64,000 bases of DNA from Cliona cf. orientalis (Eukaryota > Porifera > Demospongiae > Clionaida > Clionaidae): NCBI GenBank assembly GCA_963930775.1, contig OZ005694.1:10060899-10124898 (forward strand), written 5' to 3'. The first letter of the stretch is position 1; every line of letters starts with the position of its first letter. Below the pieces are notes generated by a model. That model did not search any database. It saw nothing but the letters and a program-made list of their open reading frames with translations, and was not told where the DNA came from. Made by a program: the position numbers and the translations under genes. Positions 1-64,000 of the stretch are shown here, in pieces.

Positions 1-1432
1 TGGAGAGGTCATAGGTTGGACTGCTGTCCAGGTGTCTGTACCGGGATCGTAGCGTTCGGCAGAGTCTAGTACTCCTTCACTGCTCTGGCCTCCAGCTGCA
101 TACATTAGGCCGTAGATGACTTCAGCATTGTGATACCTGCAAAAACGATTTAGAAGAGAGGTTGATAATAATGTACATGATTAAGGGGAAAAACTTTATG
201 TCTAGGGTAAAAATTAACAGCTCCAGTGTAAGAGAGGGGGAAGGAAATTATAAGACGGAAAATACTTGCTATTTATGGTTAATTGCTCACCTTCTTTGTG
301 TTTTCATGGGAGCCACATTCTTCCACTTGTCCTCTCTCAGTGAGTAGCACTCCACTGAATTGAGGTAGCCCAGTGTATCATTGTACCCTCCCGAGGCATA
401 GAGACAGCCGTCATAGAAGCAGGTAGCCAGACCGTAGCGAGAAATCTCCATATTGGCTATTCTTGTCCAGCTGTCGGTACGAAGGTCGTACTGTTCCACG
501 CACGATAATGGATGGGTTTTACTCATCCCACCCGTGCACAAGATCACGTCTTGAAGACCCGACGGTTTTCTTGGCCGAGCTCGAGGGCTGTGCTTCAAAC
601 TAGGACGTTTCTCCGGTGATGATTTGTACAAGTACGCCTCTTCAACGTAGTCCTGGCACTGTCTCTCCTGAATGAGCTGCTCTCTCTCAACGTGCTCTGA
701 GAGAAATTCCGACGAAACGAAAGGAAGTCGAACGTGGCCGATAATTTCCTTAAAATCGTCTCTGCGAGATTCAATGCTGTGATAGACCCACTGCAGCACT
801 GCTTTGTACACTTGCTCCTCACATGATACTCTCACTTCGTCCCGTGCTATGAAATCAATTAATTGGTCGCTCGGTAGACGCAAAAACTCTTCACACTGAA
901 TGATCTCCTCGAAATACTCCATTGCAAACTCCTTGCACAGCTGATGAAGGCTTTTGCAGCCGTGAAGCTCTGCAAACGCCTTTAAGCTGAGGCAATTGTC
1001 CGGGCAGAGCCTAGTGGTGAGATAGCTACAACATTCCTCGAATAGCGCATGAAATTGAAGCAAATCGGCTGCTACAAGAAGCGATAGCACTCGATCTCCT
1101 TGCAGCCTGACCTCAGAGTTGTAAGCAAATGCGACGACAGCCTCTAGTATGTCTGAGTCCAGTTGCCTGATGTAGACCACCCTCTGTGTGCTCTCTACTA
1201 GGTTGTTGAGGAACATACCACTAAAGTAGGGACTGCATCCCGAAAGGATCGCCCTGTGGGCGTTTATCTGGTGACCGCAATCTGCCTCCAGGACCACGTC
1301 GCAGAGCTGACCTTTCTGCTGCATCTCGCGGAGGGAAGCAAGAGTGGCTGAAGCCGACGATGCGTGGGGCATCAGGTGGAACATGGCCAGTTCGTTGCTG
1401 TCAGACTCCAAACCGCAGCTTTTGCCCTCCAT
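1..1432 (-). CDS. BTB-BACK-Kelch protein (KLHL family), 3' end outside window
   Basis: Two exons are seen: 291-1432, starting at the ATG at 1430-1432, and 1-136, with the rest beyond the window edge. The donor is AAG|GTGAGC and the acceptor TTTTGCAG, joining in phase 2. Residues ~40-145 form a BTB domain (QLCDVVLEADCGHQINAHRAIL, read in parts), followed by a BACK domain (~150-260). Kelch repeats begin near residue 300: the segments GGM, GGYND and AAGGQSSEG precede Tyr/Trp positions such as DSWTRIANM and DTWTAVQPM. Proteins of this type are usually substrate adaptors for Cullin-3 ubiquitin ligases, with BTB binding CUL3 and Kelch binding the substrate. About one and a half Kelch blades are visible, so the remaining four or so must lie outside the window. 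Which KLHL ortholog it is cannot be decided from this part. It is divergent from NUP93 across ~305 bp. Confidence 0.9.
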
Positions 1433-1737
1433 TTCGCCTCCAATATTCTCAAAAAAAATTTATTTTAGCAGATAGATTGGCAATGGACCACGGCTCCCAG
1501 ATATCTGTGCCATCCCAGTTCACCAGGGACATGCAAAGGGCATGCGAATTCATGGACAATGTTTGTTGTCCCACGCGATGGAGGCGTGGCTGATTAACCA
1601 CCCACATCTATATCTGGCCACAAGGAGACACGTATTCTAATTAATGCGCTAATTCTAGGGAATCCCCCTCAGCGGTACCACGCGCGCGGGCCGAACGAAG
1701 GGTTGGTGCTAAGGTTAGGCTCGATCTAGAGCTGAAG
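1433..1737. promoter_or_regulatory. Divergent promoter region, KLHL / NUP93
   Basis: These 305 bp lie between the KLHL start codon (minus) and the NUP93 start codon (plus), so they must hold both 5' UTRs and both promoters unless there are upstream non-coding exons. I see a GC-rich stretch near 1680-1700 but no clear TATA box. The assignment rests on position only. Confidence 0.5.
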
Positions 1738-4700
1738 ATGGCCGAGAGAAGAGTGCAGCTGTCCGATCTGCTCAAGCAGGCGGAGCAGTTGACTGCTGAT
1801 ATCCAGACGTCTCGCGAAGGCCTACCGAACGTCAAGAGAAACCTTCAACAGATAGCCGAGGCTGGACAACGCCTCCTAGACAAGACCTCGGGCGTCTTGG
1901 ATGAGAGCACCGATGTAAAGGCGTAAGTAAAAACCGTTACTAGTAGTTTGATTAATGGAAAAGGTCTATGATCTGCAAGAAGTGTCCTGGGTCGGTTGGT
2001 GCGCACTAATTAGAACACCAACTCGGCTAGTTCTTACGATGCTATATCTCCTACAGTGCCATTCTTCTTGGGTCGAGAGGCTTTGATGTGCCAAAGCTCT
2101 CTCAGAAGCTGGAGAGCCTGAATGCGGCCAAGACCCTGGAGCCGATCGAGCCAGTGTGGGAGACAGACATCCAGGGCTTCCTCAGAAATGAGAGGGAGAA
2201 CACTCTACTGGCCATCATTGAGGAATCGAGGAAGAATGTAAGCCACAGCTAGCTGCTCACTTTGCATGCAGACATAGACACACACGACTATAATAGAGAC
2301 TTATCTCGAGGGTGGGGAGCACGGGGATTTCCCCTCCCTAGAATTTTAATTTGTATATGTACATAGAGGGTAGTACAGTGCAACCTCGATTATCCGGACC
2401 TCGTTTATCCGGAACCTCGATTATCCGGACTAGCCAGAGACCTAAAAATACATTACCACGCATGCGCAGAAGGTGTGACCGATGATCTTTTGTGGGTGTG
2501 GTTATAGATTGAGCGATGAGCTATGGACTCTACAGGCTTGCCTTGGCCAAAATTGACTGACCAAAGTACTTTTCTGAACACTGCTGGCCATGATCATACT
2601 GTATAGGTATCGTTTATAGGACAGGTATCATAGACCAGGCGAGAAATGTAGGCATTTCAGTTATCCGGACATTTCACTTATCCGGTATGGCAGCGATCGG
2701 CCGGTGGACAAAGGGGTCCGGATAATCGAGGTTGCACTGTACTGAAGTATTAGAGTAGGTTTTCCTGAAGAACCTGCAATTGATATTATAGTCTTGTATT
2801 TTCATGTATTCCTGTGCATCATTAATTAACTCTAAAACCACTAAATTCCACAATACCGTATTTTTTCGCTATTAAGCGCATGCGCTTATATCTCCACAGG
2901 AAGAAAACCTGCGCTTAATAACGAAGTGCGCCTAACAGCGAGATGCGCCTAACAAAAAATAGCTACATCAAGAACGCATGCGCGTTTGCGGTATCATTTA
3001 AGGGGCGTGGCCAATCGATCGATCGCACGATCGTTCACGTTGCCCAGGTCGAAATTACTGGAAGAACCTGAGAATCGACAGTAGCCATCGTAATTTCGAC
3101 TAACTTGAAAAGGTTGGAGCCCTGGGCAAGCTAGCAAGCGTGCAGATATCGAGGTCAATGGTCACATAATATCAGTATGCGCTTATATGCGAAATGCGCC
3201 TAATAACGAGTGCTTAGGCCAACAAAATAGCATGCGCTTAATAACGAATATGCGCTTATAAGCGAAGTGTGCCTAATAACGAGAAAATACGGTATAAGGT
3301 GATTGTATGCCTGAAATTACATCTTTGTTAATTAAAAGTATTATACACATGCAACAGACATTCAGTGAGGCGGTGCGTCACCACCAGCAGAGTGTGGAGA
3401 ACGAGTGGGAGAGTGAGAAGGAGAAGATCCTCAACTCACTGCTGGGCTCCTCTCAAGACATCGAGTTCCCTTCGGAATCTGAGGTACATATACATGTAAT
3501 TATGTAGAGAGAGAGAGTATGCATCATGAAGTGGATATGATATGATAATTGGATACACATAGAAATCATAAAATTAACGATGATTGCACTAATGTCTTAG
3601 TGAAGTAGCACATTTATTAGCAGTGCAGGCGCTACAAATAATTCACTAGTGGCAAAATCGAAGTCTAGGGAATCCAATCCAGAATCTCTCCATGAATGAA
3701 TGATCGTATATACAATGATTATGATTTCTCCTCGACACAGTTGATGCAGGCCACACCCCTCAGTATGCACGGCAGGAGTGCACTGGATGCAGTGGGCATG
3801 GCCTACGCTAGAGAGGTCTACATCCGTAACGAGGCCGAACAGCAGGGGCTCTCCCACAGCCTCGTAACAACCTTCCACGATGCAAGCACCAAATTTGTCG
3901 ACAAGGTACGTAATGTACATGTACGTACACTTCGTTGGATGCATCATATGATCTATGGATGCGTAGATTAATAAGCATAATATACATGTACATGTATCTT
4001 TGGTGTATTGACGAACTACATGTATATTATTATGATTGCTGTATTGTGGGATCATAATTTTTTTATTTGTATCTCTCTCTCTCTCTCTATCTTTCGTCCC
4101 TCCATCCCCTACAGAATGTTGCTGAATGCTGGGCTCTACTGAAGACCATGGTGGATATCCCTACCCTGCCTCAGAAGGCTTATGAGCACAGAAACACTAC
4201 TACCATGCAGAAGGCGTTCGTCACTCAAGCTAGGCAGCATTTAGAGAGCAGGTACAAGAATTGATAATATCTACCTTTTCTTGAAAAGTAATCTTGTGTA
4301 TCACCGTCTAAAAATCTCTCTCTCTCTCCCCTCTCCCTTCCCCACTCCCTCTCTTCTCCCACCAGGTATCTTGACTACATCAGGGAGATGGTCTATCGGA
4401 GTCTTCCTCAAGCCCAGCTGGGTGGTGTGCCGGGGACGAGACAGCTGGTCAAGAGCTACTTGAACCTTGTACCTTCTCTCGTTGGCGTGGACCCAGGCTC
4501 ACCCTGGCGTATGGTGTTCTACTGCATGAGGTGCGGTGACCTCCAGGACGCTCTCGATATCGTCAAGAGAAATCAGTGAGTCTCGTGAAATTTTTTCGTT
4601 CTTAAAAATTCATTTTGTGCAAATTGCGTTTATATTGATGCTTCCTTGTTTTTAGAGCATTAAATATACACATATTAAATTTTTAATTTTTGTACACCAG

Positions 4701-7700
4701 GCCCTACTAATACAATATTAAGAGTATCCTAGAAATTTATTATCAAAAAATAGTTGTGCTTACAAATCAGTTAAGAGAACCATCCAAAAAATTGACTTAC
4801 ATACATCATAGAGTCGGTAGACTCTATAAGTAGGGATGGCCCGGATATGCCATATATGTAATACATTACAAATACCCAAATATCTCAAAATCGGTAATTT
4901 TGTGAAATTTCTAAGTGTGAAAATCAGAATCTCCAGCAAATTGTGCATCTAACAAGACCAAGATCATTCATCAAAACGGTTGTACACGTCAGAACCAGAT
5001 GTTCAAAAAATAGGCCATTTCTCATTCTTTCTTTCTTCTTTCTTTCTTTCTAGTTTCTTGGGCTAGCTCAAGACAGCCTCCACCGTTCATCTTACTTTGA
5101 GTATAAATCCACTCTATTTTGTAGCGCGCAGTGCAGTGGCACGCTAGTTTGTCGTTATCTCGACAGGACGTAATAGTGGGCGTGTACGGCGCATTATCGA
5201 ATGGGTGTGTCTGATACGCCATTTTTGTGATATACCGTATATGTTCTAATATAGGCGCCACCCTAATTTAGGCGCCCTTTGGGACCTGCGCAATTTTTTC
5301 GGTTCTAATTTAAGGCGCCTTTCCGGACATCAATTATTTTTAGGCGGCGCCTATTTAATTGGAACGTATTGCCACGTACAAAATGGCAATACCTCGGTAC
5401 CGTACTGTACCGTCGATTGATCTATCGAGCTAGCAGTTTAGATGTCAAACTAAGCTGTCTCCTACATTTATATGGGCACTTACCGACTGCTTTGATGTCT
5501 TTCTGGAGTTAGAGACAATCGTTCTGATGGCTACGGTACCGACAACTCGAGAATGATTCAGCGATCAGAGTGAAATTTTCAAAAAGTACTGAAACTAGAA
5601 CCATATTTTTGTTGTTCTCGCCACTGTCATATTCACTGCCACTAAATAGGACCGATTAGTGATAGCGCTTGTGCTCTGGCAAAACTTCCAGAACTGTTCT
5701 AATTGCAGCTCTTAGGCGCCTCCCTAATTTAGGCGCCCTTTGACCTGCTCGTGAATTTTTCGGTTCTAATTGGAGGCGCCTGCATGATCTGTAATTATTT
5801 TTTGGGGGCGCCTATATTAGAAAGTATACGGTAATGCGCATGCTCGGAATATGTTGCCATGGTGAAGTCATGTGACAGCGCCTGGCCCTAGGCGCATAGG
5901 CGAGCTACGTAGCTATTTCGTACATAGCTAGCGCGTGCAATGGCGCGCTGGACCAATCAAGGATATGAAGATTCAAGGCTCGAGGAGCGGTAAGGCGCTA
6001 GGCATAGGCGAGCTACTCGCTAGCGCTTGCAGCGCTAGTGCTATGCTGGATCGATCATAGATATCATACCGGCATCGCGATACGAAGGTAGCTAGCTGCT
6101 GCCGACAGTAAAACTAATAACTTGGTTTTCTCCCTAAGCGTTAAGTCTCATCACTACTTGGGCCGCCTAAAGCACTGAGCCTTCTTGGTCACCCTGTTCA
6201 TCGTCATAATAATTATGAACGCAAGTTAATGAGGGGCGTGGCAAAGAATTTTGTGCACCTCCCATCTTCCACTTAATCAGAAATTATGAGCAAACCATGT
6301 AAGATGACATTGATAAAATTAATTTCACTAAGTGCAATAAAAAAGAACAGAAACAAGTATAAAAACAATTGAATAAAATTGAAGAATGAAGTAGGGATGG
6401 CAGGATCAAAAAGTACACAAACAAGAGATAATTGCATCTACTATACATCCCTACGCTTGCTTTTTGAGGGGTGCAAAAATGACCAGTAATAATGTGATTG
6501 AATCAAAACTGATAAACCCAAACCATCGTGGCAACTAGGGAACAACCTGCACGAATGTCTCCCACATACTGCACTCAACAAACACATCAACCATGATTAA
6601 TAGGTGCACAATAGTCGAGAAAAGTAAGCGTAGGGATGTATAGTAGATGCAATTATCTCTTGTTTGTGTACTTTTTGATCCTGCCATCCCTACTTCATTC
6701 TTCAATTTTATTCAATTGTTTTTATACTTGTGTACATGTACGATCTGTCGTGTTTTTTTCATCTATACATGTAGGTCCCTGTCAGAGTTTGCTGGCTACC
6801 TGCAGGAGTATATTCAGAGTGAGGACCGCCGTCTCTCCCCCTCCTCCGAGGAGAGGCTGAAACTCACTTACAAGGGTTCGGTCCGCTCGGGTCACGATCC
6901 CTACATGAGGGTCGTCTACTGCCTGCTGGCCCGATGTGACGTCAGCAATAATCACCCGGAGGTCTGCGTCAAGACAGACGACTATATGTGGCTCAAGGTA
7001 TATATAAAGTCCAGAAGTTAGTACCGTGTTTATGCTAATAAAATGCAAGATCTAATTAGCACAAGAAAATTATTTGTGTTCTAGGACTTTTCATAATGTA
7101 TCGTGTGACGACCTTTACCAGAAAACCGTGTGAAAGTTGAAATCGTAATAATTTCTTAGCTTACATTCTATTAGCATAAACACGGTTGTGGATTTAGAAT
7201 ATAAAAATGTATGTCTAGTGTATTTAATTGGGCGAGCCAAAGCGAGCACTAGACTATAACTCATAATTATGAGAAAACTACCGTGCTTATATGTAGTAAT
7301 TATTGTGAGTTTTTGTGTGTATTTTCAGCTTTGTCAGGTTCAGTTTGGTGGAGAGGACGATGCTCCGCCCACTAGCCATCACATGCGACGCTCGGCTGGC
7401 GACAGGATCTCATTGGCCCAGCTCCAGCACACCTTACTGGAGGACTACGGTAAGAGAGATTGATGTACATGTACAATGTCAACTGTGTACCATTTCCAAG
7501 TACAAATTGCAAAATTTACCCATACAAATAGCACAAGGTTGCCACAAACCTTGTCTGCCTTGTCACTAGCCTCGTCCCCAGGCCACACCCACGTTTTCAA
7601 TATTACATTACACTGTTCAGTTTGGTGGATAGGACGATGCTCCGCCCACTAGCCATCACATGCGACGCTCGGCCGGAGATAGGATCTCATTGGCCCAGCA

Positions 7701-8963
7701 ATGTTATATTGAAAGCGTGGGAGTGGCCTGGGGACGAGGCTACCTTGTGATAATCTTGTCACATGGACCCTTTCGTTTCTTATCTGTATCAATTACTGGC
7801 AAAAATGTACTTACATTTCATTGTACTAATGTTATATTATTTCAGGTGAGAGTCACTTCAGTGCACAGCAGCAGCCCTACCTCTACTTCAAGGTCCTGCT
7901 CCTTACCGCTCAATTTGAAGCTGTGAGTCAATTTTACTCAAAGATCAAAATTTATGATGTATAGTCTTTCTAACCTTGCTGCTGTAATAATTATCACTAT
8001 GCTGTTGCTATAGAAAGTACCGTAAATCACAAATATATTATTATTGTTAAAAATATTTTCGGATAGTCTGGCTTGTGCGAAAATTAAACACGTGAAAGTA
8101 TATGCAGGATATTGTGGTACAGGGTCGTCTGTCTGAAATTATTAATTATCGCACGAATTATTTTAGACACGAAATATTCGTGATTTTATAGTATACATGG
8201 TTCTCTCTAGGCCACCGTAAGTGGCTCTGCCTTTTGCTGGGATTAGGTTTGCCTGAGCAGGCAATGGGATGGTTGATGGTTGCCCCTTAGGGATTTGGGA
8301 TTGATAGTGGAGAGCACAAACCTACCGAATTTTCATGTAATAATAATTAGCACCTGTTGAACAGTTCTTGTTACGCCTATCTGTAGGCGATTGAGTTTTT
8401 GTCTCGGATGGAGCAGTTGAGTGTCCACGCTGTCCACTTTGCCATCGCCCTACACGACCTGGAGCTCCTGCATCTTACCTCTGACCTCCAGTCAAAGATC
8501 TGTAAGCTTACCTAATTTTAGCATTAATTTTTGCATGAGGCACCTACATGTAATTAAGTGGGTCTGCCTTTACTTTTGCTGGGATTGGGCAGGCAATGGG
8601 CCAGGTTGGTAAACCTACTGATTTTTGTGTGTATTTATGTAGTGGTGAAGCAGCCAACTGGTGTGCGCCAGTTGAACTTTGCCCGCCTCCTGATCAGCTA
8701 TACAAAGAGATTTGCCCTCACTGACCCCAGAGAGGCTCTACAGTACTACAACCTACTCAAGGTAGGGGTTGCGGTAGCTACCCTTTATCCATGCACATAC
8801 ATGTATAATATTATTATAGTCTACTCTAGCTTCCTTCTTTTTACTGTACCTCTCTTCCCCATCTCTCTCTCTCCCTCTCTCTCTCCCTCTCTCTCTCCCT
8901 CTCTCTCTCTCCCTCTCTCTCTCTCCCTCTCTCTCTCTCTCTCTTTCTCCCTCTCTCTCTCTC

Positions 8964-9024
<61 letters not shown>

Positions 9025-12000
9025 CGCCTTCTCTCTCTCTCTCTCTCCATGCAGGGCATGAAAGGTCCTCAGGATCAAGACCTGTTCAGCGCATGCGTTG
9101 GTGACCTAGTAATGGAGAGCCGTGAATTTGAGATGCTCCTCGGTCGAATCGAGCCGGACGGATCTCGCAGACCTGGCTGCATTGATAAATTTCAGAAGGA
9201 GACATCCGAAGTGATCAGTTTCGTTGCTGACGGAGCAGAGAAGAGAGGGCTCTATGAGGACGCCATACGACTCCATGACTTGGCAAAGGTTTGTGTGAGT
9301 GTGTGTTGAAGGGAGAGGGGGGCGGGGTAGAGAGATGGAAACTAGAGGGAGGAAAGGAGCTGGGAGCATCTATAACTGCATGTGATAGATAAAGTCAAGA
9401 TTAGTGGTTTAACTACCAGTACTGGGGTTATGGAAAGAGTTATATTGTAAGAGTTTATAATGTTTTGGGGATCCCTGCATTCAGTGGTGTCCCTAGGTAG
9501 CTGTTTAACTGGGTGCAAGTTAGCTGCGCAAGTGGATGCATAAAGTTAGCAGAAGTGTACTTAGTTAGCATACATGTGTACTATCGATAGTGTAATAACC
9601 TAGATACTATTTCTTGTATATAGACAGTCTACTATAGTGTAGTAATAGCATGTTACATTACTGGTTGTGACAGTGTAGTGAAACATGCATACTGTGATAG
9701 ACTCTAGGTAAACAATAAAGCATAGGATGGGAACACAGGTACATGGATTGGGTACAAATGACCCCACATGCACCCCCCCCCCCCCTGGTGACACCAGAGG
9801 GGGGTATATAGAGAGATGGAAGCTACATATAGGGGGAGGAAAAGGAGCTGGGGGGATCTGTAACTATGTGTGAAAATCAAGTGGTTTAACTACCAGTACT
9901 GTGGCTATGGAAAGGATATAAGAGTCTATAATGTTTTGGGGATTCCTGCATTAATTAGCAATAATTATTGACACACAAAGGGGCACAAGTCATGTAACTG
10001 CGATAGGGTATACATAATATTACAATGCACAATGTTCTAGTACAATGTTTCTATTGTCTGAAGTACATGTATATAGAGTACGTTTTCGACATCATTTTTC
10101 TTGAAATCCCTGCAACTGACTGTAATTGGCATTGTCATGCACCATTCTTGCCTCTGTAGTTACGTTGCTCCCTCCTGTAATTTTATAATTTTGTAATAAT
10201 TAATATAATATGTAAAAAATTATACTCTGTAATGTTATTTGTTCATTCAAGCGAAAGAGGTAGTGAACCAGCTGCTGCCACTTACGGGACTAATTATTAC
10301 TTTTGCTTGCATCACTCTTAGACTATAGTAACCACTATTTCCACATTAGTTATTCAGATTTTATATTATGGTATAGTTCAACACTCTTATCCTATAAATA
10401 AATCTACTCTTGGATACGTACCATTTGCCTGACTTCGATTGAGTACATCATACATCTCCCTGTCATCTTCTGCCGACCGAGTGGGAAGATTAACAGAGTC
10501 GTATGTAGTCTTGGGAATTCCTTCATCGACCAGTGGCTCAACAGATCCCTGCAGAGCCATCTCCTCGTATGGCTGTGCTGTGGGTAAAGTATGAGTGTCA
10601 TCGTACGTGGGATTTTGAAAGAGTCGTTCTTCATTAGTTTTATCTTCATCATCATCATCATTGCCGTAGCCATTGACATAAGTAGTCCTATAACAACATT
10701 TAAAATAAACCATTTTTGATTAGCGTTCATGACTGCTGTGGTTATTCAAGCCAGCTGTGCATGCTTAGACCAACTTACCTGGTACATGTTGAGCTCTTTC
10801 TAGCTTCTCTTTTCTTCATTGATCTGCAAGTGCACACCCATCCAGCGGTCACTAGTGCTAGTACCACCAAGGACAGACCCTGCAGGGCTCCAAGTGCCAC
10901 TAGGGGGTATTGGTAATTCTTGAGTACTGGTTTACAGTCACTGGCCAGTGTTTGACTGTCTGTTGATTCAGATGGGCTGGGTGCACCACACTGTACTTTT
11001 GGCTGAGGTGTGGCAGTTGTCATTGAATTTGTGTTACATTGATGAGGAAGTGTGGCAGAAACTATATAATAGTGAAGTGAAATAGACAGCAGTAATTTGT
11101 ATGCATGCATGTTTTCTTAGCTACCTATACCTACATTGTCCCATCAAATCTCTTGATATTTAGCATGCATGCATGGTCTAAGATAGAAAATGATCTACTG
11201 GACAGTTTACAAATTGTGTGGGTGTAGGTCATGCTTGCTGTGCTTATCGCATGTGATTTATTATAGTTTTGATACTGAATCTGTGATGGAACAGGCTATC
11301 CACATGTTTTCTTGGCTACCTATACCTATAGTATGTTATGTCCCATCAAATCTTAGTATGCATGGTCTAAGATAGAAAATGATCTTCTGGACAGTTTACA
11401 AATTGTGTGGGTGTAGGTCATGCTGCTGTGCTTATCGTGTGTGATTTTTGATACTGATGGAGCAGGCTGTCATGCATGGTGAACACAAGCATGGCATATC
11501 TGGTATTAGTAGCTAGAGGTACCAGTGACAGTGGTTGGTTGGACTGTGGGAGTGTTGGTGATAATTCTTGTTGGACATGGTAGCGTTTTTATAATCGTAG
11601 TAGCATTGCAGGTGTTGGCACTGTTCCTCGTAGTCGTGGCCAGTACACAAAATTCATCCAGATATGTATCCACATTTATTTCACAAACTTTATTATCTGT
11701 TCCACAGTCTGCATGAATGCATAATATTATTATTATTATGAAAGTTCAATACACTTAATATCTTTTATATAATAATAAGGGATGTACACCACAATCTAGC
11801 TAAAGGGCAGAGACACAAAGCCATTTCCTAGCCTCGGGTATATGCTCCCTTGTGCCTCTATTATTAATTTTCACCTGACATGGGCTTAAGTTGGTGGCAA
11901 GCTGTGCATGTCTCATTGCACAGGATGTTTCTCTGCCGGTGTCTTTGATGGTTCAAAAGACAGAAGTCATTCAAGCACTGCCATTCAGTTTCTAATAGAG

Positions 12001-15000
12001 TTACTTGATACATATCTGCTGATTTTGTGACTCTGAGCACTGAGTTGTTATTACAGTTAGGTAAAAAGAAGGAAGCATTCAAACGGTTGCACTGACGGGT
12101 GGCTGCTTGTGATTCCACTAGAAATACTAGTACTAAAAGTGAAAAAGCTAACAGTAGCCCTCTCATATTGTAGGCCTATACTCTAGTTTCCTGAAGCATT
12201 CTAAGAGCATGCTTGATTTAGTGGCTAGAGTGTGTAAGTGCAGGTGAGCCTATGTCTTATATAGAAGACTATGCTTTTCTGTTCCTCTGGGCAAATTGAA
12301 TGTATATTTTGCTCTGTTGAATAAACATTCATGATAGCTATAGTAACAAGTACATACATAGTGCACATTATGTGTATAGTATTCCATTCAGCCGAGGAAG
12401 TTAAGTCACGACTTCTGAGTCGTCATGCATAAGTTACATATGAGCGAGTGATTGTTGAGTATAATACACATAGCTAGTTAAATGATGTTAGTGCATAACT
12501 GCATAATAATTATTCAGTACACTGACTACTATTCTATTCAACGTGTGTCCATTTGTGTATACTGCATATAAAGAGTGTTATTGTACACTTGCATAAGTAT
12601 CTGAAACTCTGACGTAATCTTCTCTTTCATTACTTTCTGTCTGACTCGGTGTTGGTCGATGCAGCCTCATCACTTCGTAGGAGGGGTTACTGCTGCATTG
12701 CAGTTCTTCACCATCTTCACTAGTACTGGCAGTAGCCATAATATTATGCGTCACACTAATTTCAAGAAAGAGATTTTAAATGTGGTGGCACATCTGATAT
12801 AAGATTTTATGTTTCTTATAATATTATACCTAGTCTGTCGTGACTGATTCGTAGCCATTTTACTCTTCATGTATATATAAGTGCACACCCATCCAGTGGT
12901 CACTACTGCCAGCAGTACCACAGAGAGACCCAGCAGAGCTCCAGTTACGGCCAAAACTGGTTCACCAGTCTTCACTGATTTGATTGGTGGTTGATCTTGC
13001 CGATGGTAGCTGGTTGTACTCATGATGATGTAATTGGCTTAGCCTCGTTGCATTGATGAGGGAGAGCGGAGGAATGAGTAGGAGATACAGACACTAGAAA
13101 TATAAAGTAAACTTTGATTCATTATTTGCTTGGTATACAGGACAATGTCATGTCAGTATTGAAGCTGCAGCCCTCTTGGGGTCTATATATGCATGCCCTC
13201 GGAATAGTAGAGTACACTTATATCTCATTATCTAGTATTCTATGGTATACCTATGCCTACAAGATATAAAATAGTTATCATGGGCACATGGGATACATGG
13301 CATTTATTGCACTGAGCCCTTGGACTGCTTCGTGCCCTCTTGCTTTGGTGCAATAAATCCCATACATCCCTGAGCCTCGTGCCCGTGATAATGCATAATA
13401 TTACGTGTATGGCTGAACAAGCTCCCTATATGGTGGGCTGGCATTTAATGTCGCCTACCTATACTGACCTATATTCTGTCCCATCAAGTGTCCATTGAAC
13501 AAGAGATTTATATTATTATTTAGTATGGTAGAAAATGCTCTTAACTACTGGATGATCCAAATTGTGGGGGTGTACATGTAGTTCATTTTTGCTCTATCTA
13601 TTATGGATAGGGCCAAGTGGTAAACATAAGCATGGTATCAGTATAATAGAGACTGTGTACCAGTGACAGTGGTTGGTTGGACTGTGTGAGTATTAGTGAT
13701 AGTGCTTGTTGGACATGGTAGCTTTTCTTTAATCGTAGTAATGGTGCAGGTTGTGGCACTGTTCCTCGTAGTTGTGGCCAGTGCACAAAATTCATCTAGT
13801 TCTCTATCCACCCATGTTTCACAAATTATGGGATCTCCATCACATCCTGCATAATAATGAGACAGTTTCATATTATATGCATACATGTATGTTATGATCA
13901 TAATTATAGGGGCATGCATTGTGCTTTTTTTTACCATAATTGCGTTCTGGTGGCTGTAGTTGCTGGCAAGCTATACAAATCTCATTGCATGTGATGTTTC
14001 TTTGCCGGTGTCGTTGGCTGTTTATAAGACAGAAGTCGTTGTAACACTGCCATTCAGTTGCCAGTAGAGTTACTTGATACATTTCTGCTGATTTTGTGAT
14101 TTGGAGCACTGAGTTGTTACTACAGCTAGGAAAAGAAGCTCTTGAATTATCACACTGATGGGTGGTTGATTGTGATTCCACTCCAAATACTAGTACTAAA
14201 AGCGAAAAAGCTATCAACTGTAGTCCTTTCATATCGTGGACCTATTATTACACTGTGAGTTCAAAGGTGTTTCTTCGATCTTCACGTGATGTTCACTTTG
14301 GGAGATACAGTGCTGGGAATTAGATAGTCGATACTCGGTAATCTACTCTACACTAGTCTTGCTATAGCACACATTTATGTTTCAGTATATCAAACAAGTA
14401 AAAACAATACTTTGTTTATATAGCAATTCCTTGTTCAACACCTAACAGTATTAGTTTATGATAACAGGTGATGTGTTGCTGTTGTGCCTCAGCTAATCGT
14501 TTTCTCTGCCGATGAGGTGATATTTATTGTCAACAATGCCTTTATCAGGAACGCCCAGTTGACTGTAGCCTTTTGGAGCTCTTGCACTTTTTCTTGCAGT
14601 ACAGTTGGATTTTCCTACAGTTTTAGCAATACAAGATACATCATCTGAAGCATTCATTCTATATAATATCCCAACACGTGATTTCAAATTTATCAACCTT
14701 GGGGGTGACATTTGCATGTTTGCTGGTTCAATTATGCCTTAAAACACCATAATTATTTGCAAGTACTAAACTTTTGCTATTTGTGTGCTAAAATGGTACA
14801 GGATCGACAAATTCTAATGCTCTATAGTGCATATAGTTAATATTAGTAGGTACAAAATTTGTATTTTTGGACCAATCCTCGGAAATACTACAAAAATGGT
14901 CACCCTAAGGCATAGCATCCTATTTAAGCTAAACAATTAAGGCCACACAAACTAAATTCACTGTTAAGCGTCACCGCCCGCATGCTATTTTGAAGATCCA

Positions 15001-18000
15001 GCAAAATTTTCATTATTCATTATTGATCACATGAACACTGCACAAAACCTTCAAATGTTCGACATATATGCACAGCACGTCCAAAGCGTTTGTTTCCCTT
15101 CTATAACGACACACTAACAAGTAGAAAACTTGCCTTAGACTTGCTGTCCTGAACCGAATGCAACGAGCACGCATGACCTTTAGCCTTAGCATTGCCCATT
15201 AACGGTAAACCACGCCCCTTTAGTTAGGGGCGTGGCTCGCAATGATAAAGAAAATGAATAATGAATAATGACCGCTCGCCCGCATGGAAAATGGAAAAAG
15301 TGGTGACGATAAACAGCGAAATATCAATTTAGTTTGTGTGGCCTAAAGGAAGCCTATTATGTTGATCATAATCTCTTCTGTGTAGATCTGTATATAGATA
15401 TTATTTTGACAATAATATTTACTGTTTATTTTACCTCTATCTAGAACATCGTAAGTTTGTCCATTGCCGGCTGCTTTTGGGGAAGCTGTGTTTACTGCAT
15501 CATATGTAGTACCAGCTCCTGAGAAGGCGGCTTGGCTACTGGCTTGCTGATGCGCATGCTGACGTACTGCTACGGGTAACACTGGTACTCTGTTTACACC
15601 TTGGCTGGGTTTGCTGTGGATCCTTATCATACTGGTGCCATCATAAGTTGGGTTCTCGAAATATTTCTCTGTGAAGTCTGTTGTATCATCTGTAGTCACT
15701 TCCATATTAATCCTTTAGAGAAATGCAATAATAATAATACTGTTAATAGCTATACACCTTATACATGGAAATTTTCGCTAGACAAAAGTTTACCAAGCCC
15801 AGCTACTTTGTATTACAGACATAATTTTTCACCAGTACTGTTAAGGTTGCCATGCATATCCTCTATATGCATGTAATAATTAACTGCAGACAAAAAAATT
15901 AGCATGGTAAATTTTCGCCATTAAGAGCTACAGGTGGTGAAAATTTTTCTATTTCCACGTATATTATTAGTACCTATTGCGTTTCTTAGTGATAAGGCAA
16001 GTGCAGACCCACGCAGTAGTGACTACCACCAGTAGCAACAGAGAAAGACCCAGTAGACCTACAATTACCATATTAACAGGCGTAAATTGAATGTGATTGG
16101 CTGCAGCAGATGTGCGTGCGTGACTGGCGGTAGTGGTAGTGGTGATCGATGAAGTCTGTAGTACTATTGTAACAGAAGATGATGGACAAATTGAAACTGT
16201 CTGGGTGAGCGTGGGGGTGGTTTTTACAGTTGGATCACACCAAGAAACAGTGGCAATAGAATTTTTTGTAGTTGTAATACACTGTGAATCAGTAATAGTA
16301 GTTGTGACATTGCTGTGATTGCTGAAGAGTGCATGTGCTATCTCTTTACAAATCTTAGTGATATTTGCATCCTGACAGTGTCTGGTTGAGAGACCTGCAT
16401 GTACATGGGAATCGTAAAGATATCAATATTGCAAGTTTTTCCTGCATGCATTTGAGATTATTGTTTTCTCACAATAATTATAATATGTAGAGTTTAGCTT
16501 TTTACTGACGTCAGGGCATTTGATACACTTAGTACGAGTCCTTGTAGCATCATGATAATTCCTTGATTTACTAGTTGCTCTGTCAGCTACTACTATCAAG
16601 TATAATAGGAGGGCTATAACTTTGGTTGCCATTCTTCTTACTAATCTTTAGAACTATAATAGCTGTCTCTTCCAAAATTGATCGAAGGGGTTTTCAGATC
16701 ACCTGACTGGCCATGTATAGCTGTACTTTTATATACTCATTGTCTGGTAAAGGGTCATTTTTATTACGCATCTTGAGGGATTTCCTGTTTGCTCTTGGGA
16801 GTACATGTGTGCATGCTAATAATATTGTGTTGCAGTAGTCTTCTCATAACTTACTGTGTACTAGCTAACAGGGCTTCATTTAGGAGGCGGGGGGGGGGGG
16901 GGGGGGGGGCACTCGCCCCCCTTGCCCCCCCCCCCCCTGTAAAGGTAATATCACACACATAAAGCCAAGAAATCGCCTTAACATGAACGATAAGAGCATT
17001 CAAAGTTTAGTGCCTGAGAGTGCACCAGAAATAATCTCAGGGAGTCCAAAATGCAAGAATTTCCTGGGGGAGCATGCCCCCAGACTCCCCTAGAGGTCGT
17101 ATGCTTATATACATGGAAGATAGTCTTGCCCCCCTTGATCTTGTACTAGCTTGCTGTGCCCCCCTCACATAATACAATTAGTTCAATGCAATGATTATCA
17201 GTGATCACATACAATAATGATCTGTTGTTATGTAAATTTTTTTGTACAGTGTCGTACTACAATTCATGCATTGTCCAAGAAATCATTATTGATCTCATAG
17301 TAGTTCCTTTCTCTGTCAGATTCGCTTTTACTTCCCCCTGGGCCTGGGCCTGGGCCTGAGCCAGTGGCTTTTTGACTACTCCCTGAATCGTCCTGACTCG
17401 CTGCTTCAGTCACACTGCACCCTGCCAACACTGTTTCTAAACATACAGATTTTATCAATAATAGTAATTCATTGCTATATAGGGCAATAGTATCGTATTC
17501 TGTGCTTGATAACATATGTTGATGTAAATATTTAAATAGGATAAGTTTCAGTATACTGCACTCTACCTGCAATAACAATAATATTATGCAGTGCTAGCTG
17601 TATGGCTGGGGCCATGCATGCATTCAACTTGTCACTTTTTCTGAAACAAACTGACTGAAACAAATAGCTTTCCCAAAGTTAAAGTTTCTTTTATTGCTTA
17701 CTAAACATGCTCCATAGTGTTAAAAATCAATTGGTTTGGACCCATGCACAAGAGTGTCATCAAGAGTATATTATTGGTATCATACATAACAATTATTGTA
17801 TATAGAGCCCTGTATATATAACTGTGGAGTTGTACCGTTTGCATCTTGCTTATCCAGTGCTTCATACATGTGACCATTACCAGCTGCTTCCTGTATCGTC
17901 GTTGTCATCGTTGTCATGGTTTGCCTGGAGGAGGAGGGCTGACCGACAGTGTCATACATCACAGAAGCAGCTACAGCTGCACGAGTAGAAGTCATATTAT

Positions 18001-21000
18001 TTATCGTGCTGGACGTCCCCTCGTAGGTTGGGTTCTTGAAGAATCTTTCCACTTCATCGTAATCTTTATTCTCTCCTGCGGGTACAGCACCCACCCTATA
18101 ATATATGCCAAATATAGTATCTAATTACGTGAAGTGTGGTTGATTTTTTTAAATGGGAGCTCACTCAATATTCACCCTCCTTATATAATTTCAATGTATC
18201 TGGTAAAAAATTAACGTTTATGAAGGCTGCTTTGTTAAAATTTTACCCTTTGTATGCTGAGCTCAGCGATATTTCTCGTTTCTTCATGACGAGGCAAGTG
18301 CAGACCCAGCCGGTGGACACCACTGCCAGTAGCAGCACAGAGAGACCCAGCAGAGCCGCTAGAACCAATGTCGGAACGCTGCCAGTTTCTACGGTCAGCG
18401 GCAATTGATCGGATTCTCCAGAATCTGGTATTGGTATGGTGACTTGGAAGCTATTTCCACCCCCGGCCGCAGGATTTGTGCACGAAGGAGTGACTGTGGT
18501 AGTCAGTGTGGCCTGAGTACATTGGCTAGGGGTGATGGTGGGGTGTAGCGTGGGAGGAGGAGTAACAGCTGCCAGCGCTGCGAGGTCCGCACAGTAGCTG
18601 TTCAAGAAGGCGTCTACTTCATCCTCACATTCTCTGTCAATCGTAGCAGTACAGCCTAGTATTAATGTCATACAAATATGCATGCATGATCTTAGATATT
18701 AAGTATCATGGTATGTACACATGATGATTGTCATTGTTGGGAAAATGCATCCCTCCAATATTTATAACTTATGTCTTGACCATGTTTGTGCAGTATCATT
18801 AATTATCTCACGAGTTGGTCCTAGTAGTGCTTGACAGGCATCGCAGATTTCCCTGCATCTGATCCAGTTCAGCCTCATGATGTCGGCCGTTGAGCACGGC
18901 TCACTCGTACTGGGACACAGCCTCAGTCGATAGTCGTTCATAGTCTTTGATACTTGGATCCTTGGGTTGTCAATGCTGCAATTACCAAGTGTAGCAAGGT
19001 TGCGACAGCGGTAGCTACTAGACCTCTCCATCTCTGGTACCACTTCATCTATCGATAGCAATAGCACTACAGTAACTATGATAGTACGAAACTCCATGGC
19101 TGTGACTACTATAATGATATTATGATGTAGAATATCCCAGTCCACTTTTCGAGTATTACCAATACTTTTCACTCTATATACTATTCCTGTGATCAATAAC
19201 TACTGACTACCTGTCTGGGAGCTATATATATACAGACTCAAGATATTATAGTATTGGTTCCCATACATAGAAAGTTTTCTGACTCTACTACACTAAGTCA
19301 ATCCCCTTCTGAATCTGATTGTAATAGACAATGTGTGGTGGTTACCTTGCTGTTTATACCATCAGCTTCATAATTATTTATGCGACATACCCCACATTAA
19401 TTTATAGTGTGTGTCCTGTGTCCCACCTGTAGCCCTTATGAGGGGAAAGACATGTCTGGCTTTATTTGCCGCTAGACATCCTTTTTAGTGTGCTTCACTA
19501 TACATTGTGTACATGATGCATGATCCTAGGAGAACCCACAACTGAAACCATACTATTACGGTGTGTGGGGACCATATATTAGTGAATCAATGCTATTCTA
19601 TACATGATACATGTATATAGTTAGTATGTTTTGTATGGACTGTATAAAATAATGTGTTATGGGAGCAATAGGTGTGGTCCACCCAAATAATATTATGGAC
19701 TCCACTGTAGACTGGTTGTGGCTCATGCAGTGTTTACGTACATTGGATATAAATTCATTATGTGCCCACGGTAATTTTAATTGAGGAAAACGGTACAATG
19801 GATTCGAGACTTAATTTGAATATGACATGCTATGACATCACTATAATAATACTATCCACACATGTACACATGATAGAATCACAGTAAAGTATTGGAACTG
19901 CTGAATCAGCAACTCAGCCACGTTGCGTCGTCCCCCTCCCCTCCGCACTCGGACAGAGAGAGGCTCCAGACCCTTGCCATAAGCATTGCCGAGCGGTACA
20001 AGAACCAGCCTAAGGGACACAGTGCCGGGCGGCAGCTGAGTCAGACGTTCTTCCTTCTCTTGGACATCATGCAGTTCTTTGACCACTATCACAGCAAGAG
20101 GATCGATGTTGCACTAGATGTGAGTCACCTCTCATCTTTGTTGATATTATGGAAATTCAGTAATATAGGTCCACCTTCCAAATCTAAGGGGAGAGGACTA
20201 TTGTGCGGTGGTCTATCTTCAAATAACCAATTCCAACCAAACCTAAGGGGGGGACCATGGGAGTTGGTGAATAACTATTACATCCCTAAGGGGGGACCAT
20301 TGTGTGGTGGTCATCTTCAAATTTTGTATGCAACCAATCCCAGTCATGCAAACCTAAGGGGGGACCATTGTGTTGTCTATAGCTATCTACCCCTTTGCCT
20401 GTTGAGAGGTATATATCCTGGAGAACAGACAATATTAGTATTAGATAGCTATACACAGAGTATGTATTTTTTCTTTATCTGCAGGTGATGAAACAGCTTC
20501 GGCTTCTTCCGCTCCAAGCTGGTGAAACAGTTGATCAGAAAGTGGCCGCCTTCCGGAGTTACAGCGACGAGGTTCGACGCTGTCTTCCCGATGTACTCTT
20601 GGCAACAATGAACATCCTGTTCACACAGTACAAGCAAGTTAGGTCAGTGTAAAATAATTATATGACTACCAGTAGTATCAAATAATGCTAGCTATACCCA
20701 TACAAAGATCATAACGTTGTGACCCAAGGTGCATAGTCATTAGGGGTTGTGGCGATCTTGAGATTTTTGTATAGGTGTAATGTTTAGCATACTCAGTGCA
20801 TAATCTGTATTATTATTTTGTTGTTCTTTTTTTTTTTAGTGCTAGCAGTCCAAGAGTAGCTTTTGCTGGGCCAGGACAAGATGGAGGACAGGAAGTAGTA
20901 AGTTTTGCTTTCGTCTTCATGCTGAATGAACGTTTAGAATTTCTCTTTCTTCTCTCTCCCCACCTTCTCTCGTTCTCTCTCCCTCCCTCGCTCCCTCCCT

Positions 21001-21176
21001 CTCTCTCTCTCTCTCTCTCTTTCTTTCTCTCCCTCTCTCTCTCTTCTCTCTCTCAGCATAAATCAGAGCTTCGTCGTACTGCCAAGACCCTCATCAAGTT
21101 TGCTGGCATGCTACCCTATCAGATGCCAGGGGACACAAACGCTAGACTAGTTCAAATGGAGGTACTTATGAGTTAA
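1738..21176 (+). CDS. NUP93: Nuclear pore protein Nup93, complete, 16 exons
   Basis: Exons: 1738-1922, 2057-2237, 3358-3483, 3741-3905, 4115-4251, 4366-4575, 6775-6997, 7329-7449, 7846-7922, 8387-8501, 8643-8761, 9055-9288, 19877-20119, 20485-20642, 20840-20897, 21057-21176. All junctions keep frame and give 823 aa, close to the ~819 aa of vertebrate Nup93. Family-typical segments include [58 protein letters not shown] and the C-terminal [14 protein letters not shown]. Nup93 is the scaffold of the inner-ring Nup93-Nup205-Nup155-Nup53 complex of the nuclear pore: an N-terminal coiled coil followed by an alpha-solenoid. Intron 12 (9289-19876) is far longer than the others and holds four complete genes on the other strand. 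Exon 13 uses the acceptor GATAG at 19872-19876, which gives the family-like reading NHSKVLELL. Confidence 0.97.
2376..2739. mobile_element. 364-bp non-autonomous DNA element with pogo/Tigger-like ends
   Basis: The ends are near-perfect terminal inverted repeats: CAGTGCAACCTCGATTATCC on the left, with its reverse complement ending in GGTTGCACTG on the right. Both sides are flanked by TA (2374-2375 and 2740-2741), the target duplication expected for Tc1/mariner-superfamily elements. Ends of the type CAGT...ACCTCG.TTATCCG are known from pogo/Tigger elements. There is no open reading frame, so it is a MITE. It lies in NUP93 intron 2. Confidence 0.85.
2856..3292. mobile_element. 437-bp MITE, TA-CCGTATTTT family
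   Basis: CCGTATTTTTTCGCTATTA at the left end is matched in reverse complement by TAATAACGAGAAAATACGG at the right, and both sides have TA. Sub-terminal copies of the motif TGCGCTTATA..AGCG occur several times in both orientations near each end, as transposase-binding repeats often do. It is non-coding and sits in NUP93 intron 2, right after the pogo-like element. Confidence 0.8.
5235..5831. mobile_element. 597-bp MITE, TA-CCGTATA family with GGCGCC repeats
   Basis: The left end CCGTATATGTTCTAATATAGG pairs with the right end CCTATATTAGAAAGTATACGG, and TA flanks both sides. Each end carries a module of alternating TAGGCGCC and CTAATTTAGGCGCCC motifs with a TTTTTCGGTTCTAAT core (5253-5350 and 5705-5815), a direct plus inverted sub-terminal repeat. 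It is non-coding and lies in NUP93 intron 6. Confidence 0.8.
5832..6352. other. NUP93 intron 6, unannotated stretch
   Basis: This stretch contains short repeats of the type TAGGCGAGCTA (near 5890 and 6005) and GCTAGCGCTTGC, then AT-rich sequence. No convincing coding potential or RNA gene was seen. Intron 6 upstream of the MITE (4576-5230) is likewise plain AT-rich DNA apart from the shared repeat at 4808-4855. Confidence 0.4.
6353..6731. repeat. Long, almost perfect inverted repeat (~106-bp arms)
   Basis: The arms at about 6353-6458 and 6625-6731 are reverse complements with almost no mismatch, including the segment AGGGATGGCAGGATCAAAAA and its complement. They are separated by ~165 bp. The RNA of this part of NUP93 intron 6 could form a long hairpin ending ~45 nt before exon 7. 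The near identity of the arms suggests a young foldback element or gene conversion. I did not find a clear target-site duplication. Confidence 0.8.
7024..7185. mobile_element. 162-bp MITE, TA-CCGTGTTTATGC family
   Basis: CCGTGTTTATGCTAATAAAATG at the left (read in parts) matches CATTCTATTAGCATAAACACGG at the right in reverse complement. The left flank is TA and the right flank TT. The internal motif GACGACCTTTACCAGAAAA recurs near 54490, pointing to a family. It lies in NUP93 intron 7. Confidence 0.7.
7567..7742. mobile_element. Foldback MITE carrying a copy of NUP93 exon 8
   Basis: The terminal arms are inverted repeats: TAGCCTCGTCCCCAGGCCAC at 7567-7586, and its reverse complement ending at 7742. 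The two sides share TA. The centre, 7615-7699, is an 85-bp copy of 7338-7422 inside NUP93 exon 8, with only four substitutions. One of them turns GAG into TAG, so the copy is not a usable exon in the ancestral frame. It lies in NUP93 intron 8, ~200 bp downstream of the exon it resembles. Confidence 0.85.
8020..8193. mobile_element. Degenerate MITE, TA-CCGTAAATCAC family
   Basis: The left end CCGTAAATCACAAATATATT corresponds to the right end AATATTCGTGATTTTATAG in reverse complement with a few mismatches, inside TA/TA flanks. It is non-coding and lies in NUP93 intron 9. Confidence 0.55.
8211..8303. repeat. Dispersed repeat (GCCTGAGCAGGCAATGGGAT family), copy 1
   Basis: The block GGTTTGCCTGAGCAGGCAAT followed by GGGATGGTTG...CCCCTTAGG occurs here and again at 51421-51514. 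A shorter relative is at ~8561-8604. The copies are separated by 43 kb, so it is an interspersed repeat and not a local duplication. The family is not identified. Confidence 0.65.
8862..9048 (+). repeat. (CT)n microsatellite at the NUP93 exon 12 acceptor
   Basis: This is ~190 bp of CT dinucleotides interrupted by CCCT and TTTC. It ends six bases before the exon 12 acceptor (AG at 9053-9054) and acts as a very long polypyrimidine tract. Confidence 0.9.
9314..9955. repeat. Diverged direct duplication in NUP93 intron 12
   Basis: Two ~160-bp copies, about 9314-9483 and 9797-9953, share GAGAGATGGAA, AGGAGCTGGG, GTGGTTTAACTACCAGTACT and TATAATGTTTTGGGGAT. The sequence between them is AT-rich and ends in a C-run at 9773-9785. 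No gene was found here. The region separates NUP93 exon 12 from the first receptor-like gene. Confidence 0.7.
10092..12166 (-). CDS. Receptor 1 of the tyrosine-motif receptor array, 5 exons
   Basis: Exons on the minus strand: 11875-12166, 11523-11708, 10779-11061, 10422-10687, 10092-10153. All junctions are in frame and give 362 aa. Exon 1 encodes a signal peptide ([14 protein letters not shown]) and a Cys-containing domain with [19 protein letters not shown] and [11 protein letters not shown]. Exon 2 adds a second small Cys module ending in a Thr-rich stalk. Exon 3 holds the transmembrane helix ([20 protein letters not shown]) followed by AGWVCTC. Exon 4 is an acidic tail with [15 protein letters not shown] and EMYDVLN. 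Exon 5 ends with NYSQLQ. The short last exon is inferred from a good acceptor, phase and the shared YSQL motif. No named family was recognised. A role as a surface receptor signalling through phosphotyrosine is inferred. Confidence 0.82.
11105..11470. repeat. Tandem duplication in receptor 1 intron 2
   Basis: Two ~170-190 bp units (about 11108-11290 and 11307-11470) share CTACCTATACCTA, TGTCCCATCAAATCT, ATGGTCTAAGATAGAAAATG and GGACAGTTTACAAATTGTGT. A more diverged single relative lies in the matching intron of receptor 2 (13440-13600). The intron was therefore present before the two genes split, and it duplicated in receptor 1 afterwards. Confidence 0.8.
12578..14232 (-). CDS. Receptor 2 of the array, 4 exons, divergent tail
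   Basis: Exons: 13935-14232, 13661-13846, 12830-13037, 12578-12755, giving 289 aa. The ectodomain is the closest relative of receptor 1 ([48 protein letters not shown]). The helix [22 protein letters not shown] is followed by a basic stretch. The tail differs from the other members: NPSYEVM, EDYVRV and DTYASVQ, then a stop, with no YDxV/YDVL pair and no YSQL exon found. The exon 3 start needs care. The position homologous to receptor 1 (after CTAG at ~13069) is out of frame by one base and meets TGA; the acceptor GCTAAG|CC at 13038 restores the frame. Either that site is used or the locus carries a frameshift. Confidence 0.72.
13275..13391. repeat. Foldback element in receptor 2 intron 2
   Basis: TTATCATGGGCAC...GCATTTATTGCAC at the left is the imperfect reverse complement of GTGCAATAAAT...CGTGCCCGTGATAA at the right. 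The whole is a ~117-bp hairpin, probably a degenerate MITE. Confidence 0.6.
14493..16632 (-). CDS. Receptor 3 of the array, 4 exons, shortened ectodomain
   Basis: Exons: 16473-16632, 15974-16394, 15435-15712, 14493-14614, giving 326 aa with all phases matching the other members (1, 2, 1). Exon 1 has a signal peptide ([12 protein letters not shown]) but only a short Cys segment ([13 protein letters not shown]). The long first Cys domain of the paralogs is missing. Exon 2 fuses the second module, a long Thr/Ser stalk and the helix ([20 protein letters not shown] followed by VCTC). The tail carries [15 protein letters not shown] and QTYDVLD, and exon 4 gives GYSQLG and NKYHLIG. Donor TATT|GTGAGA for exon 1 was chosen because it gives phase 1 into exon 2. 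The open frame would otherwise run on to an unrelated stop. Confidence 0.77.
14940..15344. mobile_element. 405-bp MITE in receptor 3 intron 3
   Basis: AGGCCACACAAACTAAATT at the left and AATTTAGTTTGTGTGGCCT at the right are perfect inverted repeats. Inside, TTCATTATTCATTATT (15008) is matched by AATGAATAATGAATAATG (15253), and GCCCGCATG recurs inverted near 14978/15277. It is non-coding. The target duplication is unclear (A/T-rich flanks). Confidence 0.75.
16633..17263. other. Spacer between receptors 3 and 4 with G/C homopolymers
   Basis: The spacer holds receptor 3's promoter region and a ~20-base G run (16889-16909) followed by CACTCGCCCCCCTTGCCCCCC. A related fragment (CTTGCCCCCCTTG, GTGCCCCCCTCAC) lies at 17125-17166. 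No gene was seen. Confidence 0.5.
17264..19097 (-). CDS. Receptor 4 of the array, 4 exons
   Basis: Exons: 18812-19097, 18247-18655, 17836-18095, 17264-17436, giving 375 aa with every phase consistent. I chose the start at 19095-19097 because it begins the signal peptide [14 protein letters not shown]; upstream in-frame ATGs add a non-hydrophobic leader. The ectodomain has [31 protein letters not shown] and [12 protein letters not shown]. Exon 2 adds [14 protein letters not shown], a long Thr/Pro stalk and the helix [20 protein letters not shown] followed by [12 protein letters not shown]. The tail has [16 protein letters not shown] and HMYEALD, with Thr-rich spacers. The last exon has a Gly-Pro dipeptide run (GPGPGPGG) and ends near RNYYEINND. 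It lies wholly inside NUP93 intron 12, antisense. Confidence 0.82.
20185..20385 (+). repeat. Minisatellite-like direct repeats in NUP93 intron 13
   Basis: Four imperfect copies of CCTAAGGGGGGACCATTGTG, with variants such as ACCATGGGAG, occur at irregular spacing near 20186, 20240, 20284 and 20351. Two are followed by GTGGT..ATCTTCAAA. They are non-coding. Confidence 0.7.
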
Positions 21177-21831
21177 TTGATTAACTGATTAGTTATTATT
21201 ATTATTCTCAAAACTCATAATATACATGACTGTTGCAATCATAATTATGAAGACTTAGATATAGTGTGAAATACTTTGACCATCCAGCTAATATATACCT
21301 TTAGCGTTTTCATGAGCGCAATTAATTTACCCTATCCAATGATCCTCCTGTATCAAGACATCTATATTGCATGAGGGAGCTATCTATTATAATAGTATAC
21401 TAATATGTGTGATCCTATATATAGCAAAGGTAAAAGTATTATTCTGTCACGCATCATGCATCCTAATGTAATTTATGCTTATTTATAGAAGTTCTACATA
21501 CTTTAATATTTCCAGATCGTTGAGTGCATGGCCGTATCAGTGGATGTTTGGGATTTCATATTATTATGGTAGAGAGTCTAATGGCTGCTGTTCCGGGCTG
21601 TTAACTCATGACTAAATGTGATGCATTAGCTACATAACTAGCCTAATGAGGAAAAATTAAGCATGACTAGTATAGTATAGCATCAGTACACATTGACAGT
21701 ATCATACAAAATAATATTATCTGAGTGCAGTACTGAGTTTTGATACAATCTTCATAATTCTAGAGCTTAAAGTGGCTATAACTTTTGCAATTATATGGGT
21801 CATCCCTTACTGGAGCATCACCTGCATAAAT
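21177..21831. other. Spacer, convergent 3' ends of NUP93 and receptor 5
   Basis: This is AT-rich sequence between the NUP93 stop and the receptor 5 stop, which face each other. Presumably it holds both 3' UTRs. Nothing else was recognised. Confidence 0.5.
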
Positions 21832-23726
21832 TTAATAATGTGTATATGCATGGTATACATGAAATTGGAAATTGTCCGAATTCTCACCATTCATTTCATC
21901 ATGCACTCCTTCTAGCACATCATAATCCCCTCCATCATCGTAGCAATCATCATAATCGTGGCAGGGAGGGTCCACGGTATCATACCTAGCTGCCGAGTGT
22001 AGGTTATGAATACGAGGTTTGGGAGCAACAGCAGGAGGACCTGGAGGACCTGCTGGTGCACGTGCTGCTTGATGCCCACCAGTGTATGAAGCATTTTTGT
22101 CGTGGGACTTGCGTTCGTATCTCACTGGCTGTGTGTTTGCAGCGACTACATGCATGACGTCAATTTCTGGCTCAAGTATGTCATAATCTTCGCTGTCTTC
22201 CTGAAGGTTGGAGCTTGCTCTTTCGAATCTAGCATCTTGGATGTCTCGTGCTCGAGTGAGCTTATCAGATCTAGAGCTGCAAGGGCTCCCTTCATATATG
22301 GGGTTCTTGAGATGCTTTTCCTCACCAAAGCCTGAGGTGGCCTCTTTGTTGCTACCAATGTGAATTTCGTGATCAAGAACGTCGTAATCCTCCCCTTCTT
22401 CATAATGTGGTCGACTTACTGCGTCATATTTGGCCACCGGAAAATCACTGATACTTGACATCTCTTCATGTCTTACTACAATCATTGAACCACTGTCGCT
22501 AAATCTTTTGGTAATTTCTGCGTCTCTCTCTGGGGTACTGCCTTGCTCTATAGCGTCGTACATGTAGTCATCGTTGTCGTCCTGCGAGCAATCGTAGTTT
22601 TCTCTCTCATAATATCTATCCGTTTGAAACTCTAAGGATCCCTCGTAAATTGGGTTCTTTAGGTGCTTTTCTTTCTGGTCATCCATTGCAGCTGCACTCA
22701 GAAGCGCTGTTGCAATTGCTTGACTTCCGATGACACCGAGTATGGCGTCATTTTGATTGAAGCTCATATTGTGAGAAGGAGATATTATTTTGGTGGGGTC
22801 TTGCTTGATGGGGGCTAGCGCTGATCCCGGTGGAGGGTAGTTGTGGACGCTAGTGCTCTCCTCGTGCAGTGGATTGTGGATGTGCTTTTCCATCCCATCA
22901 TCGCTATCTGTGCCATCATTAGCTGTCCTGTGTACAAAGAACATACATGCACTTTCAAAAAATGGCTAGCTACCTAATATATACTGAAACTATCTTGGTA
23001 TACATAATTATGTGCACAAATTAATTGTGCTGCTACATGCTGCCTATAGCTATATACTAGAAATCATAATAGAGAATCAGCTGAAGTTATTCAGTATAGC
23101 TATACCATAGTACTTACCGTTGTTCTTCGAGAGAATTCTTTTGTGGCCTTTGTATATTATGTTTTTGAGTTTTCAGTGCTCTACATGTGTATAGCCATCC
23201 ACCTGTCACCACCAACAGTAGCACCAAGCACAACCCTAAGAGAGATCCCAGGGCCACTGTTGTACTTCTTGCTTCAGTCTCTGATGGTCCTTGAGTCTGA
23301 TCTGCCAACAAACTGCTAGTATTAGGTGAGATACCTTCACAGAAGTTGTTAAGATATGCATCCACTCTTTGTTCACATTCTTCATTATCTTCACATTTTC
23401 CTGTAATTATAGATAATAATTGTGATTATTCTGTAACAACTATGATAATTATAATAACTATTACCTGATTCCAAACTCTTGCAAGCCTCACAGATGGCAC
23501 AGCATTTGAAATTGAAGGTTATATTCTGATCATTGAGAACTAATGTCAGCCGGTATGTGTCTCCAGTCTTGTACGTTTCAACATAAATATTAGTTGAATT
23601 GTTCAGACAATTTTCTGGTTGATTTTGATATTTACATGCATAAGATGTTGGTATCTTGTCATTGTGATTGGGTGCTTCCACTGTCGTTATAAAGAACAAA
23701 ACCGACAGCACTATTCTCACTGACAT
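21832..23726 (-). CDS. Receptor 5 of the array, 3 exons, expanded tyrosine tail
   Basis: Exons: 23465-23726, 23118-23400, 21832-22927, giving 546 aa. Exon 1: signal peptide (VRIVLSVLFFITTV), YACKYQNQPENC, NNSTNIYVETYKTGDTYRLT and FKCCAICEACKSL. Exon 2: CEDNEECEQRVDAYLNNFC, a short stalk and the helix TVALGSLLGLCLVLLLVVTG followed by GWLYTC. Exon 3 is a single ~365-residue cytoplasmic exon, three to four times the size of the other tails. It repeats the module HNPLHEES / KNPIYEGS / KNPIYEGS followed by YMYDAIE, AKYDAVS, EDYDVLD, EDYDILE, ARYDTVD and GDYDVLE, and also has a PAGPPGPPAVAPKPR proline stretch of SH3-ligand type. It looks like internal duplication of the NPxY-YDxV-YDVL unit. Function is inferred, not known. 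Confidence 0.83.
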
Positions 23727-24148
23727 TTGGCTCTCTCCACCACAGTGACTTAGCTAGCTAGCAGACTATTCTTAATTGATGCTATTGAATTTGTTATGGT
23801 GGTGAGTCTGTGGTATTCATCAGGTGATACTGTGCTCCATTGCTCATGCATGCAATAGTCTACTTGAAGACTATCAAGTGCAGACAGCAAACAGCAAACT
23901 TTTCCTAATTTTACTATAAGTATTCGTAGACAATAATAAACATTTCCTATAATATTATTGTTTTCATTTGTATAGTTATTGTACTACAGGACTTAATACA
24001 TGAATACAATCGTGTGTATATCACATGTTGCATGCATATGTGTGGCTCTAATCAGTATATGAATAGGTAGCTACAATCTACATAAGAAAATATTGTATAT
24101 TAATTTTTATAGTTTTGAGGTAAATTTTGCATGTTTGAATTCAGCTCC

Positions 24149-25826
24149 TTATTTGTTGGTCTGTTCAGCATCACGAGGACCCAGCTGACTGTAGCCTCTA
24201 TCAGCACCAGTGCTCTGTGCAGCTGTGGCCCTAGTTTGTCCTGCAAGAGGGAAGCGTTTGTGTACAACCATGATGTATATAGCTACAATGTAATACAGAT
24301 GCAGTAAGCCTAAATGTTTGTGAAAGTACTAGTATTAGTTCGAAACTAGGAAATGTTTTTGATTGATGTGCAGCTAGTGTGAGCTTGGTATTAATAATAT
24401 GGGATAATTAACAAAAATATACGGGCTGGCTCAAATTTAAATTACATAACTACTAGTATACTACCTGTTGCTTGTCCTCGATTGAGAATGTTGTACATTT
24501 GTCCAGGGTTTCTTGCCTGGGAAGGAGTGTTTGCCACAACATCATAGGCGACCACGGCTGGAGCACCAGTTGAGCTAGCTCTTCCATTGATCTCGTATGA
24601 GGGGTTCTTGAGGTCTTCTTTATTAGTACCAATGCTAATAGAGAGAGTTTATGTGTTAATTAGATCCTACTTGTAACAAATATAGTGATCTGATTGGTTG
24701 AACTGCAGTATCTATCCTTCATAAAAAACCTTGTAAGCCCCATAAAAAACCTTGTAAGCTCCATAAAAAACGTGGTAAATTTTGTTTGCCTATGGCTAGT
24801 TTGTTGCTAGGCAGTTGTTTATATACAAAGCTGTTGGGCATTGTTGCTAGGATCTAAAGTAGTTAGACACTGTTTAGTCGATTTCTACGTGATTTAGAAG
24901 ACCTCAGGGCTCAGTAGAACCCTCGCTTCACTCGGGATTCTACACAGAGCCCTTCAGTCTTCTAAATCACGTAGAAACCTCCTAAACAGTGTCTAACTAT
25001 TATTTAGAATCTATGAAAATCTTAGTGACTTAATTATATTGGTGGCTGGGTATAAAGTGTATGTTAGAACACTCTCAGGCTAGTTTTCATGTAGTCCCTT
25101 GATTATTCATTTCTGTATTATATAATACCTGTATTTTGCTTACCCTTTAAGTTCCACTGTGCTCCTTTTGGTATCTCTTTTTGTCATGATATAGCGACAT
25201 GTGCACACCCATCCAACAGTCACGGTTGCTAGTAGCAACACAGATATGCAAAACAAAACTCCAAGTGCAATAAGAGAGTTATCCCTCTCACTGGCAGAGG
25301 CTCTGCCACCACTTTCAGCAGTGAAAGGAGGAGTAGTGGTGCTTAAGCAGTGTCCGTTTAAAATGTCATCCATTCTATCTTCACATGCAGCTTCACGTTC
25401 CTGTCGATTTAAATCATGCTCATCTCCTAGACCTAATTCATGTGCACAGTTTTCACCTGTGAAAATAAAAATGTCATTGATTAATTAGCTCCTATGGCTA
25501 CGTAGCTTGCTCCATCCTTAATATCCAATAGGCTATTATGACTAACCTCTTAGATCTAGATCTAGAATTTCACATACTTCATCACAGATGTTGCAACATT
25601 CAAAGTTGATGGTTATGTTTTTGGTGCAGTGGTTGCTGGCACACAATATTGTTAATCGATAATGTGTCGCTTTGGACTTATCTACCCTAATCCTGGGGTT
25701 ATTAGAGCAGCTCATAGGTTGGTTGAGTGGATTGCACATGTGGTGCGAATTTTCATCACATGCCATCACTTGCTGGGTCACTGTCATCGACAGCAAAAGT
25801 ACCAAAACTGGAGACTTCACTGACAT
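24149..25826 (-). CDS. Receptor 6 of the array, 4 exons
   Basis: Exons: 25547-25826, 25144-25456, 24465-24634, 24149-24240, giving 284 aa. Exon 1: signal peptide (SPVLVLLLSMTVTQQVMA), CNPLNQPMSC, NNPRIRVDKSKATHYRLTIL and FECCNICDEVCEIL. Exon 2: a second Cys module of different spacing (ENCAHELGLGDEHDLNRQER region), a stalk and the helix LIALGVLFCISVLLLATVTV followed by GWVCTC. Exon 3: KNPSYEIN, VAYDVVAN and QMYNILN. Exon 4: GYSQLGPRDAEQTNK at the end. The GYSQLG ending is shared with receptor 3. Intron 2 contains a palindromic MITE. Confidence 0.82.
24727..24775. repeat. Short tandem repeats AACCTTGTAAGCYCCATAAAA
   Basis: Two full copies and one partial copy of a ~21-bp unit (CCTTGTAAGCCCCATAAAAA, CCTTGTAAGCTCCATAAAAA) lie in receptor 6 intron 2. 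Confidence 0.7.
24862..24997. mobile_element. 136-bp palindromic MITE in receptor 6 intron 2
   Basis: GTTAGACACTGTTTAG...TTTCTACGTGATTTAGAAGA at the left is the near-perfect reverse complement of TCTTCTAAATCACGTAGAAA...CTAAACAGTGTCTAAC at the right. The flanks are TA on both sides. The loop carries a second small palindrome (GGGCTC...AGAGCCC). It is non-coding. Confidence 0.8.
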
Positions 25827-26615
25827 TTTGTTCAGGCTCTCACGGCAGCTTTTGTGTTACAAAGGTTCTAAGCAACTTTATTACTACCACTGCTTGGACA
25901 AAAATAAACTCAGGTGTCGTATTCTAGTACCAGTGTGACAGCTGCATGTGAGTATCCATACATACACATCTTTATTTATGTTTCTGGAAACCATCAATCC
26001 TTTGCAATAATATTATTATTATGATCACGAGTGGCTTCAGACATCAGTCAATGTCACACTTGAAAGTCACAGTACAGTTTGTTATTCTTTCACTTACATA
26101 CAATATAGGGACTTTGCAAAGGCAATATCCCATGCCACTTTAAATTTCCTCCTAGTTTCTGTATACTTTCAGTACCTCTATAAAGATGTGAAAGATATTA
26201 GCTTCCCTCATGTAGCTATAAATTTACTGCTATGATTACCAAGTAAGTTCAATGCATGCATGAATATTGGAATAATTATAGCTAATATATGAACATAAAA
26301 ATTAATTGTATAATAGCGCTAGCTGTAGTACCATGATTTGACACCAAGCCAAATCTTCACGTGATGGCTATAGTATTTACTGTCCAAGATGTCCTTGTAG
26401 ATCAATTGTTGGTTTACCTATCGCAACAAGTAAGGCAATTACTCTCACACCCAGCCCTGTTCTGTGCCAATAGCGTTTGTATATATAGCATGGTCTTGCT
26501 TCCACTGTGCACACAAATCATTATATAATTACACACAAATCCATATTAATCAAAAAGCGTCATGAAATTTAACATTTTGAATTGAACTGTTTGCCAAACT
26601 CAAGAATTGTCTGCT

Positions 26616-28154
26616 CTAAAAAATATAGGTACCATTTGCTTGCCATTGTTTATCAGGCACGGCGTACGTCTGTTCATTTTCTATAGTTATTTTGGTGGAA
26701 TCCGATAAGTTCACCGACTCGTAAGTGGGAGACGAAGTGCCATTTTTGTTCGATGATGTCCCTTCGTAGGTGGGATTTCTGAAATATCTCTCTTCTTCAT
26801 CATCTTCGTCATCATCATTCTTCTCCTTATGTAATGACTCTGGAGCAGCCCTATTTGAACAATGGTAAAGACTATGTGGTTTATGGTGGACTAAATTTTC
26901 AACCATCACATGTTGAGCTTGGCACACATAATATAGCTAATTAGGTGCTGTTATTATGTGCACCAGCCCTTGATGTACATGCATCTTTAAGTTAGACTCT
27001 ATTCTATAGATCACAACCTTGACAATCATATACTATTCAGTTTCACCTGTTTTGTTCAATGCTCTCAGTCATCTCAGAATTATCCACCGTCTTCCCTCGT
27101 TTCTTCATCGACACGCACGTGCACACCCACCCAGTGGTCACCAGTGCCAGCAACAGCACAGATAAGCCCAGCAGAGCTCCAAGAGCAGCTACTATTGATT
27201 TATAACTAGAGCCTGACGTATCACCGGTGGCAGTTTGCAGAATTGGTTCGGGTGATACTTGACCACCAATTGCCTACATGCACAAATAATACAATATTAA
27301 ATATCATACTAATCATCACATCTAGGCATCTAATAATGAACGTGTCAATTTGAGCCCATAGGCTTAAGTGTTAATGGCATCGATATCTTATATGGTGTTA
27401 TTCCTAACTATTGGGAAATAATTATTAGTAATTCTGACCTGGCTAGAAGGAGTGCACTCGGAATTTGATTCAGCAGGCAGTTTCTCAATGGTGGTTGCCG
27501 CCATGCTCGACAGTGTACCGGTATACACACTTAAACTGTTACAGTAATCATCGAAGAATTTATCCACTTGCTCCTCACAATTTGGATCCCCTTGACAATC
27601 TACAAGAAGAGAAAACCATGGCATGGCATACTTACATGTACTGTCAAATTATCGTTACACATGCACATGCAATTTGATCACGAGTATCAATAGTCTAAGT
27701 ACACACTATAATAATAATATTATTATTATAGCCTCATACTTTGATAAGTTAGGAGGAGGTTAAGGACAGGCTGTATAATTATAGATACTCAGGTATATAC
27801 ATATTAATAGTTTATCATTGTCTTTTTCAACATAGCTAAACATTAAAACTTCTTGATCTTACCACTTTGTCCAGGGAGTGATTTGCAGACGTCGCATACA
27901 TCATTGCATCTGATCTTCAAGTTCATATCTCCCACCTTATCAGACATACACTCCCCATTGGTGCAGAATCGCACTAGATAGTCCTTCTTGTCTTTGGTTA
28001 CTCTAATTCTCGAGCTATTTCTGCAGTAGTCTATTTTATCGAGCCTTTGACAATCATACATTGCTTTCACTAATACTCCAGCTTCCAATAATATCAAGAA
28101 CATCATCACTACTAACGGCAGTATAGCAGTGTAACCCTGTGTCCAAACTGCCAT
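26616..28154 (-). CDS. Receptor 7 of the array, 4 (or 5) exons
   Basis: Exons: 27863-28154, 27439-27599, 27047-27273, 26616-26850, giving 304 aa if the frame runs to the stop at 26616-26618. Exon 1: signal peptide (PLVVMMFLILLEAGVLV), YCRNSSRIRVTKDKKDYLVR and CNDVCDVCKSL. Exon 2: CQGDPNCEEQVDKFFDDYC and stalk. Exon 3: stalk, the helix [20 protein letters not shown] followed by TGWVCTC, and a basic stretch. Exon 4: acidic linker, RYFRNPTYEG, PTYESVN and QTYAVPD. Exon 4 also offers the donor AAATG|GTACCT at 26632, the same place where other members splice to a last exon. A possible in-phase last exon is 26377-26417, but it lacks the YSQL motif and is weak. Stalk and helix sit on separate exons, unlike receptors 3-6. 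Confidence 0.8.
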
Positions 28155-29091
28155 CTCTGTAGCACTTTTCTCCTGATCACTTGTGACTTAACTTCTGCCT
28201 GCAAGGGCCAGTTCTACTTAGAGAAATTTGGCAACTCCCGGTTACAATTGCTGTATGGGCATGATATACATAAGTCTGTGTCATTATATATCCCATATTA
28301 TTATCCCACAGCCGGGTAGGGTAGCTATATTATGGCCAGTGCCCACATGCATCCCAAGTCAAAACAGGAAGACTACATGCCGACTGCCTGTGCTGAATCA
28401 GTGATCATGTACTTGGCTACAGTATTCTTCCATAGTTCCTAGACAAGTTGGATGCCAGCCAAATTTAGTATTTAGTAACTTCAGATCAGAGCAGCAAGGC
28501 CCCATCAATGTATAATATACTACAATAACTCGTATCTCCTAGGCTACTAGCATACATGTTATGGTGCAGCAATTAGCTATATCTGGTATAATCGTTTGTA
28601 CCATATTATTATAGATGTACAATATTTTGCATTGTATACTATTATTATGGCTAGTTGTAATGGCCACAAAGTGGGAGACAGCCAGAAGTTTTGATTATCA
28701 TCAAAAGTAAGCTTGCGATTGATCCCGGCGTTGAGTGTAAACTGTGTGGCTGGGCACCTATAGCTACTCTACGCATTTATGATTAATAGCCTTGTCCAAA
28801 GACCGGGTCTGGGGACGAGGCTACTCTACACATAATGATATGCATATCCGACCATATGCATGTAGCTAGCTACTCAGCTGAAGAATACACTCCATACTAG
28901 CTACAAGCACACACACACACACACACACACACACAACTCTTGACCACATGTGTACATTATGATGCACTTGTGGGTATGTAATAATGGGGTCAATTGCAGG
29001 TCAACAAGGTCAATCAGAGGTTGTTGGTGGGCGGGGTCGACATGTTGCTCTCAGCAAAAAGCTAGGGCCTAGCTAGGGCCAGCTAGCTATT
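28155..29091. other. Spacer between the receptor array and TTC38
   Basis: This is AT-rich sequence containing the promoter region of receptor 7 (minus) and of the TTC38-like gene (plus), the small GCCTCGTCCCC-type foldback at 28789-28821, and an (AC)n microsatellite at about 28909-28934. No further receptor copy was seen. Confidence 0.5.
28789..28821. mobile_element. Minimal foldback element, GCCTTGTCC family
   Basis: GCCTTGTCCAAAGACC and GGGTCTGGGGACGAGGC form an imperfect hairpin flanked by TA on both sides. The ends match those of the elements at 7567-7742 and 36802-36850. Confidence 0.6.
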
Positions 29092-32000
29092 ATGTCCGTC
29101 TCTCTACCAGCCAGGGAGCGTCTCTGTGACCTAACTGGCTACCCAGTGAGTTGTGGTGGTAGTAGTCTGGAGGCACTGGATTCCTTCAACAAGGCCCTGA
29201 AGTCCCTGGTGTCTGGTGTAGACAATTTTGGACTGTTCTGCTTAAAAGCCCTGCAGCTAGACAGCAGTTTTGTCTTGGCTCACTGTACACTGGTAGGTAG
29301 GTATGGGCTTATGCTCTATTCATACTTAATTTAATAATAATTATGATTGTGTGCATCACAATTTGTCAAATTAGGCAATACATCACACACTCACATGTAG
29401 TCCCATTCCAAAGCCCTATTCCCAGCTTTTCAATGTTACATGCTGATAAATATACAGTCTGGGGGGTGAGAGGCTATGCTTAATTGCTCAGTTGTTAAAA
29501 TTATATTATTATTTTTTTGGCGTAGGCATACACTCTGCTCTTAGGTGATATAAAGACTCCACAGGACCCTACAGGTGTGTCAGAACTAATTTTGCTAAAA
29601 AAACTTGGCTTTTAGAATAATTACTTTTTGCCGTTTGTGTTATTTGTCCTACTAAAACAATTAGCTGTGTAACTAATGGCTGGCCTAATTGAATTAGCTA
29701 CCTTAACAAATTCCTTGCCAAATCGTTAATTGGTGTTACATAAAATCTGTTTCAGTCTCTCCTCACCTTGATGCCATCAAGGCGGCTGTGTCCTCTCATG
29801 GTGACCAGCTGACTCCAAGAGAACATGCCTACGTCAGAGCAGTGTTGGCCTATGCCTCGGGCAGTCTGCTCAAGGCAGTCGAAGAGTTCTCCAACATGCT
29901 CATGGAATATCCACTAGGTATATATATACCTGTATATTTGCTTTAAAATATTGTGGTTGCCAGGCGATCATGATATACAAACAATAGCATGATTTTTTTT
30001 TATCAGATGCACTTGCTGTTGCTCTGAGTGTGTTCAGCTGCATCATGATGGGAGAATTTGAGCGGATGAGAGATACGCTAGCCAGGGTGCTCGTCTTTTG
30101 GATGGAGGACATGCAACTCTATTCTTTCATACTGGCATTGTAAGTATATAGCCCTGTAAAAGTATTAGAAACTTCTTCATATTAGAAGTATTGGTGATTG
30201 CCAGCTTTATTCGTCCTAAAATTTTAATTATTATAATATGCAACATCCATAGTATTAATATCATATTATCTTCAGTTATAGTTATTTTCTGGAGGAGTGT
30301 GGAGAGAGAAAATTGGCAGAAAAGTTGGCAAGAAGAGCAATCTCAATCAATAAACGATCTCCATTTGCCACCCACGCAATGGGTACGTACGTATCATCTT
30401 CTCTACTTCAATTTTGTCATTAATTTTAATTAACTATTAGCTCATGTGATCGAGGAGACGGAGGAAGCGAGGAAGGGGGTGGAGTTTCTGACGTCCACCC
30501 GAGACGAGTGGAGAGGGGTTCCCTTTGAGGGACATTTGGTGTGGCACCTTACTCTCTATTACCTGGGTAACTTCAATAATTATATGAAAGTTAAAAAATC
30601 TTAAAATTCAAGTTGTTCTGTGTTATTAACATTTTTTGTTTTATATTACATTTGTGGCATATCCGGGCCATCCCTACTTATAGAGTCTACTATATATACT
30701 GACTCTATGATATTATGTATGCATTTCAGTATCTATCCCTATAATTATTATACTTCGATCACCAGACCTGGGGGAGATGGAGTCACTTTTCTACGAGTTT
30801 GATCACGAGCTTTCAAGAGCAGTGACACCCGACAACCCCTTTGTGCTGATGGATGCGGTGTCGTTGCTATGGCGACTGAACGTCATGGAGGTCGAGGTGG
30901 GAGAGGAGAGATGGAAGAGAGTCACTGACGCTCTAGCGACCTACTCCCACCATCACAGATCTCCTTGGTTAGTTAGTATACGTTATTATTATTAGTTCTT
31001 TTAGGTGTCCTGATTGATAATGGTATCCATTATTAGGAGGGAGGTATATTATAGTAACGTAAGTTTGTACCATCATTGTTGACATTGTAGGTTTGATGAC
31101 CACCTTCTCTCTCTTTCCCCTTAGGTTTGATGCTCACATCATGATGGGTCTGGCTCATGGCAAAGTATCAGAATGCACTGCCAGGCTTGTACTGGCCCAG
31201 GGAATGGTCAAGGTATATATAATGGTATGATTTGCACAGCAATTTAACGACAAAGTATAATAATAATAATAATAATTATTATTATAATGCACCATAATTA
31301 TAGGTATAATCTTCAATCTGCAGACAATGAAGATATACTCGCTGACTGATGGAGCTCGAAATCGTGATCTGTCTGAGAGAGTAAGTCGATGAAGTTTCTA
31401 GTTACCATTAGCATTATGTATCATGTTTTTTTTTATAGCTCGGTGTTCCGGTGTGTAATGCTCTACTGGCTTTTGGACAAGAGAGATATGACGAGGTGAC
31501 TAATTTAAGGATTATTATACTATATGTATATACAATGAAAAATATTTTTTAGAGCGACAATTTTCTTATAATATAGTCCGTGTCCTAACCTGGAGGGCAT
31601 AAAAGATGCGCTCTCCTACAAGTTCAGAAGACTCACGATTGGTCAGAATTGTTGTGCCGTGTGCACAAAAGAGGTTGCCAGGGCCTAGGGGCCATAGAGA
31701 TGCATTCTCAAGCTCGAGCGAGTGGCACAAGCACTGCACGTTTTGACAGGCCTGCTTGGCAGGCCACTGAGCCTCGAGTGAAGCGAGAGGCGATGTCTGC
31801 TATTTATCATAGTCTGGTGGTAGATTCGATGTTCGAGCATACATGCTACATTTATATAATTAAATCAAAGATAATAAAAAATAATATTATACTTGTGAAA
31901 AAAATCATCCCTCCCCCCAGGCCGAGTCGCCGCAGCTTCGGTGATCCGTATGGAGTGTCACTGCAGACATTACCGCAGGCATGCTTCCAGGGATGGGGGG

Positions 32001-33568
32001 GGGGGGGGGGGGGGGTATTCAAGGGAGATCCTGGGCAGTCGTCTAGCCCCATTATCATTAGGACGTCCCAGAAATGCTATTTATTGAGCTGGAACAGGTG
32101 GTGCTAAAACGTGTATGGGTTTATTCCTTAAAGGCATCATAATGATGTTAGGCCAAAAAAAAAATACTTGTAGTGACACGTTAATCCCTGAATATTGTTC
32201 CCTCCACCCTGCAGAGGAGTGGATGACATTCTTCCAATCCTGAGCTACATCATCATTTGCACTGGTCTCCCCCAGCTCGTCAAGAAATGGCATAATTATA
32301 GCAGGCTACAATAAGGGATATACCGGTATACATTTTTCTTTTTCTGAAAAAAAAAATTATAACCCCATCCTCCCATCGACCTTCCGAGCTCTTAGGCTGG
32401 AACGTTGGTCAGGGTACACTGCAGACATTACTGCAGCCAGTTAGGCTTCTGTGTCACAGCCACAGGGGACCGAAGTCAGCCTATGGTGGATTACCAGGCT
32501 TTATCCAGGATGGGGGGTATTCGAGGGAGGAACCTGGGCGACCCCTAAGCCATATATGCCCAGGACCACGTGCAGTTTTCAGCTGCGGATGCCAGAGGGG
32601 GTACCCCTGACATCGTCTAGCCCCGATAGTCCCTACCGGAAAATGCTATTTATTGAGCTGGGACACGGGGTAGCAAAACGCGTATGGGTTTCCGTTGGAA
32701 ATTAAGAGCTATGAATATCATTAAATCCACACCACGGCGCACGCCAAAGTGTATCTCGGCAACGGAAAGATCTATGGAGCTGGAACAAAAACCAAAATGT
32801 AGCTCTTGAGCAGATGAATGCAGCTATCATGGTTCTGAACATGTTACATTATATTTAGACTTGCCATGGCATAAATAGTTTGATATAGCTAGGCACTTCC
32901 ATCCTCCTTCAAAGACAATTCTATAATATCAGCAACAGTACACTGCAATCATCCTTGCAAAGTAAATATCAAGTCTTGTATCAAAATTTTCAGCTTTGGG
33001 GGGGGGGGGGGGGGGGGGGGGGATCAAACTGTAAATTGCCAAAATCTTTGGGGCATCTGATATATACCCATTTTCTTAGGTTCTCCAATTGATGCTACCC
33101 CTGCGTTACGACTTCCTCCAGTTCGGAGGCAGCTGGACTCAGAGACAGGTATTCAACATCACCATGATCCAGGCAGCTGTCAGGGCCAACAAACTCTCTC
33201 TTGCTCTGGCTCTTGTGGCTGAGCTCAAGGTAATACTACTATACCAAAATCATAAAGTTATTCGTTCAATAACGATATCGATTATTGACTCGATCGCTTA
33301 CTTTAACTCTTCCCCTCTTCAATAAAAGGGGGCTGGGCACGAGACTAATGCTTAGAGTCAGGCTTATAATATTATATTAAATATTACGTTAAAATGATGT
33401 GACATTGTAGGCTAAATATTGTCTGTACTGCAGGCCCAGAAGCCCAAAAATAAGTGGCTGAAGCAGCTGTTTAGTGACCTCAAGTTGAAACTTGAAGCTG
33501 AGAAGGAGAAAGGATGTTCCACCTCCCCTTCCAATGGACCTCACCCAAAGAGACTCAAACTGAGCTAA
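29092..33568 (+). CDS. TTC38: Tetratricopeptide repeat protein 38-like, complete, 12 exons
   Basis: Exons: 29092-29292, 29526-29574, 29756-29917, 30007-30139, 30282-30382, 30441-30566, 30766-30967, 31125-31212, 31324-31380, 31439-31495, 33080-33229, 33434-33568. All junctions are in frame and give 486 aa (vertebrate TTC38 ~469 aa). Family-like segments are LTPREHAYVRAV, LARRAISIN, ATHAMAHVIEE, GHLVWHLTLYYL, DAVSLLWRLNV and LPLRYDFLQFGGSWTQRQVF. The protein is an alpha-helical TPR-repeat protein. Its biochemical role is poorly defined in any animal. Exon 5 uses the second of two close acceptors (TATAG at 30281), since the first gives the wrong frame. The C-terminus is Lys-rich (HPKRLKLS). Intron 10 (31496-33079) is long and repeat-filled. 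Confidence 0.93.
31496..33079. repeat. TTC38 intron 10 with two diverged repeat copies and G-runs
   Basis: Segments at ~31920-32130 and ~32400-32700 share ACTGCAGACATTAC.GCAG, TCGTCTAGCCCC, AATGCTATTTATTGAGCTGG and CGTATGGGTTT, so they are related copies of one interspersed repeat. G homopolymers occur at ~31996-32015 and ~33000-33022. A separate palindromic segment (GGCCTGCTTGGCAGGCC, CGAGTGAAGCGAG) lies at 31745-31790. No gene was seen. Confidence 0.6.
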
Positions 33569-33870
33569 ACTGTTTGTTGTTTTTTTTTTTACGTGCAATC
33601 ATACAATAATATTATTACCAAATTTCTACCCACTATATCAGCCGCTGTATTATCCACTGTCACTCCCAATAATTATAATTATCAAAAATTCACACCAGAG
33701 AAGTAATAATATGTATGGTATGGTGGAATAATATTACAATAATTATTATTATAAAATACTATACTGAGGGTATGACATTGTCAATAGATAAATAGTTGCT
33801 CAGCAAGCTTAAGCTGAAATGGTTCATTATAAAAACATCGTGTATATAATAATAAAAATTATTAGGCTGG

Positions 33871-35450
<1,580 letters not shown>

Positions 35451-36118
35451 ATGGCCCCCCGAGGCAATGGAATGTTGCCCAATGCTCACTTCAAGAAGCA
35501 CTGGGAGCGCTACGTGAGGACGTGGTTCAACCAGCCGGGCAAAAAGAAGCGAAGAAGACAGAAGCGTCTGGAGAAGGCGGCACGAGTTGCCCCCCGCCCC
35601 GTGGCTGGGCTGCTCCGACCGGTCGTCAGGTGTCCCACATTCAAATACAACACCAAAGTACGAGCTGGTAGAGGGTTCACACTGGAGGAGCTGAAGGTGT
35701 GTGTGTAAGGATAATTTAAGAGCCCCTCTAATAATAGCATACTTCTTTCTTTGTGTATTACACTTTTTTTGTTTCAATTATTTTATACTCTCTCTTGGTG
35801 TGATTTGATCTTCTATATAGGATGCTAAGATTTCTCGCAAGTTGGCTCAGAGGATTGGCATTGCTGTTGACCACCGTCGAAGAAATAGGTCCCTTGAGTC
35901 ACTGCAAGAGAACTCCCAGCGACTGAAGGAGTACAAAGCTAAGTTAATCCTCTTCCCGAGAAAGCCAAACAACCTCAGACCTGGAGACAGTGATGTAAGT
36001 GCTACACATTACTAGTATACAAGGGTGGGATAGGCTTACTATCTAGATGGACATCAGTGATTTCTTTCTTTGTATATAGCTTGAAGGTCTCTATCTTCTC
36101 TTCTCTTTTGTCTGTTCT

Positions 36119-36174
<56 letters not shown>

Positions 36175-36407
36175 CTCTCACACACACACAGGCTGAGACT
36201 TGCAAGTTAGCTGCTCAACTCAAGGGTGCTGTAATGCCCATCAAGCAACCAGTCGTCAAATATGAAGCTCGTGCAGTGACAGATGATGAGCGAAAGTACA
36301 GCGTATTTGAGGCGATGCGTGTAGCAAGAGCGGACGCCAAGCTTGTTGGCGTGAGAGAAAAGAGAGCCAAACAAAAGGAAGAGGAGGCCAAGATGAAGAA
36401 GAAATGA
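35451..36407 (+). CDS. RPL13: 60S ribosomal protein L13 (eL13), complete, 3 coding exons
   Basis: Exons 35451-35696, 35821-35994, 36192-36407, all phase 0, give 211 aa, exactly the usual animal length. Recognisable segments are [22 protein letters not shown]-like [56 protein letters not shown] and the Lys-rich end. It is a component of the large cytosolic ribosomal subunit. The short introns were checked for C/D-box snoRNA motifs and none was clear. A long CT tract precedes exon 3. Confidence 0.98.
36123..36190 (+). repeat. (CT)n then (CA)n microsatellite at the RPL13 exon 3 acceptor
   Basis: An uninterrupted CT run is followed by CACACACACA leading directly into the acceptor CAG. Confidence 0.9.
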
Positions 36408-36561
36408 ACAGCAACTGTTTTGAATGCTTTAGATTTACAAAAAATGAAATCTTTGTTGTCACATTATAATTTGCAACAGTTGATGATCTTATCCGTCAAT
36501 GGTATGGCATTGTAGGAGGGGCTTATTTGCATGTAGCTCCACCCCTTTTCTGCAAAGAAAG

Positions 36562-39040
36562 GCCATGTGGTCTGGAGTTTATGGAGCCAGATCTATTCAG
36601 AGGCTGGTGAGGAGCAGATTGAGATGGCTGCCGGTTAGAAATCACTCCTCCTCCTCCTCCCTGTCTCTCCCAGCAGAGGAGGTGGCGAGGCGGCTAGACC
36701 AGAGAGGACTGATCAGCCAAACCACAAAGTAAGTATGAAACTGGTCCTATGCAAGAGTATACTCTTGTGGCACCCCGACTCAGGACCTCAGATCTAGACT
36801 AGCCTCGTCCCCAGGCACGTTGAAAAGATCGGGGTGCCTGGGGACAAGGCTAGATCTAGACCCTATTGATTTGCGAGATAATTAAACTATCAATGATCTG
36901 AGACTCGAGCATGCTGTATGACCCTCTCCTTCATATTAATTGTACAATGTCATGACATTGTATTTAGATATCGAATAAAATTCTGTTTCTTTTTTATAAT
37001 ATAGGATTGGTGACAACCCCCCTCCACTGGGTAGCGGTGTGTATGTTGGTTTTGATCCAACAGCCGACAGCCTGCACATTGGCAACCTTCTCGCTATTCT
37101 CTCTCTGCTGCACTTCAGGACTTGTGGCTACAAAGCAATGGCAGTGGTAAAATTATAATAGACAATTCGTATATGTCAATTTCAACATTGAAAGCATCAT
37201 GAACAATTTTTGTGTGAGCAGCCTTAAAATTATTTGATTGATTTTAGATTGGAGGGGCAACTGGTCTTGTGGGGGATCCCAGTGGCAGGACAAAGGAACG
37301 AGACCAACTCCAGATGGAAACGCTGGAAAGTAACCTCAAAGGCATCTCTGAGAATTTATCAAGAATCTTCAACAATTACGAACATTTATTTGACAGTAAC
37401 AAAGGATCACCAATACAGTATGATAATATTGGCGTGTTTAATATTGTATGAAATTTTTATTATTTTTGATCATGGCTTCAGGATTTTCAACAATGCTGAT
37501 TGGTGGAGAGAGGTAAAAGCTGTGGAGTTCGTCTCCGATATTGCCAGACACTTCAGAGTATCATCAATGCTTGCTAAGGAGAGGTGTGATACCCATGCAG
37601 CCATTAATTTTAGTAGGTACTCTCTTTCACCCTCTCCCCCCTTTCTTTCTTTCTTTCTCCCTTTCAGTGTAAAGCAGCGTCTATCGACTGTGGAGGGTCT
37701 GAGTTGTGCTGAATTTCTCTACCCGATCTTTCAGGCATACGATTTTCTACAGCTCCATAAACACCATGGCTGTTGGATACAGGTATAAAAAACCATGTTC
37801 TGTATTTTGTATGATTGAGAAGGGATCCCATTGTAGATACTGGTATTAAAGTTCGTTTAATTAATCTTTTGCCCCCCCCCCCCCCCCCCCCAAAAAAAAT
37901 GTCTAGCTAGGAGGTGGGGACCAGTGGGGAAACATCACAGCTGGCTGTGATTTCATCAAGAGGGCAGAGGGTACCATCGTTCACGCGGTCACCCTCCCTC
38001 TCCTCACCTCCATATCGGGAGAGAAGCTCGGGAAGAGTGTGGGAAATGCTGTGTGGCTGTCACCACAAAAAACCTCGCCTTACGAATTTTATCAGTATTT
38101 TGTGAGGACCAAGGATCAGGAATTGGAGAGATTCCTAAAATATTTCACTTTTCTGCCGTTGGATGAAATAGAAAAGATATTGGAAGAGCATAAGGTAATA
38201 TTATTATAATATACATTGTATCTAAAAATCCATTATAATAGACCTGTGCTGAATACTATCTTTGTGATTGTGTATAGGCTAGTCCGGAGAAATTTACTGC
38301 TCAAAAATGTCTGGCAACCAACATTACTAAGCTGGTCCACGGAAGTAAGCGTGAATTCATAGCTTTAGGACAATGTAGCATGCAGTTGCTGTCCAGTTTG
38401 GGAGGGGTGGGAATTAGATGAAATTTATTCAGTCAATGTATTATTAACACGTACTTCAGCTGATGGTCTACAGCAAGCACTCAATACCACTGAAGTTTTA
38501 TTTGGAAATCCTGATGCCCTTCACAGACTATCAGGTACAACAAAAATTAACAATAGCGGAATCGTTAAAAAATTGACCTCTTTTGTATTATCATAGGTGA
38601 AGAGCTTGCACGGCTGTTTCGTGATGCCCCTACCACAGAGCTCCCACTGAGCATGCTCAGTACCGACGAGGGAGGGTTGACTGCTGCTCGACTTGCAGTC
38701 GAGATTGGTGCCGCAAACTCACAGTGTAAGCATTGATTTTTTTTGACATCGAATGTGTGATGAATATTTATATTAATTTTTTTAATTGTCGGGTATTACA
38801 GCTTTTGCTGAGGGTTTAATATCTAGAGGAGGATTCTATTTGAACTCGGTAAGAGTGGGGAGTAGTTCCGAGACGGTGTGCCCAGAACGACACTTACTGC
38901 GTGGAAATTTCACAGTAGCAAGAGTCGGTAAGCATTACGTGTGCTCATGCAGTCATGCAATGATACAATTCCTCTCTCTCTCTCTCTCCCTCCCTCTCTA
39001 TATAGGTAAAAAGAACTATAGACTCATTAAGTGGATTTAG
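36562..39040 (+). CDS. YARS2: Mitochondrial tyrosyl-tRNA synthetase, complete, 11 exons
   Basis: Exons: 36562-36728, 37005-37146, 37248-37417, 37482-37583, 37668-37782, 37907-38194, 38278-38344, 38460-38534, 38597-38725, 38802-38927, 39006-39040. Frame is continuous and gives 471 aa (human 477). The enzyme charges mitochondrial tRNA-Tyr. The class I signatures are visible: [18 protein letters not shown] (HIGH-type motif) and [15 protein letters not shown] (KMSKS-type motif). Also present are [17 protein letters not shown], the QAYDFLQLH and GGGDQWGNI tyrosine-site elements, and a C-terminal S4-like domain ([14 protein letters not shown]). I prefer the ATG at 36562 over an in-frame ATG at 36499, because it begins an Arg-rich, acid-free presequence ([20 protein letters not shown]) fit for mitochondrial import. 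Confidence 0.95.
36802..36850. mobile_element. 49-bp foldback element, GCCTCGTCCCC family
   Basis: GCCTCGTCCCCAGGCAC pairs with GTGCCTGGGGACAAGGC and is flanked by TA on both sides. It is the smallest clean member of the family that also makes up the ends of the exon-carrying element at 7567-7742. It lies in YARS2 intron 1. Confidence 0.8.
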
Positions 39041-39183
39041 TCAAGATCTCTGTGTACTTTCCAATCATAATTTCACCCCCTAGCAAATTAACAGTTACTA
39101 GCTTATAGCTAAGGGTATAAAAATATTAATGACTAACATTGATATTATGGCAGAACAGACAAATAATTGTTTACATTGTCATA

Positions 39184-40377
39184 CTATGGTCTTGGTCCTG
39201 AACGATACATGCCAAACCTATTAAGTCTCTGGAGGACTTTGGAGGTGGGTGTGGCCAGTCCCTGTTGCTCCGCCCCTTCCAATTGCAGCTGTGAGCCAAC
39301 TCTCTCCAGAGGGAGGGAGAATGCTTTAGAGATGACAAGATATAGTTCCTCGGGCGGTTTGGATGGATCGAGGTGTCGAAGTGCTTCTTGTAGCTCAATG
39401 GGAGACACCTCACTGTACATAATATAATAACAGGTAGCAATAATAATAAAAAATCCATAACGAATATCCATTGTATAATATTGTGAAATACCTTTTTCCT
39501 ACCAATGCCTGGCCTATCTCCTCCACAAACTGCTTGCTCTCTGATAGATACTGCTGAAGCAATAATGTGACAAATTCACTCGGTCTGCCATCACCATCCT
39601 GCATGTGGAAAGATCAATATTATACCTGATTAAAAATATTATTATGGCTGGGTACTATTCAATGGTCATCACTGGGGTATAATAATAAAAATATTATTAT
39701 ACAGAGTAGGAACTCAGTGAATTTCGCTTACTGGTGTCATGAGTTTGATATAGTCAATGGTGGACGGTTTAGGACCAGTAGCGGCTTGAATGGCCGCACC
39801 GTGCAAGGCCTGGAGGTGGTCCTCTGGCTTAGCAGGCAGCTGGGTTGACAGCACCTCACGGAGCATGGTCTCACTCAACAAACCCTGCATGGCCAGATGA
39901 TCAGGAATATCATTGTAACATAGCAGATCGATTAATTAACACAAAATTTGTGAATTTGGTAGCCCTGCCCCGTATATATAAACCCTTAAATGTACATGTA
40001 GTTATTAGGTAAGGTTCGTCAGGAAACCTTTTAAGCTTTTTTTTTTCAAAAATGAACAAAAAATGACTAAAAGGCAATTTATCCCTTTTCTATAATTCTA
40101 TTAATTTTTACCTCTTCTTGCTGTTGTTGGTTGAAGGCCTCAGTGAGGGCAGTCTGTATCTGTAGCCAGTGCTGGAAGACGTCCTCCCCCATCTCCCCTC
40201 CCACGATGCCAGTGAATAGGGCCATATGTGGCTCATGGGCAAACCTCCCACAAGTCTCCTCTATGTTATAGGCGTCCTCTATGGCTAGGCTTTCATTGTT
40301 CTCGTTGCGTGTGAGCAGGTATACATAGAGACTCTCATCAAGCTGTATAATAATTAGAGGGAAAGAAAGGGAGAGAA

Positions 40378-40472
<95 letters not shown>

Positions 40473-42493
40473 TACCAACTCGCATTTTCTGGCTATAATT
40501 ATATTCTCAGTGTTTGATGCATGTTAACATACAGCTTGCTCCGAGTCCAATGCACTCATGAGCCTATGGTGCCAGAACCCATTGATGATGTGGTTGGCCT
40601 CCCTCTGAGTCATGTGACGATGTTTGACCGCACCCTCCATCCTCAAATGACGAGGGACATCCTCCCCCAATCCCTGACCTATGGAGTGAATAACATAAAT
40701 TTAATTATCGCTCACTACCATTAATAATACCGTAGAATCCCGCGATTACGCCCCCCCTCGCGCATAAGCCCCCCCCTCCATTTTTAGCTCAAGTTCCTGC
40801 ATAGGTACTTTTGTCTCGTGTATAAGCCCCCCCTCCCTGACTGTAAAATGGAGCCCATAAATCAACAAAAACAGTAGCTACAGCTAGCAAACTAGCTATT
40901 TGTGTCATATTATGCCTTACTTTGTCGTTTTTCTCGAGTTTTGCCCACCAAACAGCATGAGAAAGTACAGAGATCGCGCGCCCACGTGGCATACGACGGT
41001 CGGTAATGGTCGTCACACGGAAATGTCAGGATCCCGCGTATAAGCCCCCTCCCCACTTTTGCCCAATCCTAGCATGAACAAAGGGGGGGCGTAATCGCGG
41101 GATTCTACGGTAATAATTATTTTTAGCTGCCCCTGGAGTTCTAAAATTATCATATTTCACAGTATTTGTCTGACCTTGAAACAGATCATCTTTTCTGATC
41201 TCCGAAACGTCCACGCCAGCAATCTGAGCTAGTAAGATATCCACCTTTCCATCGCTGGACCTTCCCTGTGAGAGAGCCTCCCACCTCTCACCCCCTCCCT
41301 CGATGTACGAGGCACACCGCTCCCAGTCTGGCCTGGGCGTGGCGCTGCGTTTCACCTTACTCAGCTCCGAGGAGAGAGAGTCGCGCTGAGACAGTGTGTC
41401 CTTGTAGAGGGACTGGAGAGTGCTGTAATAATATTATTATAAAGCCATAGAAAATGAATCTAACTTGCATAAAAAATAGTAGGTTTATCCCAAATCTATA
41501 TAAGGGGCATGTGTTATGACTTACTTGTGCTCTTGCATGAGACTTGTATGATTCTTTTTCAAACTCTCCACCTCCTCTTCCAGGGTCTAAGGATTATTAA
41601 AATAAATAGATCAAACAATTTACATAAAATAGGATGCGACAGCCAATTATATTAACAATCCCACTTGTACCTTATAGGATGCCTCCAACATCTCATAGTC
41701 CCTGCGAGGCACCACGTCACCATAGTCCGCCAGGATAGTGTTGATCTTCTGGTTAGCTAGTCTCAAATCTTCACGAGCACGACTGTACAATATAAGGCCA
41801 AAATTATGCACGTAACATGTCCAATGCAGTTGGAACCAAAGTGAGTGGCAATTATAGACAGGGTGGCCATTTTTTTTCCTTACGTTAATTTTAGCTTTAG
41901 AACGACAGGGTCCTCCCTGCTCTCCTCTGCCCCTCCCCCTCCCGAGTCGTCTCCCTTCTGCTCCTGCTGTCTATACTTGAGGTCGTTGAAATCAGCAACC
42001 AGGATCTTTCTGGCGTCCACCTCGTGGCGATACTGCTCGTAGAGACCAGCTATCTCGGACTGAAGCTAAAGTGTGGAGGATCAGAGATTATTAATAAGCA
42101 TCATCTCATTGAATATAATTATTTGGTGTGTGTGTGAGGAAATTTACCCTTTCAATTTGTGCTTTATACGACAATTCTTCATTTCTATGTGCAAGATCCA
42201 AGAGCAAACGGGAATTAGGGTGAGTGAATAAATAATATCATACTTACCTCATTTTTGCCAGTAGACCTTGTAGCCTCTTATTTTCCCTCTGCACACCAGA
42301 TTCCTCTGAACAGACAAAAATTTTAAATAATATGGCTTAGCTCATGAATGATGAACTATACAAATTTACATGTATTCACCTTGTTTCTCCCCTTCCCTCA
42401 GCATGACTATCTTCCGTTCACATTCCTCCCTCACTGTCTGCAGCTGAGCCTGATAGGAGGGAGAAATTAGCGATATAGGTTTTAAGATGGAGG

Positions 42494-42551
<58 letters not shown>

Positions 42552-43460
42552 GGGGGCACAATACCCTCATAGGTTCAAGTTCCTTGATAAGCTCCTCTTG
42601 ATAGTCCAGGTAGAGTTCATACTCATTCTTAATGGCCGACAGTAGAGGCTTGTAAGTCTTGAAGTCTTCAATCAGGTACTCGAACACCTCCCGATGTGCC
42701 TGCAGTCTCAGTTCGTGTGGGCCATAGCTTGGGCAGCCTAGCAGCCGCAGCTCCTTGCTCAGATACGACTCCAACTGCTCGAGAAATTTAGGCTTTGGAA
42801 CGATAGGGATGTACTCTTTGGTCAGTGCAGTGGTGGTGTGGTCGGGCTTCGCTGTAGTAAAAGTGAAAAAGGCCACAAAAATTAATATTGAGCTTATTTG
42901 GGTTTTTTTGTTATGCTCACTGATTGATGACATTTCAATCTTATCCTACCTACATGTACAAGTACAGTATATATCTATATACCTCCTCTGATGGGGTATG
43001 GTCCATCCAATCCTTGAGACTGTGAGCTAGAGCTGTCACTGCAAGGTGCCTGGCCCAGGGAGAGATTGGAGGGAGCCTGCTTCAAAGCATGCACTGGCCA
43101 GTAGTCAAGCTTTCCAGGATGGTGCTCCATACCAGGCTGTATGTGTGATTCAATTTGCAAGGGGCGAGAATAATATTAAAGAGACCCTCAAAACATATGA
43201 GATCTTGTGTATATTATATGAAAATGTACCTTCAGGACACTTGCCGGGGGCAGCTTAAATTTGTCCTTCAGCCCCGTGATGGAGTAGCTTGGCCCCGATA
43301 GACCTTCATATTGCGGTGATGCGCGATTCAGCGAACGCTTGGGAGAGTATTGAGGCCTATAATATCGCGCATAGCATTCAACAATACCGCACACTCAAAC
43401 GGAAAGCTATAGAACTCACTCAATCTTTGGTAATTTCGTTGCCAAAGCTGGAGCGGCCAT
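39184..43460 (-). CDS. TSNAXIP1: TSNAXIP1-like protein, complete, 16 exons
   Basis: Exons: 43420-43460, 43230-43356, 42983-43136, 42565-42851, 42380-42449, 42248-42305, 42148-42184, 41884-42065, 41671-41782, 41525-41586, 41175-41422, 40533-40678, 40112-40342, 39732-39884, 39492-39598, 39184-39412. Frame is continuous and gives 747 aa. Exon 4 encodes the domain typical of translin-associated factor X-interacting protein 1: KPKFLEQLESYLSKELRLLG, REVFEYLIEDFKTYKPLL, AIKNEYELYLDYQ. Coiled-coil sequence follows (exons 5-10), including GDVVPRRDYEML. Exon 15 starts with an EF-hand-like DGDGRPSEF. The vertebrate protein is testis-enriched, so a ciliary or germ-cell role is plausible but not shown here. 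The small exon 7 follows a 63-bp intron and is the least certain. Confidence 0.85.
40385..40470. repeat. (GA)n microsatellite in TSNAXIP1 intron 12
   Basis: Pure GA on the plus strand, which is CT on the sense strand of the gene, starting ~42 bases upstream of the exon 13 acceptor. Confidence 0.9.
40730..41110. mobile_element. 381-bp MITE, TA-CCGTAGAATCCCGCG family
   Basis: CCGTAGAATCCCGCGATTAC at the left is a perfect inverted match of GTAATCGCGGGATTCTACGG at the right, and TA flanks both sides. Several copies of CGCGTATAAGCCCCCC-like motifs occur inside near each end. It is non-coding and lies in TSNAXIP1 intron 11. Confidence 0.85.
42497..42547. repeat. (GA)n microsatellite in TSNAXIP1 intron 4
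   Basis: Near-pure GA on the plus strand (CT on the sense strand), ~50 bases upstream of the exon 5 acceptor. Confidence 0.85.
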
Positions 43461-43520
43461 TTTCTTTTGTTGCTGCAGGTACCTCCGTTACTATAGCAAC
43501 CTACATACGTGTAGAGTACC

Positions 43521-43530
43521 GCGCATGCGC
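43521..43530. promoter_or_regulatory. GCGCATGCGC palindrome (NRF1-type site), TSNAXIP1 promoter
   Basis: GCGCATGCGC lies 61 bp upstream of the TSNAXIP1 start codon and matches the core of the NRF1 consensus. The same motif recurs in the duplicated promoter (46278-46287) and upstream of CYBA (57886-57895). Confidence 0.5.
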
Positions 43531-43616
43531 AAATAGGTACTAACTGATGTGAAGATAATAATTATTGTGAAATGACACCACCCGGGCATAAATATTGGAA
43601 AATCTATTAAATCAGA

Positions 43617-44160
43617 CTAAGTGGATTGATGAATACTATTCGTGAGTAAATCCTTGAGTTCATTGTAGAGCTGCCAGTCCATGTGAGAGGGCCCTGGCTT
43701 GGAACAGTCTCTCAGCACCCTTTTTAGAGGTTCAGCTATGCTGGCTGGGGGATCACACAGAAGGTTGGGATGAAATTGGTACTTTTGAGTGAACAAAAGT
43801 CGACATAATAACTATAAAGAGAGCATATGATATAAATCATTATCCGCTAACCATGCATTATTGTAAAAATTAAAATACTGACAAACCACGGACTTACCAC
43901 TAAATTGCTGCTTTTCAGCTTTCCAGAGCACTTTCCAGTTGTCATATCACACTCTCCTAGACAGTTGAAGAAAGTGCAGTCTTTATCACCACTGCACTCA
44001 TCGTGATACATAGTCATGAGGAGGGATTGGCGAAACTGAGAGAGATCCACGTCAATGGCTTTGGCTACAAGCCTGCCAGAGGCCGTCTTTACCTGCAGAC
44101 ACCGATAGATACTAATTTTATAACAATGTCATACTATACCCATAAGCAAAGAGCCATGTA

Positions 44161-44199
<39 letters not shown>

Positions 44200-45901
44200 A
44201 ACAACTTCACCCCAGCATGCTTTGATTTGCCCTAAAACACCTTCCCGGCTATAATATTATATGCCATATGGTAGAACCAAAAGTAATAATTATTATGGTA
44301 GAACGTACTACTCCAAAATTAGGTTCTTGCACATCACATAGGTAGAATGTCCCGTATGGTGTATCCTCGAATTCAGCAATCATTTCCAACAGTGTCAGAG
44401 CCAGCCTAGCCCTCAGTCTCCAGTCCCTGCCATCCGACCAGCTTGATAGAAAGCCCAGAAACGGTTCTGCAGCGGCGTACTCGACTGCATACATGTTTCC
44501 ACACACCCCGTACACGGTCAGCATCGAACTCTTCTCGTGCAGTAGCTTGTAGAGCACGTATTCGTCAGTTTTGATGAGTTGCCAGCAAGCAATGGACTCA
44601 CCATAGCCGAGGATTCCATCGTTTCCAATGTCACACTCGGAAAAGATCTCCTCAATGACTTCGATGGTTCGTTTGGCATCTACTTGGCCAGCTATTTTGT
44701 AGTAGATACTTCCATTAGCCTGTGGAAGGGTGAGGGGGAGGGAGGAGCCACTTATAATCAAGAAATAATAGTATCAGCATTTCCTTCATAAGGAAACCCC
44801 CCCCCCCCCCCCCCCCAAAACTATTAGCTATAAAAATTACCATTATCACCATTAAACCTTCATGATAAGATAGATAAGATAGAGTGGTATAATCTTAGTT
44901 TTGCACCTTGCACTTTCATTATTATACTACCCAGTATACTTAATTTCCTCTTAATATTCATTGTACACCTGAGCTCTCCATTAATTAGAGTTCACTAGCA
45001 GGAACCTGGGACTTACATGTATCTAAACCCACACATGCACAAAGATAATCTGCACCTACTCTCTCAATGAACATCTTCTTAGTCATTGTAAATCCTTCCT
45101 TTCCTTGTGGAGATCCAGGCAGTAGCGAGTTCTTGGGGGTCTTGAGTATCACGGTGGTGTCCTTCCATCTTGCCCGCAGGACGTGTAGCTTCACTCCATG
45201 ACCCAGACACTTCTCAAATTCGATCTCCTTTGTCTCACAGAGAGGTCTACACAGGCTGCCTGTTATCAGACGTCGGGAGTAGTTACTGCACTGAAAATGA
45301 GCATGAATATATAATATATAAATACTAGCCTCTTCCAGTACTGCCAAAAATTTGGGATTTTATGAGGATTTTCATCATGGTACCCACCCAACCTGGCTGG
45401 AAAATTTTAAATACTTCATTTCAGGAAAACGCTGAATAGCAACTGGGATGACCTAAACAATGCATTGCATCATCCCTTCCTGGACTCGTAAGGTGATCTT
45501 TCATAGGAACATTCACAAACCGAAAAAAAGATGTGTACATAGGTCTACATGATTGTATAATCTGGGATCATATGCACATGCACGTATAGGTGCATGCAGA
45601 AACTATTTTATTAATAAGCCTACACCCACTGGAGATTTGGGGTCATCACTCTTATATAGAGTACTTTAGAGATTGGAATATTCACCAGATCGCTGAGATA
45701 CTCCCTGCTGCTGGCGTCGGTGCACGAGTGCGTGAGGTACCACGCGTGCCTCAGCAGCCACCAAATGAGAACGGAGCTAGCTATCACGAAGATCGCCAGC
45801 GCGCAGAAGCACCTCCTGATCCACCGCTTTCTTACGAGAAGACAGATCTCCTGCTTGAAGAGCGAGAGCACAGGAACATCCAATACCCGACATCTGTCCA
45901 T
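43617..45901 (-). CDS. DIPK1: DIPK1/FAM69-like divergent protein kinase, copy A, 5 exons
   Basis: Exons 45686-45901, 45060-45290, 44309-44719, 43898-44092, 43617-43811, all phase 0, give 415 aa. The start is MDRCRVLDV. An N-terminal basic segment and one helix (RCFCALAIFVIASSVLIWWL) predict a type II membrane protein of the secretory pathway. A Cys-rich luminal part (CSNYSRRL, LCRPLCETKEIEFEKC), an EF-hand-like loop inside the kinase-like domain (DIGNDGILGYGES), GPYGNF-like TPYGTFYLCDV, and a late Cys-rich stretch (CSGDKDCTFFNCLGECDMTTGKC) follow the order seen in FAM69/DIPK1 proteins. Kinase activity is not established for most members. Compared with copy B it lacks 12 in-frame codons in exon 2 (after KTPK). 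Confidence 0.87.
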
Positions 45902-46185
45902 CTGAAGCATACGTATTAACACTGCGCGCTGAGGAGGTCAAAGGTCACCACTGGAGAATACCTGTGTTTCGAATAGAGATAATTTTCGCTGTGCCACATC
46001 TATATCCAGGGCTATGTGGTCGTATCTTGTGCATTAATTTGTGTGTGTGTGTGTGTGCATTTGAGAAGCGCCACCAGGCTTCCCAGCTTCACAAGCGCTG
46101 CTGCACACACGGTAAATAACGCAAACCTCAGCGTTGCCCATTCAGCCCATCCAGGCCAGCCAAGCCAATCCGTCAAGGGTATGAC

Positions 46186-46387
46186 TTTGTTAATTTCGTT
46201 GCCAAAGCTGGAGCGGCCATTTTCTTTTGTTGCTGCAGGTACCTCCGTTACTATAGCAACCTACATTGTAGAGTACCGCGCATGCGCAAATAGGTACTAA
46301 CATTCAATCATGATGTGAGAGCAGAAGATATTGTGAAATGACACCACCGGCATAAATATTGGAAAAAATCTATTAAATCAGACCAGA
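46186..46387 (-). pseudogene. Orphan TSNAXIP1 first exon and promoter fragment
   Basis: The duplication carried the TSNAXIP1 start (cat at 46218-46220 on the plus strand) and the first ~11 codons, up to the junction near 46186. Beyond that the sequence is unrelated and the splice donor of exon 1 is absent. The duplicated promoter retains GCGCATGCGC at 46278-46287. It could still start transcripts towards DIPK1-like copy A's upstream region but cannot make TSNAXIP1. Confidence 0.75.
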
Positions 46388-48661
46388 CTAAGTGGATTGA
46401 TGAATACTATTCGTGAGTAAATCCTTGAGTTCATTGTAGAGCTGCCAGTCCATGCGAGAGGGCCCTGGCTTGGAACAGTCTCTCAGCACCCTTTTTAGAG
46501 GCTCAGCTATGCTGGCTGGGGGATCACACAGAAGGTGGGGATGAAATTGATACTTTTGAGTGAACACAAGTCGGCATAATAACTGTAAAGAGAGCATGAT
46601 ATAAATCATTATCCGCTCGTAAAATTTAATAATTATTGCAATATTGACAAACCACGGACTTACCACTAAATTACTGCTTTTCAGCTTTCCAGAGCACTTT
46701 CCAGTTGTCATATCACACTCTCCTAGACAGTTGAAGAAAGTGCAGTCTTTATCGCTACTGCATCGGTCATGATACATAGACATGAGGAGGGATTGGCGAA
46801 ACTGAGAGAGATCCACGTCAATGGCTTTGGCTACAAGCCTGCCAGAGGCCGTCTTTACCTGCAGACACCGATAGATACTAATTTTATAACAATGTCATAC
46901 TATACCCATAAGCTAAGAGCCATGTACCCATCCCCTCCAAAAAAAAAAAAAAACTTCACCCCAGCATGCTTTGATTTGCCCTAAAACACCTTCCCGCTAT
47001 AATATTATATGCCATACGGTAGAACCAAGAGTAATAATTATTATGGCAGAACGTACTACTCCAAAATTAGGTTCTTGCACATCACATAGGTAGAACGTCC
47101 CATATGGTGTATCCTCGAATTCAGCGATCATTTCCAACAGCGTCAGAGCCAGCCTAGCCCTCAATCTCCAGTCCCTGCCGTCTGACCAGCTCGATAGAAA
47201 GCCCAGGAACGGTTCTGCAGCGGCGTACTCGACTGCATACATGTTTCCACACACCCCATACACGGTCAGCATCGAACTCTTCTCGCGCAGTAGCTTGTAG
47301 AGCACGTATTCGTCAGTTTCGATGAGTTGCCAGCAAGCAATGGACTCGTCATAGCCGAGGATTCCATCGTTTCCAATGTCACACTCGGAAAAGATCTCTT
47401 CAACGACTTCGGTGGTTCGTTTGGCATCTACTTGGCCAGCTATGTTGTAGTAGATACTTCCATTAGCCTGTGGAAGGGGGAAGGGGGGAGGGGGAAGGGG
47501 GAGGGAGGGGGCCACTAATAATCAAGAAATAACAGTATCACCTTTTCCTTCATTATTAGCCATAAAAATAATAATTATGGTAAACCTTCATGATAAGATA
47601 GATAAGATAGAGTGGTATAATCTTAGTTTTGCACCTTGCACTTTCATTTTTATACTACCCAGTATACTGTTGATATTCATCGTACACCTGAGCTTTCCAT
47701 TATATTAATTAGAGTTCACTAGCAGGAACCTGGGGGCTTATCTAAATCTACACTGTACCCACACGTGCACAAAGATAATCTGCACCTACTCTCTCAATGA
47801 ACGTCTTCTTAGTCATTGTAAATCCTTCCTTTCCTTGTGGAGATCCAGGCAGTAGCGAGTTGACGGCATGCCTCACTGCAATGTTGCTCCCCAGCCTCTT
47901 GGGGGTCTTCAGAATCACGGTGGTGTCCTTCCATCTCGCCCGCAGGACGTGTAGCTTCACTCCGTGACCCAGACACTTCTCAAATTCAATCTCCTTTGTC
48001 TCGCAGAGTGGTCTACACAGGCTGCCTGTTATAAGACCGCGGGAGTAGTTACTGCACTGAAAATGAGCATGAATATATAAATACTAGCCTCTTCCAGTAC
48101 TGCCAAATATTTGGATTTTTATTTCATCATGGTACCCAACCTGGCCGGAAAATTTAAGATACTTCGCTTCAGGAAAACGCTGAATAGCAACCGGGATGAC
48201 CTAAACAATGCATTGCATCATCCCTTCCTGGACTAGTAAGGTGATCTTTCATAGGAACATTCATAAACCGAAAACAATGAAATAAAAGATGTGTACATGT
48301 AGGTCTACATGTATATCCGGGATCCGCACATGCACATGTATTGGTACATGCAGAAACTATCTATTAATATAAGCCTACACCCACTGGGGATTTAATATGG
48401 GCTCATCACTGCTATATAGAGCACTTTAGAGATTGGAATATTCACCAGATCGCTGAGATACTCCCTGCTGTTGGCGTCGGTGCACGAGTGCGTGAGGTAC
48501 CACGCGTGCCACAGCAGCCACCAAATGAGAACGGAGCTAGCTATCACGAAGATCGCCAGCGCGCAGAAGCACCTCCTGATCCACCGCTTTCTGACAAGAA
48601 GACAGATCTCCTGCTTGAAGAGCGAGAGCACAGGAACATCCAATACCCGACATCTGTCCAT
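46388..48661 (-). CDS. DIPK1: DIPK1/FAM69-like divergent protein kinase, copy B, 5 exons
   Basis: Exons 48446-48661, 47790-48056, 47057-47467, 46664-46858, 46388-46582, all phase 0, give 427 aa. The exon structure is identical to copy A and the protein nearly so; changes include DECSGDKDC to DRCSSDKDC and LLHEKSS to LLREKSS. Exon 2 has the 12-codon segment RLGSNIAVRHAV that is missing from copy A. It shares a divergent promoter with CBFB. Both copies keep open frames and splice sites, so both look functional. Confidence 0.87.
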
Positions 48662-48997
48662 CTGACCACTGCGCGCTGAGGAGGTCAAAGGTCACCACTG
48701 GAGAAACGTTCAAAATTTAATTATGCTGTGTTTCGTTTAAATAGAGATAATTTTCGCCGCGCCATGTGGTTGTATGTTTTGTGCATTTTCTGTGTGTTCA
48801 TTTGAGAAGCGCAACCAGGCTTCCCAGCTTCACAAGCGCTGCTGCACGCACGGTAAATAACGCAAACCTCAGCGTTGCCCATTCAGCCCATCCAGGCCAA
48901 CCAAGCCAATCCATCCGTGATCGATCGAGTGAATCCGTCGGCGCGACTAAGTGAGGTTAGAGGCTAGCCGCCCGGGGTCGCCGATCGACAGTGAAAC
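48662..48997. promoter_or_regulatory. Divergent promoter region, DIPK1-like B / CBFB
   Basis: 336 bp separate the two start codons. The DIPK1-proximal part (to about 48915) is duplicated upstream of DIPK1-like A. The CBFB-proximal part (GATCGATCGAG...GTCGCCGATCGACAG) is not. Confidence 0.5.
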
Positions 48998-50409
48998 ATG
49001 CCGCGAGTGGTACAGGACCAGAAATCCAAATACGAAACGGACGAGCTTTTCAAGAAGCTTTCTCAGGATTCTGAGGTGAATTTTATAAATGCACGCGATT
49101 GTTCTGTGGTTTTCCTATTTGTGTATAAATAATGTATAATTTTGTGTACGTTTGCGTGGAGAACTTGGCAGTTTTCTCGATTCCTTGCAGGTGAAATACA
49201 GCGCGTATCGAGACAGACCCGTGGACGAGAGAAAGCGGAGATTCGTGGATGATCTACGCGAAGGGCACTCCGTGATCGTGAGTAAATCGAAATCTACACG
49301 TGTTGTACAAGCTTTGTACAAGTTATACTATATCGCACAATCTATGTTTAGTGTCCATTTTATATCGATTTATGCACTACTTGATTATCGCCTATTAGTA
49401 GATATTTTCCTTCTCTGCATGTTGCAAATATTAAATACCAGGGTAGCTACTTTTCGCTTTTATTTTGATACTGCTCGACAATACTATGTAGTTGCATTGC
49501 ATGCAGCCTTGGCTTGTAAAATGGCCTCCCCACTACAAGCTAATGTACAAGGTGGTTTGCACATGTGTACAAGATGAAAATGTGGATGACATAAAAACAG
49601 CAATTTCCCAATGGAATATGCTGGTGATGAGATGTATACTGTGTTTATGGAAAAATCCTTTGCATCATGGGATGAACAATGAACATTGTGATGGGTGGAG
49701 TTAATATGGGTGGAAGTATTGGATTACAAAACACAGAGGGAACTGATGGGGAAACTCCTCCTAATTCAAGTGTACTTTGAAACTTCATATCTCTAACCAC
49801 ACACACACACACTCTGCCTGCTGTTAACATGTTCAGAGCTGAGATAATTTGATGATTTGACCCTTTGTTTGTGATCACCACCTCATCTAATTGTCCTATC
49901 TTGAGCTGAGATCTTGTTGGGTCTAGATTTGACTTAATCATTAATGGCTAATTGCTAATTGTCCCACTTAGGCACATTGACCCACCCTTGCCCTTACCAA
50001 ATTTCTCTCATGATCTGGAGTGTTTTGAGCCGACTTCTATCCTTTCTCTCCCCCTCCCCCCCCACACACACATATCACACTCATACACAGACCTTCACTA
50101 GCACAGGTACCAACCTGACTCTGCAGTTCTGCCCGACAGGACTCAGTGATGACAAATCCCCTGATATTCACCCGACACGGGACTTTGTGGACTTTGATCG
50201 AGAACCGAATAGAGTTCACCTGAGTGCAAGATTCATCATGAATGGAGTATGCGTAAAGTGGGTCGGCTGGATAGACCTAGAGACTCTCAACGGGAAGGCA
50301 AAGCTATTGTTCGATGAAGAACAAGCTAAGGTAATTTAGGCGTTGGGTTGGGTGGTGATGGATGTTATAGAGGAGAGGGAGAGAGAGAAGGGAATGGATG
50401 GAGATAGAG

Positions 50410-50468
<59 letters not shown>

Positions 50469-53400
50469 CAAAGTATGCTCTTTATCCTGGGCCATCTTAG
50501 GAGAGGGGGAGCCCATTGCAAGTTGACCCACCTGTCTCTTCATTTCCTGTTCGACTCAGTTCACCCATATCCCGTTTGCATAACTAGTCTTCTCCTTGTA
50601 GTGCTTTTGAAAGCCTGCTGCTGGGATACCTTTCATGTGCATGTATAATAGTACATACATGATAAAATGTAGAGTGGGGTTGCTAAAAATGCTGTTTCTG
50701 GATACTCTAGAGTAGTACTCCAGCACTAGAGTTTTTTTCCATAGAGTGTGCTTGGTAGCTCTGTGGTCTTGTTTGTGTATATTTCAACATCTGATGAATA
50801 GTTTGAGGTGATTTTTTTTTCTGTCCAAATTGGTCACTGTTCCAAAGGAAAGATTTACCAAGGGATCCATCTTTTCATTAACCAAATTGGCCAAAAGGTT
50901 CTCTATTATTGTTCATTGGTCAGATGCTCTTAGTAAAATTGATAATAGGACTCAGCAATAATGACTTTCTCTGACCAGAAGTGGTTCTGTACTATACACG
51001 ATTAGACAATTATTGATAATTGCATGAAAATCTATGCCTAATTGAGTTGTGTTTGAGCGAATTAGCTGTCGTCTGTCAGCCACTGAGGTGAGGGGGAGTG
51101 CAAAAGGCTACACGACAAAAAGTGATGTTTCTTGTTCGACTAATTTGTTCCATGCGAGGGACATTCAATGAAACATGTCCGAGTACGAGGTTGGAATGTT
51201 AACTAAGTTGTGATAAGTTTTCGTATGCTATAATATTATCGAGCCTTCTGCCGATGCACAATTGATGATTAATATGCAAATGAAAAACCATTAAACAAAA
51301 ACTAGGCACTATACCAGCATATTATCTCAGAATTCTGGGGTGCATTTGATTTGTGGCCTTATCAAAAAAGATAGCGTTCCCATGGAATGTTTATAAACCT
51401 ACCACCCCTAGTTCTGGAGGCTAGCCACCTAAAATTAATGGCTCTGACTTTTGCTGGGGGTTAGGTTTGCCTGAGCAGGCAATGGGATGGTTGCCCCTTA
51501 GGCTTAGGATTTGGAAATTACTACTAAGTAGGAAGATGAATTTTCATGGTGTAGATAGTGATCCCTTATGGCTGCAAATTTTAATGGAATGTAACCAAGG
51601 AACTGATCAATTTATGGTCCTCAGTCATTAACAGCTGGTCTTGCAGCAGCTCTATCCCTTTGAAATAGTGTCTGTATTTGCATACTCTGAATTACCACTT
51701 CCATTTACAGGTCCATTTCACCATGACCACCTGGACCATACCTATATATCTGGTATAATGTAGCAGCAGTCTGAGTGAGTCCTTGTGTAGTTGGTCTAGA
51801 GACTTTGATGTAGTCTTTGCAGTTTATATTGGCCCTGATGGGTTAGCAAATTCATAAATGCATGCACAATTGCCTTCCCATCTGTACCATAGCTCAACAA
51901 GTACATGTTGTGTAAGTCTGTATACTGTGCTGTATTATGTGGCATGCATTTGAGTCGGTCATCAACCTAGCTCTCGACCACTCCTCCCTCCCTTGTCGGC
52001 ATTTATTTGGTCTTATGAGGCAGCTCAAGTAAACAACAGTAGATCTGGTTTGAAGAAGAAAAAGAAGCGACATAGTTTAAAGCGTCAAGTTTGTTTTGCA
52101 GGAGTGGAGCACTTTCATGGATAACATAGTGTAATAGTTATTAAGAGGAGATGCTGTAGGCAGCAGAGGCAGAGGCTGCAGCTGCAGCTGTCCTGCATGG
52201 CTGAATGTTTGAAGCAGGTGTGTGCCTTGAAGGTACTTTTGATCTAGCCAAAAAAAAGAGAAACACGACCATTATGCACAAAGTCTTACAAAAAGGCAAA
52301 GCATCTTTTTCAGTGACTTAAAGAGAGAACTACTATTCAGGTATATTATTATATGTAGCTGCAACTATTCTTTGTGGTTAGGGACTCTGCAGAATCTTCT
52401 GCAAAGTGCACTTCTCTGGTGATCTGGTATATAGCATGGAAAAGCGCTGAACTGAGTGCTTGCATATGAACTGGAGGATGTACTGGTCAGCTCAATAGCT
52501 TGCACATGTGCAATGGGTAGTAGCAGGAGCAAATAAGAAAACAGACAAGGGCTCCTTGGTCTCCTGAGCAGCAGCAGAAGCGCTGCTGCCCTTAACCTCA
52601 ACAAGTGATGTCCAGCAGCTCGTGTGGCTTCCAACAGGCCCAGCTACAGCGCCGCGCTGGGTTCTGGGGGAAACCATAACGAAGTTAGCAGACACTAATT
52701 GTTGTCTCTGTGGCTTCAGTGATGGAGTAAATGGAGTAGACCGCTGCGAAACATCTGGACAGCTGCGTGCAAAGCTTATCTGCCCTAAACTAAAGTGCGT
52801 GAACTTGTTCAATTGTTATCCACTTTCATTTATGAATAGCAGATCGATCTGGGAAGCTAGAGTCATGCACCTTTACTATTGAGCTGGATGATTTAGTTCT
52901 GTCAGCACATGTGCCACTGCCTTTAAATGGGTACATCAAAGCAGTAACTACACTAGACAGAACTACTACTATGAATCTTCTAGTACTCTCTTGGAGTAGC
53001 ACTCCAAAGGAAACCTTAGTCAAACATAGGCCAGCACATATTCATCTTTGATGTACTGGAAATTTTTTTACTGTGGATTTCAGCTCACTTGGGTACATTG
53101 TTATGCAAAGAAAAAGTCTCAAATTGTAAGTAGGTAAACTCTACAACAAACCACACCAAGGCTAACAGGTGTATATAGTGGTCTGTTTTTTTTTTTTTTC
53201 TTTTTTGCACATTATCAATGTTCCAAGCAAGCTGCAAAGCCACAGTACTTCTTGTTACAATAATGATAGTATGCAGCATAATTTGTGGACAAGCCCCAGT
53301 GCACAGTAGTGTTTTGATCAGAACTGGGGATGTATGCTGTGTTTGGTATGGTTATGGTTAATTAGTAGCCTACTTTGAGCTCTGGGAGAGAGAGAGAGAG

Positions 53401-54075
53401 AGAGTGTTTAAAGAGAGAGGGAGAGGAGGAAGAAGAGAAAGAGGGAGGGAGGGAGAGATAACACAATCCCCACTGTCCACCCACCTGCCCAGACTGAGGA
53501 CGACGTTCTTAGTCGAGTGATGAAGGAGACGCAGGAGAGGATTCGTTTGTTTGAGGAGAGCCAGCGAAGGTGGCAGGACCAGCAACAGTCGACACACATG
53601 CAGTCTCCCCCTCCACTTACACAAGTGAGCTATATTTTAATTCAAGGAAGATTTTTGCCCCCCCCCCTCCTCCCTCTAAAAAAAAGGTCACCCATATGAT
53701 TACCCTTGTCCCATTTGGAATTATCGTAGATTATGAAACTTTCATAATATTATGATAAAATTAATTGTAGTAGGAATGACCCCCATACAATGTTATTTTA
53801 ATTTTCATAGCTGCCATACTATAGACTATAACATGTACGAGAATATTTTTGCACCGAGAGTTTCCAGATTTTCGATATTATTATATCGGCCCTCAGTTTA
53901 ATTTTGGCACTAGAAACTGAAATGCACCTTTAACAAACACCACCATTCTCTCTCTCTTTCTCTCCTCGTAATAAAAGTATTAATTAAAGCTTGTGTAATT
54001 CAATTTCAGCACACTATTAAAGTGTCCCCCCTCTCCCTCTCCTCCCTACACCCCCAGGCCATATCCAACCAATAG
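48998..54075 (+). CDS. CBFB: Core-binding factor beta, complete, 5 exons
   Basis: Exons 48998-49075, 49191-49277, 50091-50330, 53493-53624, 54058-54075, all phase 0, give 184 aa (human 182-187). CBF-beta binds the Runt domain of RUNX transcription factors, raises their DNA affinity and protects them from degradation. Family segments include MPRVVQDQKSKYE, YRDRPVDERKRRFVDD, TGTNLTLQFCP, ILNGVCV-like IMNGVCVKWVGWIDLETLNG and FDEEQAK, then a C-terminal helix (RVMKETQERIRLFEESQRRW). The last exon (AISNQ, stop) is tiny and inferred from a strong acceptor (CCTACACCCCCAG) in the right phase. Intron 3 is ~3.2 kb with no gene. RUNX itself is not in the window. Confidence 0.95.
50411..50466 (+). repeat. 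(GA)n microsatellite in CBFB intron 3
   Basis: Pure GA on the sense strand, ~80 bp after the exon 3 donor. Confidence 0.9.
50467..53492 (+). other. CBFB intron 3, mostly unannotated
   Basis: It holds the dispersed repeat copy at 51421-51514 and a purine-rich GA/GGA tract at 53387-53460 just before exon 4. The short open frames near 52365-52880 show no family resemblance, splice support or codon signature I can recognise. Confidence 0.5.
51421..51514. repeat. Dispersed repeat (GCCTGAGCAGGCAATGGGAT family), copy 2
   Basis: It shares GGTTTGCCTGAGCAGGCAAT, GGGATGGTTGCCCCTTAGG and TTTTGCTGGG with 8211-8303 in the same order and orientation. Confidence 0.65.
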
Positions 54076-54920
54076 CGGAGACACTACAGTTATAGTATTC
54101 TAAATACATGAACTTGGCATCACCAATCACTGAAATTTTTTTTGTAAAAAATTTATTTCCGACAACCCTACCAATACTTAATTTTTTTTGTATTAACTAT
54201 TGTTACTGCATGTATAGTAAAATTCAATTATAATTAATTTTTTTTATGTTATACTCATAATAGTTATTATTATTATTATTGTACACGGAATCTGTTGTGA
54301 AATTGGTACTGCAGTGTATGGTACCTATCTTGATTCATTAAAAATGTCAATCATCTAACCTATAATTACTGTAGTAATGTAGAATTCAAATTTAATGTAA
54401 GAAATTAACATTAATTTTTACGAGCTATATAGTTCGCGATCTCATGTACCGGGGTATGTACTATAATATGTGGAGCGATTGACGACCTTTACCAGAAAAG
54501 CGCGCATTTTTCAAAATTAAAATCATTCATAGTATTAAGTAGAGAACTGTAACAACTCTGGCGCCAGACCCTCACTCTCCTGCATGAAAGAACTCACTGC
54601 ATGCAGAGTTTGGGGGTCTGACTTGCGCAACTACAGTACATAGCATGCACATATATACACAATTAATCAGCACTAATAAAGCATGCGTAATTTATTTTTA
54701 TGTATAATATTAATTATAACACACAAGGTGATGATTTTGCACTATAACTAAAACGTTTAATAAAAATTAATAAGCTGTGATGATCAGTTAATAATTAAGA
54801 TTAAAACACAAGCTGCACCTACTGACTATAGAGAGCACAGTTCAATAATAAAACCACCAGAGTCCTATATATACCGTAATAAAAGAGGAATGTCCCTATA
54901 ATAGTTATGTTTTAATTTAA
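54076..54920. other. Convergent intergenic region, CBFB / CYBA
   Basis: AT-rich sequence between two stop codons that face each other; it should hold both 3' UTRs. A MITE-like internal motif GACGACCTTTACCAGAAAA at ~54481 is shared with the element at 7024-7185. Confidence 0.45.
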
Positions 54921-55475
54921 TTAATATTCATTATCCTGATCCTCGAGACGGGGTGGTGGGCGTGAGGGAGGGGGCTGGGACGGGGCCTGGCGACGGGCGA
55001 CCTCGGGGTCAAGGCGTGGGGCGATGGTTGTGGGTGGGGCAGGAAGGGTGTGGCCTGGAGCCTTCTCCTTCTTCCTGTAGGCCTCTCCGCCACCCCATGC
55101 TAACGAGGGGGCAATCCACTCCTCCCCACTCAAAGCAGCCTGCAGGTAAATTATTACTGAATAGGTAAAGGGTCGTTAAATAGGTATAGGGTCGTTTCAA
55201 ATACAACTTTATTAGTAGATCGCGACTTACAATAAAGTAGCAGGCCGCAGCAAAGAAGAGGCACATTCCACCAAGGATGGTCGATAGGACAAAAATGCAA
55301 GGAACAATGGCACTGTAGTGGAGGTCATGTGACAGTCATGTGACTTGACTATCAATACCTATTGAACTTACAGGAGGTAGGCAATGAATCTGAAGATGTA
55401 GTTTCTACCAAAAAACCCACTGTAGTGGATTAAGGGAGCAATGTACTGTTGAGCTCTGGGTGAGAGAGAGAGATC

Positions 55476-55509
<34 letters not shown>

Positions 55510-57600
55510 GAGAGAGAGAGGGAGAGAGAGGAAAAGTGGCAGGTATGGTAATGGAGTCAAATGGATGATCAAAATTACTACCCTTGGCACTGTCTACATG
55601 CACGTGGTGGTATGCAGTCTCTCACTACTCAGAGGATATCCTGATTGGCAGTTTGTCTTGCCAAACCAAGCTAGTGCAGAAGAAGTTCATACGGAAAGCT
55701 CATCACTTTTCTACGACTATCGATAATCTCAAATATAAAAAGTTACCCGCTTAAACCCTTCTCTGATTCATCACGCTAACTTACGGTCTTTCGACGTTCT
55801 TGCGTGGAGATCCATCCGGCTTCGCTCGCCTCTTACTGCGAGGGTACTCAATGAAAAAGATGACCATTGACAGGGGACTGATGAATTAATGATGGAACAA
55901 GCAACAGTCAAGGAACATAAGATCTATAGTCTTATCCTTTACAATGAACATCAATAACAAGTCTAGAGCTACAAAAATAATATGGTATGGTAGCTAAGAC
56001 TCTTGAGGGAGAAAGTGATTATTTCTAAAAAAAAATGTGTACTAAGACGAGATAAGACCGGGAGTGTATGTTAATTATAGTACAGTCTTGGCAGCCAATG
56101 GACGAGATTGAGATGAAACACAATCCCATGCATCACATAGTATATGCATTCCATGAGTATCCATGCATACCAATATGCACCACAATAGCTAGTGATGTTA
56201 CATGCATGATGTCATGTATATGTACACACGTACATGCACATGTACATGTAAATGTACAATAATATTTATTGTTTCAAGATGGTAAATAAATAGGGGACAC
56301 ATCATTAACTTAAAAAGATCAAAACAAGAAGATAGGCATATGGAATAAAACATTTCATGTGTAACGTCATCAATCCTTTTTAAACCTGAAAATAGACTAA
56401 TACCTCACTCAGTTAACAAATGACATGATCATAATAGCTAATAATATTATTCCTTTTCAATGAGCTTTAGTCTACTTCCATACCTGGCCAGCTAGCCCAG
56501 CTTAAGCTTATACCACAAGATTTGGCCACTATATACAGCACATACATGTACATAACATTATTCAGGAAATTGATCCAGCATCAACTATAGTGAGTGTACT
56601 TTGATCTTGGCAGGGCCAGGGCAAGCAGTGAATAGCCAATGGGAAGGTCACTAAAACAGTGAACTTCCCGGGGAGGATAAACACAAGGTATGTCCCGTCA
56701 CACACAGCGACCATACATGGAACAACACTCACACACTCACATATATTCTCCCACTCACTACTTCCTGTCAAACTCAGAAAGAGAGAGATAGAGAGAAAGT
56801 TGATATTACTATGCACTGGGACAAATATGGTATCAAATACCCATTCTATAGCTTGAAGATAAGACATAATAATAACACTATACTTATCGTAACCATGGGA
56901 GTGTCCATGCACATGTGTGCCTATAGCTTTAGACTAAAGCAAGCCATGTTGAGCTAGAGGGCTGAATACTAATTTTATCTAGAGTTGGACAGGTTGTGAA
57001 TAAATAATTCTATTGGTGAGTAATAGCAAGCTGGAGATAGTGTGATAGATAATCATGGGTTGAGCTGATATAGAGTGTATAGATATATACTCTATAATTT
57101 TTATATAAACCCCAGTATTATGCACACAATCTGGATTCAAGAATATACAGATATTTCGTACTCTAAGTTCAGGTCTTTATCACGTGGTTCCCCCCCCCCC
57201 CCCCCCCCCCATGGTCAGTAGTGCCTGACGATTTTTGGTGTTTTAGGATACATGCAGATCCACCGTGTGACGGCACCATAGGAGTGGATGGGAGTCGAGT
57301 CAGAATTGATCAGTTCAACAGTCGCTGCCATGACAGCACCGACAAACAAAACTGTAGTTTGGGAGAAAATGAATTAAAAAACTGATAAACGAAAGGTTTG
57401 TGGCACAATAGAGTGGCTATCCTCAGCTCAGTTAGAGCTCATTCAGAATATATTTACACATTCGAGGGTATCAATCAGTTCACAAACTAACACAAAATAG
57501 TCACCTACGTTCATACAAAAAAAAATTTCACCAAGCATAGTACCGCACACCATCCTTTCTCTCTTTCACCCTCTCCCTCTTTATCATGTAGTGTCCTCTA

Positions 57601-57648
<48 letters not shown>

Positions 57649-57764
57649 GAGGCAACCGACTTACTTGCGGCGGCGTAGAGGGCATTTAGATTGCCCCACA
57701 TAGCCCATTCGATACGAAAGCGTACGCGGCAGCCTCCTTCATCCTCTGAACGACCTCCAGCCAT
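54921..57764 (-). CDS. CYBA: Cytochrome b-245 alpha chain (p22phox); one internal junction unresolved
   Basis: Coding exons: 57665-57764, ~57230-57351 (end uncertain), 55372-55455, 55231-55312, 54921-55139. p22phox stabilises NOX catalytic subunits in the membrane, forming the superoxide-producing oxidase. Family matches are RIEWAMWGNLNAL at the N-terminus, YIAPLIHYSGFFGRNYIFRF, LSTILGGMCLFFAAACYFIA and ALSGEEWIAP. The Pro-rich tail PSQPPPSRPPPR matches the p47phox SH3-docking PxxP of vertebrate p22phox. Exon 2 (VGAVMAATVELI...WICMYPKTPK) cannot be joined directly to exon 3 with good sites: the phase-correct donor AT|GTATCC at 57252 is poor. A 24-nt candidate exon at 56741-56764 (GSSEWENI in one phase) with a strong acceptor and donor resembles the missing loop but does not fix every phase. 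Confidence 0.88.
55461..55531. repeat. (GA)n tract at the CYBA exon 3 acceptor
   Basis: GA on the plus strand, CT on the gene's sense strand, running directly into the acceptor CAG of exon 3. Confidence 0.85.
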
Positions 57765-58661
57765 CGTTTCTCAGTTCTTTTCGCTCTATCCTGTCCTACT
57801 CAGTCGAAGACGAGACTTTTTGTGTGACCCTGAAACGAAGATCGAGCCAAAGAGGGGAGTGGCTTGTTTTAGTTTACACGCAATTGCGCATGCGCGTTAC
57901 TTCGAGGGGCGTGGCATGTTCCTAGCGCCAAGCCAATTATGCTCATTATTTTGCACCTATAATACTCACGATTTCTCTCAATTTCTTTATAATTTTCATA
58001 CTAATTTCGTTTAGAAACTTGTACCTGATTTATTTCATATAGAAAGGACAAGATATGGCCATACTATAGACTACGCTAACGTTAGAAAAGCACTATGTAC
58101 TCCGTCAATTACCTGATTACCTTATAATTTAATCCTATTATGCATATGCCAGCATTATGGTGGCATAACTAAACCACCTATTATACCCAAAGCTATGCCA
58201 GCATGTTGTGCTTGTCTCTACTCATTACTCATACTCTCTCTTGAGATGTGTCGTTCTGCGCTTTGTACTGATATCATATCCTTTATTGTGCAGACAGAAC
58301 CTGGAGTGGCCTGCCTTCCAAAAATTCAAATAATCTCAAAAGCTCAAGAAAATCCTAATACAACCCAGAATAGCGCAATCATCACCCCCTTTATATAGCC
58401 TACACTAGGTATGGGTTTCAAGCTACAGCACATTCCATGGTCCATACTACACTACTATAGGACGGGCCTTACAAGTACTTGCTAACCACTAACGTCTGAC
58501 ATACGTGCAACTATGCCAGCGTGTTGTGCTTGTCTCTACTGACCGTACAGTACTTGATAATATTCAGATTATGAAGATTTTATAAACATATATAGAGGGT
58601 AAAATGCAATCATAGAAAGACATATATTCACATAAAAATTGAAGTTTGATCAATTCTATTA
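57765..58661. other. Intergenic region between CYBA start and MEAK7 end
   Basis: It contains the CYBA promoter side, with the NRF1-type palindrome GCGCATGCGC at 57886-57895 about 120 bp upstream of the ATG. The repeated motif ATGCCAGC(A/G)TGTTGTGCTTGTCTCTACT occurs twice, near 58194 and 58513. No gene was seen. Confidence 0.5.
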
Positions 58662-62442
<3,781 letters not shown>

Positions 62443-62704
62443 TCTCTTCTCTTCTCCTCCTCTCTGACTAGATCAGTAGCTCGGCTCAGCTGTAGCTAGC
62501 TCTGTTATCGGGAGATCTTAGCTGCTGTTGTTCGTTTTTCTGGCGGTGGGTGTGGCAGGTGTGCGCTAATAAGAATTTTCCCAAGCCGCCAAATGTGCTG
62601 AGTCAGCAAAACGTGCACCGCTCCCTGCGTGCATGCATTTGAGGTCTGTTACCAAGCTGGTATCCTTTCTGTGTGGACTGACTAGGGAAGTGTCTACCGC
62701 CGCC
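62443..62704. promoter_or_regulatory. Divergent promoter region, MEAK7 / IMPA1
   Basis: 262 bp between the two ATGs, pointing away from each other. It includes TGCTGAGTCAGCA at ~62597, a perfect palindromic AP-1/Maf-like (TRE) motif. Confidence 0.5.
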
Positions 62705-64000
62705 ATGTCGGAGCTGAACCTGGACAAGTGCTTAGAGGCAGCCATTGAGGTTGCAAAGCAAGCTGGAAAGGTAAGAAGGGTCAAGTGGCATAAATGGCCC
62801 CCAAATTTTCGCGTGCTATTGTGATAGGGTTTTAGGTCACCGGTATTTTCTATGATTGAAAATTCCCCCTAGAACACAATCGAACTTTGTAATATGATTG
62901 AACTAGCCTACATTTTGTTGAAGCGTTACACTACATATAATTATAATTATTTTGGAACGTGTAGATTGCCAGAGAGGCACTGACGAAGGAGGATCGGGCA
63001 GCGGAGGCCAAGGAGTCGACCTCTGACCTCGTCACGGAGACGGATAAAAAGGTGGAGGAGTTGATTATCTCATCACTACGGCAACGCTTCCCCAAACACC
63101 AGTACGTGATCTTACAAATAGTTATTTATTATTATTTGAGTGAGTAGTGTACATGCATGTACATGTACATGTACATACATGTGTATTTGGATATCTGTAA
63201 GAGGCTTCTTTTGAATTTGGTACATGTAACTGATCTTAGGATGTAAATAATGCATAGTAATTATAAGGACACTCAACAATAATTTAAAGTTAATTTTCTT
63301 GTGTACCTGAGTGCAGGTTTATTGGTGAGGAGAGTTTTAGTGAGAACGGTGCTTCGATGAAGTTCACGGACGAGCCTACCTGGATGATCGATCCCATTGA
63401 TGGAACATCCAACTTTGTACACGGGTAATGATGATGTAACTATTATGTAATTATTGTATGATATTGTATGTTTCCATGTACGTGCGTATCCCATCAGAGT
63501 AAGTTGTGGTTTTCATGATGTAACTCGTGCATTGTCATGTCTATTGTGAGTCGAGCGTCATGTGAAGTGCATGTGCCCAGTTAGATCATGTCTTAGCTGA
63601 TATTCCCAATTGTCTCTCTCTCTCTGTCTCCCTCTCTCTCTCTCTCTCTCTTTCTTTCTCTCTTCCCCTCTCCCTCCCTCTCTCTCTCCTTCAGCTTTCC
63701 CTTCTCTGCTGTGTCCATTGCTATGGCGCTCAACAAACAGCCAATTGTGGGTGTGGTCTATAACTTTGTTCTTGATCAGCTATTCTCGGCCAGAAAGGGG
63801 TCCGGAGCTCTTTTGGATGGAAAGCCCATTAGAGTATCCAAATGCACTGGTGAGTCAGAGTTGATCAGGAATATCACTCACCACTACTCTCAGGGAATAA
63901 AACGCTATCATAATTTCATGCAATTTGTGCAGAACACTGGTTGGAATGTGTAGCCCTTATGATTTGAGCTGCACTAGGTAGAGAAGCCCACATCCACACC
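62705..64000 (+). CDS. IMPA1: Inositol monophosphatase, 5' part; continues past window
   Basis: Exons seen: 62705-62770, 62965-63101, 63317-63424, 63695-63849 (phase 1 at the last donor TG|GTGAGT). The next exon is outside the window or not recognised in 63850-64000. The enzyme hydrolyses inositol monophosphates to free inositol and is Mg-dependent and lithium-sensitive in animals. The metal-site motifs are present: GEES (EES of motif GEE) in FIGEESF, and [17 protein letters not shown], the DPxDGT signature. [11 protein letters not shown] holds the conserved Thr-Asp, and [23 protein letters not shown] matches the family. The start at 62705 gives the usual N-terminus; an in-frame ATG at 62633 would add 24 residues. 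Confidence 0.94.

Follow-up and report, generated by a model that had tools for sequence, protein, structure and literature searches.

The window analysed here, 64,000 nucleotides of chromosome 6 from the demosponge Cliona cf. orientalis (one assembly, odCliOrie1.1), raises the question of what kind of protein is encoded by a tandem array of seven genes with tyrosine-motif tails, and what use a sponge might make of it.

The gene array at the NUP93 locus

Reading the sequence alone had placed seven minus-strand genes in this region, and GT-AG junctions and open frames bore out all seven within that reading's outer limits (10092-28154), the exon chains being sequence-based splice models. Genes g1 (10092..12166; 369 aa; exons 12166-11875, 11708-11523, 11061-10779, 10687-10422, 10174-10092) and g7 (26377..28154; 341 aa; exons 28154-27863, 27599-27439, 27273-27047, 26850-26633, 26504-26377, the last uncertain) have five exons. 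Those with four are g2 (12578..14232; 289 aa; exons 14232-13935, 13846-13661, 13037-12830, 12755-12578), g3 (14493..16632; 336 aa; exons 16632-16473, 16394-15974, 15712-15435, 14644-14493, with an uncertain last acceptor), g4 (17264..19097; 370 aa; exons 19097-18812, 18655-18247, 18095-17836, 17421-17264), g5 (21760..23726; 548 aa; exons 23726-23465, 23400-23118, 22927-21888, 21821-21760) and g6 (24149..25826; 284 aa; exons 25826-25547, 25456-25144, 24634-24465, 24240-24149). Plus-strand coding blocks at 8666-8761, 9055-9288 and 19877-20119 form a NUP93/Nic96 gene segment (8666..20119), with a Pfam Nic96 match across the join of the last two (E 3.9e-39), and the intron between these blocks (9288-19877, approximately 10.6 kb) encloses g1 to g4 on the opposite strand.

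The common exon order and intron phases (1, 1 or 0, 2, 1) first proposed for the array hold for g1 (1,1,2,1) and g7 (1,0,2,1) but not for g2 to g6. The splice model of g2 has phases 1,1,2 and no fifth exon, while in four of the seven genes (g3, g4, g5 and g6) no intron separates the second Cys exon from the transmembrane (TM) exon, giving phases 1,2,1. For g2, the acceptor homologous to that of g1 leads to a stop before the TM helix, and full length requires a non-homologous acceptor downstream; g2 may be a broken gene. Its first exon and that of g1 are duplicates (79.7% DNA identity over 300 columns).

At the protein level, every window protein has a hydrophobic N-terminus, as expected of a signal peptide, and a single dominant TM segment, the g5 tail having a second, weaker hydrophobic stretch (1.75 vs 2.57 for its TM segment). 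The stretch from residue 21 to the TM segment contains 8-15 cysteines; of the two small Cys modules described earlier, the first is cut short in g3 by the gene's own splice site. The GWVCTC-type block after the helix is also real: its W and T are invariant in the seven-row alignment, as are the N and P of the NPxY motif. NPxY occurs in all seven tails, and g2 (NPSY, YVRV, YASV; YDVL absent) and g7 (NPTY, YESV, YAVP) depart from the claimed series of NPxY, YDxV and YDVL-like motifs. The remaining tails carry NPTY, YDSV, YDVL and YSQL (g1), NPTY, YDAV, YDVL, YSQL and YHLI (g3), YDEV, NPTY, YDTV, YEAL and YYEI (g4), and NPSY, YDVV, YNIL and YSQL (g6); the long g5 tail combines two NPIY with numerous YDxV/YDVL-type repeats (YDAI/YDAV/YDVL/YDIL/YDTV) and a proline-rich stretch. 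The late YSQL of g1, g3 and g6 (three of seven tails) was absent from the earlier motif list.

The wider family and exchange between its genes

An iterated TM-exon profile found 62 copies genome-wide: 7 in the window, 54 at chr13:679-786 kb and 1 on chromosome 16. Within each cluster all copies lie on the same strand (54/54 and 7/7), and neither the opposite strand nor the remainder of the window gave a match at E<1. The g7 TM exon alone, un-iterated, gave 28 whole-genome matches at E<1e-3 (7 window, 20 chromosome 13, 1 chromosome 16); because it recovers all seven window genes in this genome-wide search (E 2.3e-5 or better), their likeness in this exon is beyond chance. A profile of the window ectodomains matched modules in three chromosome 13 genes (E 1.4e-15, 1.9e-8 and 1.8e-6; next best 0.044, opposite-strand best 0.46), so the clusters are linked by the ectodomain module as well as by the TM exon. 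The window array is thus a small outpost, on chromosome 6, of a larger family centred on chromosome 13.

Weak TM matches at chr6:10.70-10.77 Mb were set aside as chance TM similarity, since the two stretches inspected belong to a different, longer multi-domain TM family; a weak chromosome 17 match (E 0.55) was dropped, the iterated profile having no match in that locus, and the viral contigs searched gave none. On chromosome 13, ten TM exons at 750-763 kb lack any recognisable ectodomain exon belonging to them. A common upstream first exon for these cassettes was rejected (start present in 7 of 11 copies, frame open in 1). The TM frame at 726 kb is atypical.

Three comparisons within chromosome 13 bear on how these genes diversify. 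The genes at 740 and 742 kb are 94.9% identical across ectodomain and TM (1070 columns) and have different tails; those at 733 and 740 kb have tail DNA 85.6% identical over 1903 columns, the listed match ending inside the TM frame; and those at 742 and 716 kb have a common tail (dN/dS 0.19) under different TM and ectodomain. These alignments indicate that genes of the family have exchanged ectodomains and tails, with the switch falling close to where the TM exon ends. The sequence-only reading had seen a pattern of paired or diversified immune-type or allorecognition receptors. Its structural half finds backing in these same-head and same-tail pairs, with one pair (740/742 kb) showing the near-identical ectodomains on different tails of paired receptors, while the immune-type or allorecognition half is what we infer.

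Selection, tail motifs and family identity

Strong ectodomain divergence against a conserved helix and tail had also been noted, and the seven-row alignment and most dN/dS comparisons agree, although some ectodomain pairs are constrained. Among pairs hand-picked from visibly similar copies, and partly non-independent, tail dN/dS was 0.05-0.49 in seven pairs and significantly below 1 in five (p down to 5e-5), with a pooled tail pN/pS of 0.35 over 10 copies, values that mark purifying selection on the tails. For ectodomains the ratios ran from 0.11 to 1.5 with none significantly above 1, so positive selection is not demonstrated among the copies compared; the highest (1.51) reflects a poor alignment of 49 columns. 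Significant constraint was found for the ectodomains of the chromosome 13 genes at 700/701 kb (0.18), the stalk and TM of those at 710/712 kb (0.11) and the first exon of g1/g2 (0.31).

Motif enrichment was judged against the opposite strand; shuffle-based enrichment is biased because the open reading frames were picked by motif. On chromosome 13, NPxY lies 3' of 32 of 54 TM exons (vs 1 of 54 for the opposite strand), YxIP of 22 (vs 3) and YDxP of 9 (vs 0), and acidic-type Yxx[LIV] occurs 150 times in 18321 aa (vs 51 in 12430 aa), approximately twofold per residue. One frame at chr13:707.6-709.0 kb, 3' of a TM exon, contains nine YDEP/YDKP motifs, giving a Cas-like tail. The spacing of an ITAM (YxxL/I x6-12 YxxL/I in the tail) is not enriched (13 of 54 chromosome 13 intervals vs 7 of 54 opposite-strand ones; 16 in 18321 aa vs 9 in 12430 aa), and the ITAM was rejected as the organising motif. 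By eye, a few individual chromosome 13 tails fit this spacing, and single stretches resemble an ITIM, (S/I/V/L)xYxx(I/V/L): VMYDTV in g4 and SAYSRL in chromosome 13 tails.

No named family had been recognised from sequence, and none emerged from Pfam, PDB sequences or Foldseek, the profile and structure searches assigning the ectodomain to no known family. Pfam gave no Ig domain in the seven window proteins (E<=1), six window modules (E<=10) or nine ectodomain pieces (E<=1) from a subset of the chromosome 13 heads. Two low-confidence AlphaFold head models (65 and 70 residues; pLDDT 65.1 and 56.8) show a short helix, three strands and a helix, and Foldseek with the first of these low-confidence models returned nothing at or below 0.001 (best E 0.59). 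Several weak candidates were discarded: TMEM51 (PF15345; 20.1 bits vs a gathering cut-off of 25.5, in one of seven members), Amnionless (weak Pfam match in two of seven, best E 0.034), FAM176 and MAM (below cut-off or weak, in single or few members) and LYVE1 (PDB 8orx; E 0.018 only, profile positions 127-249 against chain 173-301), whose alignment we take for stalk/TM composition. A description of the family was absent among the matches listed in full-text literature, a source that leaves bioRxiv and most subscription journals outside its coverage.

Proposed recognition receptors and competing readings

The best explanation, to which we give a probability of roughly 60%, is a family of some 60 diversified single-pass surface recognition receptors with phosphotyrosine signalling, most likely serving non-self recognition. 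A ligand would be met by a short Cys-rich module (often two) atop a Thr/Ser/Pro stalk; because the fold is poorly resolved (pLDDT 65 and 57), ligand binding by the ectodomain is a guess. The signal would cross the membrane through the conserved helix and GW(V/L)(C/W)TC juxtamembrane block, and receptor clustering would let Src-type kinases phosphorylate ordered tail tyrosines, from a membrane-proximal NPxY through YExI/YDxV and YDRL/YDVL to YHVL/YSQL/YEIP. Phosphorylated tails would then recruit PTB- and SH2-domain proteins; the genome has 103 SH2 matches, including a run of 13 on chromosome 7, one read as SH2 plus tyrosine kinase. New receptors would arise by tandem duplication and by exchange that joins an ectodomain+TM block to another tail block close to where the TM exon ends; a single ectodomain could then feed into several outputs, much as vertebrate paired receptors do. 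The likeliest targets would be conspecific tissue, or microbes and symbionts. Restriction to microbes or photosymbionts, with no allorecognition role, is possible though on the unlikely side: the structural evidence is identical and the genus Cliona hosts photosymbionts (e.g. Symbiodinium in Cliona varians), but the same evidence fits allorecognition equally. Bolder, and improbable in our view, would be an Ig-independent sponge histocompatibility or immune complex, with its main locus on chromosome 13 and its outpost in NUP93, in which gene exchange, and perhaps splicing into the 750-763 kb cassettes, recombines Cys-module heads and TM-tail cassettes into a combinatorial repertoire.

Other functions would account for parts of the evidence. 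NPxY and YxxPhi motifs are linked to endocytosis via adaptor proteins, and the spread of NPxY over both clusters, with abundant Yxx[LIV], would suit endocytic or scavenger receptors of a filter feeder, with diversified heads that capture particles or macromolecules. We nevertheless consider this quite unlikely, as many tails hold ordered tyrosines in excess of what uptake should require, YDxP and YHVLEGP repeats in chromosome 13 tails among them, and whole tails are swapped while ectodomains are kept, which suggests different outputs. The long Thr/Ser-rich stalks of many members and the Cas-like tail point instead to mucin-like adhesion glycoproteins, in which the stalk would be the main functional part, matrix or aggregation factor would be bound by the Cys modules and the tyrosines would couple to the cytoskeleton; this is distinctly unlikely, given heads that seem too divergent for a single common ligand, and structural adhesion proteins would not usually show head-tail exchange or a set of around 60 TM exons. 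That the array consists mostly of decaying duplicates with few functional genes is very improbable: the g2 frame problem, the g3 truncation, the ten TM exons without ectodomain exons and the atypical 726-kb frame speak for decay, but tail purifying selection and intact exon chains in five of seven window genes (g1, g4-g7; the last exon of g7 aside) speak against it.

The recognition-receptor reading also has parallels elsewhere. Vertebrate paired receptors of the KIR, LILR, CEACAM and NITR type likewise have tandem arrays, common heads on different tails, tyrosine motifs and inter-gene exchange; in the Cliona family, by contrast, no Ig heads were found, the multi-tyrosine tails are NPxY-led and ITAM spacing is unenriched. 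The Cas-like tail recalls p130Cas-type YDxP scaffolds but sits 3' of a TM exon. Sponge aggregation factors, a proposed sponge recognition system, are extracellular proteoglycans, unlike the predicted Cliona TM receptors with tyrosine tails. The Hydractinia Alr genes, like the Cliona family, are a clustered family of single-pass proteins, and passages in PMC11999971 and PMC11067881 give 41 members with highly polymorphic extracellular domains; as described there, Alr ectodomains are V-set/I-set Ig, whereas the scanned Cliona heads had no Ig or other Pfam match. For sponges, passages of PMC5450542 report that grafting work points to a genetically polymorphic basis for self/non-self recognition, cite a title calling the main aggregation factor protein highly polymorphic, and state that genes of aggregation factor-mediated adhesion were without significant enrichment in Amphimedon grafts.

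Clustered, exchanging tyrosine-motif receptors in a chromosome-level sponge genome offer mapped, testable loci for an immune or allorecognition use that may lie behind them. If the reading is true, an early-branching animal phylum would have a paired-receptor architecture without detectable Ig domains, and the family supplies candidate receptors through which sponges may distinguish self, strangers or microbes.

The receptor-like genes of the window and their relatives

The sequence-only reading described seven minus-strand genes built to one scheme, and most of that scheme holds. The predicted proteins of these genes (g1-g7), assembled as splice models from the sequence with GT-AG exon borders, are 284-548 aa long. 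All begin with a hydrophobic stretch, followed by an ectodomain that contains Cys, a single dominant transmembrane (TM) segment and a tail whose length is about 78-390 aa. Among the positions invariant in all seven are L, W and T in the helix/GWVCTC block and, in NPxY, the N-P pair. The genes are nevertheless less uniform than described: the intron between the second Cys exon and the TM exon is absent from four of the seven, g3 has a truncated first Cys module, g2 avoids a stop only via a non-homologous acceptor and has no fifth exon, and for both g7 and g3 the models are uncertain at the final exon. The ordered tail series NPxY, YDxV, YDVL does not hold for g2, which lacks YDVL. Four genes (g1-g4) lie antisense to NUP93 inside one of its introns (window 9288-19877, the intron being placed at approximately 9289-19876); the flanking coding blocks join across it into a single Nic96 match (Pfam, E 3.9e-39). 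Elsewhere in the window, 43425-48915 is a tandem 2.9-kb duplication (43425-46174 vs 46185-48915, 86% identity) whose minus-strand ORFs are near-identical gene pieces, perhaps FAM69/DIPK-like.

The genome searched comprised 216,785,154 bases in 149 contigs, with the window on contig C6 (chr6); PMC12639293 gives assembly odCliOrie1.1 (GCA_963930775.1) of the demosponge Cliona cf. orientalis as slightly longer, 217.17 Mb in 307 scaffolds. The g7 TM exon found 45 places at E<=1, 28 of them at E<1e-3 (7 in the window, 20 on chr13 and 1 on chr16). When ORFs of at least 25 aa on both strands were searched with an iterated TM profile, covering chr13 678001-788000 minus 693146-694000 and 729501-730000, there were 62 matches, a count of TM exons and not of proven genes: 54 on chr13 (679-786 kb), 7 in the window and 1 on chr16. 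All were minus-strand, and no further ORF reached E<1 in the searched chr13, window and chr16 sequences; the weakest match scored 1.8e-6, an E-value that is partly circular for an iterated profile in which drift is possible. The TM frame at chr13 726 kb is atypical. First-exon profiles of six window genes reached three chr13 modules (E 1.4e-15, 1.9e-8 and 1.8e-6), the remaining chr13 heads (ectodomains) being out of their reach, iteration included. The chr16 copy matches the chr13 genes at 740 and 742 kb (96% of amino acids across the TM stretch, 82-84% of DNA) and is a dispersed relative of theirs. The array is real, and its family is larger than first noted. At chr6:10.70-10.77 Mb lies a further family of clustered single-pass TM proteins, whose heads are longer and multi-domain (FN3-like by eye); it is apparently unrelated.

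The earlier reading recognised no named family, and profile and structure searches also found none. Against Pfam, the seven whole window proteins gave a best E of 5.9e-4, below that family's cut-off, six window modules gave no match, and 10 chr13 pieces (9 ectodomain, 1 tail) gave sub-cut-off matches only. PDB profile searches returned LYVE1 at E 0.018 and all else at 0.24 or worse. AlphaFold models of the first module, from contiguous window exons in 6 and 7 rows, both form helix-strand-strand-strand-helix at low confidence (pLDDT 65.1 and 56.8), and Foldseek with the first model found no match at E<=0.001. Given the lack of significant matches and these low-confidence models, an Ig domain in the heads is not supported, though they may yet contain one. 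Nor was the family found described among the best-ranked matches for several queries of the full-text literature. The array belongs to no family found among the Pfam, PDB, Foldseek and literature searches.

Exchange of heads and tails

Self-BLASTN matches of at least 450 columns on chr13, with genes named by kb position, show different parts shared by different partners. The 740 and 742 genes have head and TM in common over 1070 columns at 94.9%, a match that stops 63-72 bp beyond the TM reading frame, from where the tails differ. The 733 and 740 genes instead share tail and downstream sequence (1903 columns at 85.6%), the match ending within the TM frame; their heads do not align among the matches listed, and their first exons show a distant likeness by eye. 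The 742 tail is that of 716, but helix and head differ. The pattern is one of exchange between genes rather than of simple duplication.

The stretch chr13:749.4-763.5 kb holds ten minus-strand TM exons and as many tails under constraint, at spacings of commonly 1.1-1.4 kb, but no head exon could be recognised for them there; the 753 kb TM exon has no such tail and the 762 kb tail no TM exon. They could serve as alternative 3′ cassettes or as donors in exchange, or could encode very short receptors.

Selection and tail motifs

The ten similar tails at chr13:749-763 kb have a pooled pS of 0.114 and pN of 0.040 (ratio 0.35), and dN/dS is significantly low in tail pairs 716/724 (0.05), 740/733 (0.17 and 0.17 in two exons, p 0.0056 and 5e-5), 742/716 (0.19), 731/738 (0.20) and 720/728 (0.27); pairs 701/703 and 717/725 (0.49 each) do not differ significantly from 1. 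Based on these low ratios, the tails are coding and under constraint. TM blocks range from 0.14 to 0.47 across five pairs, with 0.78 pooled for the 749-763 kb set. The heads are mixed, from constrained to unconstrained: 0.11 for the 710/712 stalk and TM, 0.18-0.65 for first exons among the genes at 696-703 kb, 0.31 (p 0.0008) and 1.23 for the first and second exons of g1/g2, 0.39 (5 changes) and 1.51 (6 changes) for the 740/742 first exon and stalk, 0.48 (p 0.017) for the 701/703 stalk, 0.67, 0.92 and 0.94 for head/stalk pairs 731/738, 734/736 and 720/734, and 1.52 (p 0.22) for the stalk of 740 and the chr16 copy. Positive selection was demonstrated in none of the head/stalk comparisons made.

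Tail motifs were counted in the interval that follows each chr13 TM exon on its downstream side (54 in all), within ORFs of at least 60 aa and with the opposite strand as control (18321 vs 12430 aa). NPxY occurs in 32 of the 54 intervals on the coding strand vs one on the other (36 vs 1 occurrences); the figures for YxIP are 22 vs 3 and for YDxP 9 vs 0. Yxx[LIV] motifs with a polar or acidic residue after them are enriched about twofold per residue (150 vs 51), and ITAM spacing shows no enrichment (13 vs 7 of 54 intervals). The recurrent order is NPxY, YExI/YETV, YDRL, YSRL, YYVLEGP; one tail frame carries at least six YH(I/V)LEGP repeats. Another (chr13 707574-708950, minus strand) has nine YDEP/YDKP motifs, a series resembling the YDxP-type motifs of the p130Cas substrate region.

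Candidate signalling route

Among 126 SH2 candidates in the genome, 103 match at E<=0.001. A run of 13 spans about 250 kb of the plus strand (chr7:1892335-2143698), 10 of them in open frames longer than 370 aa. Of three stretches translated, those on chr7 and chr12 combine SH2 and a tyrosine kinase in one frame and that on chr19 has SH2 alone in its frame, the kinase and Src-type labels being assigned by eye. The chr7 run suggests a tandem expansion of Src-like kinases; that the chr7 and chr12 kinases act with these receptors is speculation. In the proposed mechanism, a ligand would be bound by the head, the helix and juxtamembrane block would pass the signal across the membrane, Src-type kinases would phosphorylate the tail, and the output would come from PTB proteins binding NPxY and SH2 proteins binding the other motifs. 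The earlier proposal of diversified or paired-type receptors is upheld as to the array, now enlarged and with exchange of heads and tails; its architecture is the one expected of a receptor system that is diversified and in part of the paired type, and from this we infer receptor function and a signalling role.
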